The notes under the pieces: model-generated
What the model was told of the DNA's origin: nothing
The model's database searches: none
The model's input: the letters and a program-made list of their open reading frames with translations, nothing else
Program-made: the position numbers and the translations under genes
Part shown: positions 1-64,000 of the stretch, in pieces
How the letters are laid out: every line of letters starts with the position of its first letter
Numbering within the stretch: the stretch's first letter is position 1
Source of the DNA: Effrenium voratum
Taxonomy: Eukaryota > Sar > Dinophyceae > Suessiales > Symbiodiniaceae
Length of the DNA stretch: 64,000 nucleotides
Assembly: GCA_963377175.1 (NCBI GenBank)
Contig: CAUJNA010001529.1
Location: forward strand, 1 to 64,000
Direction of reading: 5' to 3'

Positions 1-25
1 GCGCGAAAAACAAACCTTCAGCCAG

Positions 26-65
26 GACCACGGAGCTGGCGATCATTGAGTACGGCTTCTCCAAG
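26..65 (+). CDS. Glutamate synthase (GOGAT) exon, linker to beta domain
   Basis: Reads TTELAIIEYGFSK after an acceptor CCAG (22-25). This matches the stretch of GOGAT (E/CAIIDRAFENGW type) just before the first FAD/NAD(P)-binding fold. It joins in frame to the next exon, which opens with GWIKPQPP. The downstream intron (66-849) starts GC and ends AG. GOGAT makes two glutamates from glutamine and 2-oxoglutarate; in fused forms this C-terminal domain passes electrons from NAD(P)H. The boundary is inferred from protein continuity, not from transcript data. The upstream part of the gene lies outside the window. Confidence 0.75.
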
Positions 66-849
66 GCGGGAGCTGCAAGGGGTTCCCTGGAAAGGGTTTT
101 CTTTCGAAAGGGGTCTCTTTCTTTGGAGTTTTTTTCGGGAGTTCATTGTTCTTTTCCGGGTTGACATGTCGTGTTTTTGATTTCCGCCCTGGGGTTGGGT
201 CGCAATTTCGGGCGAGCCCCTTGTATTGGTTGGGACGGTACTCAGCCGTTCAAAAAGAATTATCATACACAACAAATTTTGCCAGAGACACGTTGTTTAT
301 TTCTCACTTCCTTGAAGAGTTTCAGCATGCTCATAGGCTCAACAAGCACCCAGACACACATACACACAAACACACAGTCTGACAGAGACTCACAGACACA
401 GGCGAACATACAGTTGGCTGGTGCTGAAACAGTGATATTGTGGCGGTGAGCACTATTGAAGCAGTACATTGTGGCAGTGTACAGTTGGCTGGTGCTATCG
501 AAACAGTGATGGCTAGTGGTATTCACACAGTGACAGTGTACCGTCAACAAGTGCCACCGGCACAGTGGTACTATGGCAACGATAGTATTGCAGTGTATGG
601 AGGCAGCGTTATTGAGACAGTCATGGAGGCAGCTGTTTGATACAGTGATGGTGTGGCAGTGACATTGGGGGCAGTCTCCTGTCTCAGCTGTTTTAGAAAA
701 AGCACCCGACAAGGGACCTACGTAAATCGAGATACAAGAGAACTAGACAATCACAGAGGACTCCGGACACACAAATAAATAAGCGTACCATTGGTGTTGT
801 GCGTTTGCTTTTTACGCTGTGACCAATCGAGTGTTTGTTTCGCCGGAAG
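66..849 (+). other. GOGAT intron 1 (GC-AG), no other gene
   Basis: A 784-bp intron starting GCGGGA and ending GGAAG. Between about 420 and 660 it holds a degenerate repeat of cagtg/ggctggtgct words, reading like an old minisatellite. The ORFs over it follow this repeat and show no domain. I see no mobile element here. Confidence 0.65.
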
Positions 850-980
850 GGCTGGATCAAGCCCCAGCCGCCTCTGCAGCGCACGGGGCGCCGGGTCTGC
901 GTCATCGGGTCCGGGCCCGCGGGGCTGGCGGTGGCGCAGCAGCTGAACCGCGCAGGGCACCTGGTGGAGGTCATCGAGAG
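850..980 (+). CDS. GOGAT exon, first dinucleotide-binding (GSGPAG) loop
   Basis: The translation starts [15 protein letters not shown] and continues to [21 protein letters not shown], then HLVEVIER. The GxGxxG/A loop of the FAD-binding Rossmann fold and the RTG that precedes it are typical of the GOGAT small subunit (GltD) and its fused homologues. The acceptor is GGAAG (845-849). The donor at 981 is GC. The next exon at 1943 restores the family sequence [15 protein letters not shown] with no missing residue, which supports both splice sites. The exon is GC-rich, unlike most of the intron around it. Confidence 0.9.
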
Positions 981-1942
981 GCAGGGCGAAAGAGAAGCGG
1001 AAAGGGGCGAATGCCGGAAAGGGACGGGACAGAAAAGGATGGAACCGGGGCGGGCCCCGTCGAAGGTTTGGGGGGGACGTCTTTTTTCTGCGCCTGGTTC
1101 GGCAGGGGAAAGAGTGCCAGGGAAATCCAAATGGCTACGTACTGCCCCTTAGCATCTATTTTGGGGTCGTTTTGAGACCGAAGCAAAGCTTTTTAGCCAA
1201 CTTTAGAGAACCTAGGGAAGCCCCTAAGGAAGCCCTAGACAAAGCCCTAGGGAAGCCTTAGGAAACCTTGAGGAAGCATGTTTGCGGAAAGCTTGAGCAC
1301 AATCAAGGGGTCTCTTAGGTTCAGCTTAGGAAGTCTTAGGGAAAATGCTGATACATCCACTTCCTAACTGCCCTAGAAATGGGACCCAGGTACCTTGAGG
1401 GCGGGGGGTAGGGGGGTCGGGGGGTACAGGCATTCGTAATGCAGGAAATTCGGGAACAGAAGCTGAAGACGAGCTGTTTCACCAAAGATCAACTATTTGT
1501 GATCCCGGCTGTCAGCTTGTTTCATTCATTGAACGCAAGCTTCTCACGGTTTGTTGCGTCCTGTTTCGAAACCTTTGCTTTGGTAACGTTTCCCGTATTG
1601 CTGTCGCATCTCCCGCGGCTTGGCTTTGCTGCACGGACTTGCCACCTTTCCTTGCAGGTTTAGGGTTGTATGGTGGGTTTAGAGGGGGTTTGGGTTGGTT
1701 TATGGATGGTGGCTCAAGGGTGGCAAAGGGTTTGAAAAGGTTGGTTTAGGCTTATGTTGTGAGTCGCCTGGGTTTGAGTTATTTTTTAGGATGGGTTGTA
1801 GAGTTGGTTTGGAAGGTTGGTATTGGCTGAAGTTGGTTTAGGGTCACGTGATGCAATGAGACGCGTCATTGGAAAGCTGTGTGCGAGGCTGCCACATGTC
1901 CATCGTTTCCGCAACCGAAGCATTCGCATGGCTCCGCGGGAG
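981..1942 (+). other. GOGAT intron 2 (GC-AG), degenerate short repeats
   Basis: A 962-bp intron from GCAGGG to GGGAG. At 1200-1345 there are repeated words around CCCTAGGGAAG. At 1660-1850 there are TTTAGGG/GGTTTGGGTT words that recall the TTTAGGG telomere repeat without forming a true array. No gene is visible. Confidence 0.7.
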
Positions 1943-2039
1943 GGCCGACCGCCCTGGGGGCCTTCTGATGTACGGCATCCCATCCATGAAGCTGGATAAG
2001 ATTGAGAAAGTGCTGCGCCGCATCACGCTCCTGAAGCAG
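1943..2039 (+). CDS. GOGAT exon, [10 protein letters not shown] segment
   Basis: Reads [19 protein letters not shown] followed by [13 protein letters not shown], the conserved segment of the GltD fold that follows the GSGPAG region. The next conserved residues (EGITFKCNTELG) appear only at 25587. The simplest join is CAG(2039) then GAG(25587), so the donor is GA and the acceptor TAG. That gives a 23,547-bp GA-AG intron. GA and GC donors with AG|G borders are known in dinoflagellates. Confidence 0.9.
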
Positions 2040-2319
2040 GAGAGGGCAACGGCTGAGGGGCCGTGTATCCGTGAGGTCGCTTTGGCAAAATGCTAGGGTC
2101 TGGCACCCCAAGAGGGAAGATCATACCCTATGTGCCGTTCTGGCTGGTTTGACCTTGTTTTTTAATGGAAGTGAGGTCAAATTGCAATTGTTGGTTGGAT
2201 TTGAAATCGGACCATTCCCAACAATTGCAAAATTCGGTACTCCCAAATATTGTGGAAATATTTACCCTCCCTCCCACTAACAGGTATCGGGTATTTACCA
2301 CCCGCATGTGCGAGTGGCT

Positions 2320-4700
2320 CCCACCCCTGGCACGCCCGCTCGCGCTCACGCGCATCACGGCAGAGCTGCACGCACGCAGGCACATGATAACCGCACGCGC
2401 TCACGCGCATCACGTCAGAGGCATAAGTACCTAGGCCGTGGTTTTTCGTTTCTGGTGTTTTTTCGGGTGCTCAGCACCAGAACAACTGGACACATCGTGA
2501 AAACTTGAACAAATTTGTTTCTTTAATCGTAGTCTCACATTGCCCCAGCTTCCCGTAAGGCTTTTGTTGGACAACAGCAGTGGGCTGCTAAGGAGCTTCT
2601 AGTTGCAGATAAAGGCTACATAATACCTTCATCATTTGCGGCTCAGTTGAGGCCGAGCAGCACAAAGTCCCGTAGGGGCATGTGTGAGCAGGCAGTTTTA
2701 AATGCCACTCAATGATAAACGTGTACAACGTTCCCGGTTCAAGAAGGATTCGGTTCTTGCCTTGGTCGTGGTCGATTCTTAGGGCCAGCTTCCAAGTAAC
2801 GGTTCGGTTCTACACGGTTCGGTCCCGGGGCGGTTCGAAGCGATTCAATTCTGAAAGGGCTTCGATTGCGGTTCTTGAGCCCCAAGCCAACCCCAAACAC
2901 CCTGAACCAACCCGAAGCCCCAATGCTTCTCTAGTGCTCTTCTAGTGATGCTACTCTAGTGCTCCTTTACTGCTGCTCCAACGCCCCTCGCCCTCCAAAC
3001 CTAAGCCCAAGCCAACCCTTTGCCCTAAACCAACCCTCAGCCAGCCCAACCCCTTAAACCAGCCCTAAACACCTTGAACCGACCCTACAAACCAACCCAA
3101 AAAAGCCCTGAACCAAACCAATGCTTTTCCAGGGCTACCGCTCCTCAAGCTTCCTCGCGCGTACCGCTCTTCTAGTGATGCTACTTTAGTGCTCCTTGAC
3201 GCTCCTCCACTGCTCCTCAAGCGCTCCTCTAGCTCACAGGCTTAACCCGAAACCGACCCCGCAAGCAGCCCTACCAACCCTCAACCAACCCAAACCAACC
3301 CCAGCCCCAAACCGCCCAAAAACCAACCCAAGCCAGCCTTCATGTTCTTTGCCGTTTCCTTTCTCTATTCGTGCCCTGCAAATATGGATTAATTTTTCCA
3401 ACATTGTCATCCTGGTTTCTTCCACAGGGCTTTTTGGTTTTCCATATTTGTCTACAGACGTGCCTGACTTATGCCTGATATTTCTATCTTCTATCTCCAC
3501 ATAAAAATGGCTGTCATTTTTGAGCCCATCGTACATTGAACATATATGTGTCATCACGTGTATCTCTTTGGACGTCTTCCTCAGGTTCAAGGCTTTCTTG
3601 TCGTTTGACAAAACAATGGCAACGCAATCCTCCAAACTCTCGATTACCAAACACTAACATTGTATGGCGCGTTGTGAGATTTACAATCCATTTTCACGAC
3701 AGTCCTTGCAGATGTCTTTCAACTTTTGACGCTTACAAAGTTGATTGCCTCCACACTCTCTACGGCGTGCTTTGAAGATGCCGCGCTAGCAAATTCCACT
3801 TGCACCAGAGTCTTTGCATTGACTTCTGTCTTTACCATTCTCACAATTTCTACTTCCATTGCAGTCCTGCGTTGATATTCTCTTCGCTCACAAAATTGAC
3901 TACCAGAATCCTTACATCTCTATTTGAGTTTACCGTGCTGACACAGTTGACTACCACCATTCTCTTTGCTTTAACTGCTCGATATCATTTGTAATGTGAA
4001 AGTAAACTACACCAAGCTCTCGCTTTTTCATACAACATTATATTAAAGCCTTTCACGGTTCATGTTCCCTCCATGCTTTGCGATTCTTTTGCAGAATGGT
4101 TGGGCTGTGTTTCTCTCGTTTACCTGTGCTCCAAACCCATCGGGCCTTTCGTCAGCGACTAATGGCGCTAACCATCGTCGCTAAGCGTCCTCGTTCTCTC
4201 TGGCGCTTTCATTCATAAGTTTAGAAAACATGCGACGAGCTCGGTTGTATTCAGTGAAACCTTCTACAAGTGTTGGAACCAACCTCCGGACAAAAGAGCT
4301 TGGCCGGGAGCTAGGACGGAGTTGGTTGTTTGCACACGGTGTATTCATACTTTCAACATTGACGCAAGTTCTTAGCGATCGAGGGTCTAACCATGAGTTG
4401 TCTTCAGCGTTCAAGTGAAGCTTTTAATAACGATTTCCGCTAGTAGGACAATAAACATTTCAACGGCGTGGGAAAATGAAACTGCCCTGGGGTCTAAGAC
4501 ACAGCTGGAAACTTTGTGAAATTTAGAACAAGAACCTATTCAGGCGCGAGCGTGACGCGGTGAGCGGGTGTGCTTACCATGTGCCAGCGTGGGAGCAGCT
4601 CTGACATGATGCGTGTGAGCGGGTGTGCTGCTCATGTAACCGCGCGCGTGCAGCTCTGACGTGATGCGCGTGAGCGTGTGCTTTTCATGCGCGCGCCAAC
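2320..4700. mobile_element. Candidate old non-autonomous element with inverted subterminal repeats
   Basis: Two copies of a roughly 60-bp motif at 2330-2425 recur in reverse-complement orientation, again about twice, at 4560-4695. The shared core on the right reads gcagctctgacgtgatgcg followed by cgtgagcg. The CCCTAAA/AACCAACCC-rich stretch inside the left side (2880-3340) is also mirrored by GGGTTGG words just outside the right side (4740-4805). No transposase, clean end or target duplication was found, so a simple inverted duplication is possible. The interior shows no gene. Confidence 0.35.
2880..3340. repeat. Degenerate CCCTAAA/AACCAACCC-rich repeat
   Basis: C- and A-rich tract made of ccaaccc, aaccctaaac and ctctagtgctcc words. 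It resembles degenerate interstitial telomere-type sequence (CCCTAAA) but has no regular period. Confidence 0.5.
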
Positions 4701-4805
4701 GCGCGCAGCGTGGTTTTCCCGCTCCGGCGCCCTCTAGTCATAGGGAGTTAGGATGGGCTATCTTTGGGTTGGCTTAGGGTTGGGATTGGTTGGGTTGGTT
4801 TAGGG

Positions 4806-6357
4806 TTGCTGTCCACCATTCGTTTTATGATGAACAGTTTTTGAGAAACCACACCCTCGCAGTCTGGAGCATATGCCGATGCTGTCTGGAGCATATGCCC
4901 TTGCTCATTTTGAATGATTGGCATGCCCATTGCCCATTCCTTGAAATGAATTGTTCATTCCTAAATATGAGTTGCTCGTTCCTGAAAATAAACGGCTCGC
5001 TGAATGGGACGAACTGTACGTGCAGTCTCATTGTAGCAGCTAAAGTCTTTTCTCTTGTGACTATTTTATAGTCATAATTCCTAAAGATTATATTGTTCTC
5101 TATTTTTCATGTTCATAACTTGCTTAGCTGATTCAATGGTTCTAAATCTGAACGCTGAGCATTCATTTTTTGATTGGCTCTTGTTGTATCTTTGTCTTTT
5201 GTCTTTTGAATCATTTTTGTTGGCATGATGATGTGAAATTTGTTGATATATGTGTTTTTGAGTTAGGGTTCTTACTTGTTTTTGTTGATTGGTGTTCTGT
5301 GAGTATGCTTGTTTGATGTATTGATTGTTGTGTTCTTTAAGTATTTTGTTGGTTGGTGGGCCTGGCTTGCCCCGCGGACTTCGATCATGCAAGATATGTA
5401 CATGTGTGTCCCTGGTTGGTCACTATTTGTCGAGCGGCAGACCTTGAAAAGCACTGGCGTTGGTCTAGCTGGTCTGGCATCTGTTTCGTGTCATCAACCA
5501 AGGCCGGAACACTACGGGGGCCGTGTTGCGGGTAAAATGCCTTCATGTATTTTTGAGTATATATTTTTGAGATCATAGAAGTATCGTGGTTGCTTGAAAG
5601 CAGACACAACAAGTACCGTGTTGAAAGCAGAAGTGGCCGGATAGCTCCTAGGCATGCTCCGAAAGATGCTAGACAGTAGCTACCACTAGAACAGTACATG
5701 CCAGAGATACGAGCAACACATGAAAAGTAGGCGGGAGCGAAAATTCTGGTAAAAATCACTATTTTTGCTAGGCACGTATTTCTTGAGGCGCGCGTTATAT
5801 AGACAGAAACAAGGTTAGGCGAATGACAAGCTTGTGCTGGACACCTGGTGCACAACGATAGGGGTATGCTAAACATGTGTTAGACATATAGCAAAAATGT
5901 GCTAGATATTTCCGAGATATGTTGGATGTATGGCAAATGACACACGCGCGCGGTAGCCACTTTCCAAATGCGCTCTCGGATTTGTTTTAGGTATTTGGAT
6001 TGCGTGACAGGAGCTTGATAAATATTCTAGAGGAATGTCAGTAGACATGCGTTGGATCTACCCTAGGATTACCATGTGGTGCACAAAGAAGGCGTATGCC
6101 AGATGCATTCTAGGATCTCTACCAGGTTTGCCTTAGGCATTGCTAGCTGATAATGCAGTAATATGTTAAATATGACAGACAAGTGTCTGGGAAATTACTG
6201 CACAATGCTAGCGGCCTAGCGGTGTGCTCAACATGTTAAGGCTATAGCAGACATTCGCCCGGCCTATGCAAGGAATATGTTGGGCGCGTGACACGGTAAC
6301 CGGCAAATTCTACACACATCACACGGTTCATAAATTTCAGTCCCAAATGACACCAAA
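4806..6357. other. Intronic spacer left of element A, no gene seen
   Basis: AT-rich to mixed sequence. From about 5590 to 6300 short words such as tgctaga, ggcatg, agacat and atgttgg recur irregularly, suggesting a decayed repeat. No domain or RNA gene was recognised. The CTAAA immediately left of element A (6358-6362) is its target duplication. Confidence 0.5.
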
Positions 6358-6362
6358 CTAAA

Positions 6363-6545
6363 TGTGAATAGCTTGTGGGCCACCAGTGCATTCACAACAA
6401 ATTACAATTGCATTGTGACTGGTGGCGGCAAAGGCACAAAAATATCGACTTACGGAAAGGGTACTGTTCCGAGGATATTCGGGACACCGTGCTCTTTCCG
6501 AGGGGCAACACAAAAACTGTTTCAAAGTACCCCCTCGGTTTCTCA
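6363..6545 (+). repeat. Element A 5' LTR
   Basis: Starts TGTGAATAG and ends TTTCTCA. The first 45 bp and the last 70 bp align with 24664-24799. The middle part (about 6410-6460) is missing from the 3' copy. The TG...CA ends and flanking CTAAA fix the edges. Confidence 0.93.
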
Positions 6546-6561
6546 GGTTCTCAGCCGTAGG
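6546..6561 (+). other. Element A primer-binding-site candidate
   Basis: GGTTCTCAGCCGTAGG directly follows the 5' LTR. Element B has GGTTATCAGCCGTAGG at the same place, one base different, while the rest of the leaders differ. Conservation at this position suggests a minus-strand primer site. It lacks the TGG that pairs with a tRNA 3' CCA. Its complement looks like an anticodon arm (loop CUGAGAA), as in the half-tRNA priming known for Drosophila copia. That reading is inference. Confidence 0.5.
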
Positions 6562-6642
6562 GCTTGTCCCAGGTGCTGCGAGACAAAGATTGACTTGAAG
6601 CGAGAGGTCTTGAACCCCGCTTCATATTGAATCAATCGATAT

Positions 6643-6663
6643 ATATATATATATGTATATATA
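6643..6663. repeat. TA microsatellite
   Basis: Short run of alternating TA inside element A's gag leader; a similar run sits at 15606-15622. Confidence 0.85.
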
Positions 6664-6735
6664 CACTGCCAAGTGGCACAACACTTACGTGACAATGTCT
6701 GATGGGAGATCTTCGATTACATTCAGGCAAACAGG

Positions 6736-7735
6736 ATGAATGAGCTTGAGGCAATGGCCTATGGTTTCAACAACGAAGCTCAACAGTTGCGAGCGGAGAG
6801 CAGTGAAATCTCGACTTCGTTTCGGAAAGCGATCGAAGTCATGAGAACGAGCGTCTTCGAGAGGCGATGAGACAAGAAGAATCGACTATGCAAGCTAAGC
6901 TGAGAGGTTCGGAGATGCAGCACAATAACATAGTTACCAACAAAGATGGACAGATCCAAGCCCTGAAAGGTCAAATGCAGCACCTGAAAGGTCAAATGCA
7001 GCACCTGTCCGGGAGTGAATCAAGGGAAGAATGGTTCCGATCAGCTGAGAAGCTAGCCGATTAGAGAGCCAAGGCTATGAAGCTTCAGGTTACCAGTGAG
7101 GCGAGAGTGCAACTGAGCCAGACTCTAAGGAACCATTTGAACTGAAAAGAGGCAGAAGCCTCTAATCGAAGGAGTGGTCCGAAGCCAGAAAGGAGAGTCA
7201 CGGCATGCCGGTCTACCAAAATGGCAGAGGAGCAAGCTGAGCTGATGAAGAAGAACGTGAAATGGGTTGAGAGTATGATGGCTCAGAGTCAGCACAGGTT
7301 CCGACACTGAAACTGAAGCGGGACCCGAGAAGAAGAAAAAGAAGGCTGCATCCACGGGTTCATTATGGGAAGATTCCGAGAGTGAAGCAGAGTCGACCTG
7401 TAGTGAGGAAGATAGCGATGCTGAGACCGAATGTGCGCCCGCAACCCCGAAAGCCAAGCTGCACCACCCCAAGAAAGGGAAAGAAGACCAAGAGCGTGGT
7501 GTTCCGGGATTGGGTTGAGCACGATGATGGTGACGTGAGCAACCAAGAGTTTCCTGAGAGATATCGCAGTGACGATCACGGGAAGAAAGGTGTCAGCGTC
7601 GAGTATGCGAAGGAAGATCAGTACCAGGAAAGCATAACTGCCGCTAGTAGAGCTGCGAAGGCGGGTGAACTGTGGGAGAACCGCGTCCGTGGCAAGGGGA
7701 TGGACCTGTCATCAGTGATTTCGAATCCATGAGGG
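6736..7735 (+). pseudogene. Element A gag remnant (coiled coil and acidic spacer)
   Basis: Broken frames carry a charged, glutamine-rich, probably coiled-coil stretch: NKDGQIQALKGQMQHLKGQ at about 6940-6998, with a 21-bp tandem duplication giving KGQMQHL twice. An acidic serine-rich spacer and SVVFRDWVEHDDGDVSNQEF (about 7497-7556) follow, then EYAKEDQYQESITAASRAAK. No zinc knuckle is visible. Position between LTR and protease marks it as gag, but the function is inferred from context. Confidence 0.6.
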
Positions 7736-7739
7736 AGAC

Positions 7740-8104
7740 CCAACACGCAATAATAGCCATGGTAGTGAAATCGGTTAAACCCAAAAGAATGAAATGGCTC
7801 ATGGACACCGGATGCGGGCACAATCTGGTAGGGTTGAAAGTGGCGAGCAAGTTAGGTCTTAATCCAAGGATGAGTTCAGAAGCGATGACCTTCATGACAG
7901 CGAATGGAATCACGGAGACTGATCAGAAGGTTGACCTTGTCATAGATGAAATGCAAGACACGATATTGCCTTTTGTGATGGAAGAGTCTCCATCAGTCTT
8001 GTCTATTGGAAAGAGATGTGCAGAGGATGGTTATGGTTTTCTATGGATGCCCGGGGAAGAACCTAGCATGTTCAATGATCGGAAGTCTGTGATATTTTTT
8101 GTGC
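7740..8104 (+). pseudogene. Element A retropepsin (aspartic protease), 5' part
   Basis: KRMKWLMDTGCGHNLVGLK holds the retropepsin DTG catalytic triplet. FMTANGITETDQKVDLVID and ESPSVLSIGKRCAEDGYGF follow, the arrangement also seen in element B's protease. The frame stops matching at about 8104 after RKSVIFFV and picks up again at 14168 as KDHIPYLVTNDE. The DIRS-like element therefore sits inside the protease region. Confidence 0.8.
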
Positions 8105-8189
8105 ATTCAATCTCATGGATTGGTCTTTTGGTCTGAGTTTATGCTATCTTCCGTAGCATGTTTAGCTCGGGGACATTTTTCTTTTTTGA

Positions 8190-8830
8190 TAGGTGCGATC
8201 GGTCACGCAATGGAGGCCGTTTACAATGCAGTGTGGGAAGATCTGGATCTTCCTGACGAGTTGAAAGAGAGGATCGTTGCTTTCAGAATCGGAATCCGTC
8301 TCTCTTCGTTATGCTTTCGATACAGATCGTGAGTTGGCGGATTTCATCCTCTTGTTTTCACGCGTTGCCGTTCATGAGGATGCGCTGGTGTCCATGGTCA
8401 ACCAGGTGACGCATTGGAGGTCTAGACACATCATCGCTTGAATTCGTTTGAAATTGAGAGGACGAAGCGCGTGAAGAAACCCCGCTTGCCTGAGCCTGAG
8501 CCATTGAACCCTGCGAATGTGGTTTGTGTCGCTTTGCAGTCCCAAAACATCATTCCGTCAGTCGCTGAAATCCCCGGAAGCTACCAAAGCCGACCTGGAG
8601 AAGTTGCGAGCACATTGGGCTGGTATTTTGGTTGGTATTGCGAGAGCAGCAAATCTTCCAATTGTTGGTGTGGCGCAACGCACTATCAATCCTAGAAGAT
8701 GGTTGTACAAAGTCCTTCATACAAGGTTTCGCAGCTTTCTTGAGCGTTGCGGAAGATACTGGAATGGTACCGGTTTCAGAACGCTTTTACTCAGACATTC
8801 TGGCTACAGACGTGCAAACATTATGTGACT
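8190..8830 (+). pseudogene. N-terminal part of the YR recombinase region
   Basis: Overlapping broken frames include AMEAVYNAVWEDLDLPDELK (about 8210-8270) and WRNALSILEDGCTKSFIQGF (about 8672-8731), leading directly towards the recombinase ORF. The likely role is the core-binding part of a tyrosine recombinase. No motif is firm enough to prove it. Confidence 0.4.
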
Positions 8831-8865
8831 GAATTTGAGGAAGGCCGAGGCGCACAGCGCCACCC

Positions 8866-9606
8866 TTGACCGTGGCTATGTTGGTGAGCGTGGAGCTCGT
8901 GGTGGCAGACCCTCAAAGGCCGACGTATGAAAGAGCCTTGGTGTGGACCTTATTGGTGGCAGTTTGGGCACGCGTGCGACTAGCGGACTTTGAAGGAGTG
9001 GACATGAATCGTTTCAAGCTGACTGGTACGGAATTGATCGGCGTCTTGGTTCGTACAAAGACTACAGGACCTGGAAAGCGTGCGCACGAGGTGAAATTTC
9101 ATGTGAGGCGTGGCACATCATTGGCAGGCGTAGGTTGGCTGACCATTGGTTGGGAAATTTGGGAACAGTACAGGGTGGATTTTCCCCGCAACTTTCTTTC
9201 GATGAAGTCCAACACTGACTGGTCCTTCCCTGTGCTGCGATATTTGAAGCCGGACGGGATGGCGAACTACTTCCGCTGTTTGATCATGAGCTTGCCGACG
9301 TCGAGACGGCAAAGGTTTACGCCGCAATTCCGCCTTGCAGACGATCAGTATTTGATGTGTGAGGATTCAGCCATGTTCTTTACGGGCCACAGCATGAGAC
9401 ACACCCTGCCAACAATCAGTGCCACGATGGGGCTGGACTATTTGGGTCGTGGGCATATTCCTATGCATTCTCAGCAGTATGTCCATACTTCCCGACAAGT
9501 AGTCCATCGAGCGCAAGAAGCAGTTGCCAAAGGCCTATGCACTGGCGATCCATCTTATGGCTGGACGACTTTCTTAATCAGCGCGGTGGAAACGGATTGG
9601 GTGTGA
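8866..9606 (+). pseudogene. Tyrosine recombinase (YR) of the DIRS-like element
   Basis: A 246-residue open frame. ARVRLADFEGVDM (about residues 35-47) supplies the first catalytic arginine region. FFTGHSMRHTLPTISATMGL (about residues 171-190) fits the HxxR signature, and QQYVHTSRQVVHRAQEA supplies the candidate catalytic tyrosine. YR proteins cut and rejoin DNA through a tyrosine-DNA link; in DIRS-like retroelements they replace the DDE integrase. A continuation rich in D and S with CKSCLKKG lies at about 9820-9999. Flanking stops suggest it no longer makes full-length protein. Confidence 0.7.
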
Positions 9607-10013
9607 GATCGAAGCACAAGATTATGTGTTCAAAAGTGCATGACGGCGGGGGTATTGAGACTTGGGATTTGGGCATGGCTTGGCCCACCGTTTCAAGTTC
9701 GCCATGTAAGGACGATCAGCCAGACGAGGATGGTCAGACTGATGGTCGTGATGACAAATCCAAGTCAGAACCTCAGTACTTTGTGACAGGCAGAAGAAAA
9801 ACTGGCTCAGAAGGCTGCACAAGCGCCACACATGTGGCAGCGTTGGGAAACGGACTTTCTTGATCATGTTCACAAATCTTGTGCGGATGCAGTATGCAAG
9901 AGCTGTCTCAAGAAGGGCGCTTTCGGTGCTGCGGATGATGATGATGAAAGTTCGAGCTCGGGAAGTTCGTCGTCGACTCAGTCGGATGACAAAGGGGCTT
10001 AAGTTTCACCGCA

Positions 10014-10850
10014 GTGTATCCTTGGGAAAAGCAAATCGGCATCGTATTGTCACACACTTGTCAGTTGAACCCCCTTTCAGATGTCTTGGCCAAGGCCAAT
10101 GTCTTAGGTCAATCAACAAAAACCGCGCGCGCGCGCGTGACCGACTTAGTCCTAAACGGCAATCCGCGCCGTCGGCTCAGCCAAGCCAGCATCGCTCGAT
10201 ATGTGATGATGGAACGTCACACCCAATTCAGTCCAGCCAGCTTTGGTGCATTCAGCGTTGCGTCCCAGATTGAGGGGAGAGGCAACTGTCAGAAGCATTG
10301 GCGATTCATGCTTGAGGCTCAGTTCAGTTGTGAGATGTGCCTGAGTGCACCACGCACACCGAGAGTTTTAGCGGGTTTCGCTGCATCTTTCTCACAAGCA
10401 CCTTGCATTCTTGAATCCTTGAAGCACGCAAACTCTGATCAGCTGGTACGCAAGCTGTTCATGCGCTAGTGTGCGGGAATCTGTTTCACCCCGGTGTCGT
10501 GCGGCGCTATGCCTGGGGGGCTGTCCTTACGGACGAGCAGAAGCGTGCATGGACCAATCAGAACGTTGATGCTGACCTCCACAATGTATTCAAAGAATGC
10601 GGTGTGAGAGAAGTTGATCAGTATGAGATAGGACAGCATTACAGAAGTACTTTGCGTTTTCTGCACTGGCTGAATTCGCATTGGATCCAAACACTCCTGG
10701 CAATCGCGCGGCGATCTCAGCAATTGTGGCTGCTTGGGAATCATCGAAGCAAGAGGATCTGCGCATTCGATCAGAATCAGAGCAGTTGGGCTTACAAAGG
10801 CAGATTCCGCACGCAGAGAGAACTGCTATGATCAGGGCAGTTGAGAAGGT
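10014..10850 (+). pseudogene. Unrecognised ORF remnants of the YR element
   Basis: Two overlapping open stretches (10014-10469, 151 codons, and 10469-10831, 120 codons) link the recombinase to the zinc-domain ORF. No motif was recognised. A short CG-dinucleotide run sits at about 10125-10140. They may belong to the gag of the same element. Confidence 0.3.
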
Positions 10851-10859
10851 TTAAGGCAC

Positions 10860-11755
10860 GACGCTGTCTGACCCTGAGATCCCGTCCCCAGAGTATGTTG
10901 CGCAATTGCTGGAGACGATTGAGTCAGATGAGCCGACGGCATCACCTTTGGATGAAGTTACGTCAAAATTAGAAGTTTCAGTGATGTCGTTGCAGACTTC
11001 TGTGGATGCCAGCGGCCGCCTCAAGATCAACCGGCAGAAGGCCAAAGGATCTATACCTGCATCCACACAAGAATTGCGATCCAAGTTGAAAGTCGAATCC
11101 ACGGCTTGGTTGATGTTGGCTTCAAAACTGCGAAACAAACAGTTCCTGCACGCAGCAACATTTCGATGCGTATATTGAGTACTTGCTGGGGCCCAAGTGT
11201 GTTGCAGGATGGAGGTGCCCAGCATGTCAGGTGAGCGCACTTTGGCTCAAGCTGCCTTGGACGGTAATGATCAACTATGAATTCGAGATGCGGAAGCACG
11301 CCATCAAGGACTCTTATCGCGAGAACAGACCCCTCACGAATTTGTTGGATGAGGTCACCAAGAATAGCGAGTTGAAGGAATTGTGCTTCACAACGCCAAT
11401 TGCTGTTACTCGTCGACATGGTTCAGAAGGTTCATCTGCGGATCGTCCATCGAAGTAGCACAAGGTTCAGCCGGGAGCAGAAGCTGTTTCGGTCTCAAAA
11501 GGCAAGAGCGCAGGCAAGGGCAAGTCTGCAAAAGGCCAGGGCAAGGCCAAGCGTCGCATTGTTTTTCCTGGCACAGACATTGAGCTGACCAACGTAACTC
11601 CAGATGGTCGACAGATTTGCTACGCGTACAACACAGGCAAGTGTGATGGCAAGTGTGGGCGCATTCACATGTGCAGGGCGAAGGGTTGCAACCAGAAGCG
11701 CCCCATCTTCAAGCATCCGGGTTGCGCCAAGTCCGGCAAGGCTGGTGGCTCCTGA
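10860..11755 (+). pseudogene. Gag-like ORF with Cys/His zinc domain (YR element)
   Basis: The last part reads RRIVFPGTDIELTNVTPDGR and then CYAYNTGKCDGKCGRIHMC with RAKGCNQKRPIFKHPGC. The spacing (C-x7-C-x3-C-x4-H-x-C, then C and HxxC) is a zinc-binding module that I associate with the RT-bearing ORF of dinoflagellate DIRS-like elements. Upstream, SPEYVAQLLETIESDEPTAS and a helical stretch at 10900-11180 look like gag. One or more frameshifts separate the two parts. Confidence 0.55.
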
Positions 11756-11799
11756 CAAGGTATGTCGTCGACGGCTTCACGCGTCTTTTGTCTACGAGT

Positions 11800-12480
11800 A
11801 TTCTATAGTTTTGCTGGTACACAGAGGCGTTCAGATGTCAGAAACCTTTTGCAAGCCCTTTGCGATGCCAACCGAGTTGAATTGCAGATGGATGAATGGG
11901 ATATTTCAAGAGACCCTTCGCATGATATTTGAACTCAGAGGTGGCAGCAAAAAAATGCATGACATCACACAGCTTGGCTTAGTGACGCAAATCGGAAACT
12001 TGCAGGGGAGGCGAACTGCTTGGTTGCATCTATGTGGAAGGTCTTCGCCTGTTGTCTTGAGACGCGGTTGAAATTCCTTGGGGATCATCCTGAAGACTTG
12101 GGTGCAACTCCAGCAGGTCGACCGGCAAGCGTTTGGCAGATGGCAGAGTTTTCGGAATGTTTACAACATGAGGAGACACGTACTATGGCCTTGTATCAAT
12201 GTATGTTCGGCGCCGAGACGTCGAAGCCCACACGTTTGGTGACTAACTTGCTGGAATTCCCAGGCGAGACCTTGAGTACATTCACCTTCGACCGAAATGG
12301 GCGCTACACAGGCCCGTTGCCCTCACGTCGCCCTCACCAACATGCTCCGTGAGCGGGCAAAGGATTGAATGGCGAGTGGAAGACTTCTCCGGCTGCCAGC
12401 TATTGCACAGGCAATCTTCGCGTCGTTCTCGCAGTCCTCCGCTTCGGGGCAGATTGCCTCCCATACTGCTGAGTGCGAGC
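11800..12480 (+). pseudogene. Methyltransferase-like domain of the YR element
   Basis: Frames spell FKPFAMPTELN-like text, KFLGDHPEDLGATPAGRPAS, VWQMAEFSECLQHEETRTMA and KPTRLVTNLLEF, ending GRYTGPLP. I recognise this order from dinoflagellate DIRS-like polyproteins, where it lies before the RT and resembles a Cys-5 DNA methyltransferase fold with a PPC-type loop. The PPC region itself is not clear here. The reading needs at least two frameshifts. Confidence 0.5.
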
Positions 12481-12729
12481 GCGAGGCATTGTCGGAGTCA
12501 GATGGTGAAGCGAAAAGTATTGAGGCGAAAGGTGACGTGACTCTTCAGGGAGATACGGGTGATTCTCAGCAACGAGATACGCTGGTCTAAGCTGCAATCG
12601 GGCTGCGTTGATCCTTCACTATGTGCTTCTTTGCACGGTCGGGCTGAATTTTTTGTGGATGGATTTGGCTTGTGCTCGCCTGGCAACTGGTCTCAGCCAA
12701 ATCGTTGGCAGCACAGTTGAGGGTGTTGC

Positions 12730-13800
12730 TGGATAGCTTTTGTGTGCGAAAAGGAGCTTGGGAGCATCGCTAGAGCGACCTTCATGCTGGCCACGGAAGA
12801 GATGGCTTCTTCTCTCATACCGAAGCTCCGACTCGTCGTACCTGATGTCCTTTCTTCTCTGCCGAAAGACTTGCGAAACATTGGCCCAAATGTCCAACCG
12901 GCACTCCCGAAAATTTGATCCGCCAGTTGTGCCAAGACCTCCCAGCCTGGATCTTCCAAAATCTCATCGTCTGCGACATCGCGTGAAGGAAGAGAGGTTG
13001 GAGGCGGGCAGGGAGACCTGACTACCATCTTAGAAGAGCAATTCAATGAAGAAGAGCAGGCTGGCAGGGGGAAAGAACCGATGGCTTTCCATATGGAGGG
13101 TCATTGCTTCGAGATGCGCGGTGCCCCTTTCGGGTATCACGAGTTCAAAGGCGACTCCAGGAATTTCATGTCGGCTGGATACTTCCTTGGATACGCCCCT
13201 TCTTGTCAGCAGGTTATGGATCGCGGCAGTCAAGCGTGGAGGAGTCTTGGTTGCCCCGAGGTTGGCGCAGCACTGCGCCCAGTTGATCTAGCAGAAGTTG
13301 CGATCAGGATTTAGGACTATGAGTTGTGACACTTTGGAGAGGTATTTCGTACTGGCGCCAAGTGTGAAAAAAAGGACAGGCTACTTTGGGAGGCTGGCTC
13401 CTGACTTCGAGGGATATTGCTGACTCGCCATGGCTTTCCATTAATCACAGTTGAGGAATGCCCATAGCTCTTCAAGGCAGATGGCAGCTCAAGTTGGGCA
13501 AGTACATTGGCGGTTGACTCTTTTTGTTCTGGTCGGCCAAGGGCAGTGCTCTGGGAGGAAACAGTCTTTGGTCATCCGTGGTGGGGTTGATAACAAGGCT
13601 ACAAGCTTCTTGGCAAGAAAGGGCATTTCGACTCGCACTCCTTTCTTATGAATATTTGCATGAAGCTGATTTGAGATCGGTTCGGTGTGACCTAGCATGG
13701 AGGCCGAGAGATGTCAACTTGGAGGCGGACCGTCTTACCAATGCAAATTTCACTGGTTTTGATTCTGAGTTGGCATGAGCTAGGCTTTCCCATTTTGAGC
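12730..13800 (+). pseudogene. DIRS-type reverse transcriptase/RNase H remnant
   Basis: The only firm part is the C-terminal tail at about 13520-13778: LLSYEYLHEADLRSVRCDL, then AWRPRDVNLEADRLTNANFT and GFDSELA. The WxPRxxNxEADxLTN pattern marks the RNase H end of DIRS-like RTs. Upstream frames (12740-13314) lie where the polymerase should be but show no intact catalytic FADD-type motif. Confidence 0.6.
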
Positions 13801-14167
13801 GGTTGTGCCAGCCTGCTTGATTCCTTTTCAGTCTTGCCTTCGAAGCGGAGAGGCCTCAGAAGTTTCAGAAAACCATCTGGGAGTGAGTACCATGATCTTC
13901 GCTTCGTCGGGGATTTATCTCAGATCATTTCAGATATGTGCGGATTCACCTCATGTTGCGATCAAAACGATTGCAACTGGATTACTGGCGGCATAACCAC
14001 TTTAGAAAAAGCTCGTCCGCTGACTGCAGCGCATGCTCGTTGTGGTTTTCTGTTTTTGCTTTAGCTCCGGGTTTTGCCCGGTTGTTTGTTTTATTCAGGG
14101 CTTTGGGCCCTTCACCTTGTCAGGAATGCTTTTCTGCTGGGCCCCCCTTTGGGGAGTTTGGTGTAGC

Positions 14168-14417
14168 AAGGATCACATTCCTTACCTGGTAACCAATGAT
14201 GAGACGGAGCACGAACCGTTGAAGAAACTCACGGAATCCAGTTGCGGCACCGGCGAAGGAACCCGGTGAGGAAGAGGATGAAAGGGACGAAGGTGGTGGT
14301 AGTGACGAAGACGAGGTTGAAGTTGATGTCGAAGCTGGAAGGGGTGTGAAGAGAAAGAAGGGAACTCTCAAACACGAGGCGACTACGTTGGAACACATGG
14401 TTCGCTAACCCCCTATT
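14168..14417 (+). pseudogene. Element A protease 3' end and pre-integrase spacer
   Basis: KDHIPYLVTNDETEHEPLKK resumes the protease reading broken at 8104. An acidic stretch (EDEVEVDVEAGRGVKRKK) and KGTLKHEATTLEHM follow; the latter matches the usual entry into the copia integrase zinc domain. A stop follows almost at once. Confidence 0.6.
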
Positions 14418-14930
14418 GTGATGCATGTGTCGGACCTCGTGACGGTCGATTTCCTGACACCGGAGAGAGCAGGACAGTTGGGGACCGAGACGGACACCAA
14501 TGTTTTCGTGGTGCGAGATATTTACTCTGGAGTGAGGGTGGCTTATCCTACTTCGGATGAGGTTGTCAGAGGAGTTCATGGGGAGACGGAAGATTCGTCA
14601 ACAACTGGGGATCACGTTCGATCAACCCGGAAGAGCCATGAATAATTCCTTGGCTGGGAGGAACAATCTATATGTAATCGATCAGGTCAGCGCCTTTTTT
14701 GCTGGCTGCTGGGTTACCTCCGTGTTACTGGTCTTTTGCTCTGACTTTGACATGGATTTGCATCCCATGTCTAGGAATTTGTCAAGTTCCCATACCAGCA
14801 TCTTGCCACTCCATCTCATCCCGCCTCGAGTTCATATCCCGCGAACACACCCCTCATATATCTGGGTGCGAACTTGTGAGTGTCGCTCCTAAAGGTATGC
14901 TTTTGCCACCGAGATGATCTCCACACATAT
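14418..14930 (+). pseudogene. Element A integrase fragments
   Basis: Two blocks are legible. VSDLVTVDFLTPERAG with VVRDIYSGVRVAYPTS (about 14430-14550) covers the first catalytic aspartate. LGITFDQPGRAMNNSLAGR with NNLYVIDQV (about 14600-14690) covers the PGRxxNxxxE region, where the usual glutamate is read as glycine (SLAGR for the SLAER type). The middle part with the second aspartate is missing. A frameshifted reading of LLAAGLPPCYWSF follows at 14695. Confidence 0.65.
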
Positions 14931-15059
14931 GGTACCAGGCACTCTCACCGTCAACGATTTCAACGTTCAACAGGTGACGAACGAATGGGTCGACGTAGGC
15001 CTCATATAGTGATATAGTGGATAAGGTCGTGATGGTTCATCCACTCGCCTTCCCACTAA

Positions 15060-15840
15060 AGAGCACCTTTGAAAGGGTGAATGGGGAGCTTGAGGCTCTG
15101 ATTGAAGCTGACTCGAGAGGCATTGCAAGATGTCTCGGGGGGCGACGACGACGATGGAAATGGAGATGATGATGACCCCGGCGGAGACGACCCGCATGGT
15201 GGAGCAGGGAGTGCCAAGGATCGATCGAAAGAAGTCAGGAAAGGTTTGGTATCGATGATACGGTTGGGGATGTTGATGCAGCCGTCGAAGGAGATGTGAA
15301 GAGTGCGAAGCCAACCGCCACACCGGAAAAGAAGACCCCGAAGCGTGAAAGGGTGGTGCACAAAGGGGCAAAGGGTGAGATCCCAATGCCGGATGGACTC
15401 GAGCCGGGTTACCATAGATGGGGCCAAAATAGCGTTCCAGACAACGAACGCCAAGGGGGTCCCAAGTCGAAAGATGTTGTAGGACGTACGACTGTCAACA
15501 GCGATACGGCCGAAGTGCTCGATTGCATCAGCGTTGGCCCGAAGAAGGGAGAAGATTTCCACAGAAGGTGATCAAAGGCGGTGCCGAGGTTCCGATCGAT
15601 ACAAATATATATATATATATACATATTGCACAGGCTCGCAGATGCGGACCCTTAAAAGGCCTCCAGACGAATGCGAGCACGTCAGCAAAGAGGAAAAGCT
15701 GGCGATGGGGTCATAAATGTCGATGACAAGGGGAAGAGAGTAAGACTAGATGTGAAAGGGACTCCCCACAAAGTTGGGATAGACGTGCGCAGGGCCTGCA
15801 AGACTTCTAGACCTCCTGACGTACCCCCTGAGGAGTGAAA
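15060..15840 (+). pseudogene. Element A integrase-RT linker
   Basis: Acidic and basic low-complexity frames (GGDDDDGNGDDDDPGGDDPH at about 15130-15190; KSAKPTATPEKKTPKRERVV and PMPDGLEPGYHRWGQNSVPD at about 15299-15440). The second block resembles the GxxGFFLGY region after the copia integrase only loosely. A TA run lies at 15606-15622. Confidence 0.4.
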
Positions 15841-15844
15841 GAAG

Positions 15845-16690
15845 ATGTCTCATGTCGACCGAATGATGCGGGAGTGTGCAGCAGCCGAAGTTGAGAAAGG
15901 CAGGAAAGGTATCAAAGAGGGACTGGAAAAGCGCATCAAGAAGGCTGAAAAGAAGGCCGAGAAGATGGAGGAAGAAGAAGTCGAAGGATGGCAAAGATGC
16001 TGCGGCAGCGAAAGAGAGCGCCAAAGACGCCAAGAAGCTGCGCAAAACGGTCCTAAAGAGCATTCAGAAAGTCGACTGGGTTCCGTATTATCAAGGACAA
16101 GTGGGGTACGGGAGATTGGATACGCAAATCCGTCGAGAAATGGGAATTCAGTGACACCAAGGCATGGCGAAAACTTTCTCAGCATGGTGTTGTTGGGAAA
16201 TCAAGTGAAGGATCAGGACATGGCCGACGCCATTGTTCATGATCTAGGCAATGGTCCGGCAACGTTTGAGGCGTCGCGCTGGGCTGACTTCCTAGGACGT
16301 GTTGAAGGATGGGAGGTTCAAACTGCCGATGCTATCCAAGCTTACATCCAGGCTTACATTGAAGGTCCTGCCTCGTGGGTGGAGCTTTCAAGGGAGGGTT
16401 GGCCGGAAGATGGAAGCTGGAATAAATTTCAAAGACCATGTGTCAGAATTGTGAAAGCCCTGTATGCAGTGGGGTTCAAGCCTGTGGGGGCGAAATGGCC
16501 ATCCGTCTATGCACAAGGAACTCAACTTACTGCTGGTAGTCTACGTGAATGACTTCAAAATGTCTGGTCCCAAAGGAAATCTGAAGAAGGGGTGGGTTCT
16601 CCTTCGCACCAAGCTTGAGATTGAGCCTGAAACGGGCCTCGGTTTATACTTGGGATGCAATCAGATTAAGCAACACTGGGTGGTGTAACA
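15845..16690 (+). pseudogene. Element A reverse transcriptase remnant
   Basis: ADAIQAYIQAYIEGPASWVE (about 16328-16387), RPCVRIVKALYAVGFKPVGA and LLVVYVNDFKMSGPKGNLKK followed by GLGLYLGCNQ match the copia RT palm and its element B counterpart. The catalytic YVDD is read YVND, which would kill polymerase activity. The ALYGHPDAG block is deleted to ALYAV. The N-terminal lysine-rich coil (15876-16060) is linker. Confidence 0.75.
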
Positions 16691-17040
16691 GGCAACACCG
16701 TAGCCTCTATGATATGGAGGAATTCTTTGAGATGTCTGTTCAGAAGTACAGGGATAACATTGGAAAGCATGTCAAATTGAAGGATGCCAAGACTCCGTCG
16801 CTTCCGGAGGACGCGAAGGATCATCCAGCACGCAGGCCGTATACCGACGGCAAGCAAGTCGAATGCACGTGGTGTAAGCACACGTTCAATCCCGATGTTC
16901 CGCTCATTCCAGGCGGGGCGGACGAGTCGGACGAGCAAACGATCGCGCAAGGGGAACTTGCGTCACACGCAGCTAGTGTGCTCCTGAAACTACTTTATGC
17001 AGCACGTCTAGCCCCTTTTGGAACGACAAACGCATGCTTG
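16691..17040 (+). pseudogene. Element A RT/RNase H junction, truncated
   Basis: HWVV-stop, then a frame containing KYRDNIGKHVKLKDAKTPSL and GELASHAASVLLKLLYAARL. The last block equals element B's GNDAAAVLMKVLYGARMGRY at the start of RNase H. Homology ends at about 17020, so the rest of RNase H is gone. A 16-base G run follows at 17103-17118. Confidence 0.65.
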
Positions 17041-17279
17041 ACCCCAGTCAGGGACCGATTGCAAGCATGTTGTCCGTGATGCATGTGGTCGTTGACAGTA
17101 ACGGGGGGGGGGGGGGGGCAGGGCGATCAAAACACCCTGGTCGTTTCTTTCGTGGAACGTTGGTAAGCGAAAGAACCTCGAGCTCAAATGTGAGTGCTCT
17201 CACGAGCATGCCCCTTTCGCAGGACGTGAAACTAAGGGAACTGAAGTTTACTCTCCGTCTCTCTGCCGTCGGCTCGTAG

Positions 17280-18960
17280 AGTACTGCATGCATAGTTTCA
17301 AGACGTGTCGACATTTTGAAGGCATTTGCGAAGCAACAGACTGGTTCAAGAATCACATCAGCAACCCCATCATCAAGATAGCATTGTGTGCCATTAGAGT
17401 TCAATCTCGTATTGGTGCTCGCGGCGCTTTGCTTTCCGATGGTATTGAACAAGCCTGGAAGCGCGGACCGTTCAACGGCCTCTCTCTCCAGGTGAGTTCT
17501 AAAGAAGATCGTGTGAAGGGGGAACCGCTTCACCTCCGGATCCGATCAGATATCCAATCAAGGACTGTGTGAAGGGGGAACCTCTTGACGGACCTCTGGA
17601 TCCGGTTGCATTGCCACCACATTACGGTGGGAAGAGTTCCTGTGTTTCCACCATGTGTGTGAATCCTCGTCCCAGCCTTCGGCGGACATTGGAGGCATCT
17701 GGCCTCTGGATGCTGCGGCCTTCTTTACAAGGTATTGTGAGGCCTTTATCGAGGGATACAAGAGCCGTGCTCAAACCATGCCGTGTCGATTCACGAGAAT
17801 TGACTGCGATGAAAATGAGCGTAAGGCAATCGCGGCAGGGACGGTGACTCCGGAGATCCTCAGGAACTATCAGGACAACCTGGTTACGGCGAGAACGTGG
17901 ATCGCCACTTGGTGCACCTTCGTTATTGGTTTGGTCATGTTTTGCTTGCACCCAGGACATCTCGGATTACACCGGACTGGACGTGGTGTTCAAAGCGATC
18001 TACGAGAACTTGACTGCCGTGTGCGGCCGGGTAAGCTGATCGAAAATGCCATGACAAAATGCAAGCGCTTGAAGACGTATACCACGACCAATGATAAGTG
18101 GATGACCATCTTGACCAGCAACCTGCTCGAGCGATCCCTCCTTGGGGGGCCTTGGAACATTCTGGGAGCAATTGCAGAACTTTTGCAGGGAGCGGGAAAT
18201 GTTGGATCAAGGCTTCAACAAGATCTACGTCGAATTGGTTGACAAGAAGGGGTACGGCAAGACCATGCTTTCAAGGTACACTGTGAAGCACGGTTCCGCG
18301 AGAGCCAAAACCAGAATCAGGGATGCGTCGAAGACCGAGAGAACGCATGGTCGAAACACCCCTTTGCAATGAGGAGGAGAAGGGAAAACCGCGCGGGAGG
18401 ACCTGACCCCGTACCCACTGGTGCTTTTCACATCCTTCAATCCTACATGGAGGCGGACGACAGGGACAAGGTGTTGGAATGGGCCGCGGCTCAGAATTAC
18501 CTTCTGACCATGTTGTTCTGCTGCCACAACCTAACGCGAATCGATCAGCTCCGGAACCTACGGGGTAAAACCCCAGCGGATCGAAGGACAGGTTTGCGAT
18601 CAAGGAGTGGCTTACGCAAAGGCCGAGGGAACCTGCAGTTCGGAAGCTGAGGACCACCGGCATTCCGGAGGACCTGGTGATAAACGGCTACGACGTGTTG
18701 GGAGCTGAGAACGGGCAGCGGGCCGCAATTGCGTCTGCAATTTTGGCGAGGGATCAATTTTCGGACCGAGCTCAACAGCAACGCAAGAGCCATCGACCGA
18801 TTCTGTTTCACGGCAGACGACGACAAGAACCCGAGGGACGTCCCTGCTGGAGAGAAGGCGAACCTCCCCGGGCCACGGGGTACGCCACGCCCGGAACCAA
18901 AGCCCCGGCCTCAACCAAAGGCAGCGCCTGAGGCTAAACCCACGAAGAAAGGAACAAGCA
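17280..18960 (+). pseudogene. Element A accessory region, unknown ORFs 1-2
   Basis: The longest frame (17655-18242, 195 codons) includes FFTRYCEAFIEGYKSRAQTM, FTRIDCDENERKAIAAGTVT and an LVTARTWIATWCTFVIGLVM stretch that could be membrane-inserted. A second stretch (18369-18931) is basic and proline-rich towards its end. A small direct duplication around gtgtgaagggggaac occurs at about 17512 and 17567. No family was recognised. It follows the place where RNase H should be, so it is either cargo of element A or another insertion. Confidence 0.4.
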
Positions 18961-18966
18961 GAGGAT

Positions 18967-19473
18967 GTGAAGGGTTGCTCTCCGGCGTCGAAGGAGAGCG
19001 GGATGACCGATGGCAGTTTCCCAACCAAAGGCATTGAACACAGGGTCATCAGCACAGCTGTACAAGCCTCTCGGTTCACCGAGATGAACGCAACCCGAAT
19101 CCTGAGTCAGGTGGACGAGTACAATGCCATTAGAGCGGCAGCCGGGAGGCCGGAATGGATCGAGGCCAAACTGAACGTGTTTGCTTCAACGTGGGAGTCC
19201 TACGTTAGGAGATTGACACACGAGGCGGCACCATCTGGGTTTATGGTTGAAGGGCTCAACAAATACTTGGCAGCAGGATGGGAAGCGTGGATGTACGTGT
19301 GCGCGTTCTATTGTGCCCGATTCAGTATGTGGGAAACGAGGACTTTCATCCCGCCATCGTCTCTCATCGTCCTGTTGCGCGCTGTCATTGAGCCACAGCA
19401 TGACACTTTGATCAAGGGGGCGAAGGCCGAGGCTGAAGCGGCCGTGAGCACACAGATCGGGTTTGCCTTGTGA
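18967..19473 (+). CDS. Element A accessory ORF 3, unknown
   Basis: An open frame of 168 codons, the longest clean one in this part. It has a helical, charged character: TEMNATRILSQVDEYNAIRA, PEWIEAKLNVFASTWESYVR, AAGWEAWMYVCAFYCARFSM. No signal peptide or catalytic motif is evident. The start used here (ATG 18967) lies in a poorly conserved lead; the real N-terminus may be upstream in another frame. Confidence 0.4.
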   Translation: MKGCSPASKESGMTDGSFPTKGIEHRVISTAVQASRFTEMNATRILSQVDEYNAIRAAAGRPEWIEAKLNVFASTWESYVRRLTHEAAPSGFMVEGLNKYLAAGWEAWMYVCAFYCARFSMWETRTFIPPSSLIVLLRAVIEPQHDTLIKGAKAEAEAAVSTQIGFAL

Positions 19474-19639
19474 CTGTCCTGATATTCTTCACGAAGTCAA
19501 GCAAAGGGCTATACACCACGATGCCGGAGGGTTTGAGCAGAAACGTTGGATGGAACATGGGCAACATGATCTGTCCTGTCAATGAGGAACTCAAGCCCCG
19601 AGGTCCGTCTTTGTCTCTGTGAAACATTTGGACCTGCTA

Positions 19640-20760
19640 GAGTGCGTTACTTGCTCAAGAATGCGGGCGCATGGAGGATCATTTTAAAGTATTCATCGAG
19701 TGGGCGCTTGGTGTCCCGCACGAGGCCACCGTAGTCATTGACTCTGCTACGTTCACCGGCGTTAAGCGGCGCACACGGTTCTTTCGCAACTGGCACCACC
19801 GGGCCCCACTACAGCACACCCTTCAACCCCGGGCCAATGATTGGGGTCCGCTTCTCAGCGCAAGTGGTGTACCGGTTTCGTTCGACTTTTAGTCGCTGAA
19901 TCAGTTCACCTGTGGATTTCGTTGGTGGACGTCATGGAATGGAAGAACAAAGGTGGGGAGCACAAAGTGATCAAAAGCGGCATGGAAGAGTACTTCAGTC
20001 AATGTGCCATGATCATCAATCTGATTCAAGAACAGGCCCCACAACCAATTACTATCACGATCAACACGATTGCCGACGTGATCATAGCTGGTTCTGCAAG
20101 CAATGCCAGCGCGGGAGCGGAGAGCTGCGGCCGACCTCCTGGGAGAATTCGTACACCTCCTCGCTATTGCGCTGAAGGAGTCGCCATCTAAAAGGCGTTT
20201 TCACACCTGGGTGTGATACCATTTCCGGCTGATGAAGGTCTTTCATTGCTTCATCACAACAAGGGGAAGACTGTGTATCCTGAATTGTGTCACCGAGTCG
20301 GACGCTACACGCCCTGCCATTCGCATTATTCAGTTGTCTTTCACCACGATGCAGGCAATAGGGCCTATGCCGGATGGTGGGCCGAGATGTTCGAAGCTCA
20401 TCATCTGTCGATATTGTTCGGGGAGACGCGGAACGAGGAAATCATGGGGGATGCCATTGAAGCAGTACTCCGCGCACTTCGCGCAGCATCTGGCTATTCT
20501 TGGTGCACGGCGGCGACGGATCACCTACTTCATGGACTCGAACATTCTCTCCTCATATACGGGCAGGATTACCGGTACAGCATGCCACCTAGCAATCGGA
20601 AGGACACAAGTTCCAGACCATGTTCACGCAGGGGGGGTCACGATGTTGGGGTGATGGAATGGTTTGAGAAGTTGCCGGAACCCGTATTCCACTCGGAAAA
20701 TGATGAAGGAGGAATGTACTGTCGTGCAGAGAGCGCGTCGAGCGTGACGCGTTCAGCGTG
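19640..20760 (+). pseudogene. Element A accessory region, broken ORFs 4-5
   Basis: Overlapping frames at 19841-20191 (116 codons, with QEQAPQPITITINTIADVII) and 20213-20650 (VGRYTPCHSHYSVVFHHDAG, NRAYAGWWAEMFEAHHLSIL). The second frame continues to 21013 as low-complexity text. The second ORF is rich in H, Y and W, as enzymes and capsid proteins can be, but I recognise no family. Confidence 0.35.
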
Positions 20761-21540
20761 CTCTTCGGTGAAATGCCGGAGTTGGGGAAGACTGAAAAAG
20801 ATGATGATGTCATCATGGTTGACGCAGAAGATGGCCTGGAAGAGACTGAGGGCTTGTCCCCTGATCCCGACTATGGCACATCACCAGAACCGAGAATTGA
20901 TTCCGATGAGACAAGCGGCGACAAAGACGTCAAGATGGAGACGGAGCCAGCGGCGTTTACGCCTAGGAAGCGGAAGCTTGCTGAGTGTGCTGACGGCATC
21001 CTGCCCACGATGATTGTCCCGTATGCCAGACGAACAACCAGGAGCTCGTGGACTGTCAGAACCCGGAGGCAAAGACAATGGTTCCACTGCTGAAGGACAT
21101 CGCGGAAGGAGAGAAGAAAATTCCATCCGGCGACAGCAAGAAGGCATCGTCATCTTCAGCCAGCGGCGGCGGCTCGAAGGAGGAACAGCCTGCCAAGAAG
21201 GGGAAAAGAGCCAAGGAGGCAGGACCGGCGCCCAAGCGGTGGGAGAGAACGAAGATCGCTCCCAAACCCGAGCTCGTGCGCATGAACCGATGGAGACAGC
21301 ACCCCATCATGATGAAGGAGCTGGTAATCTCCTTGATCGGTGGGCTCGGCAGGACTTGCCTTGAAAACCCCGCTGAAGAAGTTGTGACGTCGTTCACTAT
21401 GAGCTGGAAAAGGAGGATGGCAATGCCTAGTCACAAAGCTGATTTCGAGTTCACGCAGAAGGTGAGGAAGGATGGCAGCGCGATGTATTACAGCACTGTG
21501 ACCGAGGAGTTCGCGAAACTCTGCGTATTGCCCGCGGATC
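20758..21540 (+). pseudogene. Element A accessory ORF 6, acidic then lysine-rich
   Basis: An acidic tract (EKDDDVIMVDAEDGLEETEG) and KRKLAECADGILP are read at 20758-21010. The frame then shifts to KKASSSSASGGGSKEEQPAK and an ordered part, MMKELVISLIGGLGRTCLEN with EEVVTSFTMSWKRRM (21310-21410). This leads into the phosphotransferase-like frame, so the two may once have been one protein with a disordered N-terminus. Confidence 0.4.
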
Positions 21541-22548
21541 ATGCTGAATTCGGTGTCTACCATGACCATGGGACCGGATCGCAGCGATTTCCAAAGCGCC
21601 ATCAGGAAGATGGAACATCAGCAGATCATTGGTCTATCCAGGGAGCTGATCAAATATCTGCGAAGCAGGGTTGGCAGGCCGACCAATCCGGATGATGATC
21701 GTGGAAGGAGGCGATTACAGTGTGATGATGTCGGGCGGGTCAAGTTTTCCAAACTGCTTGGCTGCAACCACATAATGGAGCACCTCAATGACGATGAATC
21801 CAGGACTGATGAGGGGGCGGCGGCATTTTGCGTGGACATGCTTCGGGAAGAGGTCCGGCGACACTCGACATCCAGGTATTCGATTATCTGTTGGAGGGTG
21901 GAGCTCGAGGACCGAGAACGATTTGGAGAGGAGTTCAGGCTGAACAAGGCGGAGCTTGATTGGATCTTCAGTTCATGTTACGGATTGTGCGCTCGAATCG
22001 CGGTGCGCGCGACGTACAATCATACTCCGTTCATCTACCAGAACGCGGCCAAACACCTGTGACCGATTGACGAAGGTTGTGCGGAATACGCGAAGGGATG
22101 CTATTATGTCATCCACGTCGGCGAGCTGGAGGATGCGATGAGGCACAGCCTCAAGACCTTCGGCCCCTACGGACGTATCGACAATTTCTTCAGCATCTAT
22201 TCGCCGTGGGATGACAGGAGCGTTCTGGGAGCCAAGCAATTCCGTGGTCATTCGTTTATCATGATACTGTTCGCGCCTATCAAGTCGTTGACTGCTTACG
22301 GCGCATACGCGGCCCAGACCGGTGCGATTCTTACCAAGACCAAAGTTCCGTTCAAGGATTTGTGTGGGAGATTCCGTCGGCGTGTGCCAGGTACCAGTTC
22401 ACGGACACCCGCGGACACGCAGAGACTAACGGATGTGGTCACACTCTTCGCAGGATCTTCGGAGTGTACACCGGCCAAGTTGAAGGATGTCCATGAGCTG
22501 AAGGGCTGTTGCTTACGCTGCTGGAGACAGAGGCACGGAGGAGGGTAA
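21541..22548 (+). pseudogene. Tpt1/KptA-like RNA 2'-phosphotransferase domain in element A
   Basis: One frame, interrupted by a single TGA at 22060-22062, reads in the order known for Tpt1/KptA. Helix and LRH-like region: IIGLSRELIKYLRSRVGR (the usual RH is RS). D/G-V-LL region: RRLQCDDVGRVKFSKLLG. Then ICWRVELEDRERFGEEF for the KxRF block, ARIAVRATYNHT for IRAxQGHS, YYVIHVGELEDAMRHSLKTF for the YHGT...GL block, and TGAILTKTKVPFKDL for the NGVxLT..VP block. Tpt1 removes the 2'-phosphate left at tRNA splice junctions, using NAD+. The match is by pattern only and several catalytic residues are altered. Confidence 0.5.
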
Positions 22549-22559
22549 CAAGAAGTATG

Positions 22560-23320
22560 AGAAGGTGGTGACCAATCTCAAGAACTACGTTATCCTCAAC
22601 AAAGCAGGTGAGGCCGTGTCCCTCCTGCTTGCATAGCACACCGAGCGCTTGCGCATATTGCCTGATGTGCGACGGCTATTTCATTTCTCACGGAGTGGTT
22701 CACTTCGCTGTCCCTGGAGCACGCAGCAGAAGCGGTGGACGTCGACGAGATCAAGAGAATTGCGAAAGACGCCGCCAAGAGGGCAATTGATGAGGAGGGC
22801 GGCGAAGAACTACGCGAACAGCCCAAGCCAAAAGAAGGGTATGGCAAATCCGGCCAGATCTTCCAGGACGACGACGACGAAATTGGAACACAAGGGGCGT
22901 GAGCCCGGGATCGGACCGGAGGGCTAGATGCGTGGACCCGCTCGTTGAGGCCACCTCGGGCCACATGGCCATCATCAAGTTGTTTGGAAAGCTTGTGAAC
23001 AACCTCCATCGGTACTGGGGACCAGACAACGAGACGGGCGACAAAGAAGTGGTCGAGCAATGGAAGGAAGACTGGATCAAGGGCATTCAGAGAGCCTGTC
23101 GCACTCACGTCCCAAAAATGTGCCTGTCGATGAGGCGATTTGGATTGAGACACGGAATGGACTCAACGCTGACAACCTGCCGCATACGTTTCATGACACA
23201 ACAATAGAGGAGTACGTCGACATGAAAGGCGTCATCCACTTGATGGACTATTCTGTCTGGACTTTATCCGATTCTCTTGGAAATTTTCGAAATTGATAAC
23301 CTCTGAAAAACGTCAAGGAT
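22560..23320 (+). pseudogene. Element A accessory region, broken ORFs 8-9
   Basis: Two broken frames. One is basic/acidic low complexity (22640-22920). The other reads SGHMAIIKLFGKLVNNLHRY and KEVVEQWKEDWIKGIQRACR (22959-23100), shifting to VDEAIWIETRNGLNADNLPH and TTIEEYVDMKGVIHLMDYSV (23130-23260). No family was recognised; this is the last ordered stretch before the 3' leader. Confidence 0.35.
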
Positions 23321-23327
23321 TTGAAGG

Positions 23328-24663
23328 ATGCTGCTATCAGGACGTACAAGACACCCGAGTTGCAGAAACGTGCTGGGTCAGATGTTTGATTGGAACCAAC
23401 TTCAACGTCGAGAAGTACCCGTTCTTCCAATCGAACCTCGATGGAGTGAAGGGTGGCAAATATGTTCCCTTCGCATAGATGTGCGACGCAACGGGTGGCA
23501 AATCAAAATTCCAGGACCTCCTGCCGTTTCTTTGAACGCAATGGGAGAATCGCAGCAGGGGCTGACCATTCAGACCCGGATCCCATTGGCTGATGGGGAG
23601 GCTACGATCCAACCCAACTACGGAGAGAAACAGAAGAAAAAGAAAGGGCGGGTCAATGAAACCGAACCTAAGGCTTCTCAACAGGGAGAGAGATCCAAAT
23701 CTCCAAGGGTGCTTAGACCCTCTTCGGCAGAACGAAAGAAGGCGGACGAAAGGTCTGAGCAACCCCGGTCCATCAGCCCGTCTGACGGTGACGCTTGGTC
23801 CTCTTCCGGATAGTCGGGCAAAAGCAAAGGTAAGGGCGACAAGGGCAAGCAGAAGGAGAAAGGCAAAGGGAAGGGCACCAAGGGTAAAAGCCATGCGCCT
23901 CCTTGGCGACGGGATGTTCGGGACCGCACCGACGTACGTGACACGTATTGGTCGGGTTACCGCGGTGGATGGGATGAGTACTGGTGAACAGTTTAACAGC
24001 CTATTTACATATGGCGCGGGCGCGGAGGGAAATTGGGATGGCTTAACGAACCGAGAATACCAAGAAAATCGGTGCTGTTCAACGGCCCGAGAGTACCATT
24101 GCGCGCGATGTCCCTTTGCGTATTCTATTCCTTGCCTGCACACATATTCCAACTTCAAAGCAGGTATTCGGACAAGCGGAAAAACGGACCTATTCGAGCG
24201 AATGCTCTAATACGACCAGGCATGGGGGGGCCCTTGCTATACCCATCCCTCACATAGGGCACGCTGCTGGGAAGTTCTTCTTCCTGAGAGCGCGGTTAAG
24301 GCGTGGATCGGCCGGGCCCTTCGCGGCTGAGTGGGCGAAGAGCTGATGCGCCACTCTTCCACCCCGACAACCGGGTTAGGCAGTGCCGATGTGTTTGCTG
24401 TGGGATTTACGCGGAAAACGTTACCGGAACGTCGGTGCCCAGTGCTGCTTTTCTCCATGGGTCGTGCCCAGATTCCGCAAGAATTCGTCTACTGCAGAAG
24501 CGAGGTAAATTTTGAGCGTCTCACGACTCGAGATTTTGCAAGATAAAATTGGAGTCGGCAGTGCGTGTGCTTGCGCAATGGTAGACCCAATATGAATTGT
24601 TTCAAGCCACAATTTCAACGCCTCTGCGCAGATGTCTCAGAATCAGGCGTATTGCGTGCGGGG
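23328..24663 (+). other. Element A 3' region, low-complexity ORF debris
   Basis: Lysine-, arginine- and serine-rich frames (23593-23900) are followed by non-coding sequence up to the 3' LTR. The tract next to the LTR is only weakly purine-rich (gcgtgcgggg), a poor polypurine tract compared with element B. No domain was seen. Confidence 0.45.
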
Positions 24664-24799
24664 TGTGAATAGTTTGTGGGTCGCCAGTGCATTCACAACA
24701 AATTACACACATGTTGAAATTCGGGATACTGTGGTCTTTCCGAGGGCCGAGGGGCAACACAACCACTGTTGCCGGTCAAAGTAACCCCTCGGTTTCTCA
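24664..24799 (+). repeat. Element A 3' LTR
   Basis: 136 bp from TGTGAATAG to TTTCTCA, followed directly by CTAAA (24800-24804). Compared with the 5' LTR it lacks about 50 bp in the middle and has several substitutions, which indicates a long time since insertion. Confidence 0.93.
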
Positions 24800-24899
24800 C
24801 TAAAGCATGTCTACATCGAATGAATTCTACGTCAAATGAAGCGCTCGTGTTGCAAGAAAACAAAACAAGTTATGTCAAACATGTGGCAGTGGTGCCAGT

Positions 24900-25440
24900 A
24901 CTACACAGCAGGGGCAAACCCCATGGGCCGCTTAAGCCACGGAATCTGCGGTTGTTTGTGTTTGTGGTTTTCTCTGGAAAAGATATAAAGAAAACGGAAA
25001 AAGACGGATCACAGACCCTAACCCCTTGAGCCTACCCGCTTGTGGTCTGCACTCGTGTTATGTTGTTTTTGTGATTATGTTTGGCTTTCTCGAGGTTTTT
25101 GCCATTTTTGGGCTTGAAATTCACAAAAACTAGAGAGAAGCAACCAAACAAGAAAACCAAACAACAAAATTGCAGACCCGAACCCCTTTCGGCCTACTCC
25201 TTTGGGGTGTTTGGCAACTTGGGCCGAAATCCACAAAAACCTCGGGAGAACCCAAAATCAAGAAAACCAGAAACAAGACTGCACACCCTAACCCCTTTGA
25301 GCATACCCCTTTGGGTTTTTTTGCAACTTGGGTTGAAATCCACAAGAACCTCGGGAAAACTAAAACATCAAGGAAACCACAAACAAGCTTGCAGACCCCC
25401 AGCCCCCTTGGGCCTACCTGTTGTTCTTACCTGCTGAAAA
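24900..25440. repeat. Tandem repeat, period about 117 bp
   Basis: Units begin near 25012, 25172, 25289 and 25391 with gcagaccc-aacccc. They continue through a cctaccc/ctttggg stretch, a caacttgg-aaatccacaa stretch, and ctcgggaaaac plus aaaccagaaacaag. Units differ by point changes and small gaps. The repeat lies in the GOGAT intron between element A and the exon at 25587. ORFs over it are artefacts. Confidence 0.75.
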
Positions 25441-25586
25441 TAGCCCCCATGGCGCCCCCTTCTGTACTGACCGGATTTCCGAAATGCAGGGCCCTATGGC
25501 GATCTTTACCGTTTTCTTGCGGGCGCTGGGGCTCGATGTGTCCCTCAGAAGTCCATATTGGAACGGCTCGCTTCGCTGCACGGTAG

Positions 25587-25657
25587 GAGGGCATCACCTT
25601 CAAGTGCAACACGGAGCTGGGCCGCGACATCACGCTGGGCGCATTGGAGTCATCGGG
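25587..25657 (+). CDS. GOGAT exon, GITFKCNTELG segment
   Basis: EGITFKCNTELGRDITLGAL continues the GltD fold directly after LLKQ of exon 3. The acceptor GGTAG ends at 25586, closing a 23.5-kb intron. The 3' border is uncertain within about 25646-25657; none of the nearby donors keeps both the frame and the family spacing perfectly. Confidence 0.88.
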
Positions 25658-25941
25658 GAGTTGTGGGAAGCGGGGTAGGTCTGTCCATGGATGTGTTTGG
25701 TTGGCTGGTTGGCCGGGTTGCATGTGATGTGCACTACCATTTCAATGCATTTGTTTTGAGAGTGTTGTTTATTCAGCCGCCATGCCTGAATGGCTTCCGG
25801 GCATGCACCAAGACATTTGCGGTTGCGAGGACTTGTGCTTAGTTCTTCTATTTGCTAAACAGCGGGATAAATGCGCGTGGGAAACTCAGCTGATCCAAGC
25901 CTGGGCGTCTCATGGGCATCTGGCCCCCAAATCCGAGGCAG

Positions 25942-26059
25942 CCTTTGCAACCAGAACGATGCGGTGATCATGGCCACCGGGGCCACGCAGTGGCGTGACA
26001 TGCGCTCGACGGAGAATCGGCACCTGGGCAACATCGTGCAGGCCATGGACTTCCTCACA
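25942..26059 (+). CDS. GOGAT exon, NDAVIMATGATQWRDM segment
   Basis: NQNDAVIMATGATQWRDMRS, then GNIVQAMDFLT. The ATGA(T) loop and AMxFLT are family hallmarks. The likely acceptor is GGCAG at 25937-25941 or CCAG at 25951-25954. The donor at 26060 is again GC. The next family residues (about 20, usually ANTKSLLDS...GKK) were not found in 26060-28771, so a short exon may be missing from this list. Confidence 0.88.
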
Positions 26060-27599
26060 GCACCTCGAATGTGAACTGGGGAAGGAGACGAGAGAGAACA
26101 GATGGACTTCTGGGAATCTCCCACCTTTGGTCCGTTTTGTGCAGCGTGTTTGATGGTTTTCCAGTGTGCATTTTGGCTCGCCGGCGTGGCATCCACCAGG
26201 AGCGATTGCAATATGTGCAGACCAAAAAATGCCCAGACCGCACGTCCACTGGCCGTTCGTGTTCTCAATACTCGCAATTGATGTTTGGTGCGCCAAAAGC
26301 TCCAGTCGAAAGTCGGCCTGACAACATGCTGTTGCCCTTCAGCGTTGCAACGCCCAGACCCTCTAAAGATCCAATTTCAGCCTTGTGCTGGGCTCTTACG
26401 CAGTATTCTCTTCCAAGAGGGGGGATCTGTGTCTCACATTGCTGGCTATTCGAAGTTGTTTCCCGCCCCAAGCCCAGGAATTGGCAGCTCAACGATTCAC
26501 ATCCGCGCGAGGGTGCTTTTTGCAAATCGTTGGGGGGAAGGGGGGTTTGCTGCTTGAGCTGTTTGGTGGTTCACATGACAGACAGCTCTCGCGCTTGCAG
26601 ACAAAACATCGGCTGCCCTCGGAATACATGTCACCTAAATTGAACAAACGGACAGTTGTTTCGACTCATTGTGACCAGCTGACGTTTCTAGACAAGCTGC
26701 CAAGCAACCAGACACAGCCTCACGAATGTCACCTCCCAGGACAAAGAAATGATCAGTCCGTGCTTTGTGGGTCTTCCGTGGGCAGAGAGTGGCATCAGGG
26801 TATATTTGAGACTTCTAAGACTTGCCATGCCACACGCAGAACGCGCGCGCACCCACAAGGGAAAGTGTAGCACGCAACAGTACGCAACGCGCAACGCAGC
26901 TGAATCCGGAGCAGCGCCATGCGGCGCACAACGCAACACAACGCAGACCACGCACCGTGCGCCACGCAACGCGCACACACAACACACCACACCACAGACA
27001 CACACCAACACGCACACCAATACACAAACGCACAAAAAACGCGAACGCACAAACACACGAACACAGACAAACAAACAAACAAACAAACGAACGAACAAAC
27101 GCAAGCACGCACGCACGACAGTACCATGCTCCCAGGCTCAAACTCTCATCCAACCACACGTCCCACGCAATTTCGACTAGCACGCGCACGTAAACACCTA
27201 CACGTTTCCGCGCCTACTTTTTCATGCAGCTGCGCCACCGCACAAACACACTGCCTCCCACGCAAGTGCACACACAAACAGACGCGCGCTCTCGCACTCG
27301 CAATATCGATGCGCGCGTGCTCTCGCAATATCACTAAGTAAACACGGAAGCATTTTTCAACAGAGCCACTCACTCAATCATGGCAAGACGTTAACAGACA
27401 GACGCTTTCACACCCACATAGTCGCACCCAGTTGCCCACACACTCGCGCACGTGCGCCCTTTCACTTGCATCCCCATACGCTTGCACACTCACATAACGC
27501 ATACACGCTTGCTCACGCGCACCCTGACACACACACACACACACACCCACACGCACACGCACACGCGCACGCGCACGCACACCCACACACACACACGGA

Positions 27600-27650
<51 letters not shown>

Positions 27651-28771
27651 GCGCACACGCGCACGCGCACGCGCACGTGCACGCACGCGCACGCGCACGC
27701 GCACGCGCATGCGCAAACTGACTGACATAACACACGCCCGCTGCTCTGAAACAGACACGCGCGCGCACGCTCACTTGCTAGCTCAAGAGCAACTGGGCAG
27801 AACGACGAATCACAAGCGCTGCGCCGATATGCAAGCGAAAGGCCCCCGTGCCAAAAGGCGACACAGAACGCAAGTTTCACACAGCAAGCACGGCCTGGCC
27901 GTGGGAGGTTGCCGGCCGCGCGCAAACCTCAATGTTAAGTTTAACGTGCCGGCCCCCAAAGCCTCCTTGAAAAGGGAATTCCAGAAGACAGGCGCTGCCG
28001 GGCTTTGGAGGGAGCGCGAGAAGTGGCAAGATCTTGTTCTGTTTGTTCAAAGCAGCGGGCGACGTGTTGTGCAGATTGCTAAGGCCACACAAAAAAAGAA
28101 CCTTGACAATGAGATGGGCCTCAAGAAGACCGACCACTTCAACTTCGATGTGCAGGACAAGCGTGTGGCGCCTTGGGCATTGAAAGAGAGACACATGCCC
28201 GTTTGCGGGGGAATGCCAAGTCTCCAGAACCGCGAGCTCTGCTGTGCGGGGACATTGTCTCATGCCTGACCAGAGGCAAACCGTGTCAGAGAAAAGTTGC
28301 GTTTGTGTATACGGGCTCATCCTTTGTGAGCAAAATGCAGCAACTTCAGAACGCGGAGTTTGCGACCTCACCCGTGAAGGTTGGCTGTCAATCACAAGCA
28401 GTCAAATTACCAACACGAGTTTTGTCCAATGGGCGCGCGAGAAGAAGTACTTCAATGCTTGGGGACGTATTGCTTCCAGGGTTCCACACCTTCCGCAGCT
28501 TGAAAGATTCAGCTCCATATCGCACTGCTGTTGTTTCACTTTCAGCATCCTGCACATGGACGGTTTGCTCGGAAGTTGTCAAACTTTCTGGAATGTGTTG
28601 AAGTCAGCCTTGAATGTTCAGCAGCCGAACTGATTGACGCTAGCGAGAAGTAACGGCGACCAGAGTTCAATCTGTTTGAGAGGCACGCAGGGGCCTCTTA
28701 TCTTAGGAACCCGGGAGAAAGCAAAAGAGGGGGGGTCTGGGCGTTTCCTCCCTTTCTGTTGGTTCTCCCAG
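26060..28771 (+). other. GOGAT intron with simple repeats and an unknown ORF fragment
   Basis: Contains AC-rich simple sequence (26860-27130), a CA/GCAC/GCGCAC microsatellite block (27520-27720) and, at 27880-28270, a GC-normal open frame (REKWQDLVLFVQSSGRRVVQ, ETHARLRGN-type text). A second frame (28244-28633) includes FVQWAREKKYFNAWGRIASR. These could be remnants of a mobile element or an unrelated exon. I could not identify them. Confidence 0.45.
27520..27720. repeat. CA / GCAC / GCGCAC microsatellite block
   Basis: Successive runs of CA, CGCACG and GCGCAC with a pure (GCAC)n core at about 27600-27650. The alternating purine-pyrimidine runs could adopt Z-DNA. ORFs on both strands over it are artefacts. 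Confidence 0.9.
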
Positions 28772-28826
28772 GTGGTGATCGGCGGTGGCGACACGGCAGT
28801 GGACTGCGTCGGCACTGCCATCCGCC
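28772..28826 (+). CDS. GOGAT exon, second dinucleotide-binding (VVIGGGDTAVDC) loop
   Basis: VVIGGGDTAVDCVGTAIR is the NAD(P)H-binding GxGxxA/G loop of the GltD fold. The acceptor CCCAG ends at 28771. Splitting the codon after C(28826), with a GC donor at 28827 and an acceptor GGAG (29369-29372), gives AIRR-LGAKSV in perfect agreement with the family, so the GC-AG assignment is well supported. Confidence 0.92.
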
Positions 28827-29372
28827 GCTCAAATCGCACGCGTTCAAACCCTTTTGAGTTGCCAGACTCACCCAAGGCTGTGGTCACGAGTGGGTGTTGG
28901 CACCGACAGCATGAAGAGATGGATGGCAGCGCGCTAATTGCAGGGCAAATAGAGGTGAAGAAAAACTCCCGTGAAGTCCTAGAGTTCTGGGGCGCGACCT
29001 TGGCTAGCCGTGGCCCCTCCTTCCGGGACCTGACTGCTAAACGAGCGTCTGTGGGCGTGCAGAATCCGGTAACCTTGGGGAAACGCAAGCTTGAGCCGCG
29101 AAGGCGAGTGCCTTGACAACATTGAGTCTGAAGACCCTGATGCTTCTGAAGCCCAAAGGCGATCAGTGAACCTGGTGGCAACAACCTTGGCAGTAGATGC
29201 GCCGCATTGAATCAGCTTCCGCGCGCGCGGTTCACATCTCGAACATGTTGTGACAGAACATTGGGGCCAACACTCGTTTGTGTTTGTGATAGGAACAGTC
29301 CTCCAAGCAGTGCGTCAAGCGGAAGCAGCAAGCCAGGAACCAAAAAGCCACGCCGCCCTCCCCCCAACGGAG
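28827..29372 (+). other. GOGAT intron 6 (GC-AG), no gene
   Basis: A 546-bp intron from GCTCAA to GGAG. The open frame running through it is a read-through of the exon and carries no domain. Confidence 0.75.
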
Positions 29373-29458
29373 GCCTCGGCGCCAAGTCGGTGCTGCAGTT
29401 CTCCCGCCGGGACGCCGCGCCCATGGAGCGATCCAAGCACACGCCCTGGCCCTGTTGG
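29373..29458 (+). CDS. GOGAT exon, GAKSV...TPWPCW segment
   Basis: LGAKSVLQFSRRDAAPMERS and KHTPWPCW correspond to the family's HGAKSVVNLELLPQPPEKR...NPWPxWP. The donor after TGG(29458) is GC. The next exon at 63819 supplies the following DTYRADYAHSEG block, so the intron is 34,360 bp. Confidence 0.85.
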
Positions 29459-29479
29459 GCTGCAACTCGCCCTTTGCTC

Positions 29480-29493
29480 GCTTTGCTAATTTG

Positions 29494-29526
<33 letters not shown>

Positions 29527-32500
29527 TTCTTGTTCTTGTTCTTGTTCTTGTTCTTGTTCTTGTTGTTGTTGTTCTTGTTCTTGTTCTTGTTCTTGTTCTT
29601 GTTCTTCTTCTTTTTATTATTCTTCTTCTTCTTGTTCTTCTTGTTCTTCTTGTTCTTCTTGTTCTTCTTGTTATTCTTGTTATTCTTGTTATTCTTGTTC
29701 TTATTGTTCTTCTTGTTCTTCTTGTTATTCTTGTTCTTCTTGTTCTTCTTTTTCTTCTTGTTCTTGTTCTTGTTGTTTGGTGGTAGTGGTGTTCTTGTTC
29801 TTGTTCTTGTTCTTGTTGTTTGGTGGTTGTTCTTGTTCTTGTTCGTGTTGTTTGTTGGTAGTGGTGTTATTCTTATTGTTATTGCTATTTGTTATTATTC
29901 TTGTTTTTCTGTGGTGGTGGTGGTGGTGTGCTTGTTCCTGTTCTTGTTCCTGTTATTGTTCTTGTTCTTGTTCTTGCTGCTTGGTGGTAGTGGTGTTCTT
30001 GTTTTTGTTCTTGTTCGTGTTGTTTGTTGGTAGTGGTGTTATTCTTATTGTTATTGCTATTGTTATTTTTCTTGTTTTTCGGTGGTGGTGGTGGTGTGCT
30101 TGTTCCTGTTCTTGTTCCTGTTATTGTTATTGTTCTTGTTCTTGCTGTTTGGTGGTAGTGGTGTTCTTGTTTTTGTTCTTGTTTGTGTTGTTTGTTGGTA
30201 GTTGTGTTCTTCTTGTTCTTGTTCTTGTTGATTGTTGGTAGCGGTGTTCTGGTTACTGTTCCTGTTCTTGTGTTTGGGTGGTAGTGGTGTTGTTGCTCTT
30301 GTTATTGTAATTGTTCTTGTTCTTGTTGTTGTTCTTGTTCTTGTTCTTGTTCTTATTATTGTTCTTGTTGTTTGGTGGTAGTGGTCTTGTTGTTCTTGTT
30401 CTTATTCTTGTGCTGTTGTTTGGTGGTAGTGGTGTTGTTGTTATGGTTATTGTTATTGTTCTTGTTGCTTTGTGGTAGTGTTGTTGTTGTTGTTGTTCTT
30501 GTTCTGTTCTTGTTCTTGTTATTGTTCTTGTTCTTGTTTGTTATTGTTCTTGTTCTTGTGCTTGTTGTTTGGTGGTAGTGGTGTTGTTGTTGTTCTTGTT
30601 CTTGTGATTGTTGTTTGGTGGTAGTGGTGTTCTTGTTCTTGTTCTTGTTATTGTTCTTATTATTGTTCTTGTCCTTGGTGGCAGTGGTGTTGTTGTTTGT
30701 GTTTTTTTACTGTTCTTGTTCTGGTTATTGGTCTTGTTATTGTTGTTTGGTGGCAGTGGTGTGCTTGTTCTTGTTCTTGTTATTGTTCTTGTTCTTGTTC
30801 TCGTTCTTGTTGTTTGGTGATAGTGGTGTTGTTGTTCTGGTTCTTGCTCTTGTTCTTGTTCTTGTTCTTGTTCTTGTTCTTGTTCTTGTTCTTGTTGTGT
30901 GGTGGTAGTAGTGTTCTTGTTCGTGGTTTTGTTATTTTTCTTGTTCTTGTTGTTGCTTTTGTTGGTTGGTGGTAGTGGTGTTGTTGGTCTTGGTCTTGTT
31001 CTCGTGCTTGTTGTTTGTTGGTAGTGGTGTTGTTGTTCTTGTTCTTGTTCTTGTTCTTGTTCTTCTTGTTTGGTGGTAGTGGTGTTGATGTTCTTGTTCT
31101 TGTTCTTGTGCTTGTGCTTGTTGTTGGGTAATAGTGGTGTTGTTGTTCTTGTTCATGTTCTTGTTCTTGTTCTTGTTGTTTGGTGGTAGTGGTGTTCTTG
31201 TTCTTGTTCTTGTACTTGTTCTTGTTCTTGTTGTTTGGTGGTAGTGCTGTTGTTGTTCTTGTTCTTGTTGAATGGTGGTAGTGGTGTTCTTGTTCCTGTC
31301 CTTGTTTTTGTTCTTGCTGTTTGGTGGTAGTTGTGTTGTTGTTCTTGTTCTTGTTCTTGTGCATTTGTTTCGTGGTAGTGGTGTTGTTGTTCTTGTTTTT
31401 GTTCGTGTGCGTGTAGTTTGGTGGTAGTGGTGTTGTTGTTATTGTTATTGTTATTGTTCTTGTTCTTGTTGTTTGGTGGTAGTGGTGTTCTTGTACTTGT
31501 TCTTGTTCTGGTTCTTGTTCTTGTTCTTGTTGTTTGCTGGTAGTGGTGTTGTTGTCCTTGTCCTTGTCCTTGTTCTTGTTGTTGCGGTTGTTGTTGTTGT
31601 TGCTGTTGTTGTTGTTGTTGTTGTTGTTGTTCTTGTTCTTGTTCTTGTTCTTGTTCTTGTTCTTGTTGCTGTTTGGCGGTAGTGTTGTTGTTATTGTAGT
31701 TCTTGTTGTTGTTGGTTATGTTGGGTGGTAGTGGTGGTGATGTTCTTGTTGTTGATATTGCTGTTGGTGTTTTTGTTGTTTGGTGGTAGGGTGTTGTTGT
31801 TATTATTGTTACTGTTGTTGTTGGTCTTGCTGTTGTTGTTGTTGTAGATGTTCATGGTATTGTTCTTGTGTTTGTTCTTGTTGTTGTTGGCGGTGCTGTT
31901 GTTGTTCTTGTTCTTCTTGTTGTTGTTGGTGGTGCTGGTGTCGTTGTTGATCTTGTTCTTTTTTTGTCTTGTTGTTGTTGTTGGTGGTGTCATTGTTGTT
32001 CTTGTTCTTGTGTGTCTTCTTGTTCTTGTTGTTGTTGGTGGCCGTGTTGTTGTTCTTGTTGTTGTTCTTGTTGTTGTTTGGTTGTAGTGTTGTTGCTCTT
32101 GTTACTGTTGTTGTTGGTGGTGTTGGTTGGTAGTGGTGGTGATGTTCTTCTTGTTGTTGTTGGTGTATTTTTGTTTGGTGCTCGGGGTGTTGTTGTTCTT
32201 GTTCTTGTTATTGTTCTTATTATTGTTCTTGTCCTTGGTGGCAGTGGTGTTGTGTTTTTTTATTGTTCTTGTTCTGGTTATTGTTCTTGATATTGTTGTT
32301 TGGTGGCAGTGGTGTTCTTGTTCTTGTTCTTGTTCTTGTTCTTGTTCTTGTTCTTGTTCTCGTTCTTGTTGTTTGGTGATAGTGGTGGTGTTGTTGGTCT
32401 TGGTCTTGTTCTCGTGCTTGTTGTTTGTTGGTAGTGGTGTTGTTGTTCTTGTTCTTGTTCTTGTTCTTGTTCTTCCTGTTTGGTGGTAGTGGTGTTGATG

Positions 32501-34263
32501 TTCTTGTTCTTGTTCTTGTGCTTGTGCTTGTTGTTGGGTAATAGTGGTGTTGTTGTTCTTGTTCATGTTCTTGTTCTTGTTCTTGTTGTTTGGTGGTAGT
32601 GGTGTTCTTGTTCTTGTTCTTGTACTTGTTCTTGTTCTTGTTGTTTGGTGGTAGTGCTGTTGTTGTTCTTGTTCTTGTTGTTTGGTGGTAGTGGTGTTCT
32701 TGTTCCTGTCCTTGTTATTGTTCTTGCTGTTTGGTGGTAGTTGTGTTGTTGTTCTTGTTCTTGTTCTTGTGCATTTGTTTCGTGGTAGTGGTGTTGTTGT
32801 TATTGTTTTTTGTTCGTGTGCGTGTAGTTTGGTGGTAGTGGTGTTGTTGTTATTGTTATTGTTATTGTTCTTGTTCTTGTTGTTTGGTGGTAGTGGTGTT
32901 CTTGTACTTGTTCTTGTTCTGGTTCTTGTTCTTGTTCTTGTTGTTTGCTGGTAGTGGTGTTGTTGTCCTTGTCCTTGTCCTTGTTCTTGTTGTTGCGGTT
33001 GTTGTTGTTGTTGTTGTTCTTGTTCTTGTTCTTGTTCTTGTTCTTGTTGTTGTTTGGCAGGAGCGTTGTTGTTATTGTAGTTCTTGTTGTTGTTGGTGAT
33101 GTTGGGTGGTAGTGGTGGTGATGTTCTTGTTGTTGTTATTGCTGTTGGTGTTTTTGTTCTTTGGTGGTAGGGTGTTGTTGTTATTATTGTTACTGTTGTT
33201 GTTGGTCTTGCTGTTGTTGTTGTTGTTGTAGATGTTCATGGTATTGTTCTTGTGTTTGTTCTTGTTGTTGTTGGCGGTGCTGTTGTTGTTCTTGTTCTTC
33301 TTGTTGTTGTTGGTGGTGCTGGTGTCGTTGTTGATCTTGTTCTTTTTTTTGTCTTGTTGTTGTTGTTGGTGGTGTCATTGTTGTTCTTGTTCTTATGTGT
33401 CTTCTTGTTCTTGTTGTTGTTGGTGGCCGTGTTGTTGTTCTTGTTGTTGTTCTTGTTGTTGTTCTTGTTGTTGTTTGGTTGTAGTGTTGTTGCTCTTGTT
33501 ATTGTTGTTGTTGTTGGTGGTGTTGGTTGGTAGTGGTGGTGATGTTATTCTTGTTGTTGTTGGTGTATTTTTGTTTGGTGCTCGGGGTGTTGTTGTTATT
33601 GTTGTTGCGGTTGTGGTTGTTGTTGTTGTTGGCGGTGGTGTTGTTGTTGTTGTTCTTGTTGTTGTTGTGGTTGTGGTTGTGGTTGTGGTTGTTGTTGTTC
33701 TTGTTCTTGTTCTTGTTCTTCTTCTTCTTCTTGTTATTCTTGTTCTTCTTGTTCTTCTTGTTCTTCTTCTTCTTCTTGTTCTTGTTCTTGTTGTTTGGTG
33801 GTAGTGGTGTCTTGTTCGTGTTCTTGTTCTTGTTGTTTGGTGGTTGTTCTTGTTCTTGTTCGTGTTGTTTGTTGGTAGTGGTGTTATTCTTAGCGGTATT
33901 GCTACTGATATTATTCTTGTTTTTCGGTGGTGGTGGTGGTGGTGTGCTTGTTCCTGTTCTTGTTCCTGTTATTGTTCTTGTTCTTGTTCTTGCTGTTTGG
34001 TGGTAGTGGTGTTCTTGTTTTTGTTCTTGTTTGTGTTGTTTGTTGGTAGTTGTGTTCTTCTTGTTCTTGTTCTTTTTGATTGTTGGTAGTGGTGTTATTG
34101 TTATTGTTCCTGTTCTTGTGTTTGGGTGGTAGTGGTGTTATTGTTCTTGTTGTTGTTCTTGTTCTTGTTCTTGTTCTTATTATTGTTCTTGTTGTTTGGT
34201 GGTAGTGGTCTTGTTGTTCTTGTTCTTATTCTTGTGCTTGTTGTTTGGTGGTAGTGGTGTTGT
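29480..34263. repeat. G/T-only minisatellite, left arm (about 4.8 kb)
   Basis: The + strand is almost only G and T. Units of roughly 40-75 bp are built from gttcttgttcttg and ttgtttggtggtagtggtg blocks. A longer-range duplication of about 1.4 kb is visible: distinctive segments at 31479, 31849 and 32170 recur at 32889, 33233 and 33567. Leucine/valine-rich ORFs on + and asparagine/threonine/lysine-rich ORFs on - are artefacts of composition. Element B interrupts the array at 34264. Confidence 0.9.
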
Positions 34264-34268
34264 TGTTA

Positions 34269-34648
34269 TGTGATTTGCCATGATTCATTTCATCATCAGG
34301 GATGTCGCGGTAGTGACTGACCTGTGATGTTTGGCTCAAATTTGCGGGTCCGTCGCGCCTCGGATGAGCGTCGCCGGGTCCCCGCGTCGATCACCTTCGT
34401 GCCGGTGGAGAAAGAGACATCGGCCCGGGGCAGATTGGTGGGGCCCGCCCGTGCGGTTCATCGTCGATCAAGGTTGCGGGTACTTGTTTACTTGTTTTGG
34501 TATTTTCCTTTTGGTTGTTGTTCTCTGGTGTGTGGGAAACCCTGATCTTTGGGACCGGGGATTGGTTTGCTTTTGGGGAACCTTTCTTTTGTGGCTTGTT
34601 TACCCCAACTTACCCATTGCCTGGGCACAGGCTCGTGCCCGAATCACA
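34269..34648 (+). repeat. Element B 5' LTR
   Basis: 380 bp with TGTGATT...AATCACA ends. Compared with the 3' LTR it has a 48-bp block (about 34363-34410) absent from the other copy and about six substitutions over the 332 shared bases, roughly 2%. It contains TTTGGCTCAAA at 34330-34340, one base from the 3' end of the dinoflagellate spliced leader. Confidence 0.97.
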
Positions 34649-34664
34649 GGTTATCAGCCGTAGG
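34649..34664 (+). other. Element B primer-binding-site candidate
   Basis: GGTTATCAGCCGTAGG immediately after the 5' LTR, shared with element A except for one base. Its complement reads as a five-base stem strand, a seven-base loop CUGAUAA and two further C, the shape of a tRNA cut inside the anticodon arm. Drosophila copia primes from such a half tRNA (initiator Met). Which tRNA would be used here is unknown. Confidence 0.5.
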
Positions 34665-34702
34665 ACTTTCCTACGCGCTCCCCACGCTCTCAGAGGAGTG
34701 TC

Positions 34703-35110
34703 GTGGATGAGGAGGCTATCCTAGGTGGTCTCCGATCAGGTGAGGATGATGTTCCGAATCCTGGTGATGGCAGGAGGAACCCAGTTACCAGCAGTGCGCC
34801 GGGTGGCGATGGGCCTGATCTATCAAGCGTTTGCGCTCAGGACAACCCGAACGATCGCAGGCACCCGGATGCGAGCTTCACCTGCGTTACTTGCAGACGA
34901 AAGTTCTGCTCGTTGTGTCAGGGTGATGATGGAGACTGTTGGAATTGCACGCTCTTAAAGACAAAGTGCTGGGCTTGTCGCAGGAATGCTCAGGAGATAT
35001 CCATGTACACCTGCACGGACTGTGAGAAGATCATCTGCAATGAGCACACGTTTCTTGGACACGACTGTCTCTGCCTCGACAAGGACCTGCGGGTGTTGCG
35101 CCTGCGCTAG
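34703..35110 (+). CDS. Element B ORF with AN1-like zinc finger
   Basis: 135 codons from ATG 34703. After a disordered start comes a cysteine-rich region: CVTCRRKFCSLCQGDDGDCW, then CWACRRNAQEISMYTCTDCE and KIICNEHTFLGHDC. The latter (C-x2-C-x10-C-x2-C-x4-C-x2-H-x5-H-x-C) fits the AN1 zinc-finger spacing. AN1 proteins bind ubiquitin-system partners or RNA/protein complexes. As the first ORF after the leader it sits where gag normally begins; it may be the gag N-terminus or a separate accessory gene. Confidence 0.65.
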   Translation: MDEEAILGGLRSGEDDVPNPGDGRRNPVTSSAPGGDGPDLSSVCAQDNPNDRRHPDASFTCVTCRRKFCSLCQGDDGDCWNCTLLKTKCWACRRNAQEISMYTCTDCEKIICNEHTFLGHDCLCLDKDLRVLRLR

Positions 35111-35379
35111 CATGCTGCCAGCGACGCACGATCTGAGTATCAAAACCCATTCGGCAGTGCACTTGTCTTTCAGCGTGGCCTTTAACTGCGCAGTTGATGA
35201 AGCCTCGGGCGGGCGGACAGGGCTGTCTGGCCTGGGCAATGCAGGCCTGGCGCTGAACACGCGGCGTGAGGGGACCACTGCAATTGGTAGGCTGAGCCGG
35301 GGCCGGGCCTGACCTGTGCGGTCCTGACTGGCGTGTGTCTGCAAGGCTGCGCGGCCAAGGCCTGCAAGGCGGCTTGGGC

Positions 35380-35893
35380 AGAGGGCAGAGCGATGTTCGC
35401 GATGCCATGCGAGCCATGATCGCGCTGGCCGTGGACCGCCTTCCCCTGGGGGACCATCCGGTCATGATGGAAGTGGAGGCGATTCAGTTCCGCGCCCACC
35501 TCCAGGGCCTGGGCCTCCTGGCGGAGGACAAGGACCCACTGGACCACCTGGTGGCCCAACAGGCGGTGGCGGGGCGCCTCCCGGGGGATACCCGCGCCCG
35601 CGTTTAGCGGCACTGTTGCAGACTCATACGGAGCTGGGAACAACCAATGTGGTTCTAGTTTCTATGGTCCCGCTTACGGAGGTGGAGTCGGTCACCAAGG
35701 CGTTGGTGCTAGCGGTAGCCAGCCCAACGTTGTTGCTGGCTATCCATCGAGTATCGGTAGTGCCAGTACTCTCGGTCCAGGTCTTAGCCTTGGCTACAGT
35801 GTTCATGGCGCCGGTAGGCAGGGAGATGGCGGTCTTCTTCCTGAAGCTATGAGGGGAGATGACGGGGGACAAGTGCACCAAGTGTGGTGTTAG
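35380..35893 (+). pseudogene. Element B gag leader, Pro/Gly-rich
   Basis: One frame reads GPTGPPGGPTGGGGAPPGGY (about 35530-35590), and a second, after a shift, YGAGNNQCGSSFYGPAYGGG and onward to 35893. Together they look like a low-complexity P/G/Y-rich gag leader. A shorter competing ORF (35335-35607, 90 codons) in another frame has no known domain. The stretch 35110-35380 shows no clear reading. Confidence 0.45.
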
Positions 35894-36713
35894 AGTCCCC
35901 ATTTCCGGTCCCCCTCTCGTCCCATGCGTTGGCTGTGGAATGAGGGCATGTGACGTTTGCTGTCCACTTCCTGCTAGGCTGTGTGAAAGCTGTAGGATCA
36001 CCTCTTGTGGGGCGCTGATCTCGACTGTCGTTGATAGCAAGGATCGGTACCATCACAAGTGCAACACTATCACGTTGCCTCCTGAACCGACAGCTGATAA
36101 GCTTCGGGAATGGATTTCCGAGGTAAAGGAGAGGGTCAGGAATGCGTTCAGCTTTGACTCAGACTACGCGTTAGCGTGGATTTCTGAGACTGAGAGGCTT
36201 GACTATGATGCGCTAGGTGGGCCTTGTAAGTACCCGGTGTTGGATTTCACGAGTGCTATCAGGGATTGCATCAAGACGCGGGCCGTTAGGGACAAGATGA
36301 ATCGTCTCACGGAGGCCGCTCAAAATATGATCCCTCCTCAGGGCATCAAGGGAAGGCAGATCTTGAAGCTTTTGCTGAACCATCTGCAGACTGGAGTTGA
36401 GGACGACCAGACCTTCAAGATTGCTGAGCTGACCAGTCTCAAGTGTCGGCAGACAGGTCACTCTGACGATGAGGCTAGGCTCCGTAGTTATCTGAGCACA
36501 TGGGACAATCTCATCTACGGGATCAAGAGGAAGATCGATGACGGGGTGTTTCTAGCCGTGTTCATTGAGAACGTTCGTCATCTACGCTGTATGCGGCCTG
36601 ACATCGAGAGATGGGATCGCGATGAGACCGTTAGGTCTTTTCCGTGGCTCTATAAAGCTTGTCAGGACTGTGTCGAGCGATGGCAGAAGCGCCAGAACAC
36701 GCTTCAGATGTAA
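35859..36713 (+). CDS. Element B gag core
   Basis: 284 codons. A cysteine-rich start (CTKCGVRVPISGPPLVPCVG, CGMRACDVCC, CESC) is followed by the helical gag core: YALAWISETERLDYDAL, SAIRDCIKTRAVRDKMNRL, GIKGRQILKLLLNHLQTG, TFKIAELTSLKCRQTG and DDGVFLAVFIENVRHLR. Gag packages the element RNA. ATG 35859 overlaps the end of the Gly-rich frame. The stop (36711-36713) is followed at once by a 20-bp perfect palindrome and a second hairpin, while a +1 frame stays open into the CCCH zinc-finger part. Confidence 0.65.
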   Translation: MTGDKCTKCGVRVPISGPPLVPCVGCGMRACDVCCPLPARLCESCRITSCGALISTVVDSKDRYHHKCNTITLPPEPTADKLREWISEVKERVRNAFSFDSDYALAWISETERLDYDALGGPCKYPVLDFTSAIRDCIKTRAVRDKMNRLTEAAQNMIPPQGIKGRQILKLLLNHLQTGVEDDQTFKIAELTSLKCRQTGHSDDEARLRSYLSTWDNLIYGIKRKIDDGVFLAVFIENVRHLRCMRPDIERWDRDETVRSFPWLYKACQDCVERWQKRQNTLQM

Positions 36714-37260
36714 GCAGAGATCCCGATCGGGATCTCACTCTCGTGAGAGGGATCGACATCCTGGAGCTCCTGGGGTTGTTCGAAGATACGACCCGCTCGC
36801 AAGGAAGAGCGACCCAAGTCCTTCAAGGTCCGTTAGGTCCGGGAAGGATGGGAAGCCAAGGTCATCTTCGCCCGGGAGGAGCAGTCAGAGGGACAGAGCA
36901 TCTCCTGGGAGAGGCAGTCAGAGGGACAAGCGTACCCCGTCTCCTAAGTCGCCGAGGAGGCAGTCGCCCGCCGGGCCTGCTGATCGGTCCTGCTGGGAGT
37001 ATGCCAAGACGGGGAAATGTCAGCATGGTCGAGAATGCAGGTTCGAGCATGACACAAACCCAAAGAACCCTGCGGCGCCCTCTACTCCGAGGACTGGTGA
37101 TAGGCCCGTTCCGGGTACGAAGCCTATCACGCCTCGTACCACTGCCGGCCCCGTCGTTGAGGATGAAGAGGAGGAGGCCCCTAGGTCACCTACGCCCAGT
37201 CCTCCCGATAGGGAGGCGGGGCGTCTTGACAGCCCCGCTCAAGGATTGACGGATTTTTAG
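36714..37260 (+). CDS. Element B gag C-terminal part with CCCH zinc finger
   Basis: In the +1 frame relative to gag (open from 36565). An RS-rich stretch (RSRSGSHSRERDRHPG; GKDGKPRSSSPGRSSQRDRA) is followed by CWEYAKTGKCQHGRECRFEH, a canonical C-x8-C-x5-C-x3-H finger, then an acidic proline-rich tail to the stop at 37258-37260. CCCH fingers bind RNA and probably take the nucleocapsid role. Whether the +1 shift is programmed, as in Ty1, or a mutation cannot be decided from the sequence. Confidence 0.65.
36717..36748 (+). other. Double hairpin at the gag stop codon
   Basis: A perfect 20-bp palindrome at 36717-36736 begins four bases after the gag stop. It is overlapped by a second inverted repeat (TCTCAC at 36733-36738, GTGAGA at 36743-36748). 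Structure just downstream of a stop or shift site is typical of recoding signals, so it could help reach the CCCH frame. Confidence 0.5.
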
Positions 37261-37261
37261 G

Positions 37262-37961
37262 TGGGGCGGGCCGTAACCCTGAGGCCAACCGTGTTGTTGT
37301 GGCGTGTCCCGTTACGTGGGCTGTTGCCCCAGCTACCGGTGGGTCTGCACCGGGTTGTCTCCCACCTTGCGTTAGCAGTTGGGAGAAAAGTGAGCGTAAC
37401 GCGTTGTTCTTCTCCGGTGCTACAGGCGGAGGTCCCAAATGGGACCAAGTCATTTGGAGAAGGACCGTCGATGCAAATGGGACCGTGATCGAGGATATCG
37501 GGGTGAACTCCGGTGATCGTCGAGCGACCTTATTCAGGAGGCTCCCGAGACGAACTGACATCAAGACAGTGTTTTGGTACTGTGATGATGCGGAGGTTGC
37601 GCTGTCCTGGAGAAGCAAGTACTTTCAGCGGGGTCCCGATAGGGAACCTCTGAGGGTCAAGATCCCTGATCTCCCTGATGTGTTTGTTGTTTCAATTGAA
37701 AATGACAACACGGGCAGGGTCGTTAGTCGCTGCAGAGAGGCTGGATACAGCCATCCTGATGCGATCAAGTTCCCATCTCGCAAGAGAATTGCTAGGGAGG
37801 TTCAGAGTGCTCTGATAAGAGCTGCGGCTGTTCATGCCCAAGTGCTCTTGACAATGATGACGACATCGACACCAACCCTGGAGATGTACGGGGACATCGT
37901 GTTGTCCGAAAGCCGAAGTACACTCAGAAGGTTGCTGCACCTGTTGGATACAGCGGGGTGA
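37262..37961 (+). pseudogene. Element B protease leader
   Basis: An open frame (220 codons from 37299) with WDQVIWRRTVDANGTVIEDI, TVFWYCDDAEVALSWRSKYF and HPDAIKFPSRKRIAREVQSA. It precedes the protease in the same order as in element A but has no catalytic motif. It differs in frame from both the CCCH part before it and the DTG part after it. Confidence 0.45.
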
Positions 37962-38300
37962 GATGGCTGGTAGATACTGGTTGCCCAATGGACCTGGTCG
38001 GCCTTGGTGATCTGAAAGGACCCGATAGGGCCCTGATTGCCGTAGGCGGACATACTCACGCACTGCTAACGGGGCAACTCGCACCGCTGGTCGCGTTGAT
38101 GCTGATGTTGGCAACCTGGACGAGGTGATTGAGGCACACGTCCTTGAATCTACTCCATCCATCATCTCCGTCGGAAAGCGCTGTATGGATATGGGCTACT
38201 CGTTTGCATGGAGTGCAGGCTGTATGCCTACACTCACGTCTCCTCCGGGTCGCACGGTGACATTGGATGTCATCAACAACGTGCCGTACCTTCCTCATGG
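37850..38300 (+). pseudogene. Element B retropepsin (protease)
   Basis: YSGVRWLVDTGCPMDLVGLG carries the DTG catalytic triplet (about 37965-38020). A one-base shift later gives ANGATRTAGRVDADVGN, then LESTPSIISVGKRCMDMGYS, exactly the order of element A. Retropepsin cleaves the Gag-Pol polyprotein. The internal shift near 38040 should inactivate it in this copy. Confidence 0.75.
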
Positions 38301-38484
38301 TGACACTCAGTTCGTTTCTCCTACTCTTGATGACGTTGAGCCACTTCCCGCTATGCCGGCCCCTGGCGTGGCACATCGTGGGCTTGAAGCCAGCAAGGTG
38401 CCGCTATGTAAGCCTGTGTTAGCGTGCGAGAGTAAACCTCAGGATACCTGGCGAACTGAGCGATCAGGCCATGTTGTGAAGGAG

Positions 38485-38700
38485 CACCGACTTCCGCGCA
38501 GGGCGAAGTTTGTGCCTACTGATGGTGATTGTCCCGTTAGGGTCGATCAACTGAATAATTACAGGAAAACAATCATTCACCGAAATGGGGTTACCCATGA
38601 GGTGTTGGTTGATAGTCTGTGGGAGTTGTCCGAAAGAGATCAGCATGCGATAGCATCTGATGTTCCTTGGACGGGCGAGACGTGGTTCCAGGTCAAAAGC
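38485..38700 (+). other. CPVR module, copy 1
   Basis: AKFVPTDGDCPVRVDQLNNY followed by RKTIIHRNGVTHEVLVDSLW and WTGETWF. The same about 70-residue pattern recurs after the integrase (39640-39860). It lies between protease and integrase, in frame with both neighbours on this side. Confidence 0.65.
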
Positions 38701-38819
38701 GAGACCGTTGCTCTTCCCGGAGAGGCCGAACAGGGGGATGAGGGCGATAGCCGTTCACTACCTGTTCCTGGCCCAGGGGAGGGAGACGATGGCAACATTG
38801 TCGAGATAAATTTCCTCTC

Positions 38820-39500
38820 CGGGCTACGCACTGAAGCCGAATGGCGTGCAGATGCTAAGACGCTCCGCCATATGCTCACGCATCTCCCGAAGAATCCCTA
38901 TTGCCCACACTGTCAGCGTGCGAAGATGGAGAATGTCAAACTTCGCCGCAAGGGCGGTGCCGCTGCGCATGACGTGGCAAACTTCGGGGACTGAACCACC
39001 GCTGACACAATGGTGTTGAGAGGACTGAAGGACCGAGGTTTTCATGGCGAAGCAGACGCGATAGTGTTCTATGACCTCGCTACTGACTACCTCGATGTCC
39101 TTCCTGTGCAATCCAGATCCCGTAGCAATACGCTGGAGGCATTTCGCAGGTTTGCAGGGGGGCAAACTCTGAAATTAGTGTACAGCGATCAGGCACCGGA
39201 GCTGAAGAATGCTGTCACTACACTTGGTGCGTTGCACCGGCTTTCTACACCGGGCATGCCTAAGACCAACGGCCTGATCGAGAACAAGGTTAAGCTCGTT
39301 CTCCATGGGGCACGTGTGCTCCTGCGTCAAGCCGGATTTGAACCTCGATGGTGGCCGTTTGCCGTTAGGCATTTCTCCATGGCAAGAAATATTGAGAATC
39401 GAGGCGACGGATCACCATGGACGCGACGCCATGGTGACGGAAGCTTCAGCGGAGTCATTCTGCCGTTTGGCTGTCTGGTCGACTTCTACCCCGTTGCTCC
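38820..39500 (+). pseudogene. Element B integrase
   Basis: The zinc domain LRHMLTHLPKNPYCPHCQRA (H-x3-H...C-x2-C) is followed by NFGD-stop-TTADTMV with the first catalytic D, LKLVYSDQAPELKNAVTTLG with the second D, and PKTNGLIENKVKLVLHGARV with the E. The DDE core inserts cDNA into DNA and produces the 5-bp duplication. One in-frame TGA (38992-38994) sits next to the first D; otherwise the frame is unbroken from 38125 to 39648. Confidence 0.85.
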
Positions 39501-39639
39501 CAAAATTCGCAGGGATAGAAAGGGGGGGTTCAAAACGCCCAAAACGACATCAGACACGCTGGGAAGGTTGACTCAGAAGACATTGATGAAGGAGGAGACC
39601 ACTGGATCGCAAATGAAGACGAGAAGGTACTCACTCGCG

Positions 39640-39860
39640 TCCATGTAGAAGCGCGAACCGAGCTGTTTATCCCGATAGGGGCAAACTGCCCAGTCAGGAT
39701 TAAGGACCTTGGCAGAAGGCGAAGCACAGTCATCAACTATCTTGACGGATCAACAGAGTTCGTTGTTGACGAGAACTGGCTCCAGGCCGAAAATGACCGC
39801 GGAGGTAATCATGAATGGACTGGAGAAACCCATTTCGACTGTGATTTCGATCAGATCGAT
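39640..39860 (+). other. CPVR module, copy 2
   Basis: RTELFIPIGANCPVRIKDLG, then RRRSTVINYLDGSTEFVVDE and EWTGETHF. Aligned to copy 1 at 38485 it shares F-P, CPVR-x2-L, the T-I/V-I beta-strand pattern, E-V/F-V-D and WTGET-x-F. This indicates an internal duplication now flanking the integrase. Confidence 0.65.
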
Positions 39861-40480
39861 GAGGATGAGGCTGAGATCTATGAGAAGGAGGAGTACGAAC
39901 CCGAGTGTGGTGACGAACCGGACTTTGTTCCCACAGATGAGGTAGAGGTTGAAGAGACGAGTGTCACTACTGCCCTGCCCGCCGAGAAGAAAGAGCGGGA
40001 CTTCATCAAGATCGAGGAAGATCCGAAGTTCGCTCCATCATCCAAGCCAGGCCTGTTCTTGGGCTATCGATTAGAGCCAGGGGGGCTATGGAAGGGCGAC
40101 TATCTTGTTGCTGACCTTGAGCACATCCAAAGGGGCCTCAGGAAGCCAAGTATACACCAGGTCAAGCGTATCTGGAAGAACCCTGAGGAGCCCTACGTGT
40201 TCCCAATGTTGGCATCCTATGATGCTAGGACTCGGACCATTCGGGAGGCGTTAGCTGACCGAAGGGCCGACCTTAAGCCGAGCAAAAAAATCAGGGATGA
40301 ATTCGACTTTGATGAAGGTCGATTTGATGATCCTGATGAGGATGATGATGATGACCAACAGGACGAGGGGGGCGGTAGCTCTTCCAAGTCCGATGGGATC
40401 GTTCAGAGGCTGTCCAAGGAGGCGGTGACGCATGCATCTCAGATTACTGGGAGCGGCACGACGAGGACAGTGCTTGGTAT
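39861..40480 (+). pseudogene. Element B integrase C-terminal region (GLFLGY) and acidic linker
   Basis: KPGLFLGYRLEPGGLWKGDY with LVADLEHIQ is the copia 'GxFxGY' motif after the integrase core. It is preceded by a strongly acidic stretch and followed by FDFDEGRFDDPDEDDDDDQQ. The frame then shifts near 40480. Confidence 0.7.
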
Positions 40481-40878
40481 CGCATTCACGTCGAAGTGCG
40501 GAAGAAGTTCTTCGGGACGACGAATGAGGACCTTCCTCCAGGTGGTCCATCGCATGAAGAGCTTGACACCGTTAGGGTCACTCACATGCGAGGGCTCGAT
40601 GCAGTTGGGAATTGGGTGAGGGATGATCGTCGCCACGATGCTCCCAACCATCGGCATTTTACGCGTGGATTTTGGACAGGTGTGACTATCCTCTTTGATA
40701 AGGGATGCGCTCCCCACGGTAGGCTCAGGCCAAAGGAGCGAAGCCTGCCGGAGACTCGAAGAAGGGTCACAAGCTGCACGGAGATAGGATCGACTATGAC
40801 CAATCCGCCGATAGGCGTGAGCGGCCATACGCCAGCACCGGAAAGCCCAGCTCCATTGATGCGGATAGTTGGAGACAG
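40480..40878 (+). pseudogene. Element B linker, broken frames
   Basis: A readable piece (VRKKFFGTTNEDLPPGGPSH and EELDTVRVTHMRGLDAVGN) lies between the GLFLGY region and the methyltransferase-like ORF. No known domain. At least one more frameshift separates it from 40879. Confidence 0.4.
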
Positions 40879-41478
40879 ATGTCTACCCGGTCACGGGAGA
40901 TATATGTTCAAGCCGAACGGGAGTTATCCCTAAGGGAAGAACGACGTCGAGAACATCCTGAGAGGGACCCGGCTGCCCCAGTGCCCGGCCGCAAGCTCCT
41001 CATTGAGTTTGCGTGCGAGCCCGACTCACGTCTGTCTGCGGTGATGATGGAGTGCGGCGGCGAAGCAATTCGCGTCCATATTGGCTCATTTGACATCACC
41101 AAAGCCAAGGACGTTAGTCGGCTCATTGCGATCATTGAGGATAATCCTGGGTGCGACCTTTGGGCGTCAATTCCGCGTGGACCGTGGAGTACATGGCAGT
41201 ATGTGAACCTTTCACTTCACGGTGCTGAGTTTGCATCACACCTGAATGATCTGAGAAGGAATTCTCAGGTCATGTTTGCAGCATTCCTGCGGGCCTCCCG
41301 AGCCGTTAGGCGAGGAGGGGGCAGGGTTGCATTTGAGTGGCCTAGACACTGTCTTGGATGGAAGCAACCATTCATGCAGAGGTTTCTTGCTGATCCTGAT
41401 GTCGAGACCGTTGGCTTTGACGGGTGTGATTTCGGAATGCAGGACAAGGACGGTGTGCCGATCAGGAAGCAGCGGTAG
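40879..41478 (+). CDS. Element B methyltransferase-like domain, PPC-type loop altered
   Basis: KLLIEFACEPDSRLSAVMME begins a Rossmann-like fold. VHIGSFDITKAKDVSRLIAI follows, then CDLWASIPRGPWSTWQYVNL, RGGGRVAFEWPRHCLGWKQP and VGFDGCDFGMQDKDGVPIRK. The (S)xPxxPWS loop corresponds to the PPC/IPC loop of Cys-5 methyltransferases; I recall related dinoflagellate retroelement domains with C at the third position, here R (IPRGP). The frame ends in TAG (41476-41478) but continues in phase into the dUTPase. Function unproven and probably lost. Confidence 0.55.
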   Translation: MSTRSREIYVQAERELSLREERRREHPERDPAAPVPGRKLLIEFACEPDSRLSAVMMECGGEAIRVHIGSFDITKAKDVSRLIAIIEDNPGCDLWASIPRGPWSTWQYVNLSLHGAEFASHLNDLRRNSQVMFAAFLRASRAVRRGGGRVAFEWPRHCLGWKQPFMQRFLADPDVETVGFDGCDFGMQDKDGVPIRKQR

Positions 41479-42135
41479 GTTGCGACAACCTCCAAGGAGC
41501 TCATTGATGAACTATCAGGTCGAAAATGCAAGCACGAAAAGGGTTACCTTCATGCACGCATTGAGGGGTCGGTCACCCCGACGACTGCTCTGGATCCAAA
41601 TGCAATGTGTGAGGCAATCGTTGGAGCCTGGTATCCGAACGGCACGTTCAAGAAGGTCGCGAGTGCTATGCCGGTCGAAGTTGATCCGGTTGAGCAGCGA
41701 TGGAAGAAGAAGCCAAATACTTTGTACGTCAGTCTTGACAGCAAAAATGCCAAGATCCCGACGCGGGCTTCTTCGGGGAGTGCGGGTTTGGACACCTATG
41801 CCTCTGAGGGAGTGTGTATTCCCGCAGGGGGGTCAGGTTTGGTTAGTACCGGGATCTCGATAGAGATGCCCGCGGGGGTATATGCTAGGATAGCTCCCAG
41901 ATCAGGACTAGCCGTGAAGAACAGGATCGCTGTAGGTGGCGGAGTCATCGATCCCGACTACGACGGAGAGGTCAAGGTCATCCTCTTCAACCATGGGGAT
42001 GAGGATTTCATCGTGAGGCCTGGGGACCGCATCGCGCAGATTGTGCTGGAGCGTGTAAATGCTCATTGATGCATCAATCGTTCCCAGGAAGACCAGACGG
42101 GGAACCGATAGGTTTCGGAAGCACAGGTATAGCTG
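41479..42135 (+). CDS. Element B dUTPase
   Basis: A trimeric-type dUTPase with the family motifs in order: motif 1 [13 protein letters not shown], motif 2 [13 protein letters not shown], motif 3 [19 protein letters not shown], motif 4 [14 protein letters not shown]. Motif 5 ([10 protein letters not shown], about 42099-42128) is present but in a shifted frame after a TGA at 42067-42069. dUTPase hydrolyses dUTP to dUMP, keeping uracil out of newly made DNA; retroviruses such as lentiviruses and betaretroviruses encode one. It lies between integrase and RT. N-terminal sequence [15 protein letters not shown] links it to the methyltransferase-like part. Confidence 0.9.
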
Positions 42136-43345
42136 CTGCCGCTCCTAATTGGATCCGATGGAAAGACCTTTGAGTTCTCTATGCCCAGGGGGGAGATATC
42201 CCTCTCGCATCGACCAAAGAGCTCGGGTGCCTTCCCTCCCTTGTACGCTTGTGTTGCTAGGCCAGTCAACAAAAAGGAACAAGCTGGAAATGCCAAGGCT
42301 AAAGCCGCTCTACAGAAAGAGCGGGACAAGTTGACCTCGCAGGGATGCTGGGACTTGTCGACTGTCCAAGAATGGCATGATGTTGCGGCTAGGGCGCGGA
42401 AGGAAGGGGAAAAGATCCATGTTGGTAGGATTTTCGACATCTGCGTCGAGAAGAATCATGAGCTGCCAGAAGACGATCCGAATCGCAAGTATAAAGGGCA
42501 AGTCGTCTTCGAGGGATGTTTCGTCCGTGATGAGATCGGGCACTGGGCCTTGTTCTCTGAAAGCACCTCCTGCCCCGCCACTATGGCGGCGGGAAAGATG
42601 GGTGATGCTCACGGGTTACTTCCCGGGAATCTTCTGGAAGTGAGTCATGGGGAGTCAGCGTACACTCAGGCCCGCCTGAAGGGAAAGAAGACTTGGGTGA
42701 GGATTCCTCGTGACCAGTGGCCTCTAGCGGGAATCCCAAGTATAAGGACACAGTCGTTGTCCTCGTGCTCGCACTGTATGGACATCCCGACGCTGGTACC
42801 TTTTGGGAGCAGCACTGCGAGGCTATGCTGAAGAAGGTCGGTTACGTCAAGGTAAAGGACTGGGCCAGCGTGTTCAGGCACGAAGAGCTTGACCTCTTCC
42901 TTGTCGTGTATGTGGATGACTTCAAGATGAGTGGGCCGGCGAAGAATATTGCAACTGGATGGGCGCTGATCTCGAAAGTCATCAAGATGGAGGAACCGAG
43001 GCAGCTCAAGAGATATCTTGGCTGCGAGCACGAATTCACACAACAGCTGGTTAAGGGCCATTTTGATCCAAGGCTGGCGTGGACAGTGGGCAATCCTCCT
43101 GATAAGGAGCAACTCGACTTGAGATTCGGTCCAGAGGGGTTACTCTCTAAGGACATTCCCAAGCCGGAAACCACAATAAGGTTCATCAAGTACAGCAAAA
43201 GTAGCTTCATGCAGGCGTGTGTCGATAGATACATCGAACTGTGTCAGGGAAAGTACCCGAAGAAGCTGCAAAAGGTTGAGACACCATTCCTGGACAAGAG
43301 CAAGCCAGAGTTTGACGAGAATTCCGTCAATCCTCAATGCACAGC
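42136..43345 (+). pseudogene. Element B reverse transcriptase
   Basis: Frame 1 (42181-42720) holds the RT fingers: KERDKLTSQGCWDLSTVQEW, FDICVEKNHELPEDDPNRKY, GKKTWVRIPRDQWP. A shift near 42720 leads to LALYGHPDAGTFWEQHCEAM, LDLFLVVYVDDFKMSGPAKN (intact YVDD active site, about 42892-42951) and KRYLGCEHEF. RT copies element RNA into cDNA. Compared with element A the catalytic site is intact, but the shift splits the enzyme. Confidence 0.88.
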
Positions 43346-44085
43346 CAGGATGCCTCGGGAATGATGCGGCGGCGGTGCTGATGAAGGTTCTCTACGGGGC
43401 TCGGATGGGCAGGTATGACCTCATTCGTCCCGTGCAGGCGTTAGCCAGCCGGGTCACGAAGTGGAATCATCTGTGTGACCGCAAGCTCCACAGGCTAATT
43501 TCATATGCGAACTCTACGCTTGACCTTCATTTATACGGTTGGGTGGGCGATAGCCCAGAGTTCATTGAGATAGTCGCTTACTGTGATGCGGATCTGGCCG
43601 GGGATCGTACCGATTCTAAAAGCACATCGGGAGTGCTTATCTGCCTTGTGGGTCCTAGGACCTACATGCCCATCACTGGAGTAAGCAAGAAGCAGACTTC
43701 TGTTTCGAAGTCAACTCCTGAAGCAGAGATCGTTGCCCTTGACCATGGAGTGTCCAAAGAGGGAATGGCGTTAGCTACCCTCTGGCAGCACGCCATTGGG
43801 AAAGGAAAGGAGACCCAGCCGTTCATTATCAACGTGCTGGAGGATAACGAATCGGCGTGCCGAATCGTTATAACTGGGAATAATCCCAATATGCGCTATA
43901 TGTCGAGGACACAGCGCATTGACATCTCTTGGCTCAACGAACGTTTCAATGATGGTATTTTTCGATTCGTTGCATGCCCGTCTCACTATCAAGGTGCAGA
44001 CATTTTTACCAAGGCCTGCATTGACAAGGTCGTATGGAACAGAAATCTGCATACCCTTGGTATGTTCCTGCCGGGATACCTGCAG
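43345..44085 (+). CDS. Element B RNase H
   Basis: GNDAAAVLMKVLYGARMGRY and HRLISYANSTLDLHLYGWVG connect RT to RNase H. VAYCDADLAGDRTDSKSTSG holds the first catalytic D, KSTPEAEIVALDHG the E, VLEDNESACRIVITG the next D, and GADIFTKAC the copia signature. RNase H degrades the RNA strand of the hybrid. The frame is clean to 44823, so the C-terminal tail below is translated with it. Confidence 0.88.
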
Positions 44086-44823
44086 GAATATTTGGCCCAA
44101 CCCACCCAACCCTGTCTTAAGCCCCCTGCCGCTCCTGGGCTGCCCCCGCTTAGGGGGGTACGCATGGAATCAGGTGCAAAATCCGGCTTCAATCGGCTCA
44201 TCGAGAGGTTACTCTCCGAGTACGAGGGAATCGTGATCGACGAGGAAAAAGGAGGGAAAAGATGTGAGAAAACCATTGTTGCGGATCAGGCGTTAGCCAA
44301 TGTTTTAGCGTATAGTGAGTTTTGCAGGGTTGTCACGCTTCAAGTTGCTCCTGGATACAGGAACCACATTATTCGTTCTGGTAGGATTGAAGGCGATAGC
44401 CTTTGTTATGTTGTGCTTGCTCTTAATGATCTTGCACCCGATAGGGTTGATTCCAGGACTGGGAAGTGGGGACAGACCAGGAAGCTTAGGGATAGGACCG
44501 AGACTGCCGTTAGGCAAAGGTTCAATATAGCTTGTGATGCTCGGACCTGTGGATGTACTCCTATCATCCTCTATCGACCTCAATGTAATATCTTGAAGGA
44601 AGGCGAGGTTGAAGGAATTGCCACTACGCATGGATTCGACTGCAGGTCTGTTTGCGCATGTCAGTGTGGTCTCAAGAGACATGGTGCCGTGTTCAGATGT
44701 TTCTCTTCTAAGTCATTCAGTTCGATTTGGAGCACTTGCAAGATGCGAGGAGGGGATACCCTCTCTCAGCATGACCGGCCCCTTGCCGTTGGGAAGTGGT
44801 TGAATAACTTCGTTGCCGCGTAG
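44086..44823 (+). CDS. Element B C-terminal extension after RNase H, Cys-rich
   Basis: Some 245 residues continue in frame after the RNase H end. A proline-rich hinge is followed by GGKRCEKTIVADQALANVLA, APGYRNHIIRSGRIEGDSLC and a cysteine cluster (CDARTCGCTPII, RSVCACQCGLKRHG, CFSSK). Ordinary copia polyproteins end near ADIFTK plus a few dozen residues. The cysteine cluster could bind zinc. No family was recognised. Confidence 0.6.
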   Translation, partial: EYLAQPTQPCLKPPAAPGLPPLRGVRMESGAKSGFNRLIERLLSEYEGIVIDEEKGGKRCEKTIVADQALANVLAYSEFCRVVTLQVAPGYRNHIIRSGRIEGDSLCYVVLALNDLAPDRVDSRTGKWGQTRKLRDRTETAVRQRFNIACDARTCGCTPIILYRPQCNILKEGEVEGIATTHGFDCRSVCACQCGLKRHGAVFRCFSSKSFSSIWSTCKMRGGDTLSQHDRPLAVGKWLNNFVAA

Positions 44824-45117
44824 CTTTTAGCTTGATCAAGCTGGCTCACCCGCGGGTAACCGCACCACACCCACAGGCAGTTCAGAATGCAGACAGATCA
44901 GAATGAAAGGATGAGGCAGATATGCTTTTCACGAAGGTTTATCTTCTGCTTCTTGAAGGACTGAGTTGATCGATTTCTCGGTTTGTTGTTTCAGTTTGAG
45001 GGAGAGGGTCTCTGGCCGATAGGCTGAGCCTTCTGAGCTACTAGGGAATTCTAGCCGACAGGCTGGGTTCCTGGATTGCCCGCGGTTCCGTGGCCGGTGG
45101 CCCGAACCTGCTGACGC
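44824..45117 (+). other. Non-coding spacer with hairpins between pol and the accessory ORF
   Basis: A 294-bp gap. It contains a 14-bp palindrome around AGCTTGATCAAGCT (about 44829-44842) and two mini-hairpins (GCC-GATA-GGC at 45015-45024 and AGCC-GACA-GGCT at 45053-45064). These could mark a processing or internal initiation region for the downstream ORFs. No gene. Confidence 0.5.
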
Positions 45118-47064
45118 ATGGCGGCTGCTAGCGGAATGGGCATGGGGCGCTGCATGGTGACGCCTCCGCGGCCGTCCTGGGACCTGGCGATGGGGCTGGG
45201 CATGGAGAAGCCGAAAGCTGTGGCCGAATGTCTGCTTGCGGGATACCGCGAGTGGGCGGTGAAGGGATTTAAGGGACAGGAGCCGAGGTCCACCTCGATT
45301 GATCCAGATATGGATAAGGCGGATCAGCTAATTCAGGATGACCATGCAGGGAGATTCGATGAGCTGGTTGGCAGAGTGTCCCACATCAGCAAGGATAAGC
45401 TTGACAAGTCCCTCATTGGATGGCCGGATCATGAAAGGGTGATTCGATACCGGGTGGTCAGGACTGCCGCGATAGTGGCGGAAATGAAGCACCGGGGAGT
45501 GGAGGTCACGGAGATGAACGCCGTGCATTTGGCGGCCATCTTGTGTGCTGCGGTTCCAACGGATCCTGCGTTCTTGGTTCCTTACAGCGATGTTTTCTCG
45601 TGCGAGGAGGGCATCGTGAGCGGTGGAACTGTGCTACCCGTGGACAACAGTGTGGAGCCGGCCGCCCAACCGTGTGGCGGGATGTGGGTTGGTGACCCGA
45701 AGTCCTGGCCAGAATGGAAAGCGGTTCACCAGCAGACGGCCTTGGCCAAGACGGTTGCTGACCAGGCTGGGGTGGTGTATGGAGATCATCCTCTTTATAC
45801 CGGAGATGATTTTGGCGACGCAGAGCATCACTTCAAGGCGATCCGGGCCTGGTTGAACGATAGGCCCAATGCGCTGTTCACTCCTCCAGAGGTGGTTGTT
45901 GACGCAATGATGCTGACGGAGGGAAGGAACAGGGAGGAGATCGTTAGATGTTCCTCTGGGCGGCGGTTATCGTCGGTGCAGTCAGTTTGGAGGTTTGTAA
46001 CGGCCGATAGGCCGGGAATGCGGGGATACCTGCATGCGATGGGAAAGATGTCAGGCCTGATCTCCTCCATAGGTGATGCGATCGAATGGGAGCATCGTCA
46101 GGTGTTGAGGATCTCGCCTAAGAACCCGGCAAGCGCCACTGATGTTGAAATTGGTCCTGACGATGGATGGGCATTCTTCGACTTGGCTATCAACTTCAGG
46201 AACCGCTCAGATACTGAAAAGGTCCTCATCCATGGAACTTTGCAATCCTCTTTGTGGAGCATTTTGGGTGGTATGCAGGTTACTGCATCCACTGCAAGCG
46301 AGGAAGCGGTGGGCGTATGGACGTCTCTGAAGGCGATCGAGGCTCTGGGGTACTGTCCCCTGTCGCACTACGGCCAGAACACGTGGGCGAGGATCGGGAT
46401 TTGCATTGCGCAGCCGGACGAGACCGAAAACCTGTGCGGCGACAATCCCAATCTGAGGGGCGTCAAGAGAGGAGCTCAGCGGGTGTTCCCAAACGCGAGG
46501 TTGGCGATTTGCGGAATCTGCATTAAGCTCGACAAGCCCGCGGCGGACTCCCAGTCTGTGGAGCTATGCAACTCAGGGGGCGATAGCACCCTGCAGTATT
46601 TCAACCCATTTATTGAATGGAATCCGCATGCTCCCTCCGTTGTTTGGGCTACGCACAAGTTCTTCCCTGAGAACTACATGGGACCGATAGGTCTCTCAGT
46701 CGAAGAGGAGAACCTGCGTGCTGCTCCAGGGACACCCCAGACTGCTCAGGCGGACGGCGGTAAGCTTTTCTCCAAGATAGTGCCGAAGTCGAACATGGTT
46801 GATGCGATCCGAGGTGAGACGTTTGACATCACCTTGACGAAAGGATACTTCACCGAGGCCAAGGAGGAAGCAAGGGCCGTCGGACGGGCGGCGATTATCC
46901 CGAAAGAGCTAGAGTGCTTTGAGCAAGCTAGAAAGGTGATGCGCCTTATTAGGAACAGGAAGGTTGTTCCATCGTCCGTGGATCTGCCAAGGGGAGGATA
47001 CTCCCGTATGGCCGTAGAAGTTATCCGAAATTTGTGCATTTCTGCTAAAAGTGTGCTAGCTTGA
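45118..47064 (+). CDS. Element B large accessory ORF, unknown family (split by transposon)
   Basis: 648 codons, the largest intact ORF in the window. Codons 1-636 belong to element B; the last 12 are read from the nested transposon. The frame continues on the far side of the transposon for 34 codons (58001-58102), so the original was 670 codons. Legible stretches include WDLAMGLGMEKPKAVAECLL, LIGWPDHERVIRYRVVRTAA and WAFFDLAINFRNRSDTEKVL. No signal peptide or transmembrane segment stands out; mixed alpha/beta with several WG/FN patterns. It could be structural or a capsid-type protein, but I do not recognise it. Confidence 0.6.
   Translation: MAAASGMGMGRCMVTPPRPSWDLAMGLGMEKPKAVAECLLAGYREWAVKGFKGQEPRSTSIDPDMDKADQLIQDDHAGRFDELVGRVSHISKDKLDKSLIGWPDHERVIRYRVVRTAAIVAEMKHRGVEVTEMNAVHLAAILCAAVPTDPAFLVPYSDVFSCEEGIVSGGTVLPVDNSVEPAAQPCGGMWVGDPKSWPEWKAVHQQTALAKTVADQAGVVYGDHPLYTGDDFGDAEHHFKAIRAWLNDRPNALFTPPEVVVDAMMLTEGRNREEIVRCSSGRRLSSVQSVWRFVTADRPGMRGYLHAMGKMSGLISSIGDAIEWEHRQVLRISPKNPASATDVEIGPDDGWAFFDLAINFRNRSDTEKVLIHGTLQSSLWSILGGMQVTASTASEEAVGVWTSLKAIEALGYCPLSHYGQNTWARIGICIAQPDETENLCGDNPNLRGVKRGAQRVFPNARLAICGICIKLDKPAADSQSVELCNSGGDSTLQYFNPFIEWNPHAPSVVWATHKFFPENYMGPIGLSVEEENLRAAPGTPQTAQADGGKLFSKIVPKSNMVDAIRGETFDITLTKGYFTEAKEEARAVGRAAIIPKELECFEQARKVMRLIRNRKVVPSSVDLPRGGYSRMAVEVIRNLCISAKSVLA
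47017..47025. repeat. Target-site duplication GAAGTTATC, left copy
   Basis: The same nine bases stand at 57992-58000. Reading element B's ORF from the left copy straight into 58001 keeps the frame, which supports these as insertion borders. Confidence 0.85.
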
Positions 47065-47639
47065 AAAAAGCTGCGAAAAGCATTATTTTTGAATTAAAAG
47101 TGCTTTTTTGCGTGTAAATGATGACGTTTATATATGCGTATATTTCATTGTTTTGAGTTTTGTTGGAGTGTGTACAGTTCGCGTTACTGCGCGGCTGAGC
47201 CGCACCTTTCGGCAGTAGAAAATGCTTGATTTATAATAAACAATATATATACATATACACATCAGTTTGCACGTTCTATAATTCTGTATACAGCCGCGCT
47301 GTTTACGCGGCATGGCTGCGCAAGCACCTTTTTCACTCCAGGCGCAGCAGAGACTGATCCGTCTCCCACAGCCACCAGAACGGGTGCAAAGCCTCCCGGA
47401 CGCACAGCTCCGTCACGGTCTTCACGTTGGAGCTGAGCGTCCACCACGACGCGCCAGCTGAAGCGCGCACCTTACAACGCAGGCACGCACGCAGCACGCG
47501 TACAACTTGCGACAACATGTGGTTTTGAAAGAAAAAGACGGGAAACAAAAGCCGGCAGCTGCATGCGTGGGTCGAAGCGCAGCTCCTGCACGATGAAGAG
47601 AAGGCTGCCGTTGTCGCAGCAAGCTCGCACTACGCAAGC

Positions 47640-49330
47640 TTCGTCGCGCATGCGAAGCACATCGCCGCAAGCGACCGAAACGTGCGGCAAGCGGGCCTCT
47701 TTGGCCGCAAGAGGCACGCTTCGATCCCCGCGCGGCAAGTGCTGCCGCAGGGCTGAGCACTCCGTCGGCTTTCGCAGGCCCAGCTCGAAGACGTCATGCT
47801 GTGATCAAGCTCGTGGACATGCGAGAGCAGCAAGCGCGGCAGAGACGCCGCGGGAATGCCTCCGCCCGCAAACTGGCCGACCCTGTCCGCAATGCAGTTC
47901 TTGAACACGCGATGCTTGGCCTCCATGGACTCACATCCGCAAACCACTCCCAGGCGAGAAGCTTGCAGCGGGAGATGCGTGCGATGGTGGTGCTTTGGCT
48001 TGCACGCAGCGCGGCCGTAAGCCGCGATATAGAGCCTCTGGTGCTCGGATTGCAGGCGAGCAAGCTGCTCGGGGTCACGACCAGGCAAGCGTAGCAGTTT
48101 GCTAAGTTCCGCACAGATGTCCGCAAGCGCACTGAAGCTGCGGACCTCAGGCCGCAAAGCATCACTGTTGCAAACTTCCTGAAGAAAAAAGCGCACAAGT
48201 GGCACGAGCGCGCGGCATTCGTAGGCTGGGCCGCGGAAGCCATCCTCCGCGAACTTCTTCGAGCACAGCATACCCTTGCGCCACGCCGGCGACTTCTTCT
48301 CATTGTGCGCCGCCCGCTGCCACTGCAGCGTGTGTGCAAAAGTTTGCAGGTCAGCCAGCTCCAGGGCCGATTTTTCGCGAGCAGCTGAGAGGACCATGGC
48401 GAGCTCCCAGCTTGCGCAGCCATTCGAAAAGTACAAGCGCAGGCAGTCTGCCAAGACCACACTGGGCGGCAGCGCCGCGCGAATGGGCTTGAACAGTATG
48501 GCGAGCTCGTTCAGTGTGATGCCGCAAGCTCGCTCCTCTCGCTCAAGGGCCCGCTTTCGTCATGTTGTGAGCTTGCGCGAGCATGGCGTCACACTGCGTG
48601 AAGCGGTCGCTGTCGCTGACGATCTGAAAGCGGCCAGCGTCGGCCTCGTCTATTTCCACAAAAGCAGTGCCTTCGAGAGCAACACCAGAGTCCTTTTTCA
48701 GGACATTTCCGCAGAACTGGCATGGGAGCAGTCAGGCCGACCCTTTGCAGCTGAAAGTTGCACGCAGCGCCTCGAAGTCTGAGATAAACATTCCTATAGA
48801 GCAGGCGCATGCGAGACGGCATCCAACATTAAAAGGCTGCAGGCAGTCCGACGCAATCACTTCCACCACTCGGGCCATGTAAGCGGCCAGGCCACATTTC
48901 CATGAAACTGAAATAAACCATGGTGGCCTTCTTCGACGGTATAGGGCTCAAGACGTTGCCGCCCTGAATGTCGTTGTGGCACAAGATCAGATTTAGCCGG
49001 CCAGCGTGCTTCTCCAGCATCTCAAGAAAGAGCCTCCTGTAGGGGTCACTCGACCGCACCATGTAGCGAATGATGCCGGCGATGTCGGGCATCATGCATG
49101 AGATGTGCGTTCCGTCTGCAGCAGGCAAGTTCTCTGCGCGGAAAACCGCGGCTGCGGGGGCGAGAATTTTTCGCACGTTTCGCTTGAACGTGCTGGTGCT
49201 AACATTGCTGTCTTTTTGCACGGCGTTCATGATGAGGTGCAGCGCTCTCTCGGAAGTTGACCCCGAAACCTGCAGGGCATCCTGTAGCGTGTCGCCGTAA
49301 GCTCGCTTCCTCGAACTCGAAGATGCCATC
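47640..49330 (-). pseudogene. Transposase of the nested transposon, frameshifted
   Basis: Minus-strand reading from ATG near 49330: RALHLIMNAVQKDSNVSTST, then LILCHNDIQGGNVLSPIPSK and KKATMVYFSFMEMWPG. A shift leads to ISDFEALRATFSCKGSA-stop-LLPCQFCGNVLKK (one stop inside a CKGSxGxxPCxxCxNV zinc motif). A further shift leads to KPKHHHRTHLPLQASRL and VCGCESMEAKHRVFKN (about 47900). I know this series of blocks from large multi-copy transposase-like proteins of dinoflagellates. A TATATA run (49386-49400) lies about 60 bp upstream of the start. Confidence 0.65.
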
Positions 49331-49369
49331 GCGCGCGCCCGCGCAGATCTTGAGCAGACAGGCTGGCAA

Positions 49370-49402
<33 letters not shown>

Positions 49403-49593
49403 CAAAAAATGCCACACATGCACACTTTTAAATAAATACACGCAGTGCCCAACTCACGCACCGTACCGTCCGTCGCACATGCAGTTTTCCCGCCCGCGCT
49501 GTCGTCACGTAAGGAAATCCCTCGCGAACGCAGGGCCGCGTGCATGAATTGCGCACACGGCGCGGCACTGGGCCGCGCGCGCATGCAAAGCCT

Positions 49594-50054
49594 TCACTGC
49601 AGCCTCCTGAGCTTTCTGACTGCCTTCGTGACATCCCGCAGCAGCTGCACGCAGAAGGCGTGGAACGCGGCGTCATCGTACAGCTGCGCTGGCTGCCTGG
49701 CCCGCATGTCGTGCGCGTCGCCCGTTCGCACCTTTTGCAGGACGCGCTGAGCCTCCTCAAAGCGCCGTGTCGCTTTGGCTCGGGTGCTGATGATCGTGGC
49801 CTGCAGCTCGGGGTCGCAGCACTCGGTGTAGGCATGCACGTTGTCCAGCTTGTCAAGGATTGGCTTGAGGCGCGCTGTGATGCGCGAGCACTGGTGGATG
49901 ACTTGCCTGCGCGCCTGCGCTTGCAGGCGTCGCAAATCTTTGGCGTCTTTTGCCGCCTTTCGGCTTTCTTCCGCCTAGAAGCCAGCTTCTGCGCGTCGTC
50001 GAAGTCTGCGCATGCGTTTTTGCGCTTCAGCGAAGCACCCATATCCGCAGGCAT
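49594..50054 (-). pseudogene. Nested transposon ORF, helical, unknown
   Basis: An open frame (49594-49935) with ITARLKPILDKLDNVHAYTE and FEEAQRVLQKVRTGDAHDMR is preceded in another frame by a lysine/arginine-rich start. Helical; no known domain. Probably part of the same transcription unit as the transposase. Confidence 0.4.
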
Positions 50055-50276
50055 GCTCAGGCGCACCCTGCGCAAAGTGAAAAGGCTGCGGGGCCTGCAA
50101 AGAAACACCTTTGCGGCGTGGCCGCACGCTCAAGCACGCCTCTTGCAAAGCGCTTCCGCCAAAGCAGGGCCAGGCACGCGCGCCACAATCGCGCGGCGTG
50201 GCCGCGAAGCACATGCGAAGCAAAGCAGCGCGCGCTGTTTTCCGTATAGGCGCTGCGCAGAGCTCTGGGCGCTTCT

Positions 50277-50903
50277 TCACGCCTTTGCAGGCTTCTGGGG
50301 CTTTTTGGAAGACGGCTTGGATCTCTTAAGGGTCGCGGCAGCAGCCGCAGTCACAGCCGCGGCAGCGGCCTCCGCTTGGTCGCGCAAGAAGCTCCGAGCG
50401 AAGGATAGGATGCTCTTGCGGCGGACGTCCTTGCAGAGCTCGCCCACGCGCGCCACGACCACCTTTGCGACGTTGCGCTCCGGCTCCGACAGGTGCACGC
50501 ACTCATCCAAGCAGCGCGTCCGCAGCTGCAGCATCTTTGCCTGCAGGTCCATGTCGAACTTGGCCCACTCTGTGCCGGCCATGCTGTACACGCGCACATG
50601 CGCAACGGGGTGCGCGACGACAAGCTCCACCAGACATGCTTTCTGCGGGGTCCGCTCGGCGTAGATCGGGGTGTGCATGTCCCTCTTACTGACCAAAAGC
50701 ATGCAGTCGCCGTCCATGCACCTGACCTTCATACCCAGCACCTCAGTCCAGCTCACCGCGAACTTGATGGTCGTGCCGACTGCAGCAGCACTCAGCCTTG
50801 CGCAAGCTCTCTCGCCGACTGTCATGGAGAGATCGAGCGGCGTGCCCACGTCCAAAACGGCGTACTGCCATGCCATGGCTGGGGGCAAGCCAGTCGATCT
50901 CAA
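50277..50903 (-). CDS. Nested transposon ORF, 208 codons, unknown
   Basis: MAWQYAVLDVGTPLDLSMTV begins at an internal ATG (about 50876). Ordered text (AAVGTTIKFAVSWTEVLGMK, VVAHPVAHVRVYSMAGTEWA) follows, then a helix and an alanine/lysine-rich tail (KRSKPSSKKPQKPAKA). A TATATATA box-like run lies at 51062-51070. No family was recognised. Confidence 0.5.
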   Translation of the reverse strand: MRSTGLPPAMAWQYAVLDVGTPLDLSMTVGERACARLSAAAVGTTIKFAVSWTEVLGMKVRCMDGDCMLLVSKRDMHTPIYAERTPQKACLVELVVAHPVAHVRVYSMAGTEWAKFDMDLQAKMLQLRTRCLDECVHLSEPERNVAKVVVARVGELCKDVRRKSILSFARSFLRDQAEAAAAAVTAAAAATLKRSKPSSKKPQKPAKA

Positions 50904-51163
50904 ACAGCTCGAGACTCATGCGGATGCTGCGGCAATGCCGCACGCCTGCACATGACACGCATGGGTGCGCGAGTGTGTCCGCTACACATACGCCTTTTTC
51001 TCGATCTCGAAATCGCGCACTCTCAATCACGCTGCGCGCGTGATGGCTGGCCACGCATGACACTATATATATCGCGCGGGGGGATGCATGCATATAGGTT
51101 TTGCGAAAAGGGGCCTCTTCGTGCCATGCTTGGCGCAGCGCGGCTTATATACGCATGCACGCA

Positions 51164-52284
51164 CTAGTCATGTGCACGGAGCTTTGCCTGCTCCTTCTTT
51201 GCCTTCCGAAAATCCGCGAGGGCGCTGTTGGCCGCTTTCACCCTGAGCGGCACGTCCTTGGCGCCGAAGGGGACGGGGGGCAAGGCTTTGCCGCTGGTGA
51301 ACTTGCTGACGCGGGCGGCCGCCGCATCTTGCCAGGCGGAGACTTCGTCGAGGTGCTTCTGCGCGGCCTGCACCTCAGCGGCCGCGGGGTCCAGAGGACC
51401 GAGGTTCCCCACGGCTGCGCGCAGCTTGTCCAGCAAAGGCCTGAAGGCCGCCACTGCCTTTGCCGCTGTCCTTCTCCGTGTTCTTTTTCCAGCCCTTCTT
51501 CGCCGGCTTGCACTCGTCGTCGGAAGAGTCGGAGGACAGGCCTACCAGCGGCTCACTCCCGCCGCTCTCGGGCTTCTTGCGCTTCACTGCGCGCTCCGCT
51601 TTTTGCACGACCTCCTCGATCTCCTGCGCAACGTTCGACTGGGAGACCGAGTGGATGGGCGCCCTCCACGTCTCGCCCAGAGCGGCGTTCCACTCCTGGT
51701 CGCCGTGGGCCACGATCATGTCCGTGTTGTAGCCCTGCACGGCCCACACTTCGAGCGGCAACCCCCCCACCTCATCCTTGAGCTCCCTGGTGCGGCGCAG
51801 CCGCAAGCTGCTGGCAAGCAGCGCCCTCACCTTGCTGTAGGCCAGCCTCCCGTCACCTGCGGTCTGATCCTTCGCCTTGCGGAAGAACTCGGTCTTTTCC
51901 GCATCCGTCAAGGCCAGCGACTCACTGCAGATGTTCCTCGACAGGCACATCGACAGTCGGTAACATGAGCGGCACCAACGCGCATTGCTGCCTTTCGCGA
52001 CCGCTTCCTCCGGGTCGGTCTCCATGAAGCACTTGGCGCACACCACTCCCTCACCTGAAGCTGAAGCTGCCGAAGGAGGCTCATCCACCAGCTGCCGCTC
52101 GTCATCCGTGAGGTCAACAGTCTGCAGAGCGGCCGCAGATCCCTCAACAGGCGGCTCTGCAGGCCGCCCTTCCTCTGCAGGCTTCTCCGCAGGCAGCTCT
52201 GCAGACCCCTCTGCTGGCGCGTCCTCAGCGTCCACCGCCACAGTGTCAGCCGGCATGGTCTCCTGCAGGGCCTGCGAGCTCATG
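51164..52284 (-). CDS. Nested transposon companion ORF with Cys cluster and GGLPLEVW motif
   Basis: From ATG near 52284: an acidic Pro/Ala-rich start, a zinc-like cluster (VCAKCFMETDPEEA...RWCRSCYRL), then LRRTRELKDEVGGLPLEVWA and VQGYNTDMIVAHGDQEWN. I associate the cluster plus 'GGxxLPLxVWxxxGY' with the partner gene found beside this transposase type in dinoflagellates. After about 51455 the ordered reading continues in another frame (AAFRPLLDKLRAAVGNLGPL...), so one shift or splice occurs there. Confidence 0.55.
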
Positions 52285-52439
52285 GCACGGCCGCGCAACT
52301 GCAACTATAGGTGCAGAGCCAAAACTGCGGCGCAGTGAACGAACATGCGTCTCCAGCTTCCCAGCGGCGCCGCCGCTTTCTTCCGTGCCTTTTTGCGGCC
52401 ATGTGTTTGTTGGCTCAAATACAATTTGCTTGGTCGGAT

Positions 52440-52625
52440 TTTGCTGCGGAAGCCCCGCCGAAAACAGTAACGTGCCGCGACGTGCCGCGACGTGCCGCGA
52501 CGTGCCGCGGGGTTTGCCCGGAGCGTTGTTTTTGAACGTGCCGCGGCCAAGTTTGCTTGACAATATGTAGAGGCACATTATTTTTTGGGGTCCGCGTGGA
52601 ACGTGCCGCGACGTGCCGCGACGCC
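52440..52625. repeat. CGTGCCGCGA decamer repeat
   Basis: About four head-to-tail copies at 52469-52510, then further copies at 52535-52550 and 52600-52622. GC-rich, within the nested transposon. Confidence 0.85.
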
Positions 52626-52884
52626 GCCGCGTGTTTTCTGCAGAGCAGCCTGCGCAGAAAAATTGAGAGACTAGAAAATTGCGAGCGGAGTCAAAAACAA
52701 AAATCCATGGCCAGAAGAAATTTGTCGCAGCTGAAAGGGGGAAGGTGGAAGACAAAATGAACTGCTTCGCAGAACAAAGCAAGCGGACTCCACCAAAGCT
52801 TCGTGCAGCATGTGCTGAATGAGCTTTGTGTCTTTGGGCAGCCATGGCTTCTTACATTTGGCTGGGCCAGTTTTCTCCAGGCCT

Positions 52885-53445
52885 CGCGTTTCCACGGCGA
52901 GCATTTCAGCAGCAGGATTTTTTCATGGGGCCTTGCCTTCGCGTTTCCACGGCGAGCATTTCAGCAGCAGGCAGCAGGATTTTTCCCATGAGCCTTCATT
53001 CACTTCGCAGCCATGCCTGTAGAACAGAGAACACGCAGATTTCCACGGCGAGCGTGCCAGCAGCAGGATTTTTTCGTGGGAGCCTTTCTGACACATGCGG
53101 GTTTCCACGGCGGGCATTTCAGCAGCAGTATTTTTTCATGGGGGCTTTCACTTCAGATGTGATGTCTGTAGAATGGCACGCAGGGGTTTCCATGGTAGGC
53201 GTTTCAGTGTAGCAGGATTTTTTTCATGGCAGCCTTCGCTTCACAGCCGTGTCCGCGTAGAATGAAACATTCAGCAGCTGGATTTCTTTCTGGAGCCTTC
53301 CCTTCGCATGTGATGTCTCAGGCGTTTCCACGGCGACCGTTTCAGCAGCAGGATTTTTTCATGGGCGCCTTCACTTCACACGCAGGGTCCGAGCGAGCAT
53401 TTCAGCAGCAAGATTTTTCCATGGGAGCCTTCACCTCGCGCGCAA
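52885..53445. repeat. Tandem repeat with tttccacggcgagcatttcag units
   Basis: Seven or more units of uneven length (about 50-140 bp) share a block tttccacggcgagcatttca then gcagcaggattttttcatgg, starting near 52889, 52938, 53039, 53102, 53188, 53325 and 53390. It lies between the two ORF groups of the nested transposon and could be its subterminal or regulatory repeat. Confidence 0.8.
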
Positions 53446-53459
53446 ACATGTTTGTAAAA

Positions 53460-54430
53460 TAAATTGTGAAATACGTGGGAATTCACCGCAGATACTCAAC
53501 AAACACACATGCCAAAAGAAAAATCGAATGACCGGCCGCCCAATCAGCTACCACGCTTGCGAAGCGCAGGCTGCGCGCATGGACTCCTACTTGTCAAAAA
53601 CTCGCCGCAGAAGTCCGCAGTAGCAGGCCGAACCACCCGCCTGAAACCTGGCCACAATTCAGAGGCCCGTCGCAAAAAAAAACACCGGGAAAGCGACCAG
53701 CATGAGCACAGAATCCCTCGTCAGCAGCGAAAGCGTTTGCCCGACAACTGGTCGCAGCCTTGAGGCCTGCGAAAAAAAAAAAGCAGCTGAGCAGTGAGCC
53801 CCCTCTATACCTGAAACCTGGCCTCGCCCCAAGGCCCGCGCAAAGATGAAGCAGCGGGTCCCTCCGCCTGAAACCTATACACGGAAGGCCCAGCTGAGCA
53901 ACGAGTCCGCTTGCCTGAAACTCTGCAGGAAAACGAAGCAAATGAGCCTGGCGCAGCTGCAGAAACCCACTGGCGATCCTGCTCGCAAAATAACTTGCAC
54001 ACTCCGGCTCACAGCAAGGCAGCTGCCCCAAAAGCGTCTGGCGAAAAAATGCCCCGCCCGAAAGTCTATGCCGCAAAGACCGAAGGCTTGCGCGAAGGCG
54101 GCGCAAAACACAACTACAAAGAACGAATCTGCATGCCAAGGCAGAAAATCAAATGCATGACCGCGGAGCTCCTACAAAACAATTCTGCTTGCAACACGCT
54201 GACTGCCATGAAAAACAAAGCGCCTTCAGGCAAATCTCAATGAATTCCAGTCAGTCAATATAGGCTATATGCAAGAGGCGAAAAACAAATATTTCTAAAT
54301 AATAAATCCTTAAAATCAAAAATATACATGTATATATATATATATGCACAAATACTCATAAGCCATCGACATGCACATTAATACACTAATCCTGCGCAGT
54401 CGCGCTAAAAGACATCAGCGGCAAGGCCGC
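53460..54430. other. Nested transposon spacer with degenerate repeats
   Basis: Degenerate cctgaaacctgg / aaggcccgc-caaag words recur from 53620 to 53960. From 54260 to 54420 it is AT-rich with a TATA run (54331-54345). Open frames here are short and compositionally biased; I call no gene. Confidence 0.5.
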
Positions 54431-55560
54431 TTAGTCCCACCCTCTCCCCGATTTTCCCCCCACGGCCAAGCGCGTCACTTCTTCTTGCCGCCGCGAGGGC
54501 GCCTGTAGCCCTTCTCCTCGAAGGCATGCTGCCGCTTCGACCTGCAGGGCGGAGGGGACAAGTGAAAAAAAGAGGAAGAGCGGCTGAGCCGCTTCAGTAA
54601 AAAAGCCACGCACGACAGCAGCACTGCTATTGTCGCCGAGCTGCTTCTCGGCCTTCGCTTTCGCCGCCGCGCTGCTGCCGCCGCCGCCGCCGCTGGCTGC
54701 GGACCTCGGGGCGGGAGCTGGAGGCGGCGCGGCCCATGGCGGAGCTGCCATGTGCTTGCCCGTGGCGCCAGGGTATGCCTTCGGCGGCGTCTTCGGCGAA
54801 GCGAGCGCGGGCATCTTTGGCAGCGAAGGAGCCACCGGGGCCTCGTCTGCTGCAGGAGCCGCGCAGGCTGCAGCAGGGGCAGCAGGGGTCGCTGCAGCGG
54901 GCGGCGCCGCAGCCTTCGCGGGCGGCGTTTTCGGCGCAGCCACCACGGCCGCGGCCGTCTTCGGCACAGCCGCAGCCGCTTGCGGCGTCTTCGGCGAAGC
55001 CGCAGCCGCAGGCGGCATTGGCACGGCCGCAGGCGGCGCCGCCGCCTGCGGCGCATCCAGCGTCTCCGCGATCTGCGCCAGTGCGGCAATGGCCGCCGGC
55101 TCATCCCCCACGCGCTCCGCCGTGTACTCCGAGTACTCCTCCTCCTCCTCCTCCTCCTCCTCCTCCTCCTCCTCCTCCTCGAGATCATCCTGCATGTGGT
55201 GCTGCTGCAGGATGTCCTGGTCCAAGCTGAGCTGCTCATCCTCTGCGTCCTCGTGCTTGACCGCGCGGCCCTTTTTCTCCTTCTTGTCCTTCTTGCTGCT
55301 TTTGTCCTTCTTGTCCTTCTTGCCCTTGTTGTCCGCGTCCTTCTCCGCGGTCTCCTTCTTGTCCTTCTCCGCGTTCTCCGCCGCGCTTGGCGCCACGCTC
55401 CGCGCGCTGTTCCTGCCGCGGCTCCTCCCGCGGCTCCTCCCACAGCTCCAGCTGTCCTCGCGCTCGGAGCTGGAGTCGCGCCAGCGGCGCCGCCGGCAGC
55501 GGCAGCAGCAGCAGCAGCAGTGGCAGCAGCAGCGGCAACAGCCGCAGCAGCCGCGACCCA
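54431..55560 (-). CDS. Nested transposon ORF, RS-like, acidic and Ala/Pro-rich
   Basis: From ATG near 55560: MGRGCCGCCRCCC, a serine/arginine tract (DSSSEREDSWSCGRSRGRSR), lysine-rich KKDKKDKSSKKDKKEKKG, a run of about 15 glutamates, then Ala/Pro text with repeated KTP(P/Q)A motifs. Fully low complexity, so it is probably disordered. The opposite strand and other frames are also open because of GC bias, so the coding claim is modest. Confidence 0.45.
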
Positions 55561-56052
55561 TGGCTCGCGACAACTGGGCGGCTGCACCTGTGTACCTTAT
55601 AGCCTCATGCACGTGCGCATGCCGCCTGAGCTGCCTCACCTCATGCACGCATGCGTGGCCTTCCTGCATGCATGAGTGGCTTGGGCCGAAAGCATGCATG
55701 CCATGCATGGAAGCTTAGCCGCCGCACGCGCTTCGCGGCGACGGCCGCGGAGTGCTGCGCGCGGCTACGTGGCCGCGTTGCTTCTGCGGGTCGCAGACTT
55801 GCCCGCGCGCACACATGCAAAAACCATGCGAAAAAAAAACAAGAACAAAAAACAATCGCGCACGAACACGCACGTGCGCCGCACGCGCCCTAACACCCAC
55901 ACGCGCGTGCGCACATGCAGGCACAAACGCGCACAGCGCGCGCACAAACACAGACGGACACAATCGGACAAAAAACGCACGCGCGCACACACACAGACGG
56001 ACACACACAAACACATGCGCAAACCAGCCCGTTTTCCTCCCGAGCATGCTCT

Positions 56053-56860
56053 TTATAGATTGCAGGGCGGGGCATGCCCTCTATACACCCAGCAGCTAGG
56101 GGTGCAGCCCCTGCGACCGCGGCACTTGCCGCAGCCGTGCGGAAAAAGCTTGAGCCTCTGTTTCTCAGAAGGAAAAGGCTTCAGCGGCTTCGACTTTGCT
56201 TTCCCCTTAGCTGTAGCTGCAGCGGGTCGCTTCATAGCGGCCCGCTGCTTTGGCACAGCTTTCCCCTTAGCAAAGCCCTTGCCTGCAGTGTTTTTAACGG
56301 GAGCTGCCTTCGCTTTGGCTGCGACGGGAGCTGCCTTCGCTTTGGCTGCGCACATGAGAGCCTCTGCGCACGCAGTCACGGCGGCTGCAGGATTCATCGC
56401 TGCGCGCGAGTTCAGGGCGTCCTTCAACTGCATCACTGTGGCCTGGTAGGCGCTTGGTGCCTGTGGCGCGGCGCTTGCTGCTTGAAGTGGCTTCAGCATG
56501 ACCGCAATCGGGACAGAATCCGCCGGCGGCTGCTGCTGTCGGTCCCCGTCGGAGTGGCGAGGATCTCGGCGCAAAGAGATGTCTCCGCTCCTGCTTCACG
56601 TGCTTCCTGCGGAGCGGCCGCTGCCGCTGCTGCGGTCTGCAGAAGAGCTGCAGGAAGAGGAGCTCCACGAGGGGCACTTGGCGCGGAAGTAGCGGCCGTG
56701 GCCGCTATGTGTGGCAGAGCTTGCTGCCGGGAAGCTGCTGCGGGCGGGCCCGCTGACTCAATCAACGTGTCCAAGCCCTCGACGAAGCTGCCTGCAGGCG
56801 ATGCGTCCTCTATGGCCGGCAGCCGCGGTGAAGAGGCCTGCCAGCTCCATGCGTGCGTAT
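56053..56860 (-). pseudogene. Nested transposon ORF with MKRPA and CGKCRGRRGC tail
   Basis: The C-terminal frame (56574-56053) has ALNSRAAMNPAAAVTACAEA, AKAKAAPV repeats, QRAAMKRPAAATAKGKAK and FPHGCGKCRGRRGCTPSCW. The MKRPA block plus a 'GCxKCRxxxxGCxxC' tail is familiar from dinoflagellate transposon-linked proteins. An N-terminal part in another frame (SPAGSFVEGLDTLIESAG) requires one shift near 56550. Confidence 0.5.
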
Positions 56861-56954
56861 GTGTGCGCGCGTGCGTGCGTCTGTGCGCTGTCTTGTGTGC
56901 GTGCACGCGCGCACGATCGCTGACACGAGCATGACGTGCGCGCAACAGTTATAT

Positions 56955-57545
56955 TTATGTGTTTAGCCGAGAGCCGCTCCTGCGACGTCTGCGAGCCATC
57001 GTGTGAGCGCAAGCCTGCACGCATGATCCGCAGCGCGGGATGTCCCTGCTGCAGCACCTGGCGCAAAGCCTGATGCACCACGCGCGCGGGGCCAGCCTAC
57101 CCGTGCGCCGCAGAGGCATCCTCTCCAGAAGCGCCTGCAGCTGCGTCAAGGGCACCAGCTGCTGCCCAGGCGATCCTGAGCCATATGCGGCCTGACGAAC
57201 GTGAGCAGGTAGATCCTCGAACCTGCGCGGCAAGTGGTGCGCCGCAGACGGAGGCAGATCGGCCACTCGAGTCCGCAGCAAGTGGCCGCGCGCATGGCCC
57301 TTGATCTGCTGTAAGGCTGTGAGCAGGTGGCTGCAGTGCCCGCTCCAAATTCTGTTCTGGTGGTACAAGATGCAGAACAGCATGCCAAAGGTGCGCTCCG
57401 CAAGCCCAGCAGCGCCGCGAAGTCCAGCAGCTTGCCAAGCAACTCCAAGTTCGCCGGCCAAGTAGGACAGGCCGCAACCTCCTGAGAGCGGAAGGCGCGT
57501 GAAGTCCTGCATCTTGCCGCAGCCCCGGGCATCAGCCTCTGCCAT
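56955..57545 (-). CDS. Nested transposon first ORF, unknown
   Basis: From ATG at 57545: MAEADARGCGKMQDFTRLPL, then AERTFGMLFCILYHQNRIWS and GHCSHLLTALQQIKGHARG. A TATATA lies within 15 bp upstream of the ATG (57553-57560). No domain was recognised. The reading continues to 56955 with arginine-rich text that may not be real. Confidence 0.45.
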   Translation of the reverse strand: MAEADARGCGKMQDFTRLPLSGGCGLSYLAGELGVAWQAAGLRGAAGLAERTFGMLFCILYHQNRIWSGHCSHLLTALQQIKGHARGHLLRTRVADLPPSAAHHLPRRFEDLPAHVRQAAYGSGSPGQQLVPLTQLQALLERMPLRRTGRLAPRAWCIRLCARCCSRDIPRCGSCVQACAHTMARRRRRSGSRLNT

Positions 57546-58000
57546 GGCGCCGCTATATACTGTCAGCAGTGCGTGGCTCGTGCGTACCTGCGCTTGTCTT
57601 GCTTCTGCATGTGCGCCTGCCTGCGTGCGTGTACGCCTGCCTGCGTGCGCCCACTCGCATGCCGCTGCGCTTGAGCATATGCAAGTCCGCGGCAAGGCCG
57701 CGCAGCATGATTCTCCATAACACTAGCCGCAAAGTATACGCCCGCGCATATAGAGCGGCAAAGCCGCTTTTTCCGCGAGATGCGCAACCCTGCGGCGGCG
57801 CCGCGTTAATTCTGCCGGTGTTTTCATGCCTGCATAATTTTTACGGAGTGTCAACTGCGCATTTTTCGCTGCGAATTATACGAAACTCTATAATTCGCTG
57901 CGATTTCCGCATTTTGTCGCTTCTGCAAAAAAAGTGCCAAAAAAGACGTCTAAAAAGTTATTTCTAGTTATTTTAGTTATTTAAGTTAGTTGAAGTTATC

Positions 58001-58105
58001 TTAGATACACAACTGCTAGAACTGCTAACCTTGACTATAAGTCCCCTTATACAAATTAACGAGACCACGTTGAGGAGTCTCGAGGGGGCATGCACAATTA
58101 TGTGA
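58001..58105 (+). pseudogene. C-terminal 34 codons of the split accessory ORF
   Basis: Read in phase from the right GAAGTTATC copy: LDTQLLELLTLTISPLIQIN and onward to a TGA at 58103-58105. It is the detached end of the ORF that starts at 45118, and is separated from it only by the nested transposon. Confidence 0.75.
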
Positions 58106-58600
58106 ACACACCCTACCCGGAGCACCCAGGGGAGGCGCCCGAGCTGATGCCAGCGGAGGTCAGGCATCACCGGGAGCAGAGCTCCTACCTTTCGTCGAGG
58201 GGACATCGGCGGAGCACAGGTCGAATAGGAGGTTCATCGTCCAGCATGTTCTGGCAAGGGAGGCTGGTGAGCCTTTCATCTATGCTGTGATCCGGAACAA
58301 GGCGATCACTCGGGAGCGGGTTACCGCTGCCCACATCGTGTTTCCTAATCGCGATAGCGAGTGGAACGCCGTGTTGGAGCGGGCTGTGCACAACGACTTC
58401 ATGTATGCGGCTCCCGAGCCGCTGGGAGGATTGATCAAGAGTACATCAACCCTCGAGACCGGAAATCTGCGCCATGGGCTGATCAGCAGTGGAACATGAA
58501 GAAGTTGGCGACTCAACATCCCGTTAGGGATGAGGCAGGACATTCAGGCGAAATACCACCATGGACGAGCGCCCCCGGGAGATTGGGCAGGTATGCCTGA
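58090..58600 (+). pseudogene. Element B accessory ORF 2, unknown, frameshifted
   Basis: ATG 58090 overlaps the stop of the preceding ORF. The start frame (NTPYPEHPGEAPELMPAEVR) gives way after about 58185 to a frame with RRFIVQHVLAREAGEPFIYA, VIRNKAITRERVTAAHIVFP and WNAVLERAVHNDFMYAAPEP. No family was recognised; the middle looks like a compact alpha/beta domain. Confidence 0.45.
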
Positions 58601-58998
58601 TCGGGGTGATTATATGGTTCGTGGTGCCGTTAGTGACCCGAACCGCAGGGCGTATGATTGTCTCCGCGCACGTGAGGGCAACCTTGCTGAACGCGCAAAC
58701 GGGTCAATGCATCCCTTTGGATGATCCGACCTGGGTGCCGGAGGTGGCATCTTCGCATCTGCTGGTGGGGACGATCACCACAATCGCATCGCACGTGGAC
58801 TGTGCCCTTGGGCGCGCATGGCGTATGCCTCTGTTCCATCCTCAGCTGACGGCGGCAACGGCGATGCTGGAGAAGTTGCAGAAGTACTTCAACGCGCTGA
58901 ACGAAGCAGTACTAGGCAAGCGGTTGGGTACCGCGCCTTTCAGCCGGTCACCTTGCTCCGGAGTTGCGGACTATCCCGACGAGGGAGCAGATGCCTGA
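58561..58998 (+). CDS. Element B accessory ORF 3, possible membrane segment
   Basis: 145 codons. IGQVCLIGVIIWFVVPLVTR (residues about 6-25) is hydrophobic enough for one transmembrane helix. PEVASSHLLVGTITTIASHV and TAATAMLEKLQKYFNALNEA follow. A hydrophobic N-terminal helix followed by a helical domain would suit a membrane-associated protein, but an alternative frame (58530-58724) overlaps its start. Unknown family. Confidence 0.4.
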   Translation: MDERPREIGQVCLIGVIIWFVVPLVTRTAGRMIVSAHVRATLLNAQTGQCIPLDDPTWVPEVASSHLLVGTITTIASHVDCALGRAWRMPLFHPQLTAATAMLEKLQKYFNALNEAVLGKRLGTAPFSRSPCSGVADYPDEGADA

Positions 58999-59413
58999 CA
59001 CGCTGGCGCAATCAGCGGCTGAAATCATGCTGTCCCATGTTTCGGCGTTGTCTCACTCGGGGTCTTCTGCCGATAGGAAGGAGATCCTCGGTAGGGATGG
59101 CAACCCATTCGGGAAGTCATGGTTTGAGGATGAGCCCGATGGAGCTACCTGGCCCGGACACCACATGGCTGGAGGTGTTGCCGTTCCCCTGAAGCCAAAG
59201 ACGAAGATCGTATGGGGAAAGCGACCCCATGTTGATGACGAGGGCGAGATGGACCCGGAGGCGAGCTCATCGGGGCAACAGAGGACCGAGCCGGCCCCCG
59301 ATAGGGGTGCCGGGTCAGGAAAGGACGACGACGAGACTCTTCCTGATATAGGGAAACTTTCCATGGCGGAGGAGAAGAAGGACGACATGGATGTGGACCA
59401 GGAGTGGAGATGA
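58964..59413 (+). CDS. Element B accessory ORF 4, acidic C-terminus
   Basis: 149 codons overlapping the end of ORF 3. QSAAEIMLSHVSALSHSGSS, GNPFGKSWFEDEPDGATWPG and KPKTKIVWGKRPHVDDEGEM precede an acidic tail. No known domain. Confidence 0.4.
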   Translation: MRTIPTREQMPDTLAQSAAEIMLSHVSALSHSGSSADRKEILGRDGNPFGKSWFEDEPDGATWPGHHMAGGVAVPLKPKTKIVWGKRPHVDDEGEMDPEASSSGQQRTEPAPDRGAGSGKDDDETLPDIGKLSMAEEKKDDMDVDQEWR

Positions 59414-59996
59414 TCTTCACTCTGCGCTTGGTAGGTCTTCGGCAAAGGATGCGGTAGCGCCCTTGACGGCCTCTAAGGCGATGGCGATGAAGCCTGAAGG
59501 GAGTGAGGTCAGGTTGCAGTCGGCGGAGCGAGCTGCTGCGAGCTCGGTGGAGGGTCATTTCCTGGTGTTGCCGGAGAGTTCGGTGGTGGACGCCTTCCTG
59601 ACGATGTCATCCAATAGGGTGCTAAATAGGCAGGTCAGAGATTTCATCAGGAATGGTGAGAATGCTTCTGCACTGGAGGTCCTCAACCAGATTGTGACAA
59701 ACTCTCGCCTCGGGAGAGGGCGTCGAGATTCGGATGTTTCCCGTACTCCTTCTCGGAGGTCCGTTAGGACTCTGGACACCAGGGATTCCCGAGAATCGAG
59801 AAGGCGCAGATATCGACCGCGGCGCGACGAAGATCGAGACCGGAGGAGGGACGATGTTCGAGATCGTCGTGATGATGATTCGCTCGATCGAGAGCGAGAT
59901 CGAAGGCGAGATGATCGCAGGAGATCCGAGAGGGATCGTGACAGGGACCGTGCGAGGGGCGGACGTGACCGGAGAAGACGTGACGATAGCCGATAG
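59391..59996 (+). CDS. Element B accessory ORF 5, RD/RS-rich tail
   Basis: 201 codons overlapping ORF 4. The ordered part (SSVEGHFLVLPESSVVDAFL, NRQVRDFIRNGENASALEVL) is followed by a long arginine/aspartate-rich tail (RDRRRDDVRDRRDDDSLDRE) like the RD/RS tails of RNA-binding proteins. It could bind nucleic acid or the element's RNA. Family unknown. Confidence 0.45.
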   Translation: MWTRSGDDLHSALGRSSAKDAVAPLTASKAMAMKPEGSEVRLQSAERAAASSVEGHFLVLPESSVVDAFLTMSSNRVLNRQVRDFIRNGENASALEVLNQIVTNSRLGRGRRDSDVSRTPSRRSVRTLDTRDSRESRRRRYRPRRDEDRDRRRDDVRDRRDDDSLDRERDRRRDDRRRSERDRDRDRARGGRDRRRRDDSR

Positions 59997-59999
59997 GCT

Positions 60000-60559
60000 G
60001 AGTCACGGGGATTGCGGCCGATAGGCTTGCGTCCATTCTCCGATGGTCGGCGCGGTGCGGAGGTGATGATGTTCCTTCCGGACCGCTGAGGCGCGGAGAT
60101 CATGTCTCTCCCGCACCGCTGCTCGGCTGCTGGTCGTGCTCATCATGAAGTAGTGTGAGTGAGAGGGGATGCAAGGTACTCCCAAGTTTGCGGAATTCAA
60201 ATATTTTTCAGATACGCATGGTCAGGGGTACCTCTTCCCGATAGGCGAGGGTACTGATGAACATTCGTTATCCTTTATTTCATGGCTTCTGATAAGAATT
60301 GAACTACTTGCATTGTTGATGCAAACAGTTGTGGCCTAGTGTCGTCATGTGGACTTTTCCACAAGGTATGTTGGACAGCGTTACCCCGATTAATTCGGGG
60401 TGGTGGCGGGAATTTAATGCCCGGGATGTCGCGCAACTGCCTTTGTGGGTTTGCTCCACCGCTGACGGCGGTAGTGTCCAGCTGTTTGCGGACGCATGCG
60501 AGCAGTTAAATCCTATCAGTAAATGGCACGCTCCACCCGTCATATGACGGGCTCCTCGT
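60000..60559 (+). other. Element B 3' untranslated region with palindromes
   Basis: No gene. Contains a mini-hairpin (60017-60026), an inverted repeat CCCCGA...TCGGGG around 60384-60400 and a perfect 16-bp palindrome CCCGTCATATGACGGG at 60536-60551, just upstream of the polypurine tract. Confidence 0.6.
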
Positions 60560-60567
60560 GAGGGGGG
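60560..60567 (+). other. Element B polypurine tract
   Basis: GAGGGGGG directly abuts the 3' LTR, the place and composition of the plus-strand primer of LTR retrotransposons. Confidence 0.9.
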
Positions 60568-60899
60568 TGTGATTAGCCATGATTCGTTTCATCATCAGGG
60601 ATGTCGCGGTAGTGACTGACCTGTGATGTTTGGCTCAAGTTTGCGGGTCCGTCGCGCGGAGAAAGAGACATCGGCCCGGGGCAGATTGGTGGGGTCTGCC
60701 CGTGCGGTTCATCGTCGATCAAGGTTGCGGGTACTTGTTTACTTGTTTTGGTATTTTCCTTTTGGTTGTTGTTCTCTGGTGTGTGGGAAACCCTGATCTT
60801 TGGGACCGGGGATTGGCTTGCTTTTGGGGAACCTTTCTTTTGTGGCTTGTTTACCCCAACTTACCCATTGCCTGGGCACAGGCTCGTGCCCGAATCACA
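60568..60899 (+). repeat. Element B 3' LTR
   Basis: 332 bp, TGTGATT to AATCACA, followed by TGTTA (60900-60904). TTTGGCTCAAG at 60629-60639 equals the last 11 bases of the dinoflagellate spliced leader. Confidence 0.97.
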
Positions 60900-60904
60900 T
60901 GTTA

Positions 60905-62215
60905 TGTTTATTGTTATTGTTCTTGTTGCTTTGTGGTAGTGGTGTTGTTGTTCTTGTTCTGTTCTTGTTCTTGCTATTGTTCTTGTTCTTGTTTGTTATT
61001 GTTCTTGTTCTTGTTCTTGTTGTTTGGTGGTAGTGGTGTTGTTGTTGTTCTTGTTCTTGTGATTGTTGTTTGGTGGTAGTGGTGTTCTTGTTCTTGTTAT
61101 TGTTCTTATTCTTGTTCTTGTTTTTGGTGGCAGTGGTGTTGTTGCGTGTGTTCTTCTTCTTGTTCTGGTTCTTGTTCTTGTTGTCGTTGTTTGGTGGCAG
61201 TCTTGCTCTTGTTCTTGTTCTTGTTCTCGTTCTTGTTGTGTGGTGGTAGTAGTGTTCTTGTTCGTGGTTTTGTCTTTTTCTTGTTCTTGTTTTTGCTCTT
61301 GTTGGTTGGTGGTAGTGGTGTTGTTGGTCTTGGTCTTGTTCTTGTGCTTGTTGTTTGTTGGTAGTGGTGTTGTTGTTCTTGTTCTTGTTCTTGTTCTTGC
61401 TCTTCTTGTTTGGTGGTAGTGGTGTTGATGTTCTTGTTCTTGTTCTTGTGCTTGTGCTTGTTGTTGGGTAATAGTGGTGTTGTTGTTCTTGTTCTTGATC
61501 TTGTGCTTCTTGTGTTGTGGTAGTGGTGTTCTTGTTCTTGTACTTGTTCTTGTTGTTTGGTGGTAGTGGTGTTCTTGTTCTTGTTCTTGTTCTTGGTCTT
61601 TTTCTTGCGCTTGTTGTTTGGGGGTAGTGGTGTTCTTGTTCCTGTCCTTGTTATTGTTCTTGCTGTTTGGTGGTAGTTGTGTTGTTGTTCTTGTTCTTGT
61701 TCTTATGCATGTTGTTTGGTGGTAGCGGTGTTGTTGTTATTGTTTTTGTTCGTGTGCGTGTTGTTTGGTAGTAGTGGTGTTGTTGTTCTTGTTATTGTTA
61801 TTGTTCTTGTTCTTGTTGTTTGGTGGTAGTGGTGTTCTTGTACTTGTTCTTGTTCTGGTTCTTGTTCTTGTTCTTGTTGTTTGCTGGTAGTGGTGTTGTT
61901 GTTCTTGTTCTTGGTCTTGTTCTTGTTGTTGTTGGTGGTGTTGTCCTTGTCCTTGTCCTTGTTCTTGTTGTTGCGGTTGTTGTTGTTGGTGGTGTTGTTG
62001 TTGTTGTTCTTGTTCTTGTTGTTTTTTGGCGGTAGTGTTGTTGTTCTTGTTGTTCTTGTTGTTGTTGGTGGTGTTGGGTGGTAGTGGTGGTGATGTTCTT
62101 GTTGTTGTTGTTGTTGCTGTTGGTGTTTTTGTTGTTTGGTGGTAAGGTGTTGTTGTTATTATTGTTACTGTTGTTGTTGGTGTTGCTGTTGTTGTTGTAG
62201 ATGTTCTTGGTATTG
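60905..62215. repeat. G/T-only minisatellite, right arm
   Basis: Continuation of the array cut by element B, with the same unit blocks. The distinctive segment around gttcttgtacttgttcttg at 61833 is another copy of those at 31487 and 32897. ORFs here are artefacts. Confidence 0.9.
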
Positions 62216-62284
62216 TTCATCTTTGTGTGGGGTTCTTATTTTTACCGCTGCGCGCCCGACTCCCGCCGCCGCGCCCGACCCCCG

Positions 62285-62745
62285 CCGCCGCGCCCGACTC
62301 ACTCACTCACACACACTCCGCGCCCGACTCCCGCCGCCGCTGCCGCCCCGTTGCTCTCACTCACTCACACACACTCACTCACACACACTCACTCACACAC
62401 ACTCACTCACACACACTCACTCACACACACTCACTCACACACACTCACTCACACACACTTACTCACATACTCACTCACACACACTCACTCACACACACTC
62501 ACTCACACACACACTCACTCACACACACTCACTTACACACACTCACTCACACACACACTCAATCACTCACACTCGCTCACACTCACTCACTCACTCACCC
62601 GCACAAAGTCACTCACTCACACACAGTCACTCACACACACTGATTCACACACACTCAGTCACACACACTCACTCACTCACACACACTCACTCACACACAC
62701 TCACTCACACACACTGACTCACACACACTCACTCACTCACACACG
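62285..62745. repeat. CACTCACTCACACA microsatellite
   Basis: About 460 bp of actcactcacacac units of about 14 bp with small variations. The strand is C/A/T-only. Confidence 0.95.
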
Positions 62746-63294
62746 GCTTGCGTTTGCGTGGCAGAGGCAGCATTGGGGAGCTGTTTAAAGGGCTGGGACG
62801 TTGTCGCGCGCGCGGCTGTGGGCCCCCTATCTCGCGTGGCAGGCGCAGCACTTTGGAGAGGCAAGTGCTGAAATCGTGGCAGGCGCAGTACTTCGTGCGC
62901 CTGGGCTTGCCTTTGCGTGGCGGGGGCAGCGTTTGGGAGCTGTCTAAAGGGCTGGGATGTTGTGGCGCGCGCGGCTGTGGGCCCCCATCTCGCGTGGCAG
63001 GCGCAGCACTTTGGAGATGCAAGTGCTGAAGTCGTGGCAGGCGCAGTACTTCATGTACCTGGGCTTGCGTTTGCGTGGCAGGGGCAGCATTTGGGAGCTG
63101 TCTAAAGGGCTGGGATGTTGTGGCGCGCGCGGCTGTGGGCCCCCATCTCCCGTGGCAGGCACAGCGCTTTGGAGGTGCTGAAATCGTGGCAGGCGCAGTA
63201 CTTCGTGCACCTGGGCTTGCGCTTGCGTGGCAGGGGCAGCATTTGGGAGCTGTCTAAAGGGCTGGGGTGTTGTCGCGCGCGCGGCTGTGGGCCG
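62746..63294. repeat. GC-rich satellite, period about 157 bp
   Basis: Units start with gcttgcgtttgcgtggca near 62747, 62904, 63063 and 63216 (periods 157, 159, 153) and include cgcgcgcgcggctgtgggcc. About 3.5 copies with high similarity. The overlapping ORFs on both strands are compositional. Confidence 0.9.
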
Positions 63295-63650
63295 TGTTGT
63301 TGGTGGTGTTGGTAGTGTTGGTGGTGTTGGTGGTGTTGGTGGTGTTGGTGGTGTTGGTGGTCTTGGTGGTGTTGGTGGTGTTGTTGGTGTTGTTGGTGTT
63401 GTTGGTGTTGTTGATTGTTGGTTTTTGGTTGCTTGTTGCTTGTTGCTTGTTTCTTGTTGTTTGTTGTTTGTTGCTTGGTGGTTGTTGTTTGTTTGTTGTT
63501 GATGATGAGGATGACGATGATGTTGTTGTTGCTGCTGTCGTTGTTGATGGTGGTGGTGTTGGTGTTGTTGTTGGTGTGGGTGTTGCTGTTGGTGTTGTTG
63601 TTGTGGTGGTGTTGTTGTTTTTTCTTGTTCTTGTTCTTGTTCTTGTTCTC
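63295..63650. repeat. TTGGTGGTG / TTGTTGGTG repeat
   Basis: Continuous ttggtggtg-type units followed by decayed G/T text, ending just before normal intron sequence. Confidence 0.9.
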
Positions 63651-63818
63651 AGCCCAGATAGGCTTCGGGGTGGTCCGGGGCGGCCCTGAGGTAAGGTTCC
63701 ACAAGGGCTCCACGAGGGTTCCACCAGGGTTCCAGTTCTGCGGGCGTGAGCACTGAAAAGAGCACCGCACGCTGTTGGGGGTATCACCTGAGCTTGTTGT
63801 TTTTGTTGTTGTCCTAAG

Positions 63819-63902
63819 GACACCTACCGGGCGGACTACGCGCACTCGGAGGGCCAGGCGGCCTTGGGCCGTGATCCTCGGGAGTACATGGTGCAGACCA
63901 AG
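63819..63902 (+). CDS. GOGAT exon, DYAHSEGQ...EYMVQTK segment
   Basis: DTYRADYAHSEGQAALGRDP then REYMVQTK equals the GOGAT block xxFRVDYGHxEAxxxFGKDPRxYxVLTK that follows PWPxW. The acceptor CTAAG ends at 63818. The most likely donor is GC at 63903; the frame stays open a little further to a stop near 63980, so the 3' border is tentative. The rest of the gene is beyond the window. Confidence 0.9.
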
Positions 63903-64000
63903 GCATTCCGTGCCTCCGCCAAGGCTCGCGCGGGATGCGTCGGTGCAGAGCTCGTCCCCAAAACCACAACGAGGTTCCAATAAATTATTTGAGAGTCGTC

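Follow-up and report, generated by a model that had tools for sequence, protein, structure and literature searches.

A repeated G-[A/U/G]-U-A tetraloop hairpin along a giant Copia-like retrotransposon of Effrenium voratum: putative dispersed Gag/RNP-binding sites

Whether RNA viruses package their genomes through many sites scattered along the RNA is under active study. Dispersed packaging signals have been proposed for MS2 and other small RNA viruses (PMC6281560), and about 30 short AXXA stem-loops of satellite tobacco necrosis virus have been assigned to coat-protein binding (PMC3593212). In domain d of the enterovirus oriL, which has loops of the GNYA/GNUA class, GUUA and GCUA reportedly adopt the UNCG fold and are recognised by shape by protein 3C/3CD (PMC5633025, PMC6563195). 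Among LTR retrotransposons, Gag of Ty1 and Ty3 is thought to select genomic RNA via cis-acting sequences, and the Ty1 packaging signals have been mapped to the 5'-terminal 580 nt; additional scattered Ty sites are merely suspected, a review describing them as likely but undefined (PMC4974528). In alpha- and gammaretroviruses, packaging and perhaps dimerisation have been connected with GACG tetraloops, and such a loop forms the centre of the maedi-visna dimer site (PMC516450).

We analyzed a window of 64,000 nucleotides from Effrenium voratum (contig CAUJNA010001529.1), in which an initial annotation had reported short inverted repeats enclosing GATA or GTTA. The element that contains them is damaged and belongs to a family of giant (~23.5 kb) Copia-like LTR retrotransposons (Table 1). 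Two features of Ty1/Copia elements, paired LTRs and an RVT_2-type reverse transcriptase (RT), are both present. The LTRs of the window element are 85.8% identical over 386 aligned columns, gaps counted, and own-pair identity is 99.2-99.7% in four other copies. RVT_2 (PF07727) scored 26.9 bits in the window and 25.6 bits in copy c2767, both below the cut-off of 31.6. The RT frame of c2767 aligned over 495 residues (E 3e-14) with a frame of L055, a sequence fetched for its high RVT_2 score, and more weakly with L056-L059, while a shuffled control of the frame alignment gave no match. This alignment extends beyond the RT, and the c2767 frame upstream of the RT aligned with the corresponding upstream region in L056 (E 1e-5); the putative integrase and RNase H parts, expected upstream and downstream of the RT, respectively, and named from a by-eye reading of the translations, gave no Pfam match at E 0.1. 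The CCCH zinc finger exceeds the Pfam cut-off in c2767 (PF18044, 26.4 bits vs 24.6). Alignments to three other copies break off at 47018 and restart at 58073, and an Rfam scan of 34269-47060 to E=10 returned three weak matches, none at gathering score.

Table 1. Features of the retrotransposon and its hairpins, in window coordinates.
Feature	Position	Strand	Remarks
5' LTR, 386 bp	34269..34654	+	direct repeats D8/D10; 40 or more matches in the genome, at 97-100%
Gag-like ORF (named by position)	35853..36710	+	no Pfam domain; 59 protein homologues
ORF with CCCH zinc finger	36556..37257	+	PF25585 4.1e-05, PF18044 8.3e-04; under Pfam cut-off in window
dUTPase domain	41605..42066	+	PF00692, 5e-35
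Copia-like reverse transcriptase fragment	42714..43361	+	PF07727 4.4e-06, under Pfam cut-off
Nested insertion, approximate ends	47019..58072	.	no counterpart in three other copies
3' LTR, 338 bp	60568..60905	+	direct repeats; shorter than 5' LTR
GATA hairpin, 4 bp	36092..36103	+	
GTTA hairpin, 4 bp	36166..36177	+	
GTTA hairpin, 5 bp	36625..36638	+	
GATA hairpin, 6 bp	37201..37216	+	lower stem across 4/3 internal loop
GATA hairpin, 4 bp	37634..37645	+	
GATA hairpin, 5 bp	37739..37752	+	
GATA hairpin, 5 bp	37809..37822	+	
GTTA hairpin, 5 bp	38585..38598	+	
GATA hairpin, 4 bp	38645..38656	+	single 5' bulge, then 5-bp lower stem
GTTA hairpin, 4 bp	39360..39371	+	
GATA hairpin, 4 bp	40806..40817	+	
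GTTA hairpin, 4 bp	40919..40930	+	GATA in one copy
GTTA hairpin, 4 bp	41539..41550	+	GATA in three copies
GATA hairpin, 5 bp	41854..41867	+	
GATA hairpin, 4 bp	42103..42114	+	11 more bases within 3' arm in other copies
GATA hairpin, 4 bp	42191..42202	+	
GATA hairpin, 5 bp	43007..43020	+	single 5' bulge, then 5-bp lower stem
GATA hairpin, 5 bp	43096..43109	+	
GATA hairpin, 5 bp	43544..43557	+	
GTTA hairpin, 5 bp	44203..44216	+	
GATA hairpin, 5 bp	44349..44362	+	GTTA in three copies
GATA hairpin, 5 bp	44390..44403	+	
GATA hairpin, 4 bp	44436..44447	+	
GTTA hairpin, 4 bp	44505..44516	+	
GATA hairpin, 5 bp	44750..44763	+	
GATA hairpin, 4 bp	45238..45249	+	GGTA in one copy
GATA hairpin, 5 bp	45302..45315	+	
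GATA hairpin, 5 bp	46001..46014	+	C-G closing pair in window; two copies have T-A and one a C/A mismatch
GTTA hairpin, 6 bp in window	46273..46288	+	then one extra 5' base and lower stem
GATA hairpin, 4 bp	46682..46693	+	
GATA hairpin, 5 bp	46992..47005	+	
GTTA hairpin, 5 bp	58315..58328	+	
GATA hairpin, 4 bp	58349..58360	+	
GTTA hairpin, 6 bp	58517..58532	+	
GGTA hairpin, 4 bp	58586..58597	+	third loop type, absent from the initial annotation
GATA hairpin, 4 bp	59296..59307	+	
GTTA hairpin, 4 bp	59759..59770	+	
GATA hairpin, 4 bp	59988..59999	+	
GATA hairpin, 4 bp	60287..60298	+	

With the element counted as 34655-47100 plus 58300-60567, stems of at least 4 bp surround 26 of 74 GATA words and 12 of 45 GTTA words, compared with 3 of 63 for the runner-up tetraloop, GCAA. 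The resulting 38 hairpins, spread from 36092 to 60298, include all 20 that had been listed, each at its given coordinates; that list, mostly of C-G-closed hairpins, was correct but incomplete. Hairpins whose stem is exactly 3 bp long number 16 and not the twelve reported, with 15 of them in the 5' part and 1 in the 3' part. A third, rarer loop, GGTA, occurs once in the window. Dinucleotide-preserving shuffles of nearly the same segments (n=200) yielded a mean of 0.27 hairpins and a maximum of 2, against the 38 observed, and re-pairing left and right arms from different sites predicted only 0.9 of 119.

Six other copies of the element carry 45-70 hairpins each, with the loop G-[A/T/G]-T-A; in the reference copy, 68 with a stem of at least 4 bp are distributed across about 23 kb that consist in large part of open frames. 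None of the 331 GCTA words in the six copies has such a stem, vs 26-40% of GATA words. Synonymous-codon shuffles of six ORFs from three copies left 0.14-0.58 hairpins per ORF, whereas 6-20 were observed (82 in total); the excess held against both kinds of shuffle and over other tetraloops. The claim in the initial annotation that only two codon phases are used, the third creating TAG, did not extend to these ORFs: 8 of the 82 hairpins occupy the third phase, which is possible because TAG arises only with a C-G closing pair. The nested insert (47101-58299) was free of hairpins with stems of at least 4 bp (0/13 GATA/GTTA words), in line with the initial annotation, and the same applied to window positions 1-29000 (0/105) and to a TG-rich tract (0/59). 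No such hairpins were found in five fragments from four other Copia-like families, nor were they in excess in 50 kb of other genomic sequence. Among the sequences sampled, the motif was confined to this retrotransposon family. The hairpins occur all along the element RNA and not at the 5' end alone (3-8 per 2-kb bin), a distribution that would also suit sites for a host RNA-binding protein, either exploited (for export, translation control, stability, or retention in a particle-forming body) or titrated. The sequence evidence for loop-read sense-RNA hairpins fits a host protein equally well, but the 50 kb and the five Copia-like fragments gave no sign that the host uses the motif, admittedly a small sample, and we consider this alternative rather unlikely.

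In alignments of diverged copies the hairpins occupy matching positions. Their stem sequences vary among sites. In copy c3385, at 92% background identity, stems were kept in 66 of 68 motif hairpins vs 70 of 109 hairpins with other tetraloops (Fisher p=8.6e-8), and loop positions 1, 3, and 4 were conserved at 98-100% and position 2 at 84%. Between c2767 and c3385, all 68 sites share U3 and A4 of the loop; in c333 and the window, these positions were conserved at 89-91% only, and the loop was lost from 6 and 3 reference hairpins, respectively. Distinct stem changes in live-loop hairpins comprised 24 G.U, 4 A.C, 5 two-sided Watson-Crick, and 8 other changes, and G.U exceeded A.C (24:4, p=0.0002), although counts across copies are not independent because the copies have a common history. 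Within single sequences the bias was weak, 5 to 3 in the window and 15 to 7 in c333. The flanks promote folding: in context, native sequence gave 0.83, compared with 0.66 with flanks shuffled, and was higher in 45 of 57 cases. Taken together, these patterns support the view that the hairpins are sense-strand RNA structures under purifying selection.

As explanations, the initial annotation had proposed RNA structures, sites for proteins, or a family of selfish palindromes, of which HIP1 and mitochondrial double-hairpin elements are examples. The first is favored by the selection just described and a protein role would fit, while the palindrome found no support. Numerous sites with a common core would be expected of DNA-level sites, a selfish palindrome, or a mutational by-product. 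However, selection on DNA would not favor G.U over A.C changes on the sense strand, the loop is found on one strand only (the window has no TATC or TAAC hairpin whose stem reaches 4 bp), and stems that differ among sites are kept in place between copies, which makes this origin barely credible. A HIP1-like near-identical palindrome or insertion of whole units was likewise not supported, as stems vary freely and differences between copies are mostly fold-keeping substitutions (0-2 indels per ordered copy pair). The invariance of loop U3 and A4 between c2767 and c3385 would also suit an enzyme that modifies or cuts the RNA, whether by A-to-I editing of the loop U-A, by pseudouridylation, or in the manner of RNase III. 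This is highly improbable, since dozens of cleavage sites would destroy the genomic RNA and edits copied back should pile up GATG loops, whereas only 1 of 141 GATG words in the window element has a stem of at least 4 bp. The same two positions form, in our own reading, a self-complementary UA through which loops might kiss within or between genomic RNAs, leading to compaction or dimerisation, by analogy with the GACG tetraloops of some retroviruses (PMC516450). Two A-U pairs are weak, however, and UA-UA pairing leaves the absence of C at position 2 unexplained, so that loop-loop contact seems improbable.

Lower stems of at least 5 bp were found at 31 of 95 sites vs 7.7 expected; in four copies their excess peaked at a +1 offset, followed by +2, and they often carry one additional nucleotide on the 5' side. 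Selection on the lower stems is not clearly indicated: changes in 30 of them comprised 18 A.C, 12 G.U, 1 Watson-Crick, and 6 other, although 16 that carry 1-2 surplus nt on the 5' side were more conserved than their outer flanks. The MS2 operator has a 5'-side bulge beneath its apical stem, and the bulge below the element's apical stems recalls it.

At the level of sequence, the excess of hairpins, their loop specificity, selection on the sense RNA, and retention between copies are established. The explanation that we tentatively favor, at close to an even chance, is that a single cis-acting RNA motif, present many times over, accounts for the hairpins, which would form dispersed, packaging-signal-like sites for a putative Gag/RNP partner that we infer. 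On the sense strand, the motif consists of a 4-6 bp stem, often C-G closed, that ends in the tetraloop G-[A/U/G]-U-A; in a subset of cases it stands on a lower stem separated by an internal loop, frequently with an additional nucleotide on the 5' side. Each hairpin would be a docking site for a loop-reading protein, most likely Gag of the element itself or an RNA-binding domain associated with it (CCCH-type zinc fingers in the gag region), many copies of which may coat, select, and compact the full-length RNA so that particles assemble and reverse transcription proceeds. Two features expected of dispersed packaging signals, multiple shared-loop stem-loops along the genomic RNA and selection on the sense fold, were found. 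The structure model of the Gag region was poor (mean pLDDT 41), and no RNA-binding surface could be proposed from it. Counting against a Gag-site reading, dispersed sites are not a general Copia need: Ty1 signals are 5'-proximal (PMC4974528), and the other Copia-like fragments lack the hairpins.

It is possible, if somewhat doubtful, that the genomic RNA is an array of about 70-90 G-[A/U/G]-U-A tetraloop receptors over coding sequence, with one putative loop-reader binding the whole molecule. If true, this would be, to our knowledge, the first LTR retrotransposon in which an exact code for packaging or coating spans the genome and can be seen from comparing sequences alone. Such a protein is predicted to bind GAUA, GUUA, and GGUA loops but not GCUA. 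Because the motif is very regular and many diverged copies exist in one genome, the sites, the loop rule, and sense-strand selection are statistically readable. The strong RNA-level constraint on coding sequence would also mislead ordinary codon analyses of the element.

We know of no retrovirus in which GACG tetraloops form a genome-wide array. The element loop shares with GACG the initial G and a self-complementary dinucleotide at positions 3-4, which is C-G in the retroviral loop and U-A here (PMC516450). Enteroviruses have one or two oriL per genome, acting as a replication element, whereas the retrotransposon has dozens of hairpins, and GCUA, which works in oriL, was not found among them (PMC5633025, PMC6563195). 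Like Ty1 and Ty3, the element is an LTR retrotransposon, but the known signals of Ty1 lie near the 5' end (PMC4974528). Satellite tobacco necrosis virus offers a parallel in its short stem-loops and four-letter loop rule within a single genome, although AXXA is degenerate and sits in loops of 4 to 6 bases, while the element loop has four bases and its selection is seen across copies (PMC3593212). Unlike MS2-type signals, the sites described here have a nearly exact G-D-U-A loop, belong to an LTR retrotransposon of about 23.5 kb, and are known from sequence alone; as in the MS2 type, many stem-loops share a recognition motif in a genome that doubles as mRNA (PMC6281560).

The window's copy of the giant Copia-like LTR retrotransposon (element B) is bounded by terminal repeats of 386 and 338 bp, and the region between them is populated by small hairpins in which a stem of at least 4 bp carries a G-[A/T/G]-T-A (GDTA) tetraloop, i.e., GATA, GTTA, or, more rarely, GGTA. 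The 20 GATA/GTTA hairpins listed in the initial annotation are all present in the sequence, and a complete scan brought the count to 38, all on the + strand. Within the element, 26 of 74 GATA words and 12 of 45 GTTA words bear a hairpin, while any other tetraloop accounts for at most 3. Dinucleotide shuffles (n = 200) yielded a mean of 0.27 hairpins and a maximum of 2, and the claimed hairpin family thus withstood comparison both with other loops and with shuffled sequence. No stem of at least 4 bp on GATA or GTTA was found in the nested stretch, in window positions 1 to 29000, or in the TG-rich tract. We also considered that the hairpins might reflect composition or a habit of the whole genome. 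In 50 kb of other genome sequence (five 10-kb stretches), GDTA hairpins occurred at 2 of 265 words, and at 1 of 212 on the opposite strand. Five 3-kb fragments of other Copia-like elements, picked by RVT_2 score and representing four families (two fragments being 98.9% identical), contained none. Since neither set shows such an excess, this explanation was ruled out.

Positions of features in the window
Feature	Position	Remark
T/G-rich tandem repeat tract	29494-34267	long; 5′ side of element
5′ LTR	34269-34654	386 bp
GATA/GTTA hairpins	36092-60298	38, + strand
dUTPase domain	41605-42066	clear match
Stretch without counterpart in other copies	47019-58072	~11 kb
3′ LTR	60568-60905	338 bp
TTTGGCTCAAG	60629-60639	in 3′ LTR
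TTTGGCTCAAG	11241-11251	only further window occurrence
T/G-rich tandem repeat tract	60911-62217	long; 3′ side of element

The hairpin-bearing region encodes a dUTPase, here within an LTR retrotransposon, and gives weak matches to an RVT_2 reverse transcriptase and a CCCH zinc finger. A search of the 1.16-Gb genome with the LTR returned at least 40 matches and, among the matches listed, LTR pairs 21.8 to 26.2 kb apart on six contigs. Comparison with pieces of six other copies shows the window's copy to be damaged: besides carrying the ~11-kb stretch, it is missing sequence that would align to ~1.7 kb of theirs around the insert and to parts of their 5′ and 3′ regions. In the other copies, stop-to-stop frames span most of the length as overlapping blocks. 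The RVT_2 scores of the element remain under the Pfam cutoff; we nevertheless label it Copia-like because the reverse transcriptase part of a frame in the reference copy, c2767, aligns to high-scoring RVT_2 elements of the same genome (best E value, 3e-14), with no hit in the shuffled control. At full length, the element is very large by Copia-like standards (sequence pieces L013, L014, L020, and L027 to L029), and it contains long frames without recognized domains, one of which, of 2107 aa, has no Pfam match at an E value of 0.1. The flanking T/G-rich tracts suggest that the element may have inserted into a tandem tract. The 5′ LTRs of four copies, including the window's, are 98.2 to 99.7% identical to that of c2767 (compared in the window and in L015, L017, L019, and L024), and LTR pairs within four copies are 99.2 to 99.7% identical, in contrast to interiors that differ by ~3 to 19%; LTR homogenization or strong constraint may be responsible. 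The 3′ LTR also contains TTTGGCTCAAG, which we read as a match to the terminus of the spliced leader of dinoflagellates. From genome size and the style of the element, we take the host to be a dinoflagellate.

The motif recurs in the six other copies, which hold 45 to 70 GATA/GTTA/GGTA hairpins each after removal of piece overlaps, and none of their 331 GCTA words (small overlaps between pieces included) forms a hairpin. In c2767, the 68 hairpins have a mean spacing of 338 nt. Six ORFs from three copies, some mutually homologous, contain 6 to 20 hairpins each, compared to 0.14 to 0.58 after synonymous-codon shuffling. The initial annotation had argued that a peptide motif cannot explain the hairpins, and we reject the peptide-motif reading as well because they vanish when codons are shuffled synonymously. 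Of 82 hairpins, 51 place the G of the loop at codon position 1, 23 at position 3, and 8 at position 2. As for variants of the motif, GGTA hairpins number 16 in the copy c3385 (L019, L013, L014, and L020) versus 2 to 6 in five other copies, and several of the former show an A-to-G change in the second loop base when compared with c2767. Four CTTG hairpins in c2767 (L009, L010, L015, and L016), all with stems kept in c3385, possibly represent a minor second loop class. Hairpins with antisense, TATC-class loops were seen in L021 (5), L022 (3), and L041 (6), which suggests inverted segments in these copies; the L041 alignment contains reversed blocks.

Between c2767 and c3385, which share a background identity of 92%, all four inner pairs are kept in 66 of 68 hairpins, 55 of which have the same loop. 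Among hairpins with other tetraloops, 109 of 115 align without an indel and 70 keep the stem, a significantly lower retention (Fisher P = 8.6e-8). Loop positions 1, 3, and 4 are 98 to 100% conserved in this comparison and position 2 is 84% conserved; positions 3 and 4 reach 89 to 91% in the copy c333 and the window, values that are lower partly because whole loops were lost. We then counted distinct changed stem pairs in c2767 against 15 other copies or pieces. Of 20 sampled 3-kb pieces, 10 aligned over more than 150 bp to a reference piece and 10 did not, and 9 of those aligned entered the count. Where the loop was live, changes to G.U numbered 24 and those to A.C 4, with 5 Watson-Crick pairs changed on both sides and 8 changes of other kinds; where it was lost, there were 2 G.U, 2 A.C, and 3 of other kinds. 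Background substitutions predict roughly equal G.U and A.C numbers, from which the G.U excess departs (P = 0.0002). Sites with one non-Watson-Crick stem pair gave G.U:A.C ratios of 18:3 in c2767, 21:1 in c3385, 15:7 in c333, and only 5:3 in the window. This sense-strand wobble, together with stems that are specific to each site, led us to reject a DNA site or a selfish palindrome family, the latter proposed in the initial annotation. The predicted closing-pair probability within 60-nt flanks was 0.83 in native sequence and 0.66 with shuffled flanks (native higher in 45 of 57), compared to 0.33 and 0.30 for other tetraloop hairpins (n = 104).

Motif hairpins are closed by C-G in 39 cases, G-C in 13, A-T in 9, and T-A in 7, and other tetraloop hairpins by the same pairs in 39, 31, 24, and 21 cases, a difference in C-G over G-C preference (P = 0.04). 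Across an internal loop, 31 of 95 sites (stems of at least 3 bp) have a lower stem of at least 5 bp, versus 7.7 expected from mixed flanks. In four copies, the pairing excess peaks near 5′ positions 8 to 13 with one extra 5′ nucleotide, followed by two. Sixteen lower stems with this surplus of 1 to 2 nt are more conserved than the outer flanks in c333 (0.947 versus 0.867), the window (0.930 versus 0.894), and c3385 (0.976 versus 0.943). The data did not bear out equally strong selection on the lower stem and the apical hairpin: because A.C changes (18) exceed G.U changes (12) over 30 lower stems, the lower stem would be a helper at most. Loop conservation from this lower-stem comparison was left out of the evidence, since only copies with a still matching loop had entered it.

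A loop-recognizing protein would select for hairpins whose loop stays constant and whose stem is free to vary, read in the sense RNA and repeated along the genomic RNA. Our first choice is putative dispersed Gag docking, because packaging of its own RNA is part of the life cycle of an LTR retrotransposon and because CCCH-type fingers lie in the gag region, one of them scoring above its Pfam cutoff in c2767. Binding by a host protein is a putative second reading, and kissing between loops a third. Searches for a partner or relative yielded none in an Rfam scan of 34269 to 47060, in a search of PDB sequences in which one long frame was the query (best E value, 0.77), in the viral and prokaryote contig collections scanned, or, beyond the CCCH fingers, in Pfam on long ORFs; structure prediction of the Gag region was too poor for use. 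The motif was undescribed in titles and abstracts among the matches listed from open-licence literature on dinoflagellate retrotransposon hairpins or large LTR elements, dispersed or multiple packaging signals, Ty1 packaging, and GAUA/GUUA/GNUA loops.

For dispersed Gag docking, STNV (PMC3593212) and MS2 (PMC6281560) offer models, and one review describes scattered Ty packaging sites as likely yet undefined (PMC4974528). In a study of a mengovirus stem-loop, GAUA was unstructured inside an octaloop, and the authors discuss a GAUA tetraloop as being stable under a C-G closing pair (PMC3173479). GUUA and GCUA loops are described as adopting the UNCG fold, which enterovirus 3C/3CD reads by shape (PMC5633025 and PMC6563195). 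Enteroviruses use the GCUA loop, but no hairpin with this loop occurs in the copies of the element described here, which suggests that loop position 2 would be read in addition to shape.
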